Source: Heliopora coerulea
Lineage: Eukaryota > Cnidaria > Anthozoa > Scleralcyonacea > Helioporidae
Length of the DNA stretch: 64,000 bases
Reading direction: 5' to 3'
NCBI GenBank assembly: GCA_030142905.1
Contig: JASJOG010000139.1
Location: 702,501 to 766,500, forward strand
A program made the translations under genes and the position numbers. Positions 1-64,000 of the stretch are shown piece by piece. Under the pieces are notes generated by a model. That model saw nothing but the letters and a program-made list of their open reading frames with translations, made no database searches and was not told the origin of the DNA. The first letter of the stretch is position 1; each line of letters starts with the position of its first letter.

Positions 1-330
1 ATTGCGTTAAAAGTAAGATCTTACCTCCTATCCTGCCCCCTCTTAGCCTTGGCAAATTACTTTGTTATGTGGCACCACGGAACTAAATATTACCTCATGG
101 AAAAGCACTAACATCGATACTAAAACATGCATCCTGAACTGACACAAATACATCTATTACAGCCAATGAATACTTATCTTAAAAAGACTCTTGCTGCTTT
201 ACATTCACTTTATCTTCATTTGGCCAACATACCTACATATAAAACATTAGAACAACATTTAGTTTTCTGTTTAAGAAGACTTGAGAGCTTGGATATATTG
301 AGGTAGATGAACGATCTTCAAGCTCGATAC
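1..330. other. Unique sequence, no gene recognised
   Basis: I see no open frame of useful length, no RNA gene and no satellite similarity here. It is the only stretch in the window that may be ordinary host single-copy DNA, or the body of the SINE-like remnant that follows. Confidence 0.5.
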
Positions 331-411
331 TCAGAAAATGATTTCTGAGCCCCAGACAGGGATCGAACCCGCAACCTTCTGATGACCGGTTAGACGCTCT
401 AACCGGTCATC
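331..411 (-). repeat. tRNA-like SINE remnant with hairpin
   Basis: Read on the minus strand, this stretch carries a Pol III B-box-like GGTTCGATCCC (359-369). Upstream of it is an arm resembling a tRNA anticodon arm, followed by a TGTCTGGGGCTCAG-like 3' part. The expected D-arm and acceptor 5' half are missing: the sequence runs into satellite at about 411. Positions 381-394 and 398-411 form a perfect 14-bp inverted repeat with a 3-nt loop, and 331-348 forms a second small one. I read it as the head of a tRNA-derived SINE cut by the satellite junction. A degenerate tRNA pseudogene is the alternative. Confidence 0.45.
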
Positions 412-2439
412 GAAATTCGATTTGTTTTATGATGATCGCGTGGAGAAGATCGTTTTAGAAGCATTGGGTGAGTTTAGCACGCGTATTTGGTTTTCACCTG
501 TTTCTAGCTATACTTATGGCTTATAACATATAAGGCTTAAGGGCCAGATTTAAGGACGTTGCCATATTTTCTAAAATACGACTCCAATTCAAGAACTAAT
601 GGCTTTATCCTCACTTCTGACCCGAAAAGATCATTTTCCAAGCATTGGCGAAATTTGGCAAACATTCGACAAATGCAACTTATTCAAGCCACAACCGTTA
701 CACTTTTCCTTTAACTAATCGTCTTATCTCGTCGAGATAAAGCGTTTTTGACGAGTAGGAAAAACTTTGAGATCAAAACGTCGAAGCGACGAAATTCGAT
801 ATGTTTTATGATGTTTGGGTGGAAAAGACCATTTTAGAAGCATTGGGTGAGTTTAGCACACCTATTTGGATTTCACCTCATTCTAGGAAAATTTATGGCT
901 TTTAACGTATAAGGCATAGGCGACAGATTTCAGGACGTTGCCATAGTTTCTAAATTACGACACGAATCCAAGAACTAACGCTTTTATCCTGTTGCCTAAC
1001 CCGAAAAGACCATTTTACAAGCATTGGCGAAGTTTGGCTAACATTCGACAAATACAACTTATTCAAGCCACAATCGTTACACTGTTCTTTTCAATAATCG
1101 TCTTATCTCGTCGAGATAAAGCGTTTTTGACGAGTTTGAGAAATTTTGAGAGCAAGTCGTCGAATCGACGAACTTCGGTTTGGTTTATGATGTTTGGGTG
1201 GAAAAGATCATTTTAGAAGCATTGGGCGAGTTTCACACACCTATTTTGTTTTCACCTATTTCTAACTATACTTATGGCTTTTAACGTATAAGGCCTATGA
1301 AACTGATTTGTGCACATTGCCATATTTTCTAAAATAGGACTCCAATACAATGCTTTTATCCTCTTGCGCGACCCAAAAAGATCATTTTAAAAGCTTTTTC
1401 GAAGTTTGGCAAACTTTCGACAAATACACCTTATTCAAGCCACAATCGTTACACTGTTCTTTTCAATAATCGTCTTATCTCGTCGAGATAAATCGTTTTT
1501 GACGAGTTTGAGAAATTTTGAGAGCAAGTCATCGAATCGACGAAATTCGGTTTGTTTTATGATATTTGGGTGGAAAAGAGCACTTTAGAAACATTGGGTG
1601 AGTTTAGCACACCTATTTGGTTTCCACCTCTTTCTAGCTATACTTATGGCTTTTAACGTATAAGGCCTATGAAACTGATTTGTGGACGTTGCCATAGTTT
1701 CTAAATTACGACTCGAATCGAAGAACTAACGCTTTTATCCTGTTGCCTAACCCGAAAAGACCATTTTACAAGCATTGGCGAAGTTTGGCTAACATTCGAC
1801 AAATGCAACTTATTCAAGCCACAATCGTTACACTGTTCTTTTCAATAATCGTCTTATCTCGTCGAGATAAGGCGTTTTTGACGAGTTTGAGAAATTTTGA
1901 GAGCAAGTCGTCGAATCGACGAAATTCGGTTTGTTTTATGATATTTGGGTGGAAAAGAGCACTTTAGAAACATTGGGTGAGTTTAGCACACCTATTTGGT
2001 TTCCACCTCTTTCTAGCTATACTTATGGCTTTTAACGTATAAGGCCTATGAAACTGATTTGTGGACGTTGCCATAGTTTCTAAATTACGACTCGAATCGA
2101 AGAACTAACGCTTTTATCCTGTTGCCTAACCCGAAAAGACCATTTTACAAGCATTGGCGAAGTTTGGCTAACATTCGACAAATGCAACTAACTGAAGCCG
2201 CAACCGTTGCGCGGTTCCTTTCACTAATCGTCTTATCTCGTCGAGATAAAGCGTTTTTGACGAGTTTCAGAAACTTTTAGAGCAAGTCGTCGAATATACG
2301 AAATTCGGGTTTTTTTATGATATTTGGGTGGAAAAGAGCACTTTAGAAACATTTGGTGAGTTTAGCACACCTATTTGGTTTCCACCTCTTTCTAGCTATA
2401 CTTATGGCTTTTAACGTATAAGGCCTATGAAACTGATTT
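411..2439 (-). repeat. Satellite array, inverted orientation block
   Basis: About five to six monomers of the same satellite that fills 26237-64000, but read on the opposite strand. All full units here are the long class. Each contains the dyad TATCTCG-T-CGAGATA. Short open frames of 60-74 codons inside it recur because the monomer repeats; they are not genes. Confidence 0.9.
1631..2439 (+). repeat. Left arm of 809-bp inverted repeat
   Basis: This arm matches the reverse complement of 5175-5983 almost base for base, with equal arm lengths. Outside the arms the two satellite blocks are clearly more diverged. The LINE insertion and 154 bp of satellite lie between the arms. Confidence 0.8.
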
Positions 2440-5020
2440 ATTATTATTATTATTATTTAATCTTATTTAAAACACGGTAGCATTTCAGCGATGCTGATTT
2501 TTAAATGACCGTGTATCACTAATAAAACTAACATTAACATTCTCCTAACATTATAGATTTGGAATTCTACTCGAAAACTACTTCTAATATTCATAAGAGT
2601 GCTTAATTTACTACATCTAATTACTTACAAAAGGGTTTTTAATAAACGATTTGAATGATGTTAGTGACATATTACCTTTTATGACATTGTCGATTACTTT
2701 CTTAGGTAATTTGTTCCAGGACACAGCTCCTTGATACGAGAAACTCTTCTTTAAAAAATTTGTGTGAGGTTTAGGCAAATGAAGATATCGATTGTTACTA
2801 CGAAGTTCGTGATTGGTATTGCTGTTTAGATTAAATAACTGAGTTAGGTACTTTGGGCTTAGTCCTCGTAGTGCTTTGAAAGTCATTACCAATTGCCTTT
2901 CCTCTAAGATTTCTTTAATGGATTTCCAGTTCAACATTTCAAAAATTTGGGATGACCTTACATCATAAGTAGACCTTGTTATCACACGTGCAGCTCTTTT
3001 TTGTAATTTGTGGAGTTTGTTAATATGATCAGTGTTAGAATTTTGCCATACCGTAGAACAGTATGTAAAGTGCGGCAGAACGAGTGAGTTGTACATTGTT
3101 ACCAAGACATCTTGTGTAACAAAGTCTCGAGCTCTTCTTAATAATCCAATGCATGAGGATAAAGTTCTACATTGTTTTGCATTATGTTCATGCCATTTAA
3201 GTTTTTCGTCGATAATGACTCCAAGGACTTTTTTAGTTTGAACACGTGATATTGGCTCATTCGCTAGACTGACGTTTATGTCTTCAGAGATAAGATCAAG
3301 TCTTTGCTGTGAGCCAATAATCATATATTCAGTCTTTTCCTGGTTTAAAGTTAGTTTGTTTGTTGTCAGCCACATATGAACCATTTCTAAATCGTGATTT
3401 AGTTTTCCCTCAATTTCTGCCGATGACGATCCTTCACATGATAAACTGGTATCGTCTGCAAACATTACAGAACTATTTTTAGTGAGACAATTTGGGAGAT
3501 CATTTATATAGAGGAGGAAGAGCATAGGACCAAGGTTTGTCCCTTGTGGTACGCCACAATGAATAGATTTAGCATCCGACATTGTTTGATTAATTTTACA
3601 TATTTGTTTTCTGTCTTTTAAATAGGATTGAAACCATCTATGCGCTGTCCCTCGTATTTCATAGAGTTGTAGTTTTGATAATAGTATGTTATGGTCAACA
3701 GTGTCAAATGCTTTTTTTAGATCTAGAAAAAGAACGCCATTAATTAGGTTGTTATCCATGTTCACAAGCCACTGATTTGTACAATTAAGAAGTGCGGTTT
3801 CAGTAGAGTGGCGAGATCGAAAGCCTGATTGGTTTGTTGAAATGATATTGTTTACCTCCAAATAAACCGTTACCTGTTTGTAAACAAGTTTCTCAAATAC
3901 TTTGGCGATAGCAGTAATAACAGATATAGGTCGGTAGTTACCGCGGTCTGATTTTTCACCCGATTTATAAATTGGAGTGACTTTGGCAAGTTTCCAATCA
4001 TCTGGAAAAATCCCAGTGCGCAAGGATGAGTTAAACAAATAAGTAATCGTCGGTATTATCGAATTACCAGCTCCCTTGAGTAATTTAACAGAAATATTAT
4101 CAAGACCCGGTGATTTGCTCATTTTCAAGTTTTGAATAACGCAGTTTACTTCTTCATATGTTATATCGTGGAACTCAAATATAGACGATACCGGAGTTAC
4201 ATAACTAAGTGGATCAATGCCAGTGGAATAAATATTGTTTGCTAACTCTGGTCCGATTGAGCAGAAATAGTTATTGAACTCTTCAGCGATGTTTTTGTCG
4301 CCAGTCACATCCGACCCTTTTACTTTAATACTGTTGATCATTGTTGATTTGGATTGCCTATTTAATAGTTTGTTTATAGCTAGCCAACACTCCTTGCTAT
4401 TGTTGCAATTTTTTAACTTAGTGTTATAATACTTGGTTTTTTCATTTCTGATAAGTTTGGTGACTTGGTTTCTGCACAACTTATAGGCAATATGGTAGTT
4501 GTTCGATTTAAGTATAACTGCTTTCTTTTTAAGATAGTCTCTACGATAACCAAGATTTTTAATATCCTCAGTTATCCAAGGAGTGTGAGTACTTTTTACT
4601 TTACGAGTCCTAATGGGAGCATGGAAATTTGCAATTTTCAAGAATGTCGTCTTCCACTTTTCCCACATAATATTCGGGTCGGAGTAGAAGGTACACGTGG
4701 TAAATGCTTCACGAAGGTCGTTCTGAAAAGCGACAGAATCGAAGTGTTTAAATTGTCTTGTTTCAATACTTTTCGGTTTCTGTTTCGGGAGGCTAATTTT
4801 GCGGCATATGTACACGAGGTCGTGATCGCTGATCCCCAGTCCAATGACTCCGCTATCGATGGTTTTAGTGTCTTCGATTTTAGTAATTACTAGGTCGATT
4901 AATGTGCTGGTATCTAATGTTGATCTCGTCGGAATCTTAATATGCTGTTGCATTTGATAAATATCAAGAAGGTCTAAAAGTTTCTTCGTGTGTATGTTTG
5001 GTTTTGTAGTAAGTAGATCA
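2440..5020 (-). mobile_element. 5'-truncated CR1/Jockey-like LINE
   Basis: A non-LTR retrotransposon of about 2.6 kb in minus orientation. It starts inside the endonuclease domain, just after where the GDFN motif would lie, and keeps the full reverse transcriptase and a 3' UTR. The 3' tail is a short TAA/TTA microsatellite at 2438-2457. Junctions with satellite are sharp at about 2439/2440 and 5020/5021. No target duplication is visible, and the flanking satellite changes orientation across the insert, so a rearrangement accompanied or followed insertion. ORF1 and the endonuclease N-terminus are absent, so the copy cannot move by itself. Confidence 0.88.
2472..2524 (-). other. LINE 3' UTR stem-loop
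   Basis: ACACGGT at 2472-2478 pairs with ACCGTGT at 2518-2524, with an inner AGCAT/ATGCT-type pairing. It lies just before the TAA-rich tail. This is the usual place for the structure that LINE reverse transcriptase recognises, so that role is inferred. Confidence 0.5.
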
Positions 5021-5109
5021 CAGTGTAACGATTGTGGCTTGAATAAGTTGTATTTGTCGAAAGTTTGCCAAACTTCGAAAAACCTTTCAAAATGATCTTT
5101 TTGCGTCAC
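2617..5109 (-). CDS. LINE reverse transcriptase, truncated, chimeric start
   Basis: An 830-codon open frame. Residues 1-30 are translated satellite, because the start codon lies in the flank at 5109; genuine LINE sequence begins at about residue 31. SDH at 94-96 is the last motif of the APE-type endonuclease. The reverse transcriptase covers about 330-640: SPGLDNIS (333-340), NYRPIS (391-396), the FLDLKKAFD catalytic aspartate (461-469), GVPQGTNLGP (519-528), FADD (550-553, catalytic aspartates) and LGVIID (629-634). The C-terminal 190 residues match the thumb/tail region usual for CR1-like proteins, with ARVITR and WNKLP. No stop or frameshift is seen, so the insertion may be fairly recent. 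Without the endonuclease core and ORF1 it should be non-autonomous. Expression from the satellite start codon is unlikely. Confidence 0.85.
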   Translation of the reverse strand: MTQKDHFERFFEVWQTFDKYNLFKPQSLHCDLLTTKPNIHTKKLLDLLDIYQMQQHIKIPTRSTLDTSTLIDLVITKIEDTKTIDSGVIGLGISDHDLVYICRKISLPKQKPKSIETRQFKHFDSVAFQNDLREAFTTCTFYSDPNIMWEKWKTTFLKIANFHAPIRTRKVKSTHTPWITEDIKNLGYRRDYLKKKAVILKSNNYHIAYKLCRNQVTKLIRNEKTKYYNTKLKNCNNSKECWLAINKLLNRQSKSTMINSIKVKGSDVTGDKNIAEEFNNYFCSIGPELANNIYSTGIDPLSYVTPVSSIFEFHDITYEEVNCVIQNLKMSKSPGLDNISVKLLKGAGNSIIPTITYLFNSSLRTGIFPDDWKLAKVTPIYKSGEKSDRGNYRPISVITAIAKVFEKLVYKQVTVYLEVNNIISTNQSGFRSRHSTETALLNCTNQWLVNMDNNLINGVLFLDLKKAFDTVDHNILLSKLQLYEIRGTAHRWFQSYLKDRKQICKINQTMSDAKSIHCGVPQGTNLGPMLFLLYINDLPNCLTKNSSVMFADDTSLSCEGSSSAEIEGKLNHDLEMVHMWLTTNKLTLNQEKTEYMIIGSQQRLDLISEDINVSLANEPISRVQTKKVLGVIIDEKLKWHEHNAKQCRTLSSCIGLLRRARDFVTQDVLVTMYNSLVLPHFTYCSTVWQNSNTDHINKLHKLQKRAARVITRSTYDVRSSQIFEMLNWKSIKEILEERQLVMTFKALRGLSPKYLTQLFNLNSNTNHELRSNNRYLHLPKPHTNFLKKSFSYQGAVSWNKLPKKVIDNVIKGNMSLTSFKSFIKNPFVSN

Positions 5110-5174
5110 GCAAGAGGATAAAAGCGTTAGTTCATGTATTGGAGTCCTACTTTAGAAAATATGGCAATGTCCAC

Positions 5175-5983
5175 AAATCAGTTTCATAGGCCTTACACGT
5201 TAAAAGCCATAAGTATAGCTAGAAAGAGGTGGAAACCAAATAGGTGTGCTAAACTCACCAAATGTTTCTAAAGTGCTCTTTTCCACCCAAATATCATAAA
5301 AAAACCCGAATTTCGTATATTCGACGACTTGCTCTAAAAGTTTCTGAAACTCGTCAAAAATGCTTTATCTCGACGAGATAAGACGATTAGTGAAAGGAAC
5401 CGCGCAACGGTTGCGGCTTCAGTTAGTTGCATTTGTCGAATGTTAGCCAAACTTCGCCAAAGCTTGTAAAATGGTCTTTTCGGGTTAGGCAACAGGATAA
5501 AAGCGTTAGTTCTTCGATTCGAGTCGTAATTTAGAAACTATGGCAACGTCCACAAATCAGTTTCATAGGCCTTATACGTTAAAAGCCATAAGTATAGCTA
5601 GAAAGAGGTGGAAACCAAATAGGTGTGCTAAACTCACCCAATGTTTCTAAAGTGCTCTTTTCCACCCAAATATCATAAAACAAACCGAATTTCGTCGATT
5701 CGACGACTTGCTCTCAAAATTTCTCAAACTCGTCAAAAACGCCTTATCTCGACGAGATAAGACGATTATTGAAAAGAACAGTGTAACGATTGTGGCTTGA
5801 ATAAGTTGCATTTGTCGAATGTTAGCCAAACTTCGCCAATGCTTGTAAAATGGTCTTTTCGGGTTAGGCAACAGGATAAAAGCGTTAGTTCTTCGATTCG
5901 AGTCGTAATTTAGAAACTATGGCAACGTCCACAAATCAGTTTCATAGGCCTTATACGTTAAAAGCCATAAGTATAGCTAGAAA
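5175..5983 (-). repeat. Right arm of 809-bp inverted repeat
   Basis: Reverse-complement partner of 1631-2439. Similarity drops abruptly at 5984, where the text changes from the AGAAAGAGGTGG type to the AGAAACAGGTGA type of monomer. Confidence 0.8.
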
Positions 5984-8021
5984 CAGGTGAAATCCAAAAA
6001 CGTGTGCTAAACTTACCGAATATTTCTAAAATGCTCTTTTCCACCCAAACATCATAAAACAAACCGAATTTCGTTGATTCGACGAGATAATCTCAAAATT
6101 TTTTAAACTCGCCATAAGTGCTCTATCTCGACGAGATAAGACGATTAGTAAAAGGAACAGTGTAACTGTTGTGACTTGAGTTAGTTGCATTTGTCGAAAG
6201 TTTGCGAAACTTCGCCAATGCTTGTAAAATGATGTTTTCGGGTCAGAAGAGAGGATAAAAGCATTAGTTCATGGATTGGAGTTGTATTTTAAAAAATATG
6301 ACAATGTCCTTAAATCTGTCCCTTAAGCCTTATACGTTATAAGCCAGAAGCATACCATGAAGGAAGTGAAAACCAAATAGGTGTGCAAAACTGACCAAAT
6401 ATTTCTAAAATGGTCTTATCCACCCAATTATCATAAAAAAACCCGAATTTCGTTTATTCGACGACTTGCTCTAAAAGTTTCTGAAACTCGTGAAAAACGC
6501 TTTATCTCGACGAGATAAGACGATTGAGTTAGTTGCATTTGTGGAAAGTTTGCGAAACTTCGCCAATGTTTGTAAAATGATCTTTTCGGGTCATGCTACA
6601 GGATAAAAGCGTTAGTTCATGGATTGGAGACGTATTTTAGAAAGTATGGCAACGTGCTGAAATCTGGCCCTTAAGCCTTATACGTTAAAAGCCATAAGTA
6701 TAGCTAGAAACAGGTGAAATCCAAAAACGTGTGCTAAACTTACCGAATATTTCTAAAATGCTCTTTTCCACCCAAACATCATAAAACAAACCGAATTTCG
6801 TTGATTCGACGAGATAATCTCAAAATTTTTGAAACTCGCCATAAGTGCTCTATCTCGACGAGATAAGACGATTAGTAAAAGGAACAGTGTAACGGTTGTG
6901 GCTTGAGTTAGTTGCATTTGTGGAAAGTTTGCGAAACTTCGCCAATGCTTGTAAAATGATCTTTTCGGGACAGAAGAGAGGATAAAAGCATTAGTTCATG
7001 GATTGGAGTTGTATTTTAAAAAATATGACAATGTCCTTAAATCTGTCCCTTAAGCCTTATAAGTTAAAAGCCAGAAGCATACCAGGAAGGAAGTGAAAAC
7101 CAAATAGGTGTGCAAAACTGACCGAATATTTCTAAAATGGTCTTATCCACCCAAATATCATAAAAAACCCGAATTTCGTATATTCGACGACTTGCTCTAA
7201 AAGTTTCTGAAACTCGTCAAAAACGCTTTATCTCGACGAGATAAGACGATTGAGTTAGTTGCATTTGTGGAAAGTTTGCGAAACTTCGCCAATGCTTGTA
7301 AAATGATGTTTTCGGGTCAGGCTAAAAGATAAAAGAGTTAGTTCATGGATTGGAGACGTATTTTAGAAAGTATGGCAACGTGCTGAAATCTGGCCCTTGA
7401 GCCTTATACGTTAAAATCCATAAGAATAGCTAGAAACAGGTGAAATCCAAAAACGTGTGCTAAACTTACCGAATATTTCTAAAATGCTCTTTTCCACCCA
7501 AACATCATAAAACAAACCGAATTTCGTTGATTCGACGAGATAATCTCAAAATTTTTCAAACTCGCCATAAGTGCTCTATCTCGACGAGATAAGACGATTA
7601 GTAAAAGGAACAGTGTAACGGTTGTGGCTTGAGTTAGTTGCATTTGTGGAAAGTTTGCGAAACTTTGCCAATGCTTGTAAAATGATGTTTTCGGGTCAGG
7701 CTACAGGATAAAAGCGTTACTTCATGGATTGGAGACGTATTTTAGAAAGTATGGCAACGTGCTGAAATCTGTCCCTTAAGCTTTATACGTTAAAAGCCAT
7801 AAGTATAGCTAGAAACAGGTGAAATCCAAAAACGTGTGCAAAACTGACCGAATATTTCTAAAATGGTCTTATCCACCCAAATATCATAAAAAACCCCGAA
7901 TTTCGTATATTCGACGACTTGCTCTAAAAGTTTCTGAAACTCGTGAAAAACGCTTTATCTCGACGAGATAAGACGATTGAGTTAGTTGCATTTGTGGAAA
8001 GTTTGCGAAACTTCGCCAATG

Positions 8022-8027
8022 CTTGTA
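8022..8027. repeat. Target site duplication, left copy
   Basis: CTTGTA directly before the left TIR. The other copy, CTAGTA, follows the right TIR at 26237-26242. Six-base duplications are the rule for Polinton integration. Removing the element and one copy restores the satellite reading CCAATGCTTGTAAAATGATG. Confidence 0.85.
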
Positions 8028-8333
8028 AGTAGTCTATAAAGTGGGGATTCTAGCACATTTTATGAATTTTTTAATGAGCTTTCAAAAATTGTATCAACTT
8101 CCAGTGATTGGTGATGACGTCATAAAAGTGATTAACAAATGTCAATCATTTTCATAACCTGTCAAATCTGCTTCATCGAGACGAAGGCTCTCAACGCTTG
8201 GAGCTTCGCTGCTGAGTCCGAAGGACGATCGCGGACCGAAGGTGTAACCTGATTCTCAAATTTACCTAAATTTCTCACATTCTCAAAATTAATCAAATTG
8301 GTAAATTTTATCACATTCTCAAAATTAATCATT
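8028..8333 (+). repeat. Left terminal inverted repeat
   Basis: 306 bp, starting AGTAGTCTATAAAGTGGGG. It differs from the right TIR at six positions. In order inward it contains: a 10-bp palindrome ATGACGTCAT (8114-8123), a GC-rich run of mini-hairpins (about 8178-8243; perfect ones at 8216-8226 and 8235-8243), and two copies of a CACATTCTCAAAATTAATCA-type repeat, with a third, diverged copy just beyond the TIR end. The ends are the expected integrase and terminal-protein substrates. The 61-codon frame across it is not considered a gene. Confidence 0.93.
8114..8123. promoter_or_regulatory. CRE-like palindrome in left TIR
   Basis: ATGACGTCAT contains the full TGACGTCA site bound by CREB/ATF-type bZIP factors in animals. 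The same decamer is in the right TIR at 26141-26150. A role in transcription of the element is inferred only. Confidence 0.4.
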
Positions 8334-8361
8334 TTTCGCGTTCTCAAAATTAATAAATTTT

Positions 8362-11300
8362 TTATGGTTTGAATCCAAATATTTTTTCATATTCTTCAAC
8401 CATATCATTCATGTAATGACCAAATGCAAGTGTATCTATTTTGTTTTCAAGTATTTTTTGTTTGTCATCTTTATATGACAAAGCAATCTTTTCAACACTT
8501 TCTGTATACAACTCATGGTTTCTGTGTCTTATTAAATTCATTTTTCTAACTTGTTCTTTTTCATTGAATAAGCAATCTTTGTAATTTTGGAATGTTATTT
8601 CTTTTTTAATTACATTTTTCTTAACACCTTTACATTTTTTTCCTTCTTTTTCACCATCTTCACCGTTTCCACACATTTTGTAAGCATATAATTTTGCTCT
8701 CAAACCAACAAATTCTTCAATTTGTTTTCCACCACACTCATCTTTCATCATTCCAATAACCTTTTTGTTTAATCCAGTTTTTATTCCACTTTTATGTTCT
8801 TTTGAATAATTACTTGTATCAAACATTTTTTCTACATCTGGTGAAATATTTTTATAAAAATCATCAGTTTTAATTTCATACATTAAACTATCAGTGTCGG
8901 TAAATAATAATGACGCGGCTTCGCCGTATTTTTTCTTAATATAATTATAATAAAAATCGTACATTAAAGTTTTACTAAGGTCCAATATACTCATTCCCAA
9001 ATATATTGGTTTATCTAGTTTAATTTTTGTTTTATACATATGAACAGCAATTAGATTTTCAGAAAATATTGTTCTTTTGTTAAAATTACTTTTTGAAAAT
9101 AATTTTAATGCTTTTTCTTTTCTATTTACTAATTGAATATTAACCCTGTTTCTTACATTTTCCATAGTTTTTCCAAATACAGAATTGTTCATTAATTTGA
9201 AGAAATCTTTTTCAAAATCATTTTTTGCATTTGTTCTCAAATTTGTGTTCAAATCAATATATTGTTTCATAAAATCTTCTTCATAAAATTTTACTCCTTT
9301 ATGAATTTTTGTACAACGAAGTCCCAACTTTTCATACAATTTTAAGTTTTCACAATGTAAAACATATTTTTCTTTGTTATTTAAATTTGGAATTAATTTT
9401 TCAACTTGGTTAACCTTTAATCTTTCTGGTGCAAGAGGGTACTCATTGTGTAAATCATGTAAATCTTCTGGATATTCTAAATCAACTTCCAAAATGCAAC
9501 TAACGGAACGTTTATCTCCGATGTTTCTCCAATTTTCTAACTCATTTTTATTCATCCATTTGAAATCTCTAACAGGTAATTTTTTACTCATTGCCCATCC
9601 ATATAAATTATTTGCATCCAAATATGGAATATAAATACTATCTTCTTCAGAATTATATTTTCCCCCCATATATTTATTGTTTGCTTTTGCATGTCTTTTT
9701 ACAATAATTGAAATTCCTCCTCTTATACCATTTTCAACCATTAGATACATTTGTGGGTCTGATAAGAATTCCAATTCTACTTTTGGAAATTTTAACATTG
9801 CATCCCATGCAAGACCAGGTGAAGTAAAATACCAAGCTGGATCTAAATTATAATTTTCTTTACATACTTTTCTAAAATTCTCAAAAACGTCAGCTAATAA
9901 AACTACGTCGGTTTTCAAATACAAATCATGGTACTCTCTCATATTTTTAATATTGAATTTTTCCCAAACATTTTGTGCATGCTGGTAGTCTTCTTCACTT
10001 ATACTTTCATCATTTAAACTAGAATAAAATTTTTCAATATCAGGAAGTTTTTCTTCTTTTAATTTTTCAATGCTGTCAAACCATTCATATGGAAAAACAC
10101 CTTTTCTAGTTAATAATTCTCTTTGTTCTTCATTTTTAAAAAATTTTTTCAAAATATTCATTTCATTTTTATCTAAATTATTAACTAAATTTGCTAAACT
10201 AGTTTGCATAAATTTAAAGCTATCAATAAATCTAAGTTGTTTTTTAATATTAATTTTTTCTTTAATAATATACATTTTTTCTTTGGTTGAATCATCAATA
10301 AATTCACTAATAATATTTATATCTTTTTTCATTGATTTCAACTGTTTTTCAGTTAATATTTGTTCTTTAAAAAAACTATCAACAATAAAATCTTTTGAAA
10401 AACTAATATATTTTTCTTCTGTGTTTGGAATAGAATTTATTTCACCTTCTAAAACTCCAAGATTTTTAATAAACAAATGACTATCATAGTTTTGTAAATT
10501 ATGAAAAATAACAGGGATAAATTTTGGTTTTTTCATTTTTGAATTACATTTTACACAAGCAGCTCCTCTATATTTTCCAGTAAAATGACAATGGTCTCTA
10601 ACTTTTTCAATTTTTTCAAATTTGATTCCACAAGCATAACAATTTTCTGCTGTTCTAAAATCTACTTTATCTTTTTCACTTAATATTATCTTTTTTTGAA
10701 ATTTAAATTGCTCATGTATTTTTTTAATATTATTTTCTAAACTATCTACAAATTTTAATGAAATATCATCGCTTACGCCGTCTCCACCATCTTCACCAGG
10801 TTTTTTACTACATTTTACTAATTTTGGACTAAATAACTTATCGTCAAAACATTTTATCAAGTAACTATACCCAGATGGTTCGTGTTTTTGAAATCGGGTG
10901 GTACACCCGCTGCTGGATTTTGTTTTATCTCCTTCAGATTCACTTATATTTTTAAGGTTGCATTCAAAATCTGCATAAATCACAAATGGAACATCATGCA
11001 TTTTATCATAATTTTTAAATTTTAATTTTTCTCCTTTATCTGGATAAACAGTTTTTCCACATTCATATTTCATACAATATTCTAAATGGTTTTTATAAAT
11101 ATTTTCTTTACTAAAGTGTTGTAAACAATTATTACAAAGATGTATTTTTTCTTTATGCTTACTAGTCTGACTTGATAACAACCTACTCATATTTTTAATT
11201 AAACAATAATGCTTGTTAATTTGTTCCTCATTTTCTTTATTTTCTTCAGTTATCAATAAAATATTTGTATGAGATTCTGGGTTTTTTAACTTACTTACTC

Positions 11301-12501
11301 TTAAAGTGAAAAGTTCATGATCTTTTTCTTCATTGTATCCTAATAAATTAATTGCAATATTATTATTTTTTTCAAATTTATCAATATCAGAAAATCCACA
11401 TGGAAATTTCACATCTTTAACATTAAAATTCTCAGCTTTCTTTTTCAAAATTTTTGTAATTCTTCCAGGATTTTTTAAGTTAGGATTAGTTTTTAAAAGT
11501 TCACTTATTACAACACACCACAATAAACACTTTTGATCATCATTTTCTGGATTGATAATTGCTTTTTTATTTTTTAAAAACTCTGGAGTGGGAATATAAG
11601 ATGATGCAAGTAATCGTTTAATTTCATTAATATTTAGAATTACTTTCAAACCTTTGTGAAATTTCCACAAACTCGAATTTTTTAAAAATTCTTCAAAACT
11701 CAAAATAATTTTTTGTGTCATTTTTTCATATATTTCATCAAAATTACTTCCATCAAAAATTTCTTCATAATAACTATGAAAATGAGCATTATCCACAGTT
11801 TGTTCTCCTGTTGCTGGATTTGTTTTTGACATCAAACACACAAGAGTTATTTGTTGTTTTGTGCTTGGATATTTTTTGAATTTTTTAATTACCAATGGTT
11901 TTATTTTTTTCAAGAGAGTCAAAGGATCATATAAAGACAATTTAAATTTTTTCAAATCCATTAGATATCTTTTTGTTACATTCAAAGCTTCTTTATCCAA
12001 TACAAATTTTGCAGTTGGAGTTGTAACTTTACTTTGTATTTTTTCAAATATATCTGAAAAATTATTTTTTAATTTATTATACCAATTTTTTATTCTTTCT
12101 GTTCCTTTGTTATTTAATGGGTTGTATTTATCAAATAAATTAAGTATTTCTTCTTTAGATTTATCTAACAAATTATTTGCTTTTTTCCTTGATTTTTCAA
12201 CAAAATTATTTTTTGGTCTTAAAGGTGCTTGTAAATTTTCTTCTGTAATTGGTTTGTCTAAAATTGATGAAGAAATTTCTTGATCTTTTCTTGGTCTTCC
12301 AGGACCTCTAATAGTAATTTTTTCAGTTTTTGGAGGATATGTTGATGGTCTTCCAACACGATTTGCAGGTCCATAAACAGGACCATCAGTATTTCTTGTT
12401 ATTGGTCTTCCAACACGATTTGCAGGTCCATAAACAGGACCATCAGTATTTCTTGTTCTTGGTCTTCCAGGACCACGTCTTGAACTTTGATCAATGTTCA
12501 T
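8362..12501 (-). CDS. Protein-primed DNA polymerase B (pPolB)
   Basis: The replicase of the element, copying linear DNA from its termini. The protein is 1379 residues, and all core motifs are visible. Residues 1-75 are basic with GRPR/GRP AT-hook-like cores inside a 19-residue tandem repeat. About 300-480 is the Polinton-type N-terminal region, ending in a C2HC finger (C456, C459, H472, C476). Exo I is D511/E513; a second zinc cluster is C621, C624, H637/H639, C649, C652. Exo II is N671-Y672-D673 and Exo III is Y861/D865. Polymerase motif A is LDANNLYG (D962), motif B NNSVFG (1105-1110) and motif C TDTDS (D1202, D1204). The exonuclease and polymerase aspartates are intact. It is the left-most gene, ending 28 bp from the TIR. 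Its start at 12501 is preceded by an AT-rich leader that is duplicated before the next gene. A terminal-protein domain is not evident, though the long N-terminus could serve. Confidence 0.97.
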   Translation of the reverse strand: MNIDQSSRRGPGRPRTRNTDGPVYGPANRVGRPITRNTDGPVYGPANRVGRPSTYPPKTEKITIRGPGRPRKDQEISSSILDKPITEENLQAPLRPKNNFVEKSRKKANNLLDKSKEEILNLFDKYNPLNNKGTERIKNWYNKLKNNFSDIFEKIQSKVTTPTAKFVLDKEALNVTKRYLMDLKKFKLSLYDPLTLLKKIKPLVIKKFKKYPSTKQQITLVCLMSKTNPATGEQTVDNAHFHSYYEEIFDGSNFDEIYEKMTQKIILSFEEFLKNSSLWKFHKGLKVILNINEIKRLLASSYIPTPEFLKNKKAIINPENDDQKCLLWCVVISELLKTNPNLKNPGRITKILKKKAENFNVKDVKFPCGFSDIDKFEKNNNIAINLLGYNEEKDHELFTLRVSKLKNPESHTNILLITEENKENEEQINKHYCLIKNMSRLLSSQTSKHKEKIHLCNNCLQHFSKENIYKNHLEYCMKYECGKTVYPDKGEKLKFKNYDKMHDVPFVIYADFECNLKNISESEGDKTKSSSGCTTRFQKHEPSGYSYLIKCFDDKLFSPKLVKCSKKPGEDGGDGVSDDISLKFVDSLENNIKKIHEQFKFQKKIILSEKDKVDFRTAENCYACGIKFEKIEKVRDHCHFTGKYRGAACVKCNSKMKKPKFIPVIFHNLQNYDSHLFIKNLGVLEGEINSIPNTEEKYISFSKDFIVDSFFKEQILTEKQLKSMKKDINIISEFIDDSTKEKMYIIKEKINIKKQLRFIDSFKFMQTSLANLVNNLDKNEMNILKKFFKNEEQRELLTRKGVFPYEWFDSIEKLKEEKLPDIEKFYSSLNDESISEEDYQHAQNVWEKFNIKNMREYHDLYLKTDVVLLADVFENFRKVCKENYNLDPAWYFTSPGLAWDAMLKFPKVELEFLSDPQMYLMVENGIRGGISIIVKRHAKANNKYMGGKYNSEEDSIYIPYLDANNLYGWAMSKKLPVRDFKWMNKNELENWRNIGDKRSVSCILEVDLEYPEDLHDLHNEYPLAPERLKVNQVEKLIPNLNNKEKYVLHCENLKLYEKLGLRCTKIHKGVKFYEEDFMKQYIDLNTNLRTNAKNDFEKDFFKLMNNSVFGKTMENVRNRVNIQLVNRKEKALKLFSKSNFNKRTIFSENLIAVHMYKTKIKLDKPIYLGMSILDLSKTLMYDFYYNYIKKKYGEAASLLFTDTDSLMYEIKTDDFYKNISPDVEKMFDTSNYSKEHKSGIKTGLNKKVIGMMKDECGGKQIEEFVGLRAKLYAYKMCGNGEDGEKEGKKCKGVKKNVIKKEITFQNYKDCLFNEKEQVRKMNLIRHRNHELYTESVEKIALSYKDDKQKILENKIDTLAFGHYMNDMVEEYEKIFGFKP
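12347..12470 (-). repeat. 57-bp tandem repeat in polymerase N-terminus
   Basis: The unit GGTCTTCCA... recurs at 12347, 12404 and 12461, a spacing of 57 bp (19 codons). Two full copies and one partial copy encode GRP-centred basic repeats with TRNTDGPVYGPANRV linkers. Copies are nearly identical in DNA, so the expansion is recent. Confidence 0.85.
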
Positions 12502-12556
12502 CTTTTATTTATATATTTATTTTTCTTAAAGAAAAAAAATTTTTATTAATGAAAAA
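12502..12556 (-). promoter_or_regulatory. AT-rich leader of polymerase gene (duplicated)
   Basis: This leader is nearly identical to 12967-13024, the leader of the next minus-strand gene. It contains ATAAATATATAAATAAAAG just upstream of the start codon and a TTTTTCTTAAAGAAAAA palindrome. A shared promoter is the likely explanation; it is inferred from the duplication alone. Confidence 0.5.
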
Positions 12557-12563
12557 ATTTTAA

Positions 12564-12595
12564 AAAAATAAAAATCAAATTTGATTTTTATTTTT
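12564..12595. terminator. 16-bp perfect palindrome at gene 3' end
   Basis: Arms 12564-12579 and 12580-12595 are perfectly complementary with no loop. The palindrome overlaps the stop codon (12594-12596) of the minus-strand gene above it and lies before the polymerase leader. Hairpins mark mRNA 3' ends in some giant viruses; that role here is an analogy. Confidence 0.45.
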
Positions 12596-12965
12596 AACAC
12601 GATAGGTCGATTTGATAAATTTTTTTTAATATAAAGATATTAATTAATGAACATACTTGTTTTAAACTTGGTATTAAAGTAATTTTGTAAGTTGTAGTAT
12701 AAATTTTTTTGTTCGTGTTATGATCAATTTCAAAATCATTGAAAATACAAAATTTTTCTTTATAATTTATATAAAATTCATGATGTGGTAATAATTCCCC
12801 ATCACCTGAAATTTTAGCAATTTTTTCAGAAAAAACATAAAATAAATAGTCTTCATCATCATAAAAGCTGAAATCTTTCAGATTATTATCCTCATATATA
12901 AATTTTTCAATAATCTTCCGACCTCTAAGCAGTTTGTTTGATTGCGTTTCGCTAACAGAATTCAT
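12594..12965 (-). CDS. Polinton protein of unknown function, 123 aa
   Basis: I do not recognise the family. I start it at M 12965 (MNSVSETQSNK). An upstream ATG at 13040 would add 25 residues, but that part is translated from the leader duplicated in front of the polymerase gene, so it is more likely promoter. The product is acidic in the middle (FSFYDDEDYLF) and hydrophobic at the end (SLINIFILKKIYQIDL). There is no clear signal peptide or catalytic motif. It sits between the polymerase and the SAP-like gene, all on the minus strand. Confidence 0.6.
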   Translation of the reverse strand: MNSVSETQSNKLLRGRKIIEKFIYEDNNLKDFSFYDDEDYLFYVFSEKIAKISGDGELLPHHEFYINYKEKFCIFNDFEIDHNTNKKIYTTTYKITLIPSLKQVCSLINIFILKKIYQIDLSC

Positions 12966-12966
12966 A

Positions 12967-13024
12967 CTTTTATTTATATATTTATTTTTTCTTAAAGAAA
13001 AAAAATTTTTATTAATGAAAAAAA
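12967..13024 (-). promoter_or_regulatory. Second copy of the duplicated leader
   Basis: Matches 12502-12556 with a few one-base length differences in homopolymers. It holds the same AT-rich motif just upstream of the start codon at 12965. Confidence 0.5.
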
Positions 13025-13036
13025 ATCTAAGTTTCA

Positions 13037-13390
13037 TCAACCATAAGAAATCAAAAATGATTCGCCAAAAAATCTCAAATCTTTTTTTTTATTAATTAAC
13101 CATACTATACTTCCTGGATTCATATTAAAATTTTTTCCAGCAGAATGAATACTTTTAAATTTTAAAATTTCACCTGTTTTTTTATTTAAAGCTATTATTT
13201 TTACTGGATTTTTTTTATTTGGTACACTAATTTCAAGACCTAGAATTTTTTCAAGTTCATTTTTTTTATATCTTCCATAATATTTTATTTTTTTTTCTTT
13301 TGCAATATTACATAATTGTTTGTATGTTAAATCTTTGTAACCTTTGTAAGCTTCAGAATTTATCATTTCAAAAAAAGTTTTGTTACTCAT
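13037..13390 (-). CDS. SAP-like / NUMOD1-like DNA-binding protein
   Basis: 117 residues. Residues 19-52 (YKDLTYKQLCNIAKEKKI...KNELEKILG) have the helix-extended-helix look of a SAP or Rho-N module. Residues about 62-102 (VKIIALNKKTGEILKFKS, then SAGKNFNM and SIVWLINKKK) resemble the NUMOD1 repeat, a DNA-binding module that accompanies GIY-YIG and HNH homing nucleases. No nuclease domain follows: the protein ends 15 residues later. It is probably a small DNA-binding protein, perhaps the stranded DNA-recognition part of a former homing nuclease. The start context is AAATAAATG. Assignment is from visible pattern only. Confidence 0.6.
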   Translation of the reverse strand: MSNKTFFEMINSEAYKGYKDLTYKQLCNIAKEKKIKYYGRYKKNELEKILGLEISVPNKKNPVKIIALNKKTGEILKFKSIHSAGKNFNMNPGSIVWLINKKKDLRFFGESFLISYG

Positions 13391-13426
13391 TTATTTATGA
13401 AAAAAATTTTTTTTAAATGAATTTTT

Positions 13427-13858
13427 TTAAATAAACTTATAAACTAAATATCCTCCCGAAATTCCAACCAAGAAAAAAGCAACATTTTTATACTCTTTCA
13501 TTTCATCCGAAGGTTCATAATAATCTTCTAATTTTGGTGGACCCCGGTCATTTTCCTTATTTTCTTCTTCTTTTAAATATTTATAACGATTATTAATTTG
13601 AGCAAGATATTTCAAAGACATGTTTGTTTTATTTATATCAGCATTTACATCAGATAATTGTTGTCTTAATTTTTCAATTTCTTGTTTTCTTTTTACTTGG
13701 TCTTCATACCATTTTTCTTTCGCTTCACTCAATTTTTCCATTGCTTCATTATGTTTTTTTATTTCTTTTTCATATCCAGAATGATTTAATTTTGAAAATA
13801 CAAATCCAGCACCTGCAAAAGCAACTGCATTAAATAATCCACCAACTACTGTTTCCAT
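13427..13858 (-). CDS. Coiled-coil protein with hydrophobic ends, 143 aa
   Basis: Residues 4-22 are hydrophobic and glycine-rich (GGLFNAVAFAGAGFVF). About 30-100 is a long charged coiled coil, with a conserved-looking EDYYEPSDEMKEY patch (about 111-123). 125-143 is a C-terminal membrane segment (VAFFLVGISGGYLVYKFI). Proteins of this build recur in invertebrate Polintons, but their job is not established. A membrane-linked virion or assembly role is inferred. It is next to two further small membrane proteins with the same start context (AAATAAATG). Confidence 0.7.
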   Translation of the reverse strand: METVVGGLFNAVAFAGAGFVFSKLNHSGYEKEIKKHNEAMEKLSEAKEKWYEDQVKRKQEIEKLRQQLSDVNADINKTNMSLKYLAQINNRYKYLKEEENKENDRGPPKLEDYYEPSDEMKEYKNVAFFLVGISGGYLVYKFI

Positions 13859-13891
13859 TTATTTTTATAAATATTTTATATTTTATGACAT

Positions 13892-14125
13892 TCATGACTT
13901 GAAAGGATCAGAAGGAATCCATTTTTTATCTTGCGCATATTTAACTGCAAGTGATGATAATCCAACAGCTGCTGCAAGTTTTAAAGTTGGAACTAAACTA
14001 GATGGTGTTGATAAACCATCACTAATTACTTTTCTTGTTATCATTCCAACTCCAACAGCACCCAATGTAATTATTGTAGAATCATATAATTCATTCATAA
14101 CTTCTTTTCTATTCATTTCACCCAT
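13892..14125 (-). CDS. Small two-helix membrane protein, 77 aa
   Basis: Two hydrophobic stretches at about 17-29 (TIITLGAVGVGMI) and 46-62 (TLKLAAAVGLSSLAVKY), short basic linkers, and a C-terminal WIPSDPFK motif. It is a conserved-looking Polinton accessory protein with no known biochemical function. The ATAAATAAATG start context and tight packing between its neighbours support a real gene. An overlapping plus-strand frame is its shadow. Confidence 0.7.
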   Translation of the reverse strand: MGEMNRKEVMNELYDSTIITLGAVGVGMITRKVISDGLSTPSSLVPTLKLAAAVGLSSLAVKYAQDKKWIPSDPFKS

Positions 14126-14157
14126 TTATTTATAAAAAAATTTTTTTTTCTTGTCAC

Positions 14158-14661
14158 TTATAAATTTTCCAAACATCCTGATTTTTCAATCATTTCATTT
14201 TCTTGTTCGCTTCGCTCATTTTGTTCAATTCGTGGTATGCTTCTCTGTCTTTGATTTTGTTTTTGTTTGTTTTGTTTGTTTTGACCTTCGGTTTCCGATT
14301 TCTCAATTTGTTCACGTTTGCTTTCGCTTCGCTCAAGTCTTTTATCTTGTCTATACGTATAATATAGGCCTCCAAGCGCAGCAACAATTGTCACACCACC
14401 AACAAAATACCTAAAATATACATAACCTGAAGGGTCTGCTATGCGGTTTATTTCTTTCGCTTCGATCGCTTCGCGTTGTTCACTTCGTTCAGCTTCACGT
14501 TCTTTTGCTTTTCTTTCTTTTGCTTCTTTTGAAATTTTTGCCAATCTTTTCCCCAATTCCACTTTTTTTGGGTCTTTTGCTTTTTCAGATTTTTCAACTG
14601 ATGTTACTTTTTCATCAGCTTTGCTGCTTTTAGTATTTGATTGTTTACTCGTTTCACTCAT
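14158..14661 (-). CDS. Single-pass membrane protein with charged flanks, 167 aa
   Basis: The highly charged N-terminal half (K/E/R, about 1-75) is followed by one membrane span at about 85-103 (YFVGGVTIVAALGGLYYTY) and a charged, Q/N-rich tail. Several runs of ERSE/RSEQ in the flanks are encoded by GC-rich CGAAGCGAA-type inserts that stand out from the AT-rich DNA. So part of the length may come from the hairpin repeats described elsewhere. Function unknown; the start context is AAAAATAAATG. Confidence 0.65.
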   Translation of the reverse strand: MSETSKQSNTKSSKADEKVTSVEKSEKAKDPKKVELGKRLAKISKEAKERKAKEREAERSEQREAIEAKEINRIADPSGYVYFRYFVGGVTIVAALGGLYYTYRQDKRLERSESKREQIEKSETEGQNKQNKQKQNQRQRSIPRIEQNERSEQENEMIEKSGCLENL

Positions 14662-15121
14662 TTATTTTTAATTTTATTTTTTTATTTATTTTTTATTCAA
14701 AGTTATTTAAAAGTTATTTATAAATAAAACTAAATAAAAGTTAAATAAAACCTAAGTAAATTTTAAATAAAACAAACAGCAAAGCTGCGTGCAAGCGGTT
14801 ATTCAAAGTTATTTAAAATTTATTCAAACGTTATTTAAAATTTATTCAAATAAAAGTTAAATAAAACCTAAGTAAATTTTAAATAAAACAAACAGCAAAG
14901 CTGCACGCAAGCGGTTATTCAAAGTTATTTAAAATTTATTCAAACATTATTTAAAATTTATTCAAACGTTATTTAAAATTTATTCAAATAAAAGTTAAAT
15001 AAAACCTAAGTAAATTTTAAATAAACACAAACCTTCCAAATATTATTTAAAATTTATTCAAAACAACCAAAGGTGCAAGCTGAGCACAAGCGTTATTCAA
15101 AATTTATTTAGTTATATAGTT
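14662..15121. repeat. AT-rich intergenic tandem repeats
   Basis: No gene is seen. A block containing AAGTTAAATAAAACCTAAG recurs three times at spacings of 116 and 138 bp. The difference is one extra 22-bp TTATTTAAAATTTATTCAAA-type subunit. Two copies carry the GC-rich hairpin CAGC-AAA-GCTG (14777-14787 and 14893-14903). Confidence 0.75.
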
Positions 15122-15545
15122 ATAGATAGATAGATAGATACTTTATTAAAAGCACGTCGCAGCTCAAAAAGCTGAATTGCGTGAATTATGTAATTACAAT
15201 ACAAGAATGATAGTACTAAAGAGGAAAAAAAGCAAAAAAAGAAAAAAAAAAAAAATTTTTTTTAAAAAACTATTATTTACAATTTTGATTAAAAATTTTA
15301 ACTGACGAAGGAATAAAAGTGTTTAAAAATCTATTGGTTTTGGTTGTAACCTCCTCTAATATGCATGGGGATCTAAAGTCGTATTGAATATAACGCCTTG
15401 GTGGTAACAAACTAGCAAGCTTGTGATTCGGATCATTCACAATTTTATTAAAAAGTTTTTGACATGCTATCTCGCGTCTGTGACTAAGTTTTTCAATTCC
15501 ACAGGTTAATAAGCTGTCCTCGTAACTTGAGTTAGGGATGATATT
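15122..15545 (-). mobile_element. LINE 3'-end fragment nested in the Polinton
   Basis: A minus-strand LINE tail. The end of a reverse-transcriptase ORF is followed by a short 3' UTR with an AGCTTTTTGAGCT hairpin and AATAAAG. It ends in a TATC microsatellite at 15124-15140. Its 5' end lies near 15545, inside AT-rich Polinton repeats. The tail differs from that of the 2440-5020 LINE, so it is a different family. Confidence 0.75.
15273..15545 (-). pseudogene. Reverse transcriptase C-terminal remnant
   Basis: About 88 residues matching the extreme C-terminus of CR1/BovB-like LINE proteins. The order is SYEDSLLTCGIEKL, HRREIACQKLF, DPNHKLASLLPP, then TKTNRFLNTFIPSSV. The open frame extends upstream to 15578 only through Polinton AT-repeat. 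No catalytic part remains, so it is a dead fragment. Confidence 0.75.
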
Positions 15546-15647
15546 TTTTAATATCATGATATTTTTTATTAATATCATTTTATCAATTTATCAATTTATT
15601 AATATTTTTTTAATATCAATTTATTAATATTTATTATCAATTTATTA
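15546..15647. repeat. AT-only spacer with TTATTAATAT repeats
   Basis: Short direct and inverted repeats of ATCAATTTATTAATATT. No gene. It separates the LINE fragment from the fibre-like gene. Confidence 0.6.
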
Positions 15648-16702
15648 TCAATTTATTAATATTTTTTTAATATCAACACCATATTTTTTACAAAGAAGAT
15701 AATGGTTTAAAACAATTTCTGGATATTTCATTTTTCTTGTTGAAACATATACATATAATATTTCTCCATCCATTTTTCCGTAGTCTTTATTTTTTGATCC
15801 AAGATAAATTTTCATATTTGAAGTGTGATACTTTCTAGCATTTGTATTGAAAGAAAGAATTTCTTTTCCATTTACATAAAGATTTCCTTTTTTAACACCG
15901 CTGAGGTTACCTTGATCCCAATGAACAGAAAGACATATCAATTTATTTATTTGAGTTGCATTTGCTTTCAATTGCCATGCGTTATTTGAAACTGTAGACG
16001 GGTATGAATTTGTGATATCTAATGATGAATTACTATAAGAAACACCAAAATCAGAAAGAGTTGGTTGACTTGTTGTTTCATTATCTGTGATTTTAAACAA
16101 CGACACCTCATTGCTAGATGAATTTAATGATTTTAAACCATATACAAAGTAAAAATTCAAGTATTGATAACTTAAAATATTTTCTTCACAAATTAAATGT
16201 AAATTTTTGCTGTTGTTTGTATTTGGTCCAAGGTATTGAACACAATAAAAATTATTATTAATTGATGATTTTTTAAAAAATGGTTGTTTGTTTGTATCAT
16301 CTTGTTTGAATATCCAATCTTTTTTTCTTGACAAATTCAAAAGTTTTTAACCTTTTTATCGTTTCCAGTGTTACCGGTGTTACCGGTGTATTCAATATAA
16401 TTAACATCATCTTTCACATCAAAAATTCCTTCATCATCCATTTGTAAATTATAAATATTTGCAACCGTATTTGGTGTCACATCATTTCTCACTCTGTCGT
16501 CGACGTATTTTTTATTTACAGAATGTTGATTGGAAGATGGGTTATAATTTGCTGCATGAAGAATATTATGATTTCCCATATCCAAATCTCCAGTCATTGT
16601 TCCACCTGTTTTTGATAATTTTTTATCAAATTCATTTAAAATGAAATTTTTTTCACTTTGTGTTTTTGAACTAAAATCATCATCATTAAATATAACGCTC
16701 AT
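15648..16702 (-). pseudogene. Tail-fibre-like lectin gene, frameshifted
   Basis: Two abutting minus-strand frames read as one protein of about 350 residues. The first (16337-16702, start context ATAAATAAATG) carries the phage-fibre repeat LSKTGGTMTGDLDMGNHNI followed by NKKYVD. The second (15648-16340, no ATG) carries a concanavalin/LamG-like domain with LICLSVHWDQ, LYVNGKE and a C-terminal HYLLCKKYGVD. The 16776-17999 gene has the same order in one frame, so I read a -1 frameshift near 16337-16345. No classic slippery heptamer is seen at the joint, so mutation is more likely than recoding. The likely role is a receptor-binding fibre of the virion; that is inferred from domain type only. Confidence 0.7.
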
Positions 16703-16735
16703 TTATTTATACCAATTTGAATAAATTGATAAATT

Positions 16736-16787
16736 TCATGATATATTTTTTGCATCGGCTTCGCCGCCCTTCGGATCATGATATATT
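16736..16787. repeat. GC hairpin module between 12-bp direct repeats
   Basis: TCATGATATATT occurs at 16736-16747 and again at 16776-16787. Between them are 28 bp holding CGGC-TTC-GCCG (16756-16766) and CCCTTCGG. The direct repeats could be an insertion footprint, but TCATGAT is common in this element's spacers. Confidence 0.55.
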
Positions 16788-17999
16788 AATAACATCATGA
16801 TCAACGTTGTATAAATTACAAAGAACATAATGATAAAACAAAATTTCTTTTTCTGTCATTTTTTCGTGTTTTAAAATTGAAAAGAAAGACACCGCCCCAT
16901 CAAAAGGTGAATTTGTACCGTTTTTAATATCCCCAATTGTTAACGATGCGCTGCCTGAAACAGTTTTGGATGTAAAAGATGTTAACTTTTTTCCATTACA
17001 ATAAACACTACTTTCATTATTACCAGCTTGCTGCCCTTCGGGTGTTGTATACATATCCCAATGAATACTCAAACATATCCATTTATTCAAATCTCCAGCA
17101 TTTGCTTTTGATTGATAAGAAGCAATTGGGTTTTTATGATTTACAGGATTTGAACCAATAGAGATATAATCAGAATTAACTCCAGAAATAACCAATTCTC
17201 TTGTAGTTGGATTTGCAAAACATACAAATTTATCCCATCCTCCGTTGTCATGCCCAAAAATTCCTCCTTTTAACCAATCACTTCCAGATGAAGGAATAGA
17301 ATTCAATTTATAAACAACAAAAACATTTACAATATCTTTTTTCCCTGATATTGCATTAATATTTGAATCTGAAATCATTCTGCTGTTGGTTCCATTAAAT
17401 TTTAAAAAATATTTATTATTTTCTTTTTCATTTTCTAAACACAAAGAAGGTTGAAGACTTTTTGTTGTTTGTTTAAAATTTTTTCCTTCAATTCCATAAT
17501 CAATTAACTCTTTTACTTTTCCACCGTTTCTTTCAAACAACAAATCATAAACTGAATTATATTCAATGAAGTATAAATTATGAAATTTCAAAGAAAAATT
17601 ATCTTTCAAAACTGAAAAACCAACATCCTTTTTAAGAATGTTTAAACTGCCGTCAATACGACCGTCGACGTATTTTTTCCTACAAACATCTTTATCACCT
17701 GTTGGATTGGAAGTTGTTTTAATTTTATTGTTTCCCATTATTATATCACCAGTCATTATTCCTCCTGTTTTTGGAAGATAATTCAAACTTGTATGACCTG
17801 TAACTACATCATCCACCTATTTTTTTCTTGCTAAATGAGAATTTTCAGTTGGATCAGCTGATGTTATTATATGATTTGATCTCATATTAATATTTCCTTT
17901 CATTTTACCACCTGAAGTGGAAAGTTTAGCTGACAGCTTCGCTTCTAAATCAGATTTTAAAGATTCGTGTTTATTTTCATAACCGTACAATAAACTCAT
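16776..17999 (-). pseudogene. Tail-fibre-like lectin gene with in-frame TAG
   Basis: A single reading frame of about 407 codons interrupted once by TAG at 17817-17819. The N-terminal part (17820-17999) has one GGKMKGNINM fibre repeat. After the stop comes a second repeat (KTGGIMTGDIIMGNNKI, then RKKYVDGRI), a linker and a LamG/concanavalin-like domain with KWICLSIHWD, YCNGKKL and HYVLCNLYNVD. The stop stands exactly where the other two repeats have the tyrosine of KKYVD, so one base change explains it. The start at 17999 has the AAATAAATG context. It is a paralogue of 15648-16702 and a probable host-attachment fibre. Readthrough cannot be excluded. Confidence 0.75.
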
Positions 18000-18053
18000 T
18001 TATTTTATATACATTTCATGATAACAAAATTATTTCATGATTTGCATAACCCT

Positions 18054-18749
18054 TCAGGTTATGATTTTAATTTCCAATAAAACATCACCAATTGCACTGG
18101 TGTGGTTATTTCCTTCCACTTTGAAAACCAATTCATTGTAAATTCCATTTAATAATTTAACACCACCCGCAGACCCTTCGGATTCAGTCATACAAAATTT
18201 AGAAGCACTTCCTTTTAGAGTTTGTTCTGTTGTTATTGGTAGTTGAATAAGAACATCACTTCTTTTTCCATTTACAAAATTTTTACTTTTATCAATAATG
18301 TTGCAACTTATGCTTATGTACTCCAAATTATTGTTGATATTTACTTCATTGTTGCTTTCTGTTGCTGTATTTGCTTGTATTACTTTATTTTCTGGAAATC
18401 CTATGATTGGACCAAGTGTTTTTAAATTTAATTCTTTTTTAGATTTTATTTTACATTTTCCGGAATAATCTAATTTTTCCAATTCTATATCACCAACTTT
18501 TTTCATTTCATTTTTTAAAATATTAAAAGTATAATAACCATCTTTGAAACTAATTTTTTTATTTGAGGCATTTGGTCCGTTTGTGTCATAAATATAATGA
18601 TGAACATTTTGGTATAAATTATCATAATTCCAAAAAATAGATATACTTTTTACAAACATATCTGAACAATTACATAATTTAATTGGTTCATCTAATTTTA
18701 TTATTTTTTCTGTTCCTTTGGGTATTAAAATTTTTAAAGATAGTGTCAT
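18054..18749 (-). CDS. Probable minor capsid (penton) jelly-roll protein
   Basis: 231 residues, intact. The size and the pattern of alternating beta-like segments fit the Polinton minor capsid protein. They include GYYTFNILKNEM (72-83) and IIGFPENKV, then the C-terminal block NFVNGKRSDVLIQL (about 157-170) with a final FKVEGNN...LLEIKI strand. The single jelly-roll subunit would fill icosahedral vertices. I recognise the NGK-SDVL block from Polinton capsid-type proteins, but no motif is catalytic, so confidence is moderate. The stop codon lies in a small ATAACC/GGTTAT hairpin. It sits between the fibre genes and the large 543-aa gene, as expected for a virion module. Confidence 0.55.
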   Translation of the reverse strand: MTLSLKILIPKGTEKIIKLDEPIKLCNCSDMFVKSISIFWNYDNLYQNVHHYIYDTNGPNASNKKISFKDGYYTFNILKNEMKKVGDIELEKLDYSGKCKIKSKKELNLKTLGPIIGFPENKVIQANTATESNNEVNINNNLEYISISCNIIDKSKNFVNGKRSDVLIQLPITTEQTLKGSASKFCMTESEGSAGGVKLLNGIYNELVFKVEGNNHTSAIGDVLLEIKIIT

Positions 18750-18765
18750 TTATTTTATACATATT

Positions 18766-20397
18766 TTACAATATATATTTTGCAATTAAAACTCCTCCAA
18801 CTATTGCAAAAGATAAAATCCATAAATTTTCAATGCGCGAACCGGTTGAAGACCCAATGGGTGATTTTGGAGTGATTTTTGAATCGACCGAAGCTGCAAG
18901 ACCTGAAGTATTTGTTTCATTTTTGTTGTCATTTTTGTTGTCTTTTTTATTTATTTCATTTTTCTTCACTCGCTCCGCGTCGTTTCCCTGTATCGGACTT
19001 CGTCCGCCGCTCCGCGGTTTTGTTCCGCAAAGCGGTGAGAGCTCCGCTCGATCGTTTTCAATTCCGTAATAATTTAATTTTTTGTTAACTCCAAAAACCA
19101 TATTTTCATCAGAAACTTTTAATTTGTTATTATATCCTTCAATAGGATTTTTTAAAATAATTAAACTGCTTGGAATCAACCATAAAGTTGGACTTATAGC
19201 TGTATTTAAAACTACATTTGTTGATGAAATTGCCTGATTCATATTATTTATCCATGTTGAAGTGTCATAATTTATAATTGAATCTTCAAAAATTTGTCTA
19301 AATACTTTTTGTGTTTCCAATGCTGAAGCTCTATTTGAAACAATACTTTGTCTTGTTCTAGCTTGAGCCCCGAGGATTGAATAAAGATATACTTCAATGG
19401 ATTGATTTAATAATTCAGTTCCATTTTTTGTTAAACCGTTTGACAATCTTGGAACAAATTTTTTGTAATCATTTTGAGTATCTCTAATTTGACCTGGACC
19501 GTGTTGATATCTTTTCCATGGGTCTGTGCCAACGGTGTCTTGACCTAAATGTTCTCCTTTCAGGTTCATAATTTCTTGATAAGTCCATTTTGGATAATGA
19601 TCTTTTAAAAAACCAGCATTAAATTTATAAAATGTTTCATTATCACCACCAGCTCCGCTGCCTTTCAGGTTCAATTGGTGCATAATTTTTCTTGTTGTAA
19701 AATAAACATGAAATCTCATAAATGATGTAATTTGTTTTGGAACGTTAGCTGAAAATAATAAATGTTGAATTGAAATTCCACATCCATAAGTTGCAATCCA
19801 TGTTCCAATTATGCTTTGAAAATATGATTCATTAAGTGACCATTTTGCATTATCATTTGTAGTTATGTTTAATCCAGGAAAATTGCTTTGAAAATAATCT
19901 GTATTGCTTACATAAATACTAAATTGATTAATTGGATAACTTAAAACATATTGTGTAGGAAATTCATCCCAATAATAATTTTTTCCTGTATAACCAACAT
20001 GTCTTTTTCCTCTTGGTAATTCTTGTACAGTTCCTCCAAGTTTCCAAATTTTTGGAAAGTGACCGTCGTTGACGCGGTCCGCTTCGCGACCGATTGGTTT
20101 GTTTATTGTTAAATACTTTGTCATATTTGGATCATTTTTAAAAGTGTCTGAATTTATGTCTGTTGAAATATCGAGCCCCTGGCTCGCCGCTCCGCGGTTT
20201 TTGAAATATGTTATTGTTTTTTCCCAACTTCCATCTTTATTAATATCATGCTCGAAGTAAAATTTTGACATGTCTGCATATGGATATTTTTTCAAAAAAC
20301 TTTCTTTAAATTTTTTATCCAAAATTTTTCTTTCATTCACTACAAAATCATAATTTTTTCCATAATATTTTTTCTCAGCTTTTTCAAGTGAATTCAT
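18766..20397 (-). CDS. Large Polinton protein with C-terminal membrane anchor
   Basis: 543 residues, intact; I cannot name the family. Residues 1-70 are charged. About 130-420 is a folded-looking region rich in aromatic and polar residues (DEFPTQYVLSYPINQFSIYVSN, SFMRFHVYFTTRKIM). About 445-520 is a low-complexity linker, and 525-543 is a membrane span (WILSFAIVGGVLIAKYIL). The linker part 455-475 is encoded by a cluster of four GC-rich mini-hairpins (18994-19049). Further hairpin-derived insertions lie near NRGAASQG and GREADRVNDG. It is divergent from the integrase with a 21-bp gap. A structural or membrane-associated virion role is inferred from position. Confidence 0.75.
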   Translation of the reverse strand: MNSLEKAEKKYYGKNYDFVVNERKILDKKFKESFLKKYPYADMSKFYFEHDINKDGSWEKTITYFKNRGAASQGLDISTDINSDTFKNDPNMTKYLTINKPIGREADRVNDGHFPKIWKLGGTVQELPRGKRHVGYTGKNYYWDEFPTQYVLSYPINQFSIYVSNTDYFQSNFPGLNITTNDNAKWSLNESYFQSIIGTWIATYGCGISIQHLLFSANVPKQITSFMRFHVYFTTRKIMHQLNLKGSGAGGDNETFYKFNAGFLKDHYPKWTYQEIMNLKGEHLGQDTVGTDPWKRYQHGPGQIRDTQNDYKKFVPRLSNGLTKNGTELLNQSIEVYLYSILGAQARTRQSIVSNRASALETQKVFRQIFEDSIINYDTSTWINNMNQAISSTNVVLNTAISPTLWLIPSSLIILKNPIEGYNNKLKVSDENMVFGVNKKLNYYGIENDRAELSPLCGTKPRSGGRSPIQGNDAERVKKNEINKKDNKNDNKNETNTSGLAASVDSKITPKSPIGSSTGSRIENLWILSFAIVGGVLIAKYIL

Positions 20398-20418
20398 TAT
20401 TTATTTTAATAAAAATAA
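20398..20418. promoter_or_regulatory. 21-bp bidirectional start region
   Basis: This spacer separates the start codons of the 543-aa gene (minus) and the integrase (plus). It consists only of A and T and is nearly palindromic, so each gene reads AATAAAT just before or near its ATG. The leaders must be extremely short or overlap the other gene. Confidence 0.6.
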
Positions 20419-21627
20419 ATGAACGACAAAGTGAGTGATAATGACGACACCAAAGGTGTCGCGAACATGTCTACCGACATGTTTGTTATTGAGCAAGAGT
20501 TAAGAGACATTTATTACAACTCAGAAACAGGTTATCAATCTACAGAAAGACTTTATCAAAAAGCAAAAGAAAGACTTCCAAAGGGATTAAATGTTAGTAG
20601 AAAAATTGTACAAGACTGGTTAAAAATGCAAGATACTTTTACAAGATTTAAACCAATTGTTAGACGACATAAATTTCAAAAAACATTTGTTAAAGACTTG
20701 GGAGACCAAATACAAATGGATTTAATTGATATGAAAAAATATAAAAAAGATAATGAAGATTATTACTGGATTCTTACTGCTGTTGAAATTTTGAGTCGAT
20801 ATGCGTTTGCTATTCCTGTTTATAGAAAAGATACTTATAACATGACGTTAGCTGTAAGTGAATTACTTAGAAAATTTAAAAAAAGATTTGCTAAATACCC
20901 AAATGTAGCTCAATTTGACGAAGGAAAAGAATTTTATAATGTTGGAGTAAAGTGGTTATTAAAAGATAGTGATGTTAAATATTTTTCTTCAAAATCTGTT
21001 AAAAAAGCAGCTATAGTTGAAAGATTTAATCGAACTTTAAAAACATCCATGTGGAAATATTTTTATGAAAATAAAACTAATAATTGGATCGGCCGCGTCA
21101 GCGGCGATCGCCCGAAGGGCTCTGTTTTAAAAAACCTTGTAAAAAATTATAATAATACTAAACACAAGAGTATATTAATGAAACCTGCTGATGTGAATGA
21201 ATCTAACAAAGACCAAGTGTGGAATACATTATATGGTTCCCCATTAGGAGATTTACCTTTACCTAAATTTAGAATTGGTGATACTGTTAGAATTTCTAAA
21301 TATAAGAATATCTTTAAAAAAGGTTATGAAGCTAATTTTACAGAAGAAATTTTTAAAATTGTAAAAGTATTTAGAGGTGACCCAAACATGTATGAAGTGG
21401 AAGACCTTGAAGGAGAACCAATTATTGGAAAATTTTATGAACAGGAATTTTCAGCTGTATCTGCTGTTAATAAAAATAACTTGAGTGGTCTGTATAAAGT
21501 AGAGAAAATATTAAAAAGAAAAAAAGTCAAAGGTAAAAATATGGTGTTGGTAAAGTGGGAAGGTTATGATAATAAACATAACTCTTGGATCGAGCAAAGC
21601 GAGATCGAACGAAGTGATCAAGAGTAG
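20419..21627 (+). CDS. Retroviral-type integrase with chromodomain
   Basis: Inserts the linear element into host DNA. 402 residues. The catalytic triad of the rve fold is D101 (QMDLIDM), D167 (QFDEGKEF) and E201 (AAIVERFNRTLK). An SH3-like region with FRIGDTVRI follows at about 284-340. A C-terminal chromodomain (358-396) has YKVEKIL, VKWEGYD and HNSWIEQSEI, suggesting histone-guided targeting. Residues about 225-236 (GRVSGDRPKGS) are encoded by two GC-rich hairpins and look like an extra peptide between NWI and VLKNLVKNYNN. There the rest of the fold is continuous, so activity may or may not be kept. A second ATG at codon 17 is possible. The frame is fully open. Confidence 0.95.
   Translation: MNDKVSDNDDTKGVANMSTDMFVIEQELRDIYYNSETGYQSTERLYQKAKERLPKGLNVSRKIVQDWLKMQDTFTRFKPIVRRHKFQKTFVKDLGDQIQMDLIDMKKYKKDNEDYYWILTAVEILSRYAFAIPVYRKDTYNMTLAVSELLRKFKKRFAKYPNVAQFDEGKEFYNVGVKWLLKDSDVKYFSSKSVKKAAIVERFNRTLKTSMWKYFYENKTNNWIGRVSGDRPKGSVLKNLVKNYNNTKHKSILMKPADVNESNKDQVWNTLYGSPLGDLPLPKFRIGDTVRISKYKNIFKKGYEANFTEEIFKIVKVFRGDPNMYEVEDLEGEPIIGKFYEQEFSAVSAVNKNNLSGLYKVEKILKRKKVKGKNMVLVKWEGYDNKHNSWIEQSEIERSDQE
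21088..21123 (+). repeat. GC-rich double hairpin inside integrase
   Basis: GCCGC-GTCA-GCGGC (21092-21105) and GCCC-GAA-GGGC (21110-21120) lie back to back in an otherwise AT-rich gene. They add an in-frame peptide without a stop. Confidence 0.75.
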
Positions 21628-21664
21628 AAGAAAATATTCAAAATGTATAAAATGTATAAAATAA

Positions 21665-22831
21665 ATGGATAATAACGGTTTTGATGATATAGAATTAAAT
21701 GATAGAAATATAAGACACCGCGAGGCTGAAGAACACCGTGAGTACGGTGAAACAAGTGGAGGAAATTTTGCTGATACAAATTTAGATACTGGAGAAACAA
21801 CTTTACTACCCCCAGACCAAAACACCAGAGTAACTAGAGTTAAAGACCCTGAGTCTGAAAATTTATTTAAAAAATTCAAAAAAAATTTGGGAGGAATTAA
21901 AAGATCAGTAACTAGTGATAGAAAAAATACTTTCAAAGATATATTTGATTTCACCCCTGAAAAGGAAAATGGAAAAAATAATGAATTATTGTTAGAACAA
22001 ACTAGGTTTGAAAGAAATAAAAAAGGAAATGTTTCAATTATTTACAAAGAAAAAAGAATTGGCAATGTTGGTGATGACAATAAACTAAAATTATTTGTAA
22101 AATGGAATAAGAATTATGTTAATGAATTCAGAGATATTTTAGAAAAAGCAAAACAAGAATATAAAAAAACATCAGATTCTATTATAGATAGAAAAATATC
22201 CGATGGAAGCAATGAGGATATTGAAATGACAAATATTGAGAGAAAAAATATAGTTGAAAACACCATTTCACAAATTGATAATGACGTTAATAGAATAATT
22301 GATGAAAATAACTTGAACAAATTAGTTAAAGATGAAAATGATCCAAGAAGATCATTATTTGATTCAGATGAATTGAGAGAATTTAGAGGTTTATTAAATT
22401 TTGAAGAAGCTGTCTCTCCGGTTGGTGGTATTGATTATTTGGATTTATCAGAAAATGAAAGAAAAAATGTTTTACGTGAAAAAATTAGATCATTTGATAG
22501 AGAATATGAATATTGGAAAAATAAAGCTGATTTAGAAACAGCTGAACCTCAAAAAAGTATATATAAAAGTTTTTCAGAAATTGCAAAATTATATGCAGAT
22601 AGAACGAGACTTGAAAATGATGAAAAACCAATCAGTGAAGAAGGAATAAATATTCTAAATGAAAATGCTGAAAAATCTGACCTTGGAAGATTAGAAAGAT
22701 TTAAAAAATGGGCAAAAGAAAATCTCGCAGGTTTATCAGCAGTAGCAATTTCTGTAGCAGGTATAATTACAGTAATAGTTATGGGAGCAAGAAACGCATT
22801 AAAAAAGGTGCAAGTGCAGTTGGAAAATTAG
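21665..22831 (+). CDS. Large Polinton protein, 0-frame part
   Basis: 388 residues in the first frame. Residues 1-60 are acidic and polar. About 75-345 is charged and largely helical, with an EYEYWKNKADLE segment. 346-374 holds a membrane span (NLAGLSAVAISVAGIITVIVMGA). After GARNALKK the frame ends within seven codons. The frame one base back continues at once with a second amphipathic and membrane segment (22807-23046). An A AAA AAG heptamer (22801-22807) stands exactly at the joint. I recognise the joined order (membrane span, ARxAxKKGA, second hydrophobic part) from invertebrate Polinton proteins, so the two parts are one gene. Function unknown; membrane-bound. The start context is AAATAAATG. 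Confidence 0.75.
   Translation: MDNNGFDDIELNDRNIRHREAEEHREYGETSGGNFADTNLDTGETTLLPPDQNTRVTRVKDPESENLFKKFKKNLGGIKRSVTSDRKNTFKDIFDFTPEKENGKNNELLLEQTRFERNKKGNVSIIYKEKRIGNVGDDNKLKLFVKWNKNYVNEFRDILEKAKQEYKKTSDSIIDRKISDGSNEDIEMTNIERKNIVENTISQIDNDVNRIIDENNLNKLVKDENDPRRSLFDSDELREFRGLLNFEEAVSPVGGIDYLDLSENERKNVLREKIRSFDREYEYWKNKADLETAEPQKSIYKSFSEIAKLYADRTRLENDEKPISEEGINILNENAEKSDLGRLERFKKWAKENLAGLSAVAISVAGIITVIVMGARNALKKVQVQLEN
22801..22807 (+). promoter_or_regulatory. Possible -1 ribosomal frameshift heptamer
   Basis: A AAA AAG in the correct phase (codons TTA AAA AAG). A -1 slip here continues into the 22807-23046 frame with no missing residue. The same heptamer works in bacterial dnaX. Loss of one A from a run of seven is the simple alternative. 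Confidence 0.5.
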
Positions 22832-23046
22832 CAAAAGCAATTGCAAATATAGGTAAAAATTTTGGTACTGTCATTTCAGCAGTTTTAAATTTAATTTCTC
22901 AAATATTATCATGGGGAGCAAAAGGTATTGCTTTTTTAGCTAAAAATTTATGGATATTAGTTATTGCAATTACTTACTTTTTATACAATGAATACAAAGA
23001 CAGAAAAAGATCGACCGAAGGTCTCAGCAGCAAAGCTGCAAAATAA
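22807..23046 (+). CDS. C-terminal part of the 21665 protein, -1 frame
   Basis: 79 codons continuing the previous protein after the frameshift. It opens GASAVGKLAKAIANIGK, then has a hydrophobic stretch (VISAVLNLISQIL), then a membrane span (NLWILVIAITYFLY), then a basic tail. The open frame extends upstream to 22708, but that part is antiphase to the real gene. The final residues RSTEGLSSKAAK come from two GC-rich hairpins (23013-23023 and 23027-23039). It has no start codon of its own at a sensible place. Expression needs frameshifting, or the gene is broken. Confidence 0.65.
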   Translation, partial: GASAVGKLAKAIANIGKNFGTVISAVLNLISQILSWGAKGIAFLAKNLWILVIAITYFLYNEYKDRKRSTEGLSSKAAK

Positions 23047-23080
23047 AAAATTTTTTTTATATTTTTATATATAATAAAAA

Positions 23081-24319
23081 ATGAATAGAGAAAACAAATT
23101 ATATCCAGGATATAAAAGATCAAAAATGAGTGATATTAAAGGAACCAGAACAAGACATGTTGTAACTTTAAATCCAAATTCAGTAAATCCAGAAGAAGAC
23201 CTTTATATAGATATCCCAAAATTAAACCCTAATTTGTGTCTTGTACCTGATTCATTAAGATTGTTATTTAATTTTAAAAATTCAAATACTAAATCATGGT
23301 TTTTAAATAATTTATCAAAATTGTTAAAGAAAAGACTAGTCGCTAAATTTGCTGGTGAAATTGTTTATGATAATAGTGGAGAATCTATTTTGGAAATTTA
23401 CAAAGATCTTTGGAAAACTAAATCCGAAAGAGCAGATATGGTTGAATATGGGTTAGCAAGTGAAAATTTGAGAAAATTAATTTCAAAAGATGACTCTGGA
23501 GCAACAAGTGGAAATACCGAAAAAGTTTCTGATAAGTTAATGTTTGACATTTATGGAACAAAACAATGTTTAAAACTGGAAAAAATTCTTGTAGACCATG
23601 GATTATATGCTCCGTATGGTATGATTAATAATTTTCAATATATTTTAACTTTCCCAAAAGCAAGTGAAATTATGGTAGCACAAAGTGGTGAAAGTGTTGC
23701 AGGATACAAATTAGAAAATTTAGAATTGGAATATGAAACAATTGAAAACCAGGATTTAGCAAATGATATTTTAACAAATTACTCAACAGGAAGGTCATTG
23801 TCATATAATTATGTGACTTTGATGAAAACAGTAGAATGGGATAAAAACGCGACTTTACATAATGAAACTATAAATATACCACGTAAGAGCATGAAAGCAG
23901 TTGTATTGTTATTTAGAAATAAAACTGTTACAAATAGTGAGCAATTTGTTTATCCAAATATAACGGATGTCAAAATTAGTGTTGAGGGGGTTCCAAATAG
24001 TGTTTATTCCCAAGGATTTCCCAAACGTAGATTTTTTGAAGAAGCTAAAAGAATATTTCGATGCAATTATTTTGACTGTGACGCAGTTATGGATATTGAA
24101 AAATTCTACAAAGACTCTTTCGCATTATGTATTGATTTAAGAACATTAGACGACAATTTTGTTTATGGAACTGGAAAAAAATTGGTAAACACACAATCTG
24201 GATTATTGCTAGAAATTAAAAAGACTGCTACTACAGCAAATGTAATGTGTTATGTATTTGTAATAAGTGATGGATTGCTAAATATTGTTAATAAAGATTT
24301 GTCTTCAATCCAATTTTAA
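23081..24319 (+). CDS. Major capsid protein, double jelly-roll (F54H12.2-like)
   Basis: 412 residues, intact. It belongs to the widespread invertebrate family often labelled F54H12.2-like, which is the Polinton major capsid protein. Visible signatures: VTLNPNSVNPEEDLYIDIPK (29-48), CLVPDSLRLLF, SWFLNNLSKLL, KFAGEIVYDN, DKLMFDIYGTKQ, the EYETI strand, SLSYNYVTLMKT, and GVPNSVYSQGFPK near residue 305. It would form the hexon-like trimers of the capsid. A second ATG at codon 16 (MSDIKGTRTRH) is an alternative start that matches the conserved part better. It is followed 16 bp later by the packaging ATPase, a typical morphogenesis pair. Confidence 0.88.
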   Translation: MNRENKLYPGYKRSKMSDIKGTRTRHVVTLNPNSVNPEEDLYIDIPKLNPNLCLVPDSLRLLFNFKNSNTKSWFLNNLSKLLKKRLVAKFAGEIVYDNSGESILEIYKDLWKTKSERADMVEYGLASENLRKLISKDDSGATSGNTEKVSDKLMFDIYGTKQCLKLEKILVDHGLYAPYGMINNFQYILTFPKASEIMVAQSGESVAGYKLENLELEYETIENQDLANDILTNYSTGRSLSYNYVTLMKTVEWDKNATLHNETINIPRKSMKAVVLLFRNKTVTNSEQFVYPNITDVKISVEGVPNSVYSQGFPKRRFFEEAKRIFRCNYFDCDAVMDIEKFYKDSFALCIDLRTLDDNFVYGTGKKLVNTQSGLLLEIKKTATTANVMCYVFVISDGLLNIVNKDLSSIQF

Positions 24320-24335
24320 AAAACAAAAATAAAAA

Positions 24336-24947
24336 ATGAAAAACGAAGTTAAACCATTTAATATGTTAATTGTTGGAATGACTGCTTGTGGAAAAACAAA
24401 ATATCTTTTAGATTTTATAGAAAATGAATATAAAAATTATTTTGATTATATTTTTCTAATTTGTCCAACGTTTAAATGGAATAAAACTTATGAAAATTGG
24501 AAATATGATAAAGATGAAGACTTTATTGCTATTCCTTGTGACCAAGACAACGTTGAAGATTGGTTAAAATTTATAGTAAATTTTTCAAAAGGAAGTAAAA
24601 GCTTAATAATATTGGATGATTGTGCAAGTGGAAAAGATGTAAAAAATAGAACAGGTGAATTGGTTAAATTAGCATTTAGCGCAAGACACTATAATCTTTC
24701 CGTTGTTGTTATCACACAACAACTCACATCAATTACAAAACCATTTAGAGAAAATATTTCAAAATTGGTTGTATTTTATAATCCAAATAAAAAATATATG
24801 ACAGAAATAATTAAAGAATATTCAGGAGAGGATGACAAAAATGAAATTGAAAAAATTTTAAAAACTTTGAAAACAAAAAAATATTCATCTTTGGAAATAA
24901 ATTTAATTTTTCCATTTGGTTATAAAATAAATGAACGAGAATCGTGA
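24336..24947 (+). CDS. DNA packaging ATPase, FtsK/A32 type
   Basis: 203 residues. Walker A is GMTACGKTKY (14-23), Walker B is SLIILDDCA (about 88-96), and a downstream VVVITQQL element (about 126-133) fits sensor/arginine-side positions in the A32-like clade. The length is normal for Polintons, which carry a compact ATPase. It pumps the element's DNA into capsids. The stop overlaps the start of the next gene by 17 bp. All core residues are present. Confidence 0.93.
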   Translation: MKNEVKPFNMLIVGMTACGKTKYLLDFIENEYKNYFDYIFLICPTFKWNKTYENWKYDKDEDFIAIPCDQDNVEDWLKFIVNFSKGSKSLIILDDCASGKDVKNRTGELVKLAFSARHYNLSVVVITQQLTSITKPFRENISKLVVFYNPNKKYMTEIIKEYSGEDDKNEIEKILKTLKTKKYSSLEINLIFPFGYKINERES

Positions 24948-25509
24948 AACGTTGCAACATATAGAAATTCCGCAAATGGACAGTCCACCATCAAATGCAT
25001 CCGCTGGTGCTCAAGATAAACAAACGCAACCCGAAGGGCAGCAAGCTGGTGAAAGCAGATGCGAAGCACTGCGTGATGATAAAAAAGACGTGATGAAAAA
25101 ACGTGAAGAATTGATAAGGTTATCTGAAGATGGAGAAATTTCTCAATCAGTACAAAATTTGAAAAAAGCAAGTGATAAAGTTATATTAAAAATTTATTCT
25201 GAATATGAAATTAAACAAGCAGAAAAAGCAAATGTATTTTTAACAGATTTACTAATTAGTAAATTTGCAGATTTATTGGGTGGTTTAGAAGCAATTGAAA
25301 GTAGTGAAGAATTAGAAAAAGAATTGACGAGAGATAAATTACTAAAAAGAGATGTAAAATCTGTGGTTGAAAAATTATCCCCATATCTACCATATCTTGG
25401 AATATTATCTGGTGGTATTACGGTTGGAAAACATGTTATTAAAAAACAAAATAAAAAACTAACTGAATGTGAACGAAGTGAACCTTCAACAAGCGACACA
25501 AGTCAGTAA
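24931..25509 (+). CDS. Conserved Polinton protein, 192 aa
   Basis: The N-terminal 55 residues are variable. About 25 of them (QPEGQQAGESRCEALRDD) are encoded by GC-rich hairpins, including a 22-nt block also present in a fibre gene. The conserved part is helical: SDKVILKIYSEYE, KANVFLTDLLISKFADLL, DKLLKRDVKSVVEKLSPY, then a hydrophobic glycine stretch (LGILSGGITVGKHV, about 155-168). Similar proteins follow the ATPase in other invertebrate Polintons. Function unknown. The start (ATAAAATAAATG) lies inside the ATPase gene. Confidence 0.7.
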   Translation: MNENRETLQHIEIPQMDSPPSNASAGAQDKQTQPEGQQAGESRCEALRDDKKDVMKKREELIRLSEDGEISQSVQNLKKASDKVILKIYSEYEIKQAEKANVFLTDLLISKFADLLGGLEAIESSEELEKELTRDKLLKRDVKSVVEKLSPYLPYLGILSGGITVGKHVIKKQNKKLTECERSEPSTSDTSQ

Positions 25510-25510
25510 A

Positions 25511-25543
25511 TAATTTTATAATATAAATTTTATTATAAAATTA
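25511..25543. terminator. Perfect 13-bp hairpin between convergent genes
   Basis: TAATTTTATAATA (25511-25523) pairs perfectly with 25531-25543 around a 7-nt loop. It starts one base after the stop of the plus-strand gene and lies 25 bp from the stop of the minus-strand gene. A bidirectional 3'-end signal is the natural reading; it is inferred from placement. Confidence 0.5.
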
Positions 25544-25568
25544 CAAAATTATACAAAATTATACCAGT

Positions 25569-25922
25569 TTATTTATCTTCATTTTTAGGTTTTACATTTT
25601 GATCATTTTTTAAATTAATTAATGAAGCAATTATTTTATCTTTTTCTGTGTCATTTTTATTTTCATTTTCAAAAGATTTTAATAATTTTAAATGATTATT
25701 ATTATCTGAATAATAAACCTCTTCAACGGAATTGCTTCCAAAATTTGTGCCAGTTTCAAAATCTTTTACTCCAATGTCAACATGTGCACCAATTCTAAAT
25801 CCTTTCTTTTTAACTTTTCTATAATTTATTGGAGTATATTTATCTGTGTTGATACCATTATGGTTATCTGTTTCATTTTTAATATTAGTTTCAATTTTTG
25901 TTTTTGAAATGCAAGTACCCAT
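25569..25922 (-). CDS. Putative N-myristoylated protein, 117 aa
   Basis: It begins MGTCISKTK: glycine 2, a small residue at 6 and basic residues behind fit N-myristoylation, and cysteine 4 fits palmitoylation. The rest is hydrophilic, Asn/Lys-rich, with one compact patch (KGFRIGAHVDIGVKDFETG, about 40-58). No transmembrane helix is seen. It may anchor to membranes in the infected or host cell, or in a virion; that is inferred. It is the only gene starting next to a TIR: its ATAAATAAATG leader touches the right TIR at 25931, so the TIR probably supplies the promoter. Family not recognised. Confidence 0.65.
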   Translation of the reverse strand: MGTCISKTKIETNIKNETDNHNGINTDKYTPINYRKVKKKGFRIGAHVDIGVKDFETGTNFGSNSVEEVYYSDNNNHLKLLKSFENENKNDTEKDKIIASLINLKNDQNVKPKNEDK

Positions 25923-25930
25923 TTATTTAT

Positions 25931-26236
25931 AATGATTAATTTTGAGAATGTGATAAAATTTACCAATTTGATTAATTTTGAGAATGTGAGAAATTTAGGT
26001 AAATTTGAGAATCAGGTTACACCTTCGTTCCGCGATCGTCCTTCGGACACAGCAGCGTAGCTGCAAGCGTTGAGAGCCTTCGGCTCGATGAAGCAGATTT
26101 GACAGGTTATGAAAATGATTGACATTTGTTAATCACTTTTATGACGTCATCACCAATCACTGGAAGTTGATACAATTTTTGAAAGCTCATTAAAAAATTC
26201 ATAAAATGTGCTAGAATCCCCACTTTATAAACTACT
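25931..26236 (-). repeat. Right terminal inverted repeat
   Basis: 306 bp, reverse complement of 8028-8333 with six differences. Five of those lie in the GC-rich hairpin part. Perfect hairpins here are 26038-26048, 26052-26064 and 26074-26086. The ATGACGTCAT palindrome is at 26141-26150. Confidence 0.93.
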
Positions 26237-26242
26237 CTAGTA
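26237..26242. repeat. Target site duplication, right copy
   Basis: CTAGTA, one mismatch from the left copy CTTGTA. The uninterrupted satellite has CTTGTA, so the right copy carries the change. Confidence 0.82.
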
Positions 26243-29200
26243 AAATGATGTTTTCGGGTCAGGCTACAGGAAAAAAGCATTAGTTCATGGATTGGAGACG
26301 TATTTTAGAAAGTATGGCAACGTGCTGAAATCAGGCCTTTAAGCCTTATACGTTAAAAGCCATAAGTATAGCTAGAAACAGGTGAAATCCAAAAACGTGT
26401 GCAAAACTGACCGAATATTTTTAAAATGGTCTTATCCACCCAAATATCATAAAAAAATCCGAATTTCTTATATTCGACGACTTACTCTAAAAGTTTCTGA
26501 AACTCGTTAAAAACGCTCTATCTCGCCGAGATAAGACGATTGAGTTAGTTGCATTTGTGGAAAGTTTGCGAAACTTCTCCAATGCTTGTATAATGATCTT
26601 TTCGGGTCATGCTACAAGATAAAAGAGTTAGTTGATGGATTGGAGACATATTTTAGAAATTATGGCAACGTGCTGAAATCTGGCCCTTAAGCCTTACACG
26701 TTAAAAGCCTTAAGTATAGCTAGAAACAGGTGAAATCCAAAAACGTGTGCAAAACTTACCAAATATTTCTAAATTGCTCTTTTCCACCAAAATATAATAA
26801 AATAACCGAATTTCTTATATTCGAGGACTTGCTCTAAAAGTTTCTGAAACTCGTTAAAAACGCTTTATCTCGACGAGATAAGACGATTGAGTTAGTTGCA
26901 TTTGTGGAAAGTTTGCGAAACTTCGCCAATGCTTGTAAAATGATCTTTTCGGGTCAGGCTACAGGATAAAAGCGTTAGTTCATGGATTGGAGACGTATTT
27001 TAGAAAGTATGGCAACGTGCTGAAATCTGGCCCTTAAGCCTTATACGTTAAAAGCCATAAGTATAGCTAGAAACAGGTGAAATCCAAAAACGTGTGCTAA
27101 ATTTACCGAATATTTCTAAAATGCTCTTTTCCACCCAAACATCATAAAACAAACCGAATTTCGTTGATTCGACGAGATAATCTCAAAATTTTTGAAACTC
27201 GCCATAAGTGCTCTATCTCGACGAGATAAGACGATTAGTAAAAGGAACAGTGTAACGGTTCTGACTTGAGTTAGTTGCATTTGTGGAAAGTTTGCGAAAC
27301 TTTGCCAATGCTTGTAAAATGATGTTTTCGGGTCAGAAGAGAGGATAAAAGCATTAGTTCATGGATTGGAGTTGTATTTTAAAAAATATGACAATGTCCT
27401 TAAATCTGTCCCTTAAGCCTTATACGTTAAAAGCCAGAAGCATACCATGAAGGAAGTGAAAACCAAATAGGTGTGCAAAACTGACCAAATATTTCTAAAA
27501 TGGTCTTATCCACCCAAATATCATAAAAAAAACCGAATTTCGTTTATTCGACGACTTGCTCTAAAAGTTTCTGAAACTCGTCAAAAACGCTTTATCTCGA
27601 CGAGATAAGACGATTGAGTTAGTTGCATTTGTGGAAAGTTTGCGAAACTTCGCCAATGTTTGTAAAATGATCTTTTCGGGTCAGGCTACAAGATAAAAGC
27701 GTTAGTTCATGGATTGGAGACGTATTTTAGAAAGTATGGCAACGAGCTGAAATCTGGCCCTTAAGCCTTATACGTTAAAAGCTTTATAAGTATAGTTAAG
27801 AAAAAGGTGAAATCCAAAAACGTGTGCTAAACTTACCGAATATTTCTAAAATGCTCTTTTCCACCCAAATATCATAAAAAACCCCGAATTTCTTATATTC
27901 GAGGACTTGCTCTAAAAGTTTCTGAAACTCGTTAAAAACGCTCTATCTCGCCGAGATAAGACGATTGAGTTTGTTGCATTTGTGGAAAGTTTGCGAAACT
28001 TCTCCAATGCTTGTATAATGATCTTTTCGGGTCATACTACAAGATAAAAGCGTTAGTTCATGGATTGGAGACATATTTTAGAAATTATGGCAACATGCTG
28101 AAATCTGGCACTGAAGCCTTAACGTTAAAAGCCTTAAGTATAGCTAGAAACAGGTGAAATCCAAAAACGTGTGCTAAACTTACCAAATATTTCTAAATTG
28201 CTCTTTTCCACCCAAATATCATAAAAAAACCCGAATTTCTTATATTCGAGGACTTGCTCTAAAAGTTTCTGAAACTCGTCAAAAACGCTTTATCTCGACG
28301 AGATAAGACGATTGAGTTAGTTGCATTTGTGGAAAGTTTGCGAAACTTCGCCAATGCTTGTAAAATGATCTTTTCGGATCAGGCTACGGGATAAAAGCGT
28401 TAGTTCATGGATTGGAGACGTATTTTAGAAAGTATGGCAACGTGCTGAAATCTGGCCCTTGAGCCTTATACGTTAAAAGCCATAAGTATAGCTAGAAACC
28501 TCTGAATTCCAAAAACGTTTACTAAACTTACCGAATATTTCTAAAATGCTCTTTTCAACAAAAATATCATAAAATAAACCGAATTTCATTGATTCGACGA
28601 CTTGCTCTAAAAGTTTCTGAAACTCGTCAAAAACGCTTTATCTCGACGAGATAAGACGATTGAGTTAGTTGCATTTGTCGAAAGTTTGCGAAACTTCGCC
28701 AATGCTTGTAAAATGATCTTTTCGGGTCAGTCTACAGGGTAAAAGCGTTAGTTCATGGATTGGAGATGTATTTTAGAAAGTATGGCAACGTGCTGAAATC
28801 TGGCCCTTAAGCCTTATACGTTAAAAGCCATAAGTATAGCTAAGAAAAAGGTGAAATCCAAAAACGTGTGCTAAACTTACCGAATATTTCTAAACTGCTC
28901 TTTTCCACCCAAATATTATAAAAAACCACGAATTTCTTATATTCGACGACTTGCTCTAAAAGTTTCTGAAAATCGTTAAAAACGCTCTATCTCGCAAGGA
29001 TAAGACGATTGAGTTAGTTGCATTTATGGAAAGTTTGCGAAACTTCGCCAATGCTTGTAAAATGATCTTTTCGGGACAGAAGAGAGGATAAAAGCATTAT
29101 TTCATGGATTGGAGTTGTATTTTAAAAAATATGACAATGTCCTTATATCTGTCCCTTAAACCTTATACGTTTAAAGCCATAAGTATAGCTAGAAACAGGT

Positions 29201-30234
29201 GAAATCCAAAAACGTGACCTAAACTTACCAAATATTTCTAAATTCCTCTTTTCCACCAAAATATCATAAAAAAAAACCCGAATTTCTTATTTTCGAGGAC
29301 TTGTTCTACAAGTTTCTAAAACTCATCAAAAACGCTTTATCTCGACGAGATAAGACGATTGAGTTATTTGCATTTGTGGAAAGTTTGCGAAACTTCGCCA
29401 ATGCTTGTAAAATGATGTTCTCGGGTCAGGCTACAAGATAAAAGCGTTAGTTCATGGATTGGAGACGTATTTTAGAGAGTATGGCAACGTGCTGAAATCT
29501 GGCTCTTAACCTTATACGTTAAAAGCCATAAGTATAGCTATATTCAGGTGAATTCCAAAAACGTGTGCTAAACTTACCGAATATTTCTAAAATACTCTTT
29601 TCCACCCAAATATCATAAAATAAACCGAATTTCATTGATTCTACGACTTGCTGTAAAAGTTTCTGAAACTTTTCAAAAACGATTTATTTCGACGAGATAA
29701 GACGATTGAGTTAGTTGCATTTGTGGAAAGTTTGCAAAACTTCCCCAATGCTTGTAAAATGATCTTTTCGGATCAGTCTACAGGATAAAAGCGTTAGTTC
29801 ATTGATTGGAGACGTATTTTAGAAAGTATGGCAACGTGCTGAAATCTGGCCCTTAAGCCTTATACGTTAAAAGCCATAAGTATAGCTAGAAACAGGTGAA
29901 ATCCAAAAACGTGTGCTAAACTTTCCGAATATTTCTAAAATAATCTTTTCCACCCAAACATCATAAAACAAACCGAATTTCGTTGATTCGACGAGATAAT
30001 CTCAAAATTTTTAAAACTCGCCATAAGTGCTCTATCTCGACGAGATAAGACGATTAGTAAAAGGAACAGTGTAACGGTTCTGACTTGAGTTAGTTGCATT
30101 TGTGGAAAGTTTGCGAAACTTTTCCAATGCTTGTAAAATGATGTTTTCCGGGCAGAAAAGAGGGTAAAAGCATTAATTCATGGATTGAAATTGTATTTTA
30201 AAAAATATGACAATGTCCTTAAATCTGTCCCTTA

Positions 30235-32810
30235 AGCCTTATACGTTAAAAGCCAGAAGCATACCATGAAGGAAGTGAAAACCAAATAGGTGTGCAAAAC
30301 TGACCGAATATATCTAAAATGGTCTTATCCACTCAAATACCATAAAAAAACCCGATTTCGTTTATTTGACGACTTGCTCTAAAAGTTTCTGAAACTCGTC
30401 AAAAACGCTTTATCTCGACGAGATAATACGATTGAGTTAGTTGCATTTGTCGAAAGTTTGCGAAACTTCACCAATGCTTGTTAAATGATCATTTCGGGTC
30501 AGGCTACAGGATAAAAGCGTTAGTTCATGGATTGGAGACGTATTTTAGAAAGTATGGCAACGTGCTGAAATCTAGCCCTTAAGCCATATACGTTAAAAGC
30601 CATAAGTATAGCCAGAAACCGGTGAATTCCAAAAACGTGTGCTAAACTTACCGAAAATTTCTAAAATGCTCTTTTCCACCCAAATATCATAAAATAAACC
30701 GAATTTCATTGATTCGACGACTTGCTCTAAAAGTTTCTGAAACTCGTCAAAAACGCTTTATCTCGACGAGATAAGACGATTGAGTTAGTTGCATTTGTGG
30801 AAAGTTTGCGAAACTTCGCCAATGCTTGTAAAATGATATTTTCGGATCAGGCTTCATGATAAAACAGTTAGTTCATGGATTGGAGACGTATTTTAGAAGT
30901 ATGGCAACGTGCTGAAATCTGGCTCTTAAGCCTTATACGTTAAAAGCCATAAGTATAGCTAGAAACAGGTTAAATCCAAAAACGTTTGCTAAACTTACCG
31001 AATATTTTCTAAAATGCTCTTTTCCACCCAAACATCATAAAACAAACCGAAATTCATGATTCGAAGAGATAATATCAAAATTTTTGAAACTCGCCATAAG
31101 TGCTCTATCTCGACGAGATAAAACGATTCGTAAAAGAAACAGTGTAACGGTTGTGGCTTGTGTTAGTTGCATTTGTTTAAAGTTTCCGAAACTTCGCCAA
31201 TGCTTGTAAAATGATGTTTTCGGGACAGAAGAGAGGATAAAAGCATTAGTTCATGGATTGGAGTTGTATTTTAAAAAATACGACAATGTCCTTAAATCTG
31301 TCCCTTAAGCCTTATAAGTTAAAAGCCAGAAGCATACCAGGAATGAAGTGAAAACAAAATAGATTTGCAAAACTGATCGAATATTTCTAAAATGGTCTTA
31401 TCCACTCAAATATCATAAAAAAACCCGAATTTCGTTTATTCGACGACTTGCTCTAAAATTTTCTGAAACTCGTCAAAAACGCTTTATCTCGACGAGATAA
31501 GACGATTGAGTTAGTTGCATTTGTGGAAAGTTTGCGAAACTTCGCCAATGCTGGTAAAATGATGTTTTCGGGTCAGAAGGGAGGATAAAAGCATTATTTC
31601 ATGGATTGGAATTGTATTTTAAAAATTATGACAATGTCCTTAAACCTGTCCCTTAAGCCTTATACGTTAAAAGCCAGAAGCATACCATGAAGGAAGTGAA
31701 AACCAAATAGGTGTGCAAAACTGACCGAATATTTCTAAAATGGTCTTATCCACACAAATAAAATAAAAAAACCCGAATTTCTTATATTCGACGACTTGCT
31801 CTAAAAGTCTCTGAAAATCGTTAAAAACGCACTATCTCGCCAAGATAAGACGATTGAGTTAGTTGCATTTGTGGAAAGTTTGCGAAACTTCGCCAATGCT
31901 TGTAAAATGATCTTTTCGGGTCATGCTACAAGATAAAAGCGTTAGTTCATGGATTGGAGACATATTTTAGAAATTATGGCAACGTGCTGAAATCTTGCAC
32001 TTAAGCCTTATACGTTAAAAGCCTTAATTAAGCTAGAAACAGGTGAAATCCAAAAACGTGTGCTAAACTTACCAAATATTTCTAAATTGCTCTTTTCCAC
32101 AAAAAAATTTTATAAAAAAACCCGAATTTCTTATGTTCGAGGACTTGCTCTAAAAGTTTCTGAAATTCGTCAAAAACGCTTTATCTCGACGTGATAAGAC
32201 GATTGAGTTAGTTGCATTTGTGGAAAGTTTGCGAAACTTCGCCAATGCTTCTAAAATGAAATTTTCGGGATAGGAAACAGGATAAAATCGTTAGTTCATG
32301 GATTGGAGATGTATTTTAGAAAGTATGGCAACGTGCTGAAATCTGGCCCTTAAGCCTTATACGTTAAAAACCAGAAGCATTCCATGAAGGAAGTGAAAAC
32401 CAAATAGGTGTGCAAAACTTACCGAATATTTCTAAAATGGTCTTATCCACCCAAATATCATAAAAAAACCCCGAATTTCGTTTATTCGAAGACTTGCTCT
32501 AAAAGTTTCTGAAACTCGTCAAAAACGCTTTATCTCGACGTGATAAGACGATTGAGTTAGTTGCATTTGTGGAAAGTTTGCGAAACTTCGCCAATGCTTG
32601 TAAAATGATGTGTTCGGGTCAGACTACAAGATAAAAGAGTTAGTTCATGGATTGGAGACGTATTTTAGAAAGTATGGCTAAGTGCTGAAATCTGGCCCTT
32701 AACCTTATACGTTAAAAGCCATAAGTATAGCTAGAAACAGGTGAAATCCAAAAACATGTACTAAACTTACCGAATATTTCTAAAATGCTCTTTTCCACCC
32801 AAACATCATA
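30235..32810 (+). repeat. Satellite segmental duplication A, copy 1
   Basis: Repeated at 35229-37804, offset 4994 bp, with no difference noticed at the points compared, including private variants such as the CGATTTCGTTTATTTGACG segment. Confidence 0.85.
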
Positions 32811-33530
32811 AAACAAACCGAATTTCGTTGATCCGACGAGATAACCTGAAAAGTTTTGAAACTCGCCATAAGTGCTCTATCTCGACGAGATAAGATGATT
32901 AGTAAAAAGAACAGTGTAATGGTTGTGGCTTGAGTTAGTTGCATTTATAGAAAGTTTGCGAAACTTTGCCAATGCTTGTAAAATGATGTTTTCGGGTCAG
33001 GCTACAGGATAAAAGCGTTAGTTCATGGATTGGAGACGTATTTTAGAAAGTATGGCAAAATGCTGAAATCTGGCCCTTAAGCCTTATACGTTAAAAGCCT
33101 TAAGTATAGCTAGAAACCGGTGAATTCCAAAAACGTGTGCTAAACTTACCGAATATTTCTAAAATGCTCTTTTCCACAAAAATATCATAAAATAAACCGA
33201 ATTTCATTCATTCGACGACTTGCTCTAAAAGTTTCTGAAACTCGTCAAAAACGCTTTATCTCGACGAGATAAGACGATTGAGTTAGTTGCATTTGTGGAA
33301 AGTTTGCGAAACTTCGCCAATGCTTGTAAAATGATCTTTTCGGATCAGGCTACAGGATAAAAGCGTTAGTTCATGGATTGGAGACGTATTTTAGAAAGTA
33401 TGGCAACGTGCTGAAATCTGGCCCTTGAGCCTTATACGTTAAAAGCCATAAGTATAGCTTGAAACAGGTGAAATCCAAAAACGTTTGCTAAACTTACCGA
33501 ATATTTCTAAAATGCTCTTTTCCACCCAAA

Positions 33531-35294
33531 CATCATAAAACAAAATGAATTTCGTTGATTCGACAAGGTAATCTCAAAATTTTTGAAACTCGCCATAAGT
33601 GCTCTATCTCGACGAGATAAGACGATTAGTAAAAGGAACAGTGTAACGGTTGTGGCTTGAGTTAGTTGCTTTTGTTTAAAGTTTCCGAAACTTCGCCAAT
33701 GCTTGTAAAATGATGTTTTCGGGACAGAATAGAGGATAAAAGCATTAGTTCATGGATTGGAGTTGTATTTTAAAAAATATGACAATGTCCTTAAATCTGT
33801 CCCTTAAGCTTTATAAGTTAAAAGCCAGAAGCATACCATGAAGGAAGTGAAAACAAAATAGGTGTGCAAAACTGATCGAATATTTCTAAAATGGTCTTAT
33901 CCACTCAAATATCATAAAAAAACCCGAATTTCGTTTATTCGACGACTTGCTCTAAAAGTTTCTGAAACTCGTCAAAAACGCTTTATCTCGACGAGATAAG
34001 ACGATTGAGTAACTTGCATTTGTGGAAAGTTTGCGAAACTTCGCCAATGCTTGTAAAATGATGTTTTCGGGTCAGAAGGGAGGATAAAAGCATTAGTTCA
34101 TGGATTGGAGTTGTATTTTAAAAAATATGACAATGTCCTTAAATCTGTCCCTTAAGCCTTATACGTTAAAAGCCAGAAGCATACCTTGAAGGAAGTGAAA
34201 ACCAAATAGGTGTGCAAAACTGACTGAATATTTCTAAAATGGTCTTATCCACCCAAATATTATAAAAAAACCCGAATTTCGTTTATTCGACGACTTGCTC
34301 TAAAAGTTTCTGAAACTCGTCAAAAACGCTTTATCTCGACGAGATAATACGATTGAGTTAGTTGCATTTGTGGAAAGTTTGCGAAACTTCGCCAATGCTT
34401 GTAAAATGATGTTTTCGGATGAGGCTACAGGATAAAAGCGTTAGTTCATGGATTGGAGACGTATTTTAGAAAGTATGGCAACGTGTTGAAATCTGGCTCT
34501 TAAGCCTTATACGTTAAAAGCCTTAAGTATAGCTAGAAACCTCTGAATTCCAAAAACGTTTGCTAAACATACCGAATATTTCTAAAATGCTCTTTTCCAT
34601 AAAATATCATAAAATAAACCGAATTTCATTGATTCGACGACTTGCTCTAAAAGTTTCTGAAACTTGTCAAAAACGCTTTATCTCGACGAGATAAGACGAT
34701 TGAGTTAGTTGCAATTGTGGAAAGTTTGCGAAACTTCGCCAATGCTTGTAAAACGAACTTTTCGGGACAGGAAACAGGATAAAACTGTTAGTTCATGGAT
34801 TGGAGACTTATTTTAGAAAGTATGGCAACGTGTTTAAATCTGGCCCTTGAGCCTTATACGTTAAAAGCCATAAGTATAGCTAGAAACAGGTGAAATCCAA
34901 AAACGTGTGCTAAACTTACCGAATATTTCTAAAATGCTCTTCTCCACCCAAACATCATAATACAAACCGATTTTCGTTGATTCGACGAGATAATCTCAAA
35001 AGTTTTGAAACTCGCCATAAGTGCTCTATCTCGACGAGATAAGACGATTAGTAAAAGGAACAGTGTAACGGTTCTGACTTGAGTTAGTTGCATTTGTGGA
35101 AAGTTTGCGAAACTTTGCCAATGCTTGTAAAATGATGCTTTCGGGTCAGAGGGGAGGATAAAAGCATTAGTTCATGGATTGGAATTGTATTTTAAAAAAT
35201 ATGACAATGTCCTTAAATCTGTCCCTTATGCCTTATACGTTAAAAGCCAGAAGCATACCATGAAGGAAGTGAAAACCAAATAGGTGTGCAAAAC
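33531..35294 (+). repeat. Satellite segmental duplication B, copy 1
   Basis: Repeated at 37798-39561, offset 4267 bp. Together with duplication A it forms one event in which the second copy lacks a 727-bp dimer. Confidence 0.85.
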
Positions 35295-37804
35295 TGACCG
35301 AATATATCTAAAATGGTCTTATCCACTCAAATACCATAAAAAAACCCGATTTCGTTTATTTGACGACTTGCTCTAAAAGTTTCTGAAACTCGTCAAAAAC
35401 GCTTTATCTCGACGAGATAATACGATTGAGTTAGTTGCATTTGTCGAAAGTTTGCGAAACTTCACCAATGCTTGTTAAATGATCATTTCGGGTCAGGCTA
35501 CAGGATAAAAGCGTTAGTTCATGGATTGGAGACGTATTTTAGAAAGTATGGCAACGTGCTGAAATCTAGCCCTTAAGCCATATACGTTAAAAGCCATAAG
35601 TATAGCCAGAAACCGGTGAATTCCAAAAACGTGTGCTAAACTTACCGAAAATTTCTAAAATGCTCTTTTCCACCCAAATATCATAAAATAAACCGAATTT
35701 CATTGATTCGACGACTTGCTCTAAAAGTTTCTGAAACTCGTCAAAAACGCTTTATCTCGACGAGATAAGACGATTGAGTTAGTTGCATTTGTGGAAAGTT
35801 TGCGAAACTTCGCCAATGCTTGTAAAATGATATTTTCGGATCAGGCTTCATGATAAAACAGTTAGTTCATGGATTGGAGACGTATTTTAGAAGTATGGCA
35901 ACGTGCTGAAATCTGGCTCTTAAGCCTTATACGTTAAAAGCCATAAGTATAGCTAGAAACAGGTTAAATCCAAAAACGTTTGCTAAACTTACCGAATATT
36001 TTCTAAAATGCTCTTTTCCACCCAAACATCATAAAACAAACCGAAATTCATGATTCGAAGAGATAATATCAAAATTTTTGAAACTCGCCATAAGTGCTCT
36101 ATCTCGACGAGATAAAACGATTCGTAAAAGAAACAGTGTAACGGTTGTGGCTTGTGTTAGTTGCATTTGTTTAAAGTTTCCGAAACTTCGCCAATGCTTG
36201 TAAAATGATGTTTTCGGGACAGAAGAGAGGATAAAAGCATTAGTTCATGGATTGGAGTTGTATTTTAAAAAATACGACAATGTCCTTAAATCTGTCCCTT
36301 AAGCCTTATAAGTTAAAAGCCAGAAGCATACCAGGAATGAAGTGAAAACAAAATAGATTTGCAAAACTGATCGAATATTTCTAAAATGGTCTTATCCACT
36401 CAAATATCATAAAAAAACCCGAATTTCGTTTATTCGACGACTTGCTCTAAAATTTTCTGAAACTCGTCAAAAACGCTTTATCTCGACGAGATAAGACGAT
36501 TGAGTTAGTTGCATTTGTGGAAAGTTTGCGAAACTTCGCCAATGCTGGTAAAATGATGTTTTCGGGTCAGAAGGGAGGATAAAAGCATTATTTCATGGAT
36601 TGGAATTGTATTTTAAAAATTATGACAATGTCCTTAAACCTGTCCCTTAAGCCTTATACGTTAAAAGCCAGAAGCATACCATGAAGGAAGTGAAAACCAA
36701 ATAGGTGTGCAAAACTGACCGAATATTTCTAAAATGGTCTTATCCACACAAATAAAATAAAAAAACCCGAATTTCTTATATTCGACGACTTGCTCTAAAA
36801 GTCTCTGAAAATCGTTAAAAACGCACTATCTCGCCAAGATAAGACGATTGAGTTAGTTGCATTTGTGGAAAGTTTGCGAAACTTCGCCAATGCTTGTAAA
36901 ATGATCTTTTCGGGTCATGCTACAAGATAAAAGCGTTAGTTCATGGATTGGAGACATATTTTAGAAATTATGGCAACGTGCTGAAATCTTGCACTTAAGC
37001 CTTATACGTTAAAAGCCTTAATTAAGCTAGAAACAGGTGAAATCCAAAAACGTGTGCTAAACTTACCAAATATTTCTAAATTGCTCTTTTCCACAAAAAA
37101 ATTTTATAAAAAAACCCGAATTTCTTATGTTCGAGGACTTGCTCTAAAAGTTTCTGAAATTCGTCAAAAACGCTTTATCTCGACGTGATAAGACGATTGA
37201 GTTAGTTGCATTTGTGGAAAGTTTGCGAAACTTCGCCAATGCTTCTAAAATGAAATTTTCGGGATAGGAAACAGGATAAAATCGTTAGTTCATGGATTGG
37301 AGATGTATTTTAGAAAGTATGGCAACGTGCTGAAATCTGGCCCTTAAGCCTTATACGTTAAAAACCAGAAGCATTCCATGAAGGAAGTGAAAACCAAATA
37401 GGTGTGCAAAACTTACCGAATATTTCTAAAATGGTCTTATCCACCCAAATATCATAAAAAAACCCCGAATTTCGTTTATTCGAAGACTTGCTCTAAAAGT
37501 TTCTGAAACTCGTCAAAAACGCTTTATCTCGACGTGATAAGACGATTGAGTTAGTTGCATTTGTGGAAAGTTTGCGAAACTTCGCCAATGCTTGTAAAAT
37601 GATGTGTTCGGGTCAGACTACAAGATAAAAGAGTTAGTTCATGGATTGGAGACGTATTTTAGAAAGTATGGCTAAGTGCTGAAATCTGGCCCTTAACCTT
37701 ATACGTTAAAAGCCATAAGTATAGCTAGAAACAGGTGAAATCCAAAAACATGTACTAAACTTACCGAATATTTCTAAAATGCTCTTTTCCACCCAAACAT
37801 CATA
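35229..37804 (+). repeat. Satellite segmental duplication A, copy 2
   Basis: Second copy of 30235-32810. It switches to the duplication B text near 37800 (CAAAATGAATTTC). Confidence 0.85.
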
Positions 37805-39561
37805 AAACAAAATGAATTTCGTTGATTCGACAAGGTAATCTCAAAATTTTTGAAACTCGCCATAAGTGCTCTATCTCGACGAGATAAGACGATTAGTAAA
37901 AGGAACAGTGTAACGGTTGTGGCTTGAGTTAGTTGCTTTTGTTTAAAGTTTCCGAAACTTCGCCAATGCTTGTAAAATGATGTTTTCGGGACAGAATAGA
38001 GGATAAAAGCATTAGTTCATGGATTGGAGTTGTATTTTAAAAAATATGACAATGTCCTTAAATCTGTCCCTTAAGCTTTATAAGTTAAAAGCCAGAAGCA
38101 TACCATGAAGGAAGTGAAAACAAAATAGGTGTGCAAAACTGATCGAATATTTCTAAAATGGTCTTATCCACTCAAATATCATAAAAAAACCCGAATTTCG
38201 TTTATTCGACGACTTGCTCTAAAAGTTTCTGAAACTCGTCAAAAACGCTTTATCTCGACGAGATAAGACGATTGAGTAACTTGCATTTGTGGAAAGTTTG
38301 CGAAACTTCGCCAATGCTTGTAAAATGATGTTTTCGGGTCAGAAGGGAGGATAAAAGCATTAGTTCATGGATTGGAGTTGTATTTTAAAAAATATGACAA
38401 TGTCCTTAAATCTGTCCCTTAAGCCTTATACGTTAAAAGCCAGAAGCATACCTTGAAGGAAGTGAAAACCAAATAGGTGTGCAAAACTGACTGAATATTT
38501 CTAAAATGGTCTTATCCACCCAAATATTATAAAAAAACCCGAATTTCGTTTATTCGACGACTTGCTCTAAAAGTTTCTGAAACTCGTCAAAAACGCTTTA
38601 TCTCGACGAGATAATACGATTGAGTTAGTTGCATTTGTGGAAAGTTTGCGAAACTTCGCCAATGCTTGTAAAATGATGTTTTCGGATGAGGCTACAGGAT
38701 AAAAGCGTTAGTTCATGGATTGGAGACGTATTTTAGAAAGTATGGCAACGTGTTGAAATCTGGCTCTTAAGCCTTATACGTTAAAAGCCTTAAGTATAGC
38801 TAGAAACCTCTGAATTCCAAAAACGTTTGCTAAACATACCGAATATTTCTAAAATGCTCTTTTCCATAAAATATCATAAAATAAACCGAATTTCATTGAT
38901 TCGACGACTTGCTCTAAAAGTTTCTGAAACTTGTCAAAAACGCTTTATCTCGACGAGATAAGACGATTGAGTTAGTTGCAATTGTGGAAAGTTTGCGAAA
39001 CTTCGCCAATGCTTGTAAAACGAACTTTTCGGGACAGGAAACAGGATAAAACTGTTAGTTCATGGATTGGAGACTTATTTTAGAAAGTATGGCAACGTGT
39101 TTAAATCTGGCCCTTGAGCCTTATACGTTAAAAGCCATAAGTATAGCTAGAAACAGGTGAAATCCAAAAACGTGTGCTAAACTTACCGAATATTTCTAAA
39201 ATGCTCTTCTCCACCCAAACATCATAATACAAACCGATTTTCGTTGATTCGACGAGATAATCTCAAAAGTTTTGAAACTCGCCATAAGTGCTCTATCTCG
39301 ACGAGATAAGACGATTAGTAAAAGGAACAGTGTAACGGTTCTGACTTGAGTTAGTTGCATTTGTGGAAAGTTTGCGAAACTTTGCCAATGCTTGTAAAAT
39401 GATGCTTTCGGGTCAGAGGGGAGGATAAAAGCATTAGTTCATGGATTGGAATTGTATTTTAAAAAATATGACAATGTCCTTAAATCTGTCCCTTATGCCT
39501 TATACGTTAAAAGCCAGAAGCATACCATGAAGGAAGTGAAAACCAAATAGGTGTGCAAAAC
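37798..39561 (+). repeat. Satellite segmental duplication B, copy 2
   Basis: Second copy of 33531-35294. Its last 1074 bp are repeated once more immediately downstream. Confidence 0.85.
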
Positions 39562-40635
39562 TGACTGAATATTTCTAAAATGGTCTTATCCACCCAAATA
39601 TTATAAAAAAACCCGAATTTCGTTTATTCGACGACTTGCTCTAAAAGTTTCTGAAACTCGTCAAAAACGCTTTATCTCGACGAGATAATACGATTGAGTT
39701 AGTTGCATTTGTGGAAAGTTTGCGAAACTTCGCCAATGCTTGTAAAATGATGTTTTCGGATGAGGCTACAGGATAAAAGCGTTAGTTCATGGATTGGAGA
39801 CGTATTTTAGAAAGTATGGCAACGTGTTGAAATCTGGCTCTTAAGCCTTATACGTTAAAAGCCTTAAGTATAGCTAGAAACCTCTGAATTCCAAAAACGT
39901 TTGCTAAACATACCGAATATTTCTAAAATGCTCTTTTCCATAAAATATCATAAAATAAACCGAATTTCATTGATTCGACGACTTGCTCTAAAAGTTTCTG
40001 AAACTTGTCAAAAACGCTTTATCTCGACGAGATAAGACGATTGAGTTAGTTGCAATTGTGGAAAGTTTGCGAAACTTCGCCAATGCTTGTAAAACGAACT
40101 TTTCGGGACAGGAAACAGGATAAAACTGTTAGTTCATGGATTGGAGACTTATTTTAGAAAGTATGGCAACGTGTTTAAATCTGGCCCTTGAGCCTTATAC
40201 GTTAAAAGCCATAAGTATAGCTAGAAACAGGTGAAATCCAAAAACGTGTGCTAAACTTACCGAATATTTCTAAAATGCTCTTCTCCACCCAAACATCATA
40301 ATACAAACCGATTTTCGTTGATTCGACGAGATAATCTCAAAAGTTTTGAAACTCGCCATAAGTGCTCTATCTCGACGAGATAAGACGATTAGTAAAAGGA
40401 ACAGTGTAACGGTTCTGACTTGAGTTAGTTGCATTTGTGGAAAGTTTGCGAAACTTTGCCAATGCTTGTAAAATGATGCTTTCGGGTCAGAGGGGAGGAT
40501 AAAAGCATTAGTTCATGGATTGGAATTGTATTTTAAAAAATATGACAATGTCCTTAAATCTGTCCCTTATGCCTTATACGTTAAAAGCCAGAAGCATACC
40601 ATGAAGGAAGTGAAAACCAAATAGGTGTGCAAAAC
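39562..40635 (+). repeat. Tandem 1074-bp trimer copy
   Basis: Repeats 38488-39561 directly. 1074 bp equals two short monomers plus one long one. Confidence 0.85.
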
Positions 40636-43600
40636 TGATCGAATATTTCTAAAATGGTCTTATCCACTCAAATATCATAAAAAAACCCGAATTTCTTATA
40701 TTCGACGACTTGCTCTAAAAGTTTCTGAAACTCGTCAAAAACGCTTTATCTCGACGAGATAAGACTATAGAGTTAGTTGCATTTGTGGAAAGTTTGCGAA
40801 ACTTCGCCAATGCTTGTAAAATGATGTTTTCGGATGAGGCTACAGGATAAAAGCGTTAGTTCATAGATTGGAGACGTATTTTAGAAAGTATGGCAACGTG
40901 CTGAAATCTGGCTATTAAGCGTAGTAAGTTAAAAGCCTTAAGTATAGCTAGAAACCGGTGAATTCCAAAAACGTGTGCTAAATTTACCGAATATTTCTAA
41001 AATGCTCTTTTCCACCAAAATATCATAAAATAAACCGAATTTCATTGATTCGACGACTTGCTCTAAAAGTTTCTGAAACTCGTCAAAAACGCTTTATCTC
41101 GACGAGATAAGTCGATTGAGTTAGTTGCATTTGTGGAAAGTTTGCGAAACTTCGCCAATTCTAGTAAAATGATATTTTCGGGTCAGGCTACAGGATAAAA
41201 GCGTTAGTTCATGGATTGGAGACGTATTTTAGAAAGTATGGCAACGTGCTGAAATCTGGCCCTTAAGCCTTATACGTTAAAAGCCATAAGTATAGCTTAA
41301 AACAGGTGAAATCCAAAAACGTGTGGTAAACTTACCGAATATTTCTAAAATGCTCTTTTCCACCCAAACATCATAAAACAAACCGAATTTTGTTGATTCG
41401 ACGAGATAGTATCAAAATTTTTGAAACTCGCCATAAGTTCTTTATCTCGACGAGATAAGACGATTAGTAAAAGGAACAGTGTAACGGTTGTGGCTTGAGT
41501 TAGTGGCATTATTTTAAAGTTTCCGAAACTTCGCCAATGCTTGTAAAATTATGTTTTCGGGACAGAAGAGAGGTTAAAAGCATTAGTTCATGGATTGGAG
41601 TTGTATTTTAAAAAATATGACAATGTCCTTAAATCTGTCCATTAAGCCTTATAAGTTAAAAGCCAGAAGCATACCAGGAAGGAAGTGAAAACCAAATAGG
41701 TGTGCAAAACTGATCGAATATTTCTAAAATGGTCTTATCCTCCCAAATATCATAAAAAAACCCGAATTTCTTAAATACGACGATTTGCTCTAAAAGTTTC
41801 TAAAACTCGTCAAAAACGCTTTATCTCGACGAGATAAGTCGATTGAGTCAGTTACATTTGTGGAAATTTGCGAAACTTCGCCAATTCTTGTAAAATGATC
41901 TTTTCGGATCAGGCTACAGGATAAAAGCGTTAGTTCATGGATTGGAGACGTATTTTAGAAAGTATGGCAACGTGCTGAAATCTGGCCCTTGAGCCTTATA
42001 CGTTAAAAGCCATAAGTATAGCTAGAAACAGGTGAAATCCAAAAACGTGTGCTAAACTTTCTGAATATTTCTAAAATGCTCTTTTCCACCCAAACATCAT
42101 AATACAAACCGATTTTCGTTGATTCGACGAGATAATCTCAAAATTTTTGAAACTCGCCATAAGTGCTCTATCTCAACGAGATAAGACGATTAGTAAAAGG
42201 AACAGTGTAACGGTTGTGGCTTCAGTTAATTTCATTTGTTTACAGTTTGCGAAACTTCGCCAATGCTTGTAAAATTATGTTTTCGGACGGAAGAAAGGAT
42301 AAAAGCATTAGTTCATGGATTGGAGTTGTATTTTAAAAAATATGACAATGTCCTTAAATCTGTCACTTAAGCTTTATAAGTTAAAAGCCATAAGCATACC
42401 AGGAAGGAAGTGAAAACCAAAAACGTGTGCTAAACTTACCGAATATTTCTAAATTGCTCTTTTCCACCCAAATATCATAAAATATACCGAATTTCGTTGA
42501 TTCAACGACTTGCTCTAAAAGTTTCTGAAACTCGTCAAAAACGCTTTATTTCGACGAGATAAGACGATTGAGTTAGTTGCTTTTGTGGAAAGTTTGCGAA
42601 ACTTGGCCAATGCTTGTAAAATGATCTTTTCGGGTCAGGCTACAAGATAAAAGCGTTAGTTCATGGATTGGAGACGTATTTTAGAAAGTATGGCAACGTG
42701 CTGAAATCTGGCCTTTAAGCCTTATACGTTAAAAACCAGAAGCATACCATGAAGGAAGTGAAATCCAAATAGGTGTGCAAAACTGATCGAATATTTCTAA
42801 AATGGTCTTATCCACCCAAATATCATAAAAAAACCCGAATTTCGTTTATTCGACGACTTGCTCTAAAAGTTTCTGAAACTCGTCAAAAACGCTTTATCTC
42901 GACGAGATAAGACGATTGAGTTAGTTACATTTGTGGAAAGTTTGCGAAACTTCGCCAATGCTTGTAAAATGATCTTTTCGGGTCAGGCTACAAGATAAAA
43001 GCGTTAGTTCATGGATTGGAGACGTATTTTAGAAAGTATGGCAACGTGCTGAAATCTGGCCCTTAAGCCTTATACGTTAAAAGCCATAAGTATAGCTAGA
43101 AACAGGTGAATTCCAAAAACGTATGCTAAACTTACCGAATATTTCTAAAATGCTCTTTTCCACCCAAATATCATAAAACAAACCGAATTTCGTTGATTCG
43201 ACGAGATAATCTCAAAATTTTTGAAACTCGCCATAAGTGCTCTATCTCGACGAGATAAGACGATTAGTAAAAGGAACAGTGTAACGGTTGTGGCTTGAGT
43301 TAGTTGCATTTCTGGAAATTTCCAAAACTTCTCCAATGCTTGTAAAATGATGTTTTCGGGACAGAAGAGAGGATAAAAGCATTAGTTCATGGATTGGAGT
43401 TGTATTTTAAAAAATATGACAATGTCCTTAAATCTGTTCTTTAAACCTTATATGTTAAAAACCAGAAGCATACCATGAAGGAAGTGAAAACCAAATAGGT
43501 GTGCAAAACTGACCAAATATTTCCAAAATGGTCTTATCCACCCAAATATAATAAAAAAACCCGAATTTCGTATATTCGACGACTTGCTCTACAAGTTTCT

Positions 43601-46600
43601 GAAACTCGTCAAAAACGCTTTATCTCGACGAGATAAGACGATTGAGTTAGTTGCATTTGTGGAAAGTTTACAAAACTTCGCCAATGCTTGTAAAATGATC
43701 TTTTCGAGTCAGGCTACAAGATAAAAGCGTTAGTTCATGGATTGGAGACTTATTTTAGAAAGTATGGCAACGTGCTGAAATCTGGCTCTTAAGCCTTACA
43801 GGTTAAAAGCCTTAAGTATTGCTAGAAATCTCTGAATTCCAAAAACGTGTGCTAAACTTACCGAATATTTCTAAAATGCTCTATTCCACCCAAATATCAT
43901 AAAATATACCGAATTTCATTGATTCGAAGACTTGCTCTAAAAGTTTCTGAAACTCGTCAAAAACGCTTTATTTCGACGAGATAAGACGATTGAGTTAGTT
44001 GCATTTGTCGAAAGTTTGCGAAACTTTGCCAATGCTTGTAAAATGATCTTTTCGGATCAGGCTAAAGGATAAAAGCATTAGTTCATGGATAGGAGACGTA
44101 TTTTAGAAAGTATGGTAACGTGCTGAAATCTGGCCCTTAACCTTATACGTTAAAAGCCATAAGTATAGCTAGAAACAGGTGAAATCCAAAAACGTGTACT
44201 AAACTTACCGAATATTTCTAAAATGCTCTTTTCCACCCAAACATCATAAAACAAAACGAATTTCGTTGATTCGACGAGATAATCTCAAAATTTTTGAAAC
44301 TCGCCTTAAGTGCTCTATCTCGACGAGATAAGACGATTAGTTAAAGGAACAATGTAACGGTTGTGGCTTGAGTTAGTTGCATTTGTGGAAAGTTTGCGAA
44401 ACTTTGCCAATGCTTGTAAAATGATGCTTTCGGGTCAGAGGGGAGAATAAAAGCATTAGTTCATGAATTGGAATTGTATTTTAAAAAATATGACAATGTC
44501 CTTAAATCTGTCCCTTATGCCTTATACGTTAATAGCCAGAAGCATACCATGAAGGAAGTGAAAACCAAATAGGTGTTCAAAACTGACCGAATATTTCTAA
44601 AATGGTCTTATCCACTCAAATATCATAAAAAAACCCGAATTTCATATATTCGACGACTTGCTCTACAAGTTTCTGAAACTCGTCAAAAACGCTTTATTTC
44701 GACGAGATAAGACGATTGAGTTAGTTGCATTTGTGGAAAGTTTACAAAACTTCGCCAATGCTTGTAAAATGATGTTTTCGGATCAGGCTACAGGATAAAA
44801 GCGTTAGTTCATGGATTGGAGATGTATTTTAGAAAGTATGGCAACGTGCTGAAATCTGGCTCTTGAGACTTATACGTTAAAAGCCATAAGTATATCTAGA
44901 AACAGGTGAATTACAAAAACGTGTGCTAAACTTACCGAATATTTCTAAAATGCTCTTTTCCACCCAAACATCATAAAACAAACCGAATTTCGTTGATTCG
45001 ACGAGATAATCTCAAAATTTTTGAAACTCGCCATAAGTGCTCTATCTCGACGAGATAAGACGATTAGTAAAAGGAACAGTGTAACGGTTGTGGCTTCAGT
45101 TAGTTGCATTTGTGGAAAGTTTGCGAAACTTTGCCAATGCTTGTAAAATGATGTTTTCGGGTCAGAAGGGAGGATAAAAGCATTAGTTCATGGATTGGAG
45201 TTGTATTTTAAAAAATATGACAATGTCCTTAAATCTGTCCCTTAAGCCTTATACGTTAAAAGGCAGAAGCATACCATGAAGGAAGTGAAAACCAAATAGG
45301 TGTGCAAAACTGACCGAATATTTCTAAAATGGTCTTATCCACCCAAATATCATAAAAAAACCCGAATTTCGTTTATTCGACGACTTGCTCTAAAAGTTTC
45401 TGAAACTCGTCAAAAACGCTTTATCTCGACGAGATAATACGATTGAGTTAGTTGCATTTGTGGAAAGTTTGCGAAACTTCGCCAATGCTTGTAAAATGAT
45501 GTTTTCGGATCAGGCTACAGGATAAAAGCGTTAGTTCATGGATTGGAGACGTATTTTAGAAAATATGGCAACGTGTTTAAATCTGGCCCTTGAGCCTTAT
45601 ACGTTAAAAGCCATAAGTATAGCTAGAAACCTCTGAATTCCAAAAACGTTTGCTAAACTTACCGAATATTTCTAAAATGCTCTTTTCCACAAAAATATCA
45701 TAAAATAAACCGAATTTCATTGATTCGACGACTTGCTCTAAAAGTTTCTGAAACTCGTCAAAAACGCTTTATCTCGACGAGATAAGACGATTGAGTTAGT
45801 TGCATTTGTGGAAAGTTTGCGAAACTTCGCCAATGCTTGTAAAATGATGTTTTCGGATCAGGCTACAGGATAAAAGCGTTAGTTCATGGATTGGAGACGT
45901 ATTTTAGAAAGTATGGCAACGTGCTGAAATCTGGCTCTTAAGCCTTATACGTTAAAAGCCATAAATAGAGCTTGAAAAAGGTGAAATCCAAAAACGTGTG
46001 CTAAACTTACCGAATATTTCTAAAATGCTCTTTTCCTCCCAAATATAAAATAAACCGAATTTCGTTGATTCGACGACTTGCTCTAAAAGTTTCTGAAACT
46101 CGTCAAAAACGCTTTATCTCGACGAGATAAGACGATTGAGTTAGTTGCATTTGTGGAAAGTTTGCGAAACTTCACCAATGCTTGTAAAACGAACTTTTCG
46201 GGACAGGAAACAGGATAAAACAGTTAGTTCATGGATTGGAGACATATTTTAGAAATTATGGCAACGTGCTGAAATCTGGCACTTAAGCCTTATACGTTAA
46301 AAGCCATAAGTATAGCTAGAAACAGGTGAAATCCAAAAACGTGTTCTAAACTTACCGAATATTTCTAAAATGCTCTTTTCCACCCAAACATCATAAAACA
46401 AACCGAATTTCATTGATTCGACGACTTGCTCTAAAAGTTTCTGAAACTCGTCAAAAACGCTTTATCTCGACGAGATAAGACGATTGAGTTAGTTGCATTT
46501 GTGGAAAGTTTGCGAAACTTCTCCAATGCTTGTAAAACGAACTTTTCGGGACAGGAAACAGGATAAAACTGTTAGTTCATGGATTGGAGACTTATTTTAG

Positions 46601-47730
46601 AAAGTATGGCAACGTGTTTAAATCTGGCCCTTGAGCCTTATACGTTAAAAGCCATAAGTATAGCTAGAAACAGGTGAAATCCAAAAACGTGTGCTAAACT
46701 TACCAAATATTTCTAAAATGCTCTTCTCCACCCAAACATCATAATACAAACCGATTTTCGTTGATTCGACGAGATAATCTCTAAAGTTTTGAAACTCGCC
46801 ATAAGTGCTCTATCTCGACGAGATAAGACGATTAGTAAAAGGAACAGTGTAACGGTTCTGACTTGAGTTAGTTGCATTTGTGGAAAGTTTGCGAAACTTT
46901 GCCAATGCTTGTAAAATGATGTTTTCGGGACTGAAGAGAGGATAAAAGCATTAGTTCATGGATTGGAGTTGTATTTTAAAAAATATGACAATGTCCTTAA
47001 ATCTGTCCCTTAAGCCTTTTAAGTTAAAATCAATTAAGCATACCAGGGAGGAAGTGAAAACCAAATAGGTGTGCAAAACTGACCAAATATTTCTAAAATA
47101 GTCTTATCCACTCAAATATCATAAAAAAATCCGAATTTCGTATATTAGACGACTTGCTCTAAAAGTTTCTGAAATTCGTCAAAAACGCTTTATCTTGACG
47201 GGATAAGACGATTGAGTTAGTTGCATTTGTGGAAAGTTTGCGAAACTTCGCCAAAGCTTGTAAAATGATCTTTTCCGGTCAGGCTACAAGATAAAAGCGT
47301 TAGTTCATGGATTGGAGACGTATTTTAGAAAGTATGGCAACGTGCTGAAATCTGGCCTTTAAGCCTTATACGTTAAAAACCAGAAGCATACCATGAAGGA
47401 AGTGAAAACCAAATAAGTGTGCAAAACTGATCGAATATTTATAAAATGGTCTTATCCACCCAAATATCATAAAAAAACCCGAATTTCGATTATTCGACGA
47501 CTTGCTCTAAAAGTTTCTGAAACTCGTCAAAAACGCTTTATCACGACGAGATAAGACGATTGAGTTAGTTACATTTGTCGAAAGTTTGCGAAACTTCGCC
47601 AATGCTTGTAAAATGATCTTTTCGGGTCAGGCTACAAGATAAAAGCGTTAGTTCATGGATTGGAGACGTATTTTAGAAAGTATGGCAACGTGCTGAAATC
47701 TGGCCCTTAAGCCTTATACGTTAAAAGCCA

Positions 47731-50700
47731 TAGGTATAGTTAGAAACAATTGAAATCCAAAAACTTGTACTAAACTTACCGAATATTTCTAAAATGCTCT
47801 TTTCCACCCAAACATCATAAAACAAACCGAATTTCGTTGATTCGACGAGATAATCTCAAAATTTTTGAAACTCGCCATAAGTGCTCTATCTCGACGAGAT
47901 AAGACGATTTGTAAAAAGAATAGTGTAATGGTTGTGGCTTGTGTTAGTTGCATTTATGGAAAGTTTGCGAAACTTCGCCAATGCTTGTAAAATGATCTTT
48001 TCGGGACAGAAGAGAGGATAAAAGCATTATTTCATGGATTGGAGTTGTATTTTAAAAAATATGACAATGTCCTTATATCTGTCCCTTAAACCTTATACGT
48101 TTAAAGCCATAAGTATAACTAGAAACAGGTGAAATCCAAAAACGTGAGCTAAACTTACCAAATATTTCTAAATTCCTCTTTTCTACCAAAATATCATAAA
48201 AAAACAAGAATTTCTTATTTTCTAGGACTTGTTCTACAAGTTTCTGAAACTCGTCAAAAACGCTTTATCTCGACGAGATAAGACGATTGAGTTAGTTGCA
48301 TTTGTGGAAAGTTTGCGAAACTTCGCCAATGCTTGTAAAATGATCTTTTCTGGTCAGGCTAAAAGATAAAAGCGTTAGTTCATGGATTGGAGACGTATTT
48401 TAGAAAGTATGGCAACATGCTGAAATCTGGCCCTTAAGACTTATACGTTAAAAACTAGAAGCATACCATGAAGGAAGTGGAAACCAAATAGGTGTGCAAA
48501 ACTTACCGAATATTTCTAAAATGGTCTTATCCACCCAAATATCATAAAAAAACCACGAATTTCGTTTATTCGAGGACTTGCTCTAAAAGTTTCTGAAACT
48601 CGTCAAAAACGCTTTATCTCGACGTAATAAGACGATTGAGTTAGTTGCATTTGTGGAAAGTTTGCGAAACTTCGCCAATGCTTGTAAAATGATCTTTTTA
48701 GGTCAGGCTACAAGATAAAAGAGTTAGTTCATGGATTGGAGACGTATTTTAGAAAGTATGGCAACGTGCTGAAATCTGGCCCTTAACCTTATACGTTAAA
48801 AGCCATAAGTATAGCTAGAAACAGGTGAAATCCAAAAACGTGTACTAAACTTACCGAATATTTCTAAAATGATCTTTTCCACTCAAATATCATAAAAAAC
48901 CCCGAATTTCGTTTATTCGAGGACTTGCTCTAAAAGTTTCTGAAACTCGTCGAAAACTCTTTATCTCGACGAGATAAGACTATAGAGTTAGTTGCATTTG
49001 TGGAAAGTTTGCAAAACTTCGCCAATGCTTGTAAAATGATGTTTTCGGGTAGGCTACAAGATAAAAGCGTTAGTTCATGGATTGAAGACGTATTTTAGAA
49101 AGTATGGCAACGTGCTGAAATCTGGCCCTTAAGCCTTATACGTTAAAAGCCTTAAGTATAGCTAGAAACCTCTGAATTCCAAAAACGTGAGCTAAACTTA
49201 CCGAATATTTCTAAAATGCTCTTTTCCACCAAAATATCATAAAATAAACCGAATTTCGTTGATTCGACGACTTGCTCTAAAAGTTTCTGAAACTTGTCAA
49301 AAACGCTTTATTTCGACGAGATAAGACGATTGAGTTAGTTGCATTTGTGGAAAGTTTGCGAAACTTCGCCAATGCTTGTAAGATGATCTTTTCGGATCAG
49401 GCTACAATATAAAAGCGTTAGTTCATGGATTGGAGACGTATTTTAAAAAGTATGGCAACGTGCTGAAATCTGGCCCTTAAGCCTTATACGTTAAAAGCCA
49501 TAAGTATAGCTTGAAACAGGTGAAATCCAAAAACGTGTGCTAAACTTACCGAATATTTCTAAAATGCTCTTTTCCACCCAAACATAATAAAACAAAATGA
49601 ATATCGTTGATTCGACGAGATAATCTCAAAATTTTTGAAACTCGCCATAAGTGCTCTATCTCGAAGAGATAAGACGATTAGTAAAAGGAACAGTGTAACG
49701 GTTCTGACTTGAGTTAGTTGCATTTGTGGAAAGTTTGCGAAACTTTGCCAATGCTTGTAAAATGATGTTTTCGGGTCAGAAGGGAGGATAAAAGCATTAG
49801 TTCATGGATTGGAGTTGTATTTTAAAAAATATGACAATGTCCTTAAATCTGTCCCTTAAGCCTTATACGTTAAAAGCCAGAAGCATACCATGAAGGAAGT
49901 GAAAACCAAATAGGTGTGCAAAACTGACCGAATATTTCTAAAATGGTCTTATCCACTCAAATATCATAAAAAATCCCGAATTTCATAAATTCGACGATTT
50001 GTCTAAAAGTTTCTGAAACTCGTCAAAAACGCTTTATCTCGACGAGATAATACGATTGAGTTAGTTGCATTTGTGGAAAGTTTGCGAAACTTCGCCAATG
50101 CTTGAAAAATGATCTTTTCGGATTAGGCTACAAGATAAAAGCGTTAGTTCATGGATTGGAGACGTATTTTAGAAAGTATGGCAACGTGCTGAAATCTGGC
50201 TCGTAAGCCTTATACGTTAAAAGCCATAAGTATAGCTAGAAACCGGTGAAATCCAAAAACGTGTGCTAAACTTACCGAATATTTCTAAAATGCTCTTTTC
50301 CACCCAAATATCATAAAATAAACTGAATTTCGTTGATTCGACGACTTGCTCTAAAAGTTTCTGAAACTTGTCAAAAACGCTTTATTTCGACGAGATAAGA
50401 CGATTGAGTTATTTGCATTTGTCGAAAGTTTGCGAAACTTCGCCAATGCTTGTAAAATGATCTTTTCGGATCAGGCTACAGGATAAAAGCATTAGTTCAT
50501 GGATTGGAGACGTATTTTAGAAAGTATGGTAACGTGCTGAAATCTGGCCCTTAACCTTATACGTTAAAAGCCATAAGTAGAGCTAGAAACAGGTGAAATC
50601 CAAAAACGTGTACTAAACTTACCGAATATTTCTAAAATGCTCTTTTCCACCCAAACATCATAAAACAAACCGAATTTCGTTGATTCGACGAGATAATCTC

Positions 50701-51560
50701 AAAATTTTTGAAACTCGCCATAAGTGCCCTATCTCGACGAGATAAGAAGATTAGTAAAAGGAACAGTGTAACGGTTGTGGCTTGAGTTAGTTGCATTTGT
50801 TTAAAGTTTGCGAAACTTCGCCAATGCTTGTAAAATGATGTTTTTGGGTCAGGCTACAGGATAAAAGCGTTAGTTCATGGATTGGAGACGTATTTTAGAA
50901 AGTATGGCAACGTGCTGAAATCTGTTCCTTAAGCTTTATACGTTAAAAGCCATAAGTATAGCTAGAAACAGGTGAAATCCAAAAACGTGTTCTAAACTTA
51001 CCGAATATTTCTAAAATGCTCTTTTCCACCCAAACATCATAAAACAAACCGAATTTCGTTGATTCGACGAGATAATCTCAAAATTTTTGAAACTCGCCAT
51101 AAGTGCTCTATCTCGACGAGATAAGACGATTAGTAAAAGGAACAGTGTAACGGTTCTGACTTGAGTTAGTTGCATTTGTGGAAAGTTTGCGAAACTTTGC
51201 CAATACTTGTAAAATGATGTTTTCGGGTCAGAAAGGAGGATAAAAGCATTAGTTCATGGATTGGAGTTGTATTTTAAAAAATATGAAAATTTCCTTAAAT
51301 CTGTCCCTTAAGCCTTATACGTTAAAAGCCAGAAGCATACCATGAAGGAAGTGAAAACCAAATAGGTGTGAAAAACTTACCGAATATTCAAAAATGGTCT
51401 TATCCACCCAAATATCATAAAAAAACCCCGAATTTCGTTTATTCGACGACTTGCTCTAAAAGTTTCTGAAACTCGTCAAAAACGCTTTATCTCGACGTGA
51501 TAAGACGATTGAGTTAGTTGCATTTGTGGAAAGTTTGCGAAACTTCGCCAATGCTTGTAT
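47731..51560 (+). repeat. Satellite segmental duplication C, copy 1
   Basis: Matches 59232-60477 (offset 11501) and then 61205-63788 (offset 12228). Markers are TAGGTATAGTTAG (47731) and GACTATAGAGTTAG (48978). Confidence 0.82.
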
Positions 51561-54500
51561 AATGATCTTTTCGGGTCATGCTACAAGATAAAAGCGTTAG
51601 TTCATGGATTGGAGACATATTTTAGAAATTATGGCAACGTGCTGAAATCTTGCACTTAAGCCTTATACGTTAAAAGCCTTAAGTATAGCTAGAAACAGGT
51701 GAAATCCAAAAACGTGTGCTAAACTTACCAAATATTTCTAAATTGCTCTTTTCCACCAAAATATTATAAAAAAACCCGAATTTCTTATGTTCAATGAATT
51801 GCTCTAAACGTTTCTGAAATTCGTCAAAAACGCTTTATCTCGACGTGATAAGACGATTGAGTTAGTTGCATTTGTGGAAAGTTTGCGAAACTTCGCCAAT
51901 GCTTGTAAAATGAACTTTTCGGGATAGGAAACTGGATAAAAGCGTTAGTTCATGGATTGGAGACATATTTTAGAAAATATGGCAACGTGCTGAAATCTGG
52001 CCCTTAAGCCTTATACGTTAAAAACCAGAAGCATACCTTGAAGGAAGTGAAAACCAAATAGGTGTGCAAAACTTACCGAATATTTCTAAAATGGTCTTAT
52101 CCACCCAAATATCATAAAAAAACCCCGAATTTCGTTTATTCGACGACTTGCTCTAAAAGTTTCTGAAACTCGTCAAAAACGCTTTATCTCGACGTGATAA
52201 GACGATTGAGTTTGTTGCATTTGTGGAAAGTTTGCGAAACTTCGCCAATGCTTGTAAAATGATGTTTTCGGGTCAAGCTACAAGATAAAAGAGTTAGTTC
52301 ATGGATTGGAGACGTATTTTAGAAAGTATGGCAACGTGCTGAAATCTGGCCCTTAACCTTTTACGTTAAAAGCCATAAGTATAGCTAGAAACAGGTGAAA
52401 TCCAAAAACGTGTACTAAACTTACCGAATATTTCTAAAATGCTCTTTTCCACCCAAACATCATAAAACAAACCGAATTTCGTTGATTCGACGAGATAATC
52501 TCAAAATTTTTGAAACTCGCCATAAGTTCTCTATCTCGACGAGATAAGACGATTAGTAAAAGGAACAGTGTAACGGTTCTGACTTGAGTTAGTTGCATTT
52601 GTGGAAAGTTTGCGAAACTTTGCCAATGCTTGTAAATTGATGTTTTCGGGTCAGGCTACAGGATAAAAGCGTTAGTTAATGGGTTGGAGACGTATTTTAG
52701 AAAGTATGGCAACGTGCTGAAATCTGGCACTTAAGCCTTATACGTTAAAAGCCATAAGTATAGCTAGAAACAGGTGAAATCCAAAAACGTGTGCTAAACT
52801 TACCGAATATTTCTAAAATGCTCTTTTCCACACAAACATCATAATAGAAACCGAATTTCGTTGATTCGAAGAGATTATCTCAAAAGTTTTGAAACTTGCC
52901 ATAAGTGCTCTATCTCGACGAGATAAGACGATTAGTAAAAGGAACAGTGTAACGGTTCTGACTTGAGTTAGTTGCATTTGTGGAAAGTTTGCGAAACTTC
53001 GCCAATGCTTGTAAAATGATGTTTTCGGGACGGAAGAAAGGATAAAAGCATTAGTTCATTTTTTGGAGTTGTATTTTAAAAAATATGACAATGTCCTTAA
53101 ATCTGTCACTTAAGCTTTATAATTTTAAAGCCATAAGCATACCAGGAAGGAAGTGAAAACCAAAAACGTGTGCTAAACTTACCGAATATTTCTAAATTGC
53201 TCTTTTCCACCCAAACATCTTAAAACAAACCGAATTTCGTTGATTCGACGAGATAATCTCAAAATTTTTGAAACTCGCCATAAGTGCTCTATCTCGACGA
53301 GATAAGACGATTAGTAAAAGGAACAGTGTAACGGTTGTGGCTTCAGTTAGTTGCATTTGTTTAAAGTTGCCGAAACTTCGCCAATGCTTGTAAAATTATG
53401 TTTTCCGGACGGAAGAAAGGATAAAAGCATTAGTTCATGGATTGGAGTTGTATTTTAAAAAATATGACAATTTCCTTAAATCTGTCACTTAAGCTTTATA
53501 AGTTAAAAGCCATAAGCATACCAGGAAGGAAGTGAAAACCAAAAACGTGTGCTAAACTTACCGAATATTTCTAAATTGCTCTTTTCCACCCAAATATCAT
53601 AAAATAAACCGAATTTCGTTGATTCGACGACTTGCTCTAAAAGTTTCTGAAACTCGTCAAAAACGCTTTATTTCGACGAGATAAGACGATTGAGTTAGTT
53701 GCATTTGTGGAAAGTTTGCGAAACTTCGCCAATGCTTGTAAAATGATCTTTTCGGATCAGGCTACAGGATAAAAGCGTTAGTTCATGGATTGGAGACGTA
53801 TTTTAGAAAGTATGGCAACGTGCTGAAATCTGGCTCTTAACCTTATACGTTAAAAGCCATAAGTATAGCTAGAAACAGGTGAAATCCAAAAACGTGTGCT
53901 AAAATTTCCGAATATTTCTAAAATGCTCTTTTCCATCCAAACATCATAAAACAAACCGAATTTCGTTGATTCGACGAGATAATCTCAAAATTTTTGAAAC
54001 TCGCCATAAGTGCTCTATCTCGACGAGATAAGACGATTAGTAAAAAGAACAGTGTAATGGTTGTGGCTTGAGTTAGTTGCATTTGTGGAAAGTTTGCGAA
54101 ACTTTGCCAATGCTTGTAAATTGATGTTTTCGGGTCAGGCTACAGGATAAAAGCGTTAGTTCATGGATTGGAGACGTATTTTAGAAAGTATGGCAACGTG
54201 CTGAAATCTGGCACTTAAGCCTTATACGTTAAAAGCCATAAGTATAGCTAGAAACAGGTGAAATCCAAAAACGTGTGCTAAACTTACCGAATATTTCTAA
54301 AATGCTCTTTTCCACACAAACATCATAATAGAAACCGAATTTCGTAGATTCGAAGAGATTATCTCAAAAGTTTTAAAACTTGCCATAAGTGCTCTATCTC
54401 GACGAGATAAGACGATTAGTAAAAGGAACAGTGTAACGGTTCTGACTTGAGTTAGTTGCATTTGTGGAAAGTTTGCGAAACTTCGCCAATGCTTGTAAAA

Positions 54501-57500
54501 TGATGTTTTCGGGACGGAAGAAAGGATAAAAGCATTAGTTCATGTTTTGGAGTTGTATTTTAAAAAATATGACAATGTCCATAAATCTATCCCTTAAGCT
54601 TTATAAGTTAATAGCCATAAGCATACCAGGAAGAAAGTGAAAACCAAATAGGTGTGCAAAACTGACGAAATATTTCTAAAATGGTCTTATCCACCCAAAT
54701 ATTATAAAAAAATCCGAATTCCGTATATTCGACGACTTGCTCTAAAAGTTTCTGAAACTCGTCAAAAACGCTTTATTACGACGAGATAAGACAATTGAGT
54801 TAGTTGCATTTGTGGAAAGTTTGCGAAACTTCGCCAATGATTGTAAAATGATGTTTTCGGGTCAGGCTACAGGATAAAAGCGTTAGTTCATGGATTGGAG
54901 ACGTATTTTAGAAAGTATGGCAACGTGCTGAAATCTGGCTCTTAAGCCTTATACGTTAAAAGCCTTAAGTATAGCTAGAAACCGGTGAATTCCAAAAACG
55001 TGTGCTAAACTTACCGAATATTTCTAAAATGCTCTTTTCCACCCAAACATCATAAAACAAACCGAATTTCGTTGATTCGACGAGATAATCTCAAAATTTT
55101 TGAAACTCGCCATAAGTGCTCTATCTCGACGAGATAAGACGATTAGTAAAAGGAACAGTGTAACGGTTGTGGCTTCAGTTAGTTGCATTTGTTTAAAATT
55201 TGCGAAACTTCGCCAATGCTTGTAAAATTATGTTTTCGGGACGGAAGAAAGGATAAAAGCATTAGTTCATGGATTGGAGTTGTATTTTAAAAAATATGAC
55301 AATGTCCTTAAATCTGTTACTTAAGCTTTATAAGTTAAAAGCCATAAGCATACCAGGAAGGAAGTGAAAACCAAAAACGTGTGCTAAACTTACCGAATAT
55401 TTCTAAATTGCTCTTTTCCACCCAAATATCATAAAAAAACCCGAATTTCGTATATTCGACGACTTGCTCTACAAGTTTCTGAAACTCGTGAAAAACGCTT
55501 TATCTCGCCGAGATAAGACGATTGAGTTAGTTGCATTTGTGGAAAGTTTGCGAAACTTCGCCAATGCTTGTAAAATGATGTTTTCGAGACAGAAGAGAGG
55601 ATAAAAGCATTAGTTCATGGATTGGAGTTGTATTTTAAAAAATATGACAATGTCCTTAAATCTGTTCTTTAAACCTTATAAGTTAAAAACCAGAAGCATA
55701 CCATGAAGGAAGTGAAAACCAAATAGGTGTGCAAAACTGACCAAATATTTCCAAAATGGTCTTATCCAACCAAATATAATAAAAAAACCCAAATTTCGTA
55801 TATTGGACGACTTGCTCTACAAGTTTCTGAAAATCGTTAAAAACGCTTTATCTCGCCAAGATAAGAAGATTGAGTTAGTTGCATTTGTGGAAAGTTTGCG
55901 AAACTTCGCCAATGATTGTATAATGATCTTTTCGGGTGCTGTTACAAGATAAAAGCGTTAGTTCATGGATTGGAGACATATTTTAAAAATTATGGCTACG
56001 TGCTGAAATCTGGCATTTAAGCCTTATACGTTAAAAGCCTTAAGTATAGCTAGAAACAGGGTGAAATCCAAAAACGTGTGCTAAACTTACCGAATATTTC
56101 TAAATTGCTCTTTTCCACCAAAATATTATAAAAAAACCCGAATTTCGTATATTCGACGACTTGCTCTAAAAGTTTCTGAAACTCGTCAAAAACGCTTTAT
56201 CTCGACGAGATAAGACGATTGAGTTAGTTGCATTTGTGGAAAGTTTGCGAAACTTCGCCAATGCTTGTAAAATGATGTTTTCGGATCAGTCTACAGGATA
56301 AAAGCGTTAGTTCATGGATTGGAGACGTATTTTAGAAAGTATGGCAACGTGCTGAAATCTGGACCTTAAGCCTTATACGTCAAAAGCCATAAGTATAGCT
56401 AGAAACCTCTGAATTCCAAAAACGTTTGCTAAACATACCGAATATTTCTAAAATGCTCTTTTCCATAAAATATCATAAAATAAACCGAATTTCATTGATT
56501 CGACGACTTGCTCTAAAAGTTTCTGAAACTTGTCAAAAACGCTTTATCTCGACGAGATAAGACGATTGAGTTAGTTGCAATTGTGGAAAGTTTGCGAAAC
56601 TTCGCCAATGCTTGTAAAACGAACTATTCGGGACAGGAAACAGGATAAAATGTTAGTTCATGGATTGGAGACTTATTTTAGAAAGTATGGCAACGTGTTT
56701 AAATCTGGCCCTTGAGCCTTATACGTTAAAAGCCATAAGTATAGCTAGAAACCGGTGAATTCCAAAAACGTGTGCTAAATTTACCGAATATTTCTAAAAT
56801 GCTCTTTTCCACCAAAATATCATAAAATAAACCGAATTTCATTGATTCGACGACTTGCTCTAAAAGTTTATGAAACTCGTCAAAAACGCTTTATTTCGAC
56901 GAGATAAGACGATTGAGTTAGTTGCATTTGTGGAAAGTTTGCGAAACTTTGCCAATGCTTGTAAAATGATCTTTTCGGGTCAGGCTACAGGATAAAAGCG
57001 TTAGTTCATGGATTGGAGATGTATTTTAGAAAGTATGGCAACGTGCTGAAATCTGGCCCTTGAGCCTTATACGTTAAAAGCCATAAGTATAGCCAGAAAC
57101 AGGTGAATTACAAAAACGTGTGCTAAACTTACCGAATATTTCTAAAATGCTCTTTTCCACCCAAATATCATAAAATAAACCGAATTTCGTTGATTCGACG
57201 ACTTGCTCTAAAAGTTTCTGAAACTTGTCAAAAACGCTTTATTTCGACGAGATAAGACGATTGAGTTAGTTGCATTTGTGGAAAGTTTGCGAAACTTCAC
57301 CAATGCTTGTAAAATGATCTTTTCGGATCAGGCTACAAGATAAAAGAGTTAGTTCATGGATTGGAGACGTATTTTAGAAAGTATGGCAAAATGCTGAAAT
57401 CTGGCCCTTGAGCCTTATACGTTAAAAGCCATAAGTATAGCTAGAAACAGATGAAATCCAAAAACGTGTACTAAACTTACTGAATATTTCTAAAATGCTC

Positions 57501-59231
57501 TTTTCCACCCAAACTTCATAAAACAAACCGAATTTCGTTGATTCGACGAGAAAATCTCAAAATTTTTGAAACTCAAAATAAGTGCTCTATCTCGACGAGA
57601 TAAGACGATTAGTAAAAAGAATAGTGTAATGGTTGTGGCTTGTGTTAGTTGCATTTATGGAAAGTTTGCGAAACTTCGCCAATGCTTGTAAAATGATCTT
57701 TTCGAGACAGAAGAGAGGATAAAAGCATTATTTCATGGATTGGAGTTGTATTTTAAAAAATATGACAATGTCCTTATATCTGTCCCTTAAACCTTATACG
57801 TTTAAAGCCATAAGTATAACTAGAAACAGGTGAAATCAGAAAACGTGAGCTAAACTTACCAAATATTTCTAAATTCCTCCTTTCTACCAAAATATCATAA
57901 AAAAACCAGAATTTCTTATTTTCGAGGACTTGTTCTAAAAGTTTCTGAAACTCGTCAAAAACGCTTTATCTCGACGAGATAAGACGATTGAGTTAGTTGC
58001 ATTTGTGGAAAGTTTGCGAAACTTCGCCAATGCTTGTAAAATGATGTTTTCGGGTCAGGCTAAAAGATAAAAGCGTTAGTTCATGGATTGGAGACGTATT
58101 TTAGAAAGTATGGCAACATGCTGAAATCTGGCCCTTAAGACTTATACGTTAAAAACTAGAAGCATACCATGAAGGAAGTGGAAACCAAATAGGTGTGCAA
58201 AACTTATCGAATATTTCTAAAATGGTCTTATCCACCCAAATATCATAAAAAAACCACGAATTTCGTTTATTCGAGGACTTCCAGTAAAAGTTTCTGAAAC
58301 TCTTAAAAACGCTTTATCTCGACGAGATAAGACGATTGAGTTAGTTGCATTTGTAGAAAGTTTGCGAAACTTCGCCAATGCTTGTAAATTGATCTTTTCG
58401 GGTCAGGCTACAAGATAAAAGAGTTAGTTCATGGATTGGAGACGTATTTTAGAAAGTATGGCAACGTGCTGAAATCTGGCCCTTAACCTTATACGTTAAA
58501 AGCCATAAGTATAGCTAGAAACAGGTGAAATCCAAAAACTTGTGCTAAACTTACCGAATATTTCTAAAATGCTCTTTTCCACCCAAACATCATAAAACAA
58601 ACCGAATTTCGTTGATTCGACGAGATAATCTCAAAATTTTTGAAACTCGCCATAAGTGCTCTATCTCGACGAGATAAGACGATTAGTAAAAAGAACAGTG
58701 TAATGGTTGTGGCTTGAGTTAGTTGCATTTATGGAAAGTTTGCGAAACTTTGCCAATGCTTGTAAAATGATCTTTTCGGGACAGAAGAGAGGATAAAAGC
58801 ATTATTTCATGGATTGGAGTTGTATTTTAAAAAATATGACAATGTCCTTATATCTGTCCCTTAAACCTTATACGTTTAAAGCCATAAGTATAGCTAGAAA
58901 CAGGTGAATCCAAAAACGTGAGCTAAACTTACCAAATTTTTCTAAATTCCTCTTTTCCACCAAAATATCATAAAAAAACCCGAATTTCTTATTTTCAAAG
59001 AGTTGTTCTACAAGTTTCTGAAACTCGTAAAAAACGCTTTATCTCGACGAAATAAGACGATTGAGTTAGTTGCATTTGTGGAAAGTTTGCGAAACTTCGC
59101 CAATGCTTGTAAAATGATCTTTCCGGATCAGGCTACAGGATAAAAGCGTTAGTTCATGGATTGGAGACGTATTTTAGAAAGTATGGCAACGTGCTGAAAT
59201 CTGGCCCTTAAGCCTTATACGTTAAAAGCCA

Positions 59232-62200
59232 TAGGTATAGTTAGAAACAGGTGAAATCCAAAAACTTGTACTAAACTTACCGAATATTTCTAAAATGCTC
59301 TTTTCCACCCAAACATCATAAAACAAACCGAATTTCGTTGATTCGACGAGATAATCTCAAAATTTTTGAAACTCGCCATAAGTGCTCTATCTCGACGAGA
59401 TAAGACGATTTGTAAAAAGAATAGTGTAATGGTTGTGGCTTGTGTTAGTTGCATTTATGGAAAGTTTGCGAAACTTCGCCAATGCTTGTAAAATGATCTT
59501 TTCGGGACAGAAGAGAGGATAAAAGCATTATTTCATGGATTGGAGTTGTATTTTAAAAAATATGACAATGTCCTTATATCTGTCCCTTAAACCTTATACG
59601 TTTAAAGCCATAAGTATAACTAGAAACAGGTGAAATCCAAAAACGTGAGCTAAACTTACCAAATATTTCTAAATTCCTCTTTTCTACCAAAATATCATAA
59701 AAAAACAAGAATTTCTTATTTTCTAGGACTTGTTCTACAAGTTTCTGAAACTCGTCAAAAACGCTTTATCTCGACGAGATAAGACGATTGAGTTAGTTGC
59801 ATTTGTGGAAAGTTTGCGAAACTTCGCCAATGCTTGTAAAATGATCTTTTCTGGTCAGGCTAAAAGATAAAAGCGTTAGTTCATGGATTGGAGACGTATT
59901 TTAGAAAGTATGGCAACATGCTGAAATCTGGCCCTTAAGACTTATACGTTAAAAACTAGAAGCATACCATGAAGGAAGTGGAAACCAAATAGGTGTGCAA
60001 AACTTACCGAATATTTCTAAAATGGTCTTATCCACCCAAATATCATAAAAAAACCACGAATTTCGTTTATTCGAGGACTTGCTCTAAAAGTTTCTGAAAC
60101 TCGTCAAAAACGCTTTATCTCGACGTAATAAGACGATTGAGTTAGTTGCATTTGTGGAAAGTTTGCGAAACTTCGCCAATGCTTGTAAAATGATCTTTTT
60201 AGGTCAGGCTACAAGATAAAAGAGTTAGTTCATGGATTGGAGACGTATTTTAGAAAGTATGGCAACGTGCTGAAATCTGGCCCTTAACCTTATACGTTAA
60301 AAGCCATAAGTATAGCTAGAAACAGGTGAAATCCAAAAACGTGTACTAAACTTACCGAATATTTCTAAAATGATCTTTTCCACTCAAATATCATAAAAAA
60401 CCCCGAATTTCGTTTATTCGAGGACTTGCTCTAAAAGTTTCTGAAACTCGTCGAAAACTCTTTATCTCGACGAGATAATACGATTGAGTTAGTTGCATTT
60501 GTGGAAAGTTTGCGAAACTTCGCCAATGCTTGTAAAATGATGTTTTCGGGTCAGGCTACAAGATAAAAGCGTTAGTTAATGGATTGGAGACGTATTTTAG
60601 AAAGTATGGCAACGTGCTGAAATCTGGCTTTTAAGCCTTATACGTTAAAAGCCTTAAGTATAGCTAGAAACAGGTGAAATCCAAAAACGTGTGCTAAACT
60701 TACCGAATATTTCTAAAATGGTCTTATCCACCCAAACATCATAAAAACAAACCGAATTTCGTTGAATCGACGAGATAATCTCAAAATTTTTGAAACTCGC
60801 CATAAGTGCTCTATCTCGACGAGATAAGACGATTAGTAAAAGGAACAGTGTAACGGTTCTGACTTGAGTTAGTTGCATTTGTGGAAAGATTCCGAAACTT
60901 TGCCAATGATTGTAAAATGATGTTTTCGAGTCAGAAAAGAGGATAAAAGCATTAGTCCATGGATTGGAGTTGTATTTTAAAAAATATGACAATGTCCTTA
61001 AATCTGTCCCTTAAGCCTTATACGTTAAAAGCCAGAAGCATACCATGGAGGAAGTGAAAACCAAATAGGTGTGCAAAACTTACCGAATATTTCTAAAATG
61101 GTCTTATCCACTCAAATATCATAAAAAATCCCGAATTTCATAAATTCGACGATTTGTCTAAAAGTTTCTGAAACTCGTCAAAAACGCTTTATCTCGACGA
61201 GATAAGACTATAGAGTTAGTTGCATTTGTGGAAAGTTTGCAAAACTTCGCCAATGCTTGTAAAATGATGTTTTCGGGTAGGCTACAAGATAAAAGCGTTA
61301 GTTCATGGATTGAAGACGTATTTTAGAAAGTATGGCAACGTGCTGAAATCTGGCCCTTAAGCCTTATACGTTAAAAGCCTTAAGTATTGCTAGAAACCTC
61401 TGAATTCCAAAAACGTGAGCTAAACTTACCGAATATTTCTAAAATGCTCTTTTCCACCAAAATATCATAAAATAAACCGAATTTCGTTGATTCGACGACT
61501 TGCTCTAAAAGTTTCTGAAACTTGTCAAAAACGCTTTATTTCGACGAGATAAGACGATTGAGTTAGTTGCATTTGTGGAAAGTTTGCGAAACTTCGCCAA
61601 TGCTTGTAAGATGATCTTTTCGGATCAGGCTACAATATAAAAGCGTTAGTTCATGGATTGGAGACGTATTTTAAAAAGTATGGCAACGTGCTGAAATCTG
61701 GCCCTTAAGCCTTATACGTTAAAAGCCATAAGTATAGCTTGAAACAGGTGAAATCCAAAAACGTGTGCTAAACTTACCGAATATTTCTAAAATGCTCTTT
61801 TCCACCCAAACATAATAAAACAAAATGAATATCGTTGATTCGACGAGATAATCTCAAAATTTTTGAAACTCGCCATAAGTGCTCTATCTCGAAGAGATAA
61901 GACGATTAGTAAAAGGAACAGTGTAACGGTTCTGACTTGAGTTAGTTGCATTTGTGGAAAGTTTGCGAAACTTTGCCAATGCTTGTAAAATGATGTTTTC
62001 GGGTCAGAAGGGAGGATAAAAGCATTAGTTCATGGATTGGAGTTGTATTTTAAAAAATATGACAATGTCCTTAAATCTGTCCCTTAAGCCTTATACGTTA
62101 AAAGCCAGAAGCATACCATGAAGGAAGTGAAAACCAAATAGGTGTGCAAAACTGACCGAATATTTCTAAAATGGTCTTATCCACTCAAATATCATAAAAA

Positions 62201-63788
62201 ATCCCGAATTTCATAAATTCGACGATTTGTCTAAAAGTTTCTGAAACTCGTCAAAAACGCTTTATCTCGACGAGATAATACGATTGAGTTAGTTGCATTT
62301 GTGGAAAGTTTGCGAAACTTCGCCAATGCTTGAAAAATGATCTTTTCGGATTAGGCTACAAGATAAAAGCGTTAGTTCATGGATTGGAGACGTATTTTAG
62401 AAAGTATGGCAACGTGCTGAAATCTGGCTCGTAAGCCTTATACGTTAAAAGCCATAAGTATAGCTAGAAACCGGTGAAATCCAAAAACGTGTGCTAAACT
62501 TACCGAATATTTCTAAAATGCTCTTTTCCACCCAAATATCATAAAATAAACTGAATTTCGTTGATTCGACGACTTGCTCTAAAAGTTTCTGAAACTTGTC
62601 AAAAACGCTTTATTTCGACGAGATAAGACGATTGAGTTAGTTGCATTTGTCGAAAGTTTGCGAAACTTCGCCAATGCTTGTAAAATGATCTTTTCGGATC
62701 AGGCTACAGGATAAAAGCATTAGTTCATGGATTGGAGACGTATTTTAGAAAGTATGGTAACGTGCTGAAATCTGGCCCTTAACCTTATACGTTAAAAGCC
62801 ATAAGTAGAGCTAGAAACAGGTGAAATCCAAAAACGTGTACTAAACTTACCGAATATTTCTAAAATGCTCTTTTCCACCCAAACATCATAAAACAAACCG
62901 AATTTCGTTGATTCGACGAGATAATCTCAAAATTTTTGAAACTCGCCATAAGTGCCCTATCTCGACGAGATAAGAAGATTAGTAAAAGGAACAGTGTAAC
63001 GGTTGTGGCTTGAGTTAGTTGCATTTGTTTAAAGTTTGCGAAACTTCGCCAATGCTTGTAAAATGATGTTTTTGGGTCAGGCTACAGGATAAAAGCGTTA
63101 GTTCATGGATTGGAGACGTATTTTAGAAAGTATGGCAACGTGCTGAAATCTGTTCCTTAAGCTTTATACGTTAAAAGCCATAAGTATAGCTAGAAACAGG
63201 TGAAATCCAAAAACGTGTTCTAAACTTACCGAATATTTCTAAAATGCTCTTTTCCACCCAAACATCATAAAACAAACCGAATTTCGTTGATTCGCCGAGA
63301 TAATCTCAAAATTTTTGAAACTCGCCATAAGTGCTCTATCTCGACGAGATAAGACGATTAGTAAAAGGAACAGTGTAACGGTTCTGACTTGAGTTAGTTG
63401 CATTTGTGGAAAGTTTGCGAAACTTTGCCAATACTTGTAAAATGATGTTTTCGGGTCAGAAAGGAGGATAAAAGCATTAGTTCATGGATTGGAGTTGTAT
63501 TTTAAAAAATATGAAAATTTCCTTAAATCTGTCCCTTAAGCCTTATACGTTAAAAGCCAGAAGCATACCATGAAGGAAGTGAAAACCAAATAGGTGTGAA
63601 AAACTTACCGAATATTCAAAAATGGTCTTATCCACCCAAATATCATAAAAAAAACCCGAATTTCGTTTATTCGACGACTTGCTCTAAAAGTTTCTGAAAC
63701 TCGTCAAAAACGCTTTATCTCGACGTGATAAGACGATTGAGTTAGTTGCATTTGTGGAAAGTTTGCGAAACTTCGCCAATGCTTGTAA
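59232..63788 (+). repeat. Satellite segmental duplication C, copy 2
   Basis: Same order as 47731-51560 but with an extra 727 bp (60478-61204), one long plus one short monomer. Confidence 0.82.
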
Positions 63789-64000
63789 AATGATCTTTCC
63801 GGATCAGGCTACAGGATAAAAGCGTTAGTTCATGGATTGGAGACGTATTTTAGAAAGTATGGCAACGTGCTGAAATCTGGCCCTTAACCTTTTACGTTAA
63901 AAGCCATAAGTATAGCTAGAAACAGGTGAAATCCAAAAACGTGTACTAAACTTACCGAATATTTCTAAAATGCTCTTTTCCACCCAAACATCATAAAACA

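Follow-up and report, generated by a model that had tools for sequence, protein, structure and literature searches.

Mobile hairpin units in a Polinton family of Heliopora coerulea

The short GC-rich hairpins found in a Polinton copy of Heliopora coerulea are real, lie far above chance and are mobile, and it is probable (roughly 0.7) that they represent families of ultra-short, non-coding mobile units which parasitise the Polinton family of this copy. With a length of exactly 30 bp, the main unit has the form ATC-[4-bp stem, 3-nt loop]-TCA-[5-bp stem, 3-nt loop], a single pattern which recurs 621 times in one genome, and in a virus-like transposon.

The carrier element and the hairpin excess

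The Polinton copy (18.2 kb) was recognised by its terminal inverted repeats (TIRs) and gene content at 8028..26236, with no strand assigned, of the window, by which we mean the whole 64,000-nt stretch of DNA analysed. It lies within a 348/379-bp satellite array that is part of a 430 Mb assembly, in which the same Polinton family is present in many copies. A reverse transcriptase ORF is found in the satellite adjoining the element. The carrier shows the features of Polintons/Mavericks, that is TIRs of hundreds of base pairs, a DNA polymerase B (PolB), an rve integrase, an A32 ATPase and a double-jelly-roll capsid. The left TIR (8028..8333, plus strand, 306 bp) holds a nested double-hairpin block, the right TIR (25931..26236, minus strand) is 98% complementary to it with 6 mismatches in 306 positions, 5 of them within the hairpin block, and the 6-mers just outside the element, where Polintons have a 6-bp target duplication, are cttgta at 8022-8027 and ctagta at 26237-26242 and match in five of six positions. 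The minus-strand ORF at 8362..12501 combines an Endonuclease VII domain with a DTDS motif that we take to be the DNA polymerase B motif, and its assignment to PolB is by motif reading only, Pfam PolB giving no match for this ORF; in other copies the PolB ORF carries hairpin units, as in L039 where the unit stands in an open frame. The integrase with chromodomain lies at 20419..21627 on the plus strand (PF00665, PF00385), the PF00665 match (E 6.5e-6) being weaker than the curated cut-off, and the A32-type packaging ATPase (PF04665) at 24336..24947, likewise on the plus strand. By its predicted fold (mean pLDDT 67), which matches iridovirus, PBCV-1 and mavirus capsids in the PDB with a best E of 3.8e-12, the product of 23081..24319 (plus strand) is a double-jelly-roll major capsid protein; no minority insertion of at least 6 bp was found in its gene in the 19 copies compared.

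Among the 26 hairpins listed in a preliminary description of this DNA, 25 have perfect stems and the one at 20075-20092 has a bulge, as was already said there. The comparison with shuffled sequence that it proposed comes out clearly in favour of an excess, since hairpins that close a 3-nt loop with a stem of 3 bp or more, including three or more G/C, number 32 against 3.0 +/- 1.5 in 20 block shuffles. The corresponding figures are 5 against 2.9 for 4-nt loops and 19 against 3.6 for 5-nt loops, the latter being mostly 3-nt-loop hairpins read one pair shorter. When innermost loops only are counted over 20 stretches (the window element together with 19 from other copies, in all 163,722 bp), GC stems with 3-nt loops number 173 against 12.4 +/- 2.6 in five shuffles in 100-bp blocks, while loops of 0-2 and 4-10 nt occur at 0.6 to 2.6 times chance; the flanking DNA (43,445 bp) has no hairpin excess, with 9 against 17.6 in shuffles. 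That composition, codon usage or accident should account for the hairpins is a negligible prospect in view of this excess of 173 over 12, concentrated at loop size 3, of the gaps seen in sister copies and in the proteins of relatives, and of the genome-wide scan, in which the pattern with five pairs left free gave the 621 matches and the reversed-pattern control none. The closing pair is furthermore C-G in 147 of the 173 hairpins with a 3-nt loop, and 187 of 200 loops are G-N-A or A-N-A in the first 100 units among the genome-wide matches listed, both of which fit the likeness to the mini-hairpin d(GCGAAGC) that had been remarked upon. Loops of the GNA type, C(GNA)G, are known to be very stable in DNA.

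Filled and empty sites of the 30-bp unit

In the stems of the unit 98.1% of cells are paired, two-sided changes number 55 against 17.4 +/- 2.8 in shuffles (a value reached in 0 of 500), and the covariation score is 0.527 compared with 0.010-0.078 for slid partners. The covariation was found again in the first 100 genome places among the matches listed, with pairing left free. Of the five measures of covariation, two are unremarkable (61/500 and 141/500 shuffles). The structure of the unit is maintained through compensatory stem changes, and it is the fold that is conserved rather than the sequence.

Comparison of the copies furthermore gave 39 single-gap pairs of filled and empty sites, eight of them exactly 30 bp, and there are additional 30-bp pairs such as that of the intact plus-strand unit at 23010..23039 (ATC-GACC.GAA.GGTC-TCA-GCAGC.AAA.GCTGC), which stands in the spacer preceding the capsid gene and faces an empty site in L012. 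About 100 empty sites were obtained, from which the choice of target, the ends of the units and the rules of their structure can be read directly. Smaller insertions of 9, 12, 15, 18 and 24 bp also occur. One 18-mer recurs at 6 unrelated places in 8 sequences, and two CAGC.AAA.GCTG hairpins at 14777..14903 (plus strand), one per 116-bp tandem copy, were not found in any of the six copies compared. In the left TIR an inner unit on the minus strand (8200..8229), the second hairpin of which has decayed, sits in the loop of an outer, decayed unit on the plus strand (8175..8234, consisting of 8175-8199 plus 8230-8234), and the same block recurs on the minus strand of the right TIR at 26030..26089 with its inner unit at 26035-26064. 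The un-nested form of the outer unit is present in L020, and L017 has it with a single differing base; the nesting happened first and the nested pair was later copied. Four further copies also contain the block, at 3 positions other than this one, and the 75 nt of the TIR block fold no better than shuffles in the decayed copy of the window. The earlier notion that a family of nano-repeats spreads within the element is thus upheld by the filled and empty pairs, by the recurrence of one unit in either orientation at positions that are unrelated, and by the nesting.

The alternative offered with it, that hairpins are selected for a part in replication, packaging or the exclusion of nucleosomes, finds no support, since sites are hardly ever common to copies. 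The presence/absence comparison proposed at the same time found the listed hairpins identical in 1 of 156 copy comparisons, made at the 14 comparable ones of 16 merged sites (those at 16756 and 17034 are without a comparable copy) and with anchors that missed L026, which has 18994-19017 in common with the window. A broader form of the idea, in which the hairpins are signals for termination, packaging, replication or chromatin retained by selection at useful places, could draw on their presence in spacers and TIRs and on the hairpins that end transcripts in Mimivirus relatives, but it is largely refuted by these differing positions, by the many hairpins inside genes, and by the absence of the block from all seven other left TIRs compared, even though L010 and L016 do carry units, their own ones, close to the right end; we regard it as highly improbable. 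It is also decidedly improbable that old insertions without present mobility were reshuffled between copies by homologous recombination. The Polinton family is indeed large and similar enough to recombine, and some insertions at one site are common to 2-5 copies, but recombination can neither bring one unit to places that are not homologous nor invert it. The hairpins at 8916 (0/7 copies shorter) and 21734 (2/17 shorter), without or mostly without a length difference, are set apart from those shown to be insertions and may be something else.

In most unit insertions the base on the left is G or C and that on the right is A, a target written S|A. At 43 distinct sites, identified by requiring the hairpins alone, the A, T and C of the first tag are present in 43, 43 and 41 cases, G or C precedes ATC in 39 of the 43, and A follows the unit in 42. 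Of ten empty sites read by eye, seven are S|A against an expectation of 0.11 and three are not, and no target duplication is seen at units beyond one ambiguous A. The smaller insertions of 9-24 bp do not follow the S|A rule and more than one insertion process may therefore be acting.

Units inside genes

Clean coding insertions are multiples of three in 30 of 31 cases. All 29 units tested (from 30 distinct units) are open in the three sense frames, whereas on the antisense strand one frame contains a stop and none of the 29 is fully open. The unit thus amounts to ten codons without a sense stop, which can find a place in viral protein loops and persist there, and from lengths in multiples of three and open frames it is to be expected that unit peptides are translated; the units illustrate a way in which 10-residue peptides of unrelated origin come into viral proteins. 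Double units in genes are sense in 25 cases and antisense in none, as opposed to 10 and 9 in spacers, and purine loops lie on the coding strand in a ratio of 149:42 in genes and 48:27 in spacers, some of these 'spacers' being small ORFs. Insertion directed by transcription or RNA, which the purine-loop bias might bring to mind, was rejected on the 25:0 and 10:9 distribution of the double units. Given the antisense stop and the lack of double-unit bias in spacers, we read the coding-strand bias in genes as mainly a filter on peptides.

In the window copy the chief host gene of the hairpins is the minus-strand ORF at 18766..20397, which encodes a protein of 543 aa. Two hairpins at 20172..20197 (21/21 copies shorter) and a cluster at 20064..20092 (16/18 copies shorter), both on the minus strand, each face a gap in 11 of 11 aligned proteins of relatives, and the variable C-terminal part contains a cluster of five at 18971..19049 (minus strand), of which the two at 18994-19017 are those common to L026. 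An 18-bp insertion, CAGC.TCC.GCTG plus tail, at 19650..19668 (minus strand) has its like in L023, where the same short unit occupies another site. In the predicted model of the 543-aa protein, for which a fold search gave no confident match, the hairpin peptides fall in the low-confidence stretches 70-72, 104-113, 247-249 and 393-535. The integrase gene has an in-frame 30-bp hairpin insertion at 21091..21120 (plus strand), a site with (different) insertions in 5 of 18 copies, and copy comparison identifies a 15-bp hairpin insertion at 25060..25074 (plus strand) in an ORF of 192 aa.

Routes of movement and known hairpin elements

The conserved fold, the stable C(GNA)G/C(ANA)G loops and the fact that no unit was met in host DNA point to single-strand movement during replication. 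Units would leave and enter as folded single-stranded DNA while the Polinton genome is replicated by strand displacement, a putative enzyme acting in trans would cut and join at S|A, and a unit arriving in a gene would settle in viral protein loops and then be carried on. The insertions themselves are precise and occur in either orientation. We put forward tentatively, at somewhat less than even odds, that the unit is a 30-nt, structure-defined, codon-neutral parasite of a parasite that moves only on replicating Polintons, as a folded single strand and by a site-specific (S|A) enzyme. If this is true, mobile DNA can hardly be smaller than the unit, and each unit traces extrachromosomal Polinton replication. 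No Pfam match or HUH-like motif indicative of an HUH-type (Y1) transposase was found among the Polinton ORFs examined.

A dedicated enzyme would be superfluous if the replicating polymerase jumped between displaced strands at short matches and so carried copies of hairpin stretches to new places, with hairpins stalling it and so acting as hotspots. This needs only what every Polinton has and agrees with the short junction words in common, such as the CACC that adjoins one short unit at both of its sites, and with unit ends often having one A in common with the target, but it predicts neither exact 30-bp units with fixed ends, nor an S|A target, nor the constancy of the ends under compensatory change in the stems, and seems to us a serious though rather unlikely explanation. 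An RNA route, in which transcripts serve as the source of units and these enter DNA through reverse splicing, ligation or reverse transcription, is improbable. Stable RNA hairpins are usually tetraloops and GNA-type triloops are stable in DNA; the unit loops match the latter class and not the former, no unit was met in host DNA although this is the larger target, and double units are without strand bias outside genes. What speaks for an RNA route is the reverse transcriptase ORF in the adjoining satellite and the lack of target duplication, the argument by which RNA-based insertion was suggested for Allomyces elements.

Mobile hairpins of such size are known from mitochondria and bacteria, their machinery being mostly unknown. 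The double-hairpin elements (DHE) of Allomyces are short and GC-rich, and the Polinton unit likewise consists of two adjacent hairpins, GC-rich and short (30 bp). DHE (Paquin, Laforest and Lang 2000, as cited in PMC2800124 and PMC7218506) are mitochondrial, have two hairpins and are optional between relatives without flanking duplication, as Polinton units are between copies within one genome, whereas the latter lie on long contigs with satellite and Polinton copies, are fixed at 30 bp, stand in frame in genes and have a defined target. In sponge mitochondria repetitive hairpin-forming elements, sometimes double or triple and sometimes in genes without frameshift, are described in PMC2800124 as having conserved stems and varying loops, whereas in Polinton units the stems compensate and linkers and loop type are conserved. 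The small palindromic GC clusters of yeast mitochondria, e.g. GC42, spread, merge and shuffle and have AG or ACT direct repeats at their ends (PMC4478555), of which Polinton units have none. Bacterial REPs with RAYT/TnpAREP, an HUH enzyme, are (PMC3733652) palindromes of 20-40 bp with a short conserved GTAG/CGTC tag, present in many copies on bacterial chromosomes, mainly intergenic and sometimes in ORFs. Polinton units have ATC and TCA tags instead, are often in genes, and HUH was not found in the element's ORFs. Rickettsia palindromic elements are bacterial in-frame insertions in protein genes, a likeness to the Polinton units, and at about 100-150 bp are much longer than these. The byps of Magnusiomyces mitochondria are likewise mobile hairpins within coding DNA, skipped by the ribosome, whereas the open frames and multiple-of-three lengths of Polinton units argue against ribosome hopping. 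Nematomorpha mitochondria have coding palindromes of up to 284 bp, inverted repeats in protein genes both arms of which encode conserved protein, and these are not described as mobile in the abstract of PMC6649704. In their manner of working Polinton units resemble mitochondrial DHE or bacterial REPs, and they differ in the virus-like transposon as carrier, the codon neutrality and the fold kept through stem changes. Among openly licensed PMC papers none was found that combines Polintons with double-hairpins, and those retrieved on Polintons with palindromic hairpins, or more widely on viruses, hairpins and repeats, do not treat the subject to judge by their titles.

Three unit patterns, two run against viral contigs and one against genome contigs (viral and prokaryotic collections), gave no match, and the ATPase and capsid alignments found no relative in viral contigs. 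Within the genome, 10 of 10 unit places sampled systematically and 8 of 8 others fetched lie within the window's Polinton family; against such confinement, 70 of 100 listed units have no Polinton-family gene within 20 kb among the matches listed. That units seem to be confined to Polinton DNA suggests for these elements a replicating, virus-like stage during which the units move. COX1 gave no match, and relatives of named source are from corals, Paramuricea clavata and Stylophora pistillata, which would make a marine invertebrate the probable host. Among 360 related proteins of other origin, only one has the unit peptide.

Hairpins as insertions

The hairpins of the Polinton at 8028-26236 are insertions, and their excess over chance is centred on a single loop size, 3 nt. 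The 26 short stems listed in the preliminary description are all as described, 25 perfect and one with a bulge, and the element has 32 hairpins with 3-nt loops and GC-rich stems against 3.0 ± 1.5 expected from 200-bp block shuffles. When the element was pooled with other copies (19 stretches, L021 of the 20 fetched being without the element; 163,722 bp in all), 173 innermost 3-nt loops were found against 12.4 ± 2.6 by chance, and other loop sizes from 0 to 10 reached 0.6 to 2.6 times chance; 43,445 bp of flanking DNA held 9 3-nt-loop hairpins against 17.6 expected. The closing pair is C-G in 147/173, and the commonest loops are GAA/TTC (67), AAA/TTT (41), GTA/TAC (16) and GGA/TCC (15); GNA triloops reportedly give very stable DNA mini-hairpins (Hirao 1994; Yoshizawa 1997).

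An empty counterpart was found for 98/211 hairpin clusters, and in the 39 pairs differing by one clean gap its length is a multiple of 3 in 30/31 coding and 8/8 other cases, some of the latter lying in small ORFs under the 120-aa limit, e.g. 25569-25922. Gene alignments of 17-19 copies gave 75 minority insertions of at least 6 bp. The length is divisible by 3 in 63 of them, and a 3-nt-loop hairpin is present in 35, many of the remainder being acidic or simple repeats. The capsid gene is almost untouched: no such insertion was found in it in these alignments, and its frame, with stops read through, has 412 or 413 residues in 100 and 416 in one of the 101 copies scored (the best 101 of 1446). 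The hairpins at 20172, 20064 and 19650, all within a 543-aa ORF at 18766-20397 (-), are gaps in 11/11 related proteins aligned and coincide with low-confidence stretches in the predicted model of their host protein. Furthermore, the GC block of the window's TIRs is missing in 7/7 other left TIRs compared. Clean insertion extends to hairpins of only 9 bp, for example CGCAAAGCG in L017, a stretch with another copy, where 32/32 flanking bases match on each side.

The 30-bp double hairpin

Eight clean gaps are exactly 30 bp, with further 30-bp filled and empty pairs in a wider comparison, and their sequence reads, in some cases with small departures, ATC-hairpin(4+3+4)-TCA-hairpin(5+3+5). A pattern with linkers and stem ends fixed and five pairs left free occurs 48 times in the family loci examined, and in its 30 distinct forms the free pairs are Watson-Crick in 29, 28, 27, 30 and 30, against 10.8, 12.4, 11.9, 26.3 and 13.1 expected with re-dealt partners. 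Paired cells make up 98.1%, two-sided changes number 55 against 17.4 ± 2.8, and the covariation score is 0.527 against 0.010-0.078 with slid partners; pair-only and type-only measures are unexceptional, being reached by 61 and 141 of 500 shuffles. The whole genome gave 298 + 323 matches to the pattern and 0 + 0 to its reversed control, and among the first 100 units listed the free pairs are Watson-Crick in 99, 95, 90, 94 and 94, and 187 of the 200 loops are GNA (96) or ANA (91). An intact unit folds as drawn at -6.3 kcal/mol (z -2.5); the decayed left-TIR unit, computed with it, does not.

The ends were read at 43 distinct, not fully independent, sites selected for nothing but the two hairpins and TCA. 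Positions -3 to -1 are A in 43, T in 43 and C in 41; position -4 is G or C in 39 sites, and position +1 is A in 42. Ten empty sites read by eye were S|A (G or C before the insertion point, A after it) in seven cases, A|A in two and T|T in one, and 7/10 compares with an element-wide S|A frequency of 0.11 (P about 2e-5). Both new junctions of S|A insertions are S|A again, and no target duplication was found at the junctions examined apart from one ambiguous A.

The unit moves: a single 18-mer from it lies in six separate places across eight sequences, and a second, 24-bp type occupies three places in both orientations. The TIR block (8175-8234, mirrored on the right) is a nested insertion, in which a second unit (8200-8229) sits in opposite direction inside the second loop of the outer unit, ATC-GAGCC.GAA.GGCTC-TCA-CCGC.TTC.GCGG. 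Among the fetched copies the outer unit is un-nested in L020 and, with one base changed, in L017, and the inner double hairpin is also in L035-L038; the block recurs at three other positions in L031, L032 and L033/L034, and its presence in L031 and L032 implies that the nested pair was copied as a composite. Five of the six mismatches between the 306-bp TIR arms fall within 56 bp, at 8181-8236 and its right mirror (P about 0.001), which means either that change is faster in hairpin DNA than elsewhere or that the hairpin DNA of one arm was replaced.

Location, selection and mechanism

Every tenth of 100 listed matches (of 122) to one unit variant lay within the Polinton family (10/10), and so did all 8 further places fetched for the TIR block, out of 21 listed matches. 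The first 100 units in the genome-wide listing fall into 45 clusters of at most 17.7 kb, about one element length; only 30 are within 20 kb of a listed family place, because these places are the best 40 of 658, 34 of 1837 and 101 of 1446 candidates, or 1.6% of the genome. The main rival explanation, spread by template switching of the polymerase, accounts for the confinement to Polintons but leaves fixed ends and target unexplained. Insertion is precise, prefers a target and lies in Polintons at 18/18 sampled places, and the structure of the unit is conserved. Since stem sequence varies freely, unlike fold, linkers and ends, we infer that the machinery recognises the unit as a folded strand. 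Strand displacement, the replication mode of protein-primed PolB elements, would expose long single strands in Polintons; a trans-acting enzyme cutting and joining these at S|A would account for the ends, the absent duplication, both orientations and the spared host DNA. Such an enzyme could be of HUH type, by analogy with REP/TnpAREP, and none was found among the element's ORFs examined.

Double units in genes are sense in 25 cases and antisense in none, while spacers hold 10 sense and 9 antisense. In 29/29 units tested none of the three sense frames contains a stop, and one antisense frame of these is never open. Insertion of double units therefore shows no strand preference, the one seen in genes being created by selection on the peptide, and genes thus filter inserted units. 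Spacer hairpins of all kinds, in contrast to double units, lean to the coding strand (48:27). The unit peptide is present in frame in P0121, a protein from another source, as the sole case among 360 related proteins scanned.

We place the units among the mobile hairpin elements, the kind of carrier being new; a search of the openly licensed literature found no account of them in Polintons. According to excerpts of PMC2800124, sponge mitochondrial hairpin elements keep their stems and vary their loops, the opposite of the Polinton units, and Allomyces elements are, like these, without duplications, whereas yeast GC clusters carry AG or ACT repeats (excerpt of PMC4478555).

The carrier element

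The 18.2-kb element, set in a 348/379-bp satellite, is a Polinton, since it has TIRs and encodes an rve integrase with a chromodomain, an A32 ATPase, a PolB carrying an Endonuclease VII domain, and a capsid protein that, in a model of mean pLDDT only 67, resembles the double jelly-rolls of iridovirus, PBCV-1 and mavirus. PolB was assigned by reading motifs, and no Pfam PolB match was found for its ORF. The flanking 6-mers agree at 5/6 positions. The assembly (430 Mb, 769 contigs) holds many copies of the family, and the best 101 of 1446 capsid candidates, the window's included, all score 92-100% identity.

The PolB ORF contains a 57-bp tandem duplication at 12340-12453, and in two copies the PolB matches are split near residue 632 by a 54-nt gap (G000:C194:250324-250377 and G000:C245:31279-31332), which in C194 contains a listed unit. 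A 117-aa ORF at 13037-13390 (-) has a stretch resembling Rho_N (E 2.4e-5, slightly below the cut-off) and matches NUMOD1 weakly (E 0.027). These are DNA-binding parts of homing-endonuclease type, and a search of the ORF gave no nuclease match. The 230-aa protein at 15648-16340 (-), with a weak concanavalin-like lectin match below the cut-off (E 2.4e-4), is perhaps a virion surface protein. Outside the element, an 830-aa ORF at 2617-5109 (-) within the satellite array encodes a reverse transcriptase (PF00078, 6e-36), and 26240-63998 consists of about 106 copies of the 348-bp satellite with 379-bp forms interspersed.
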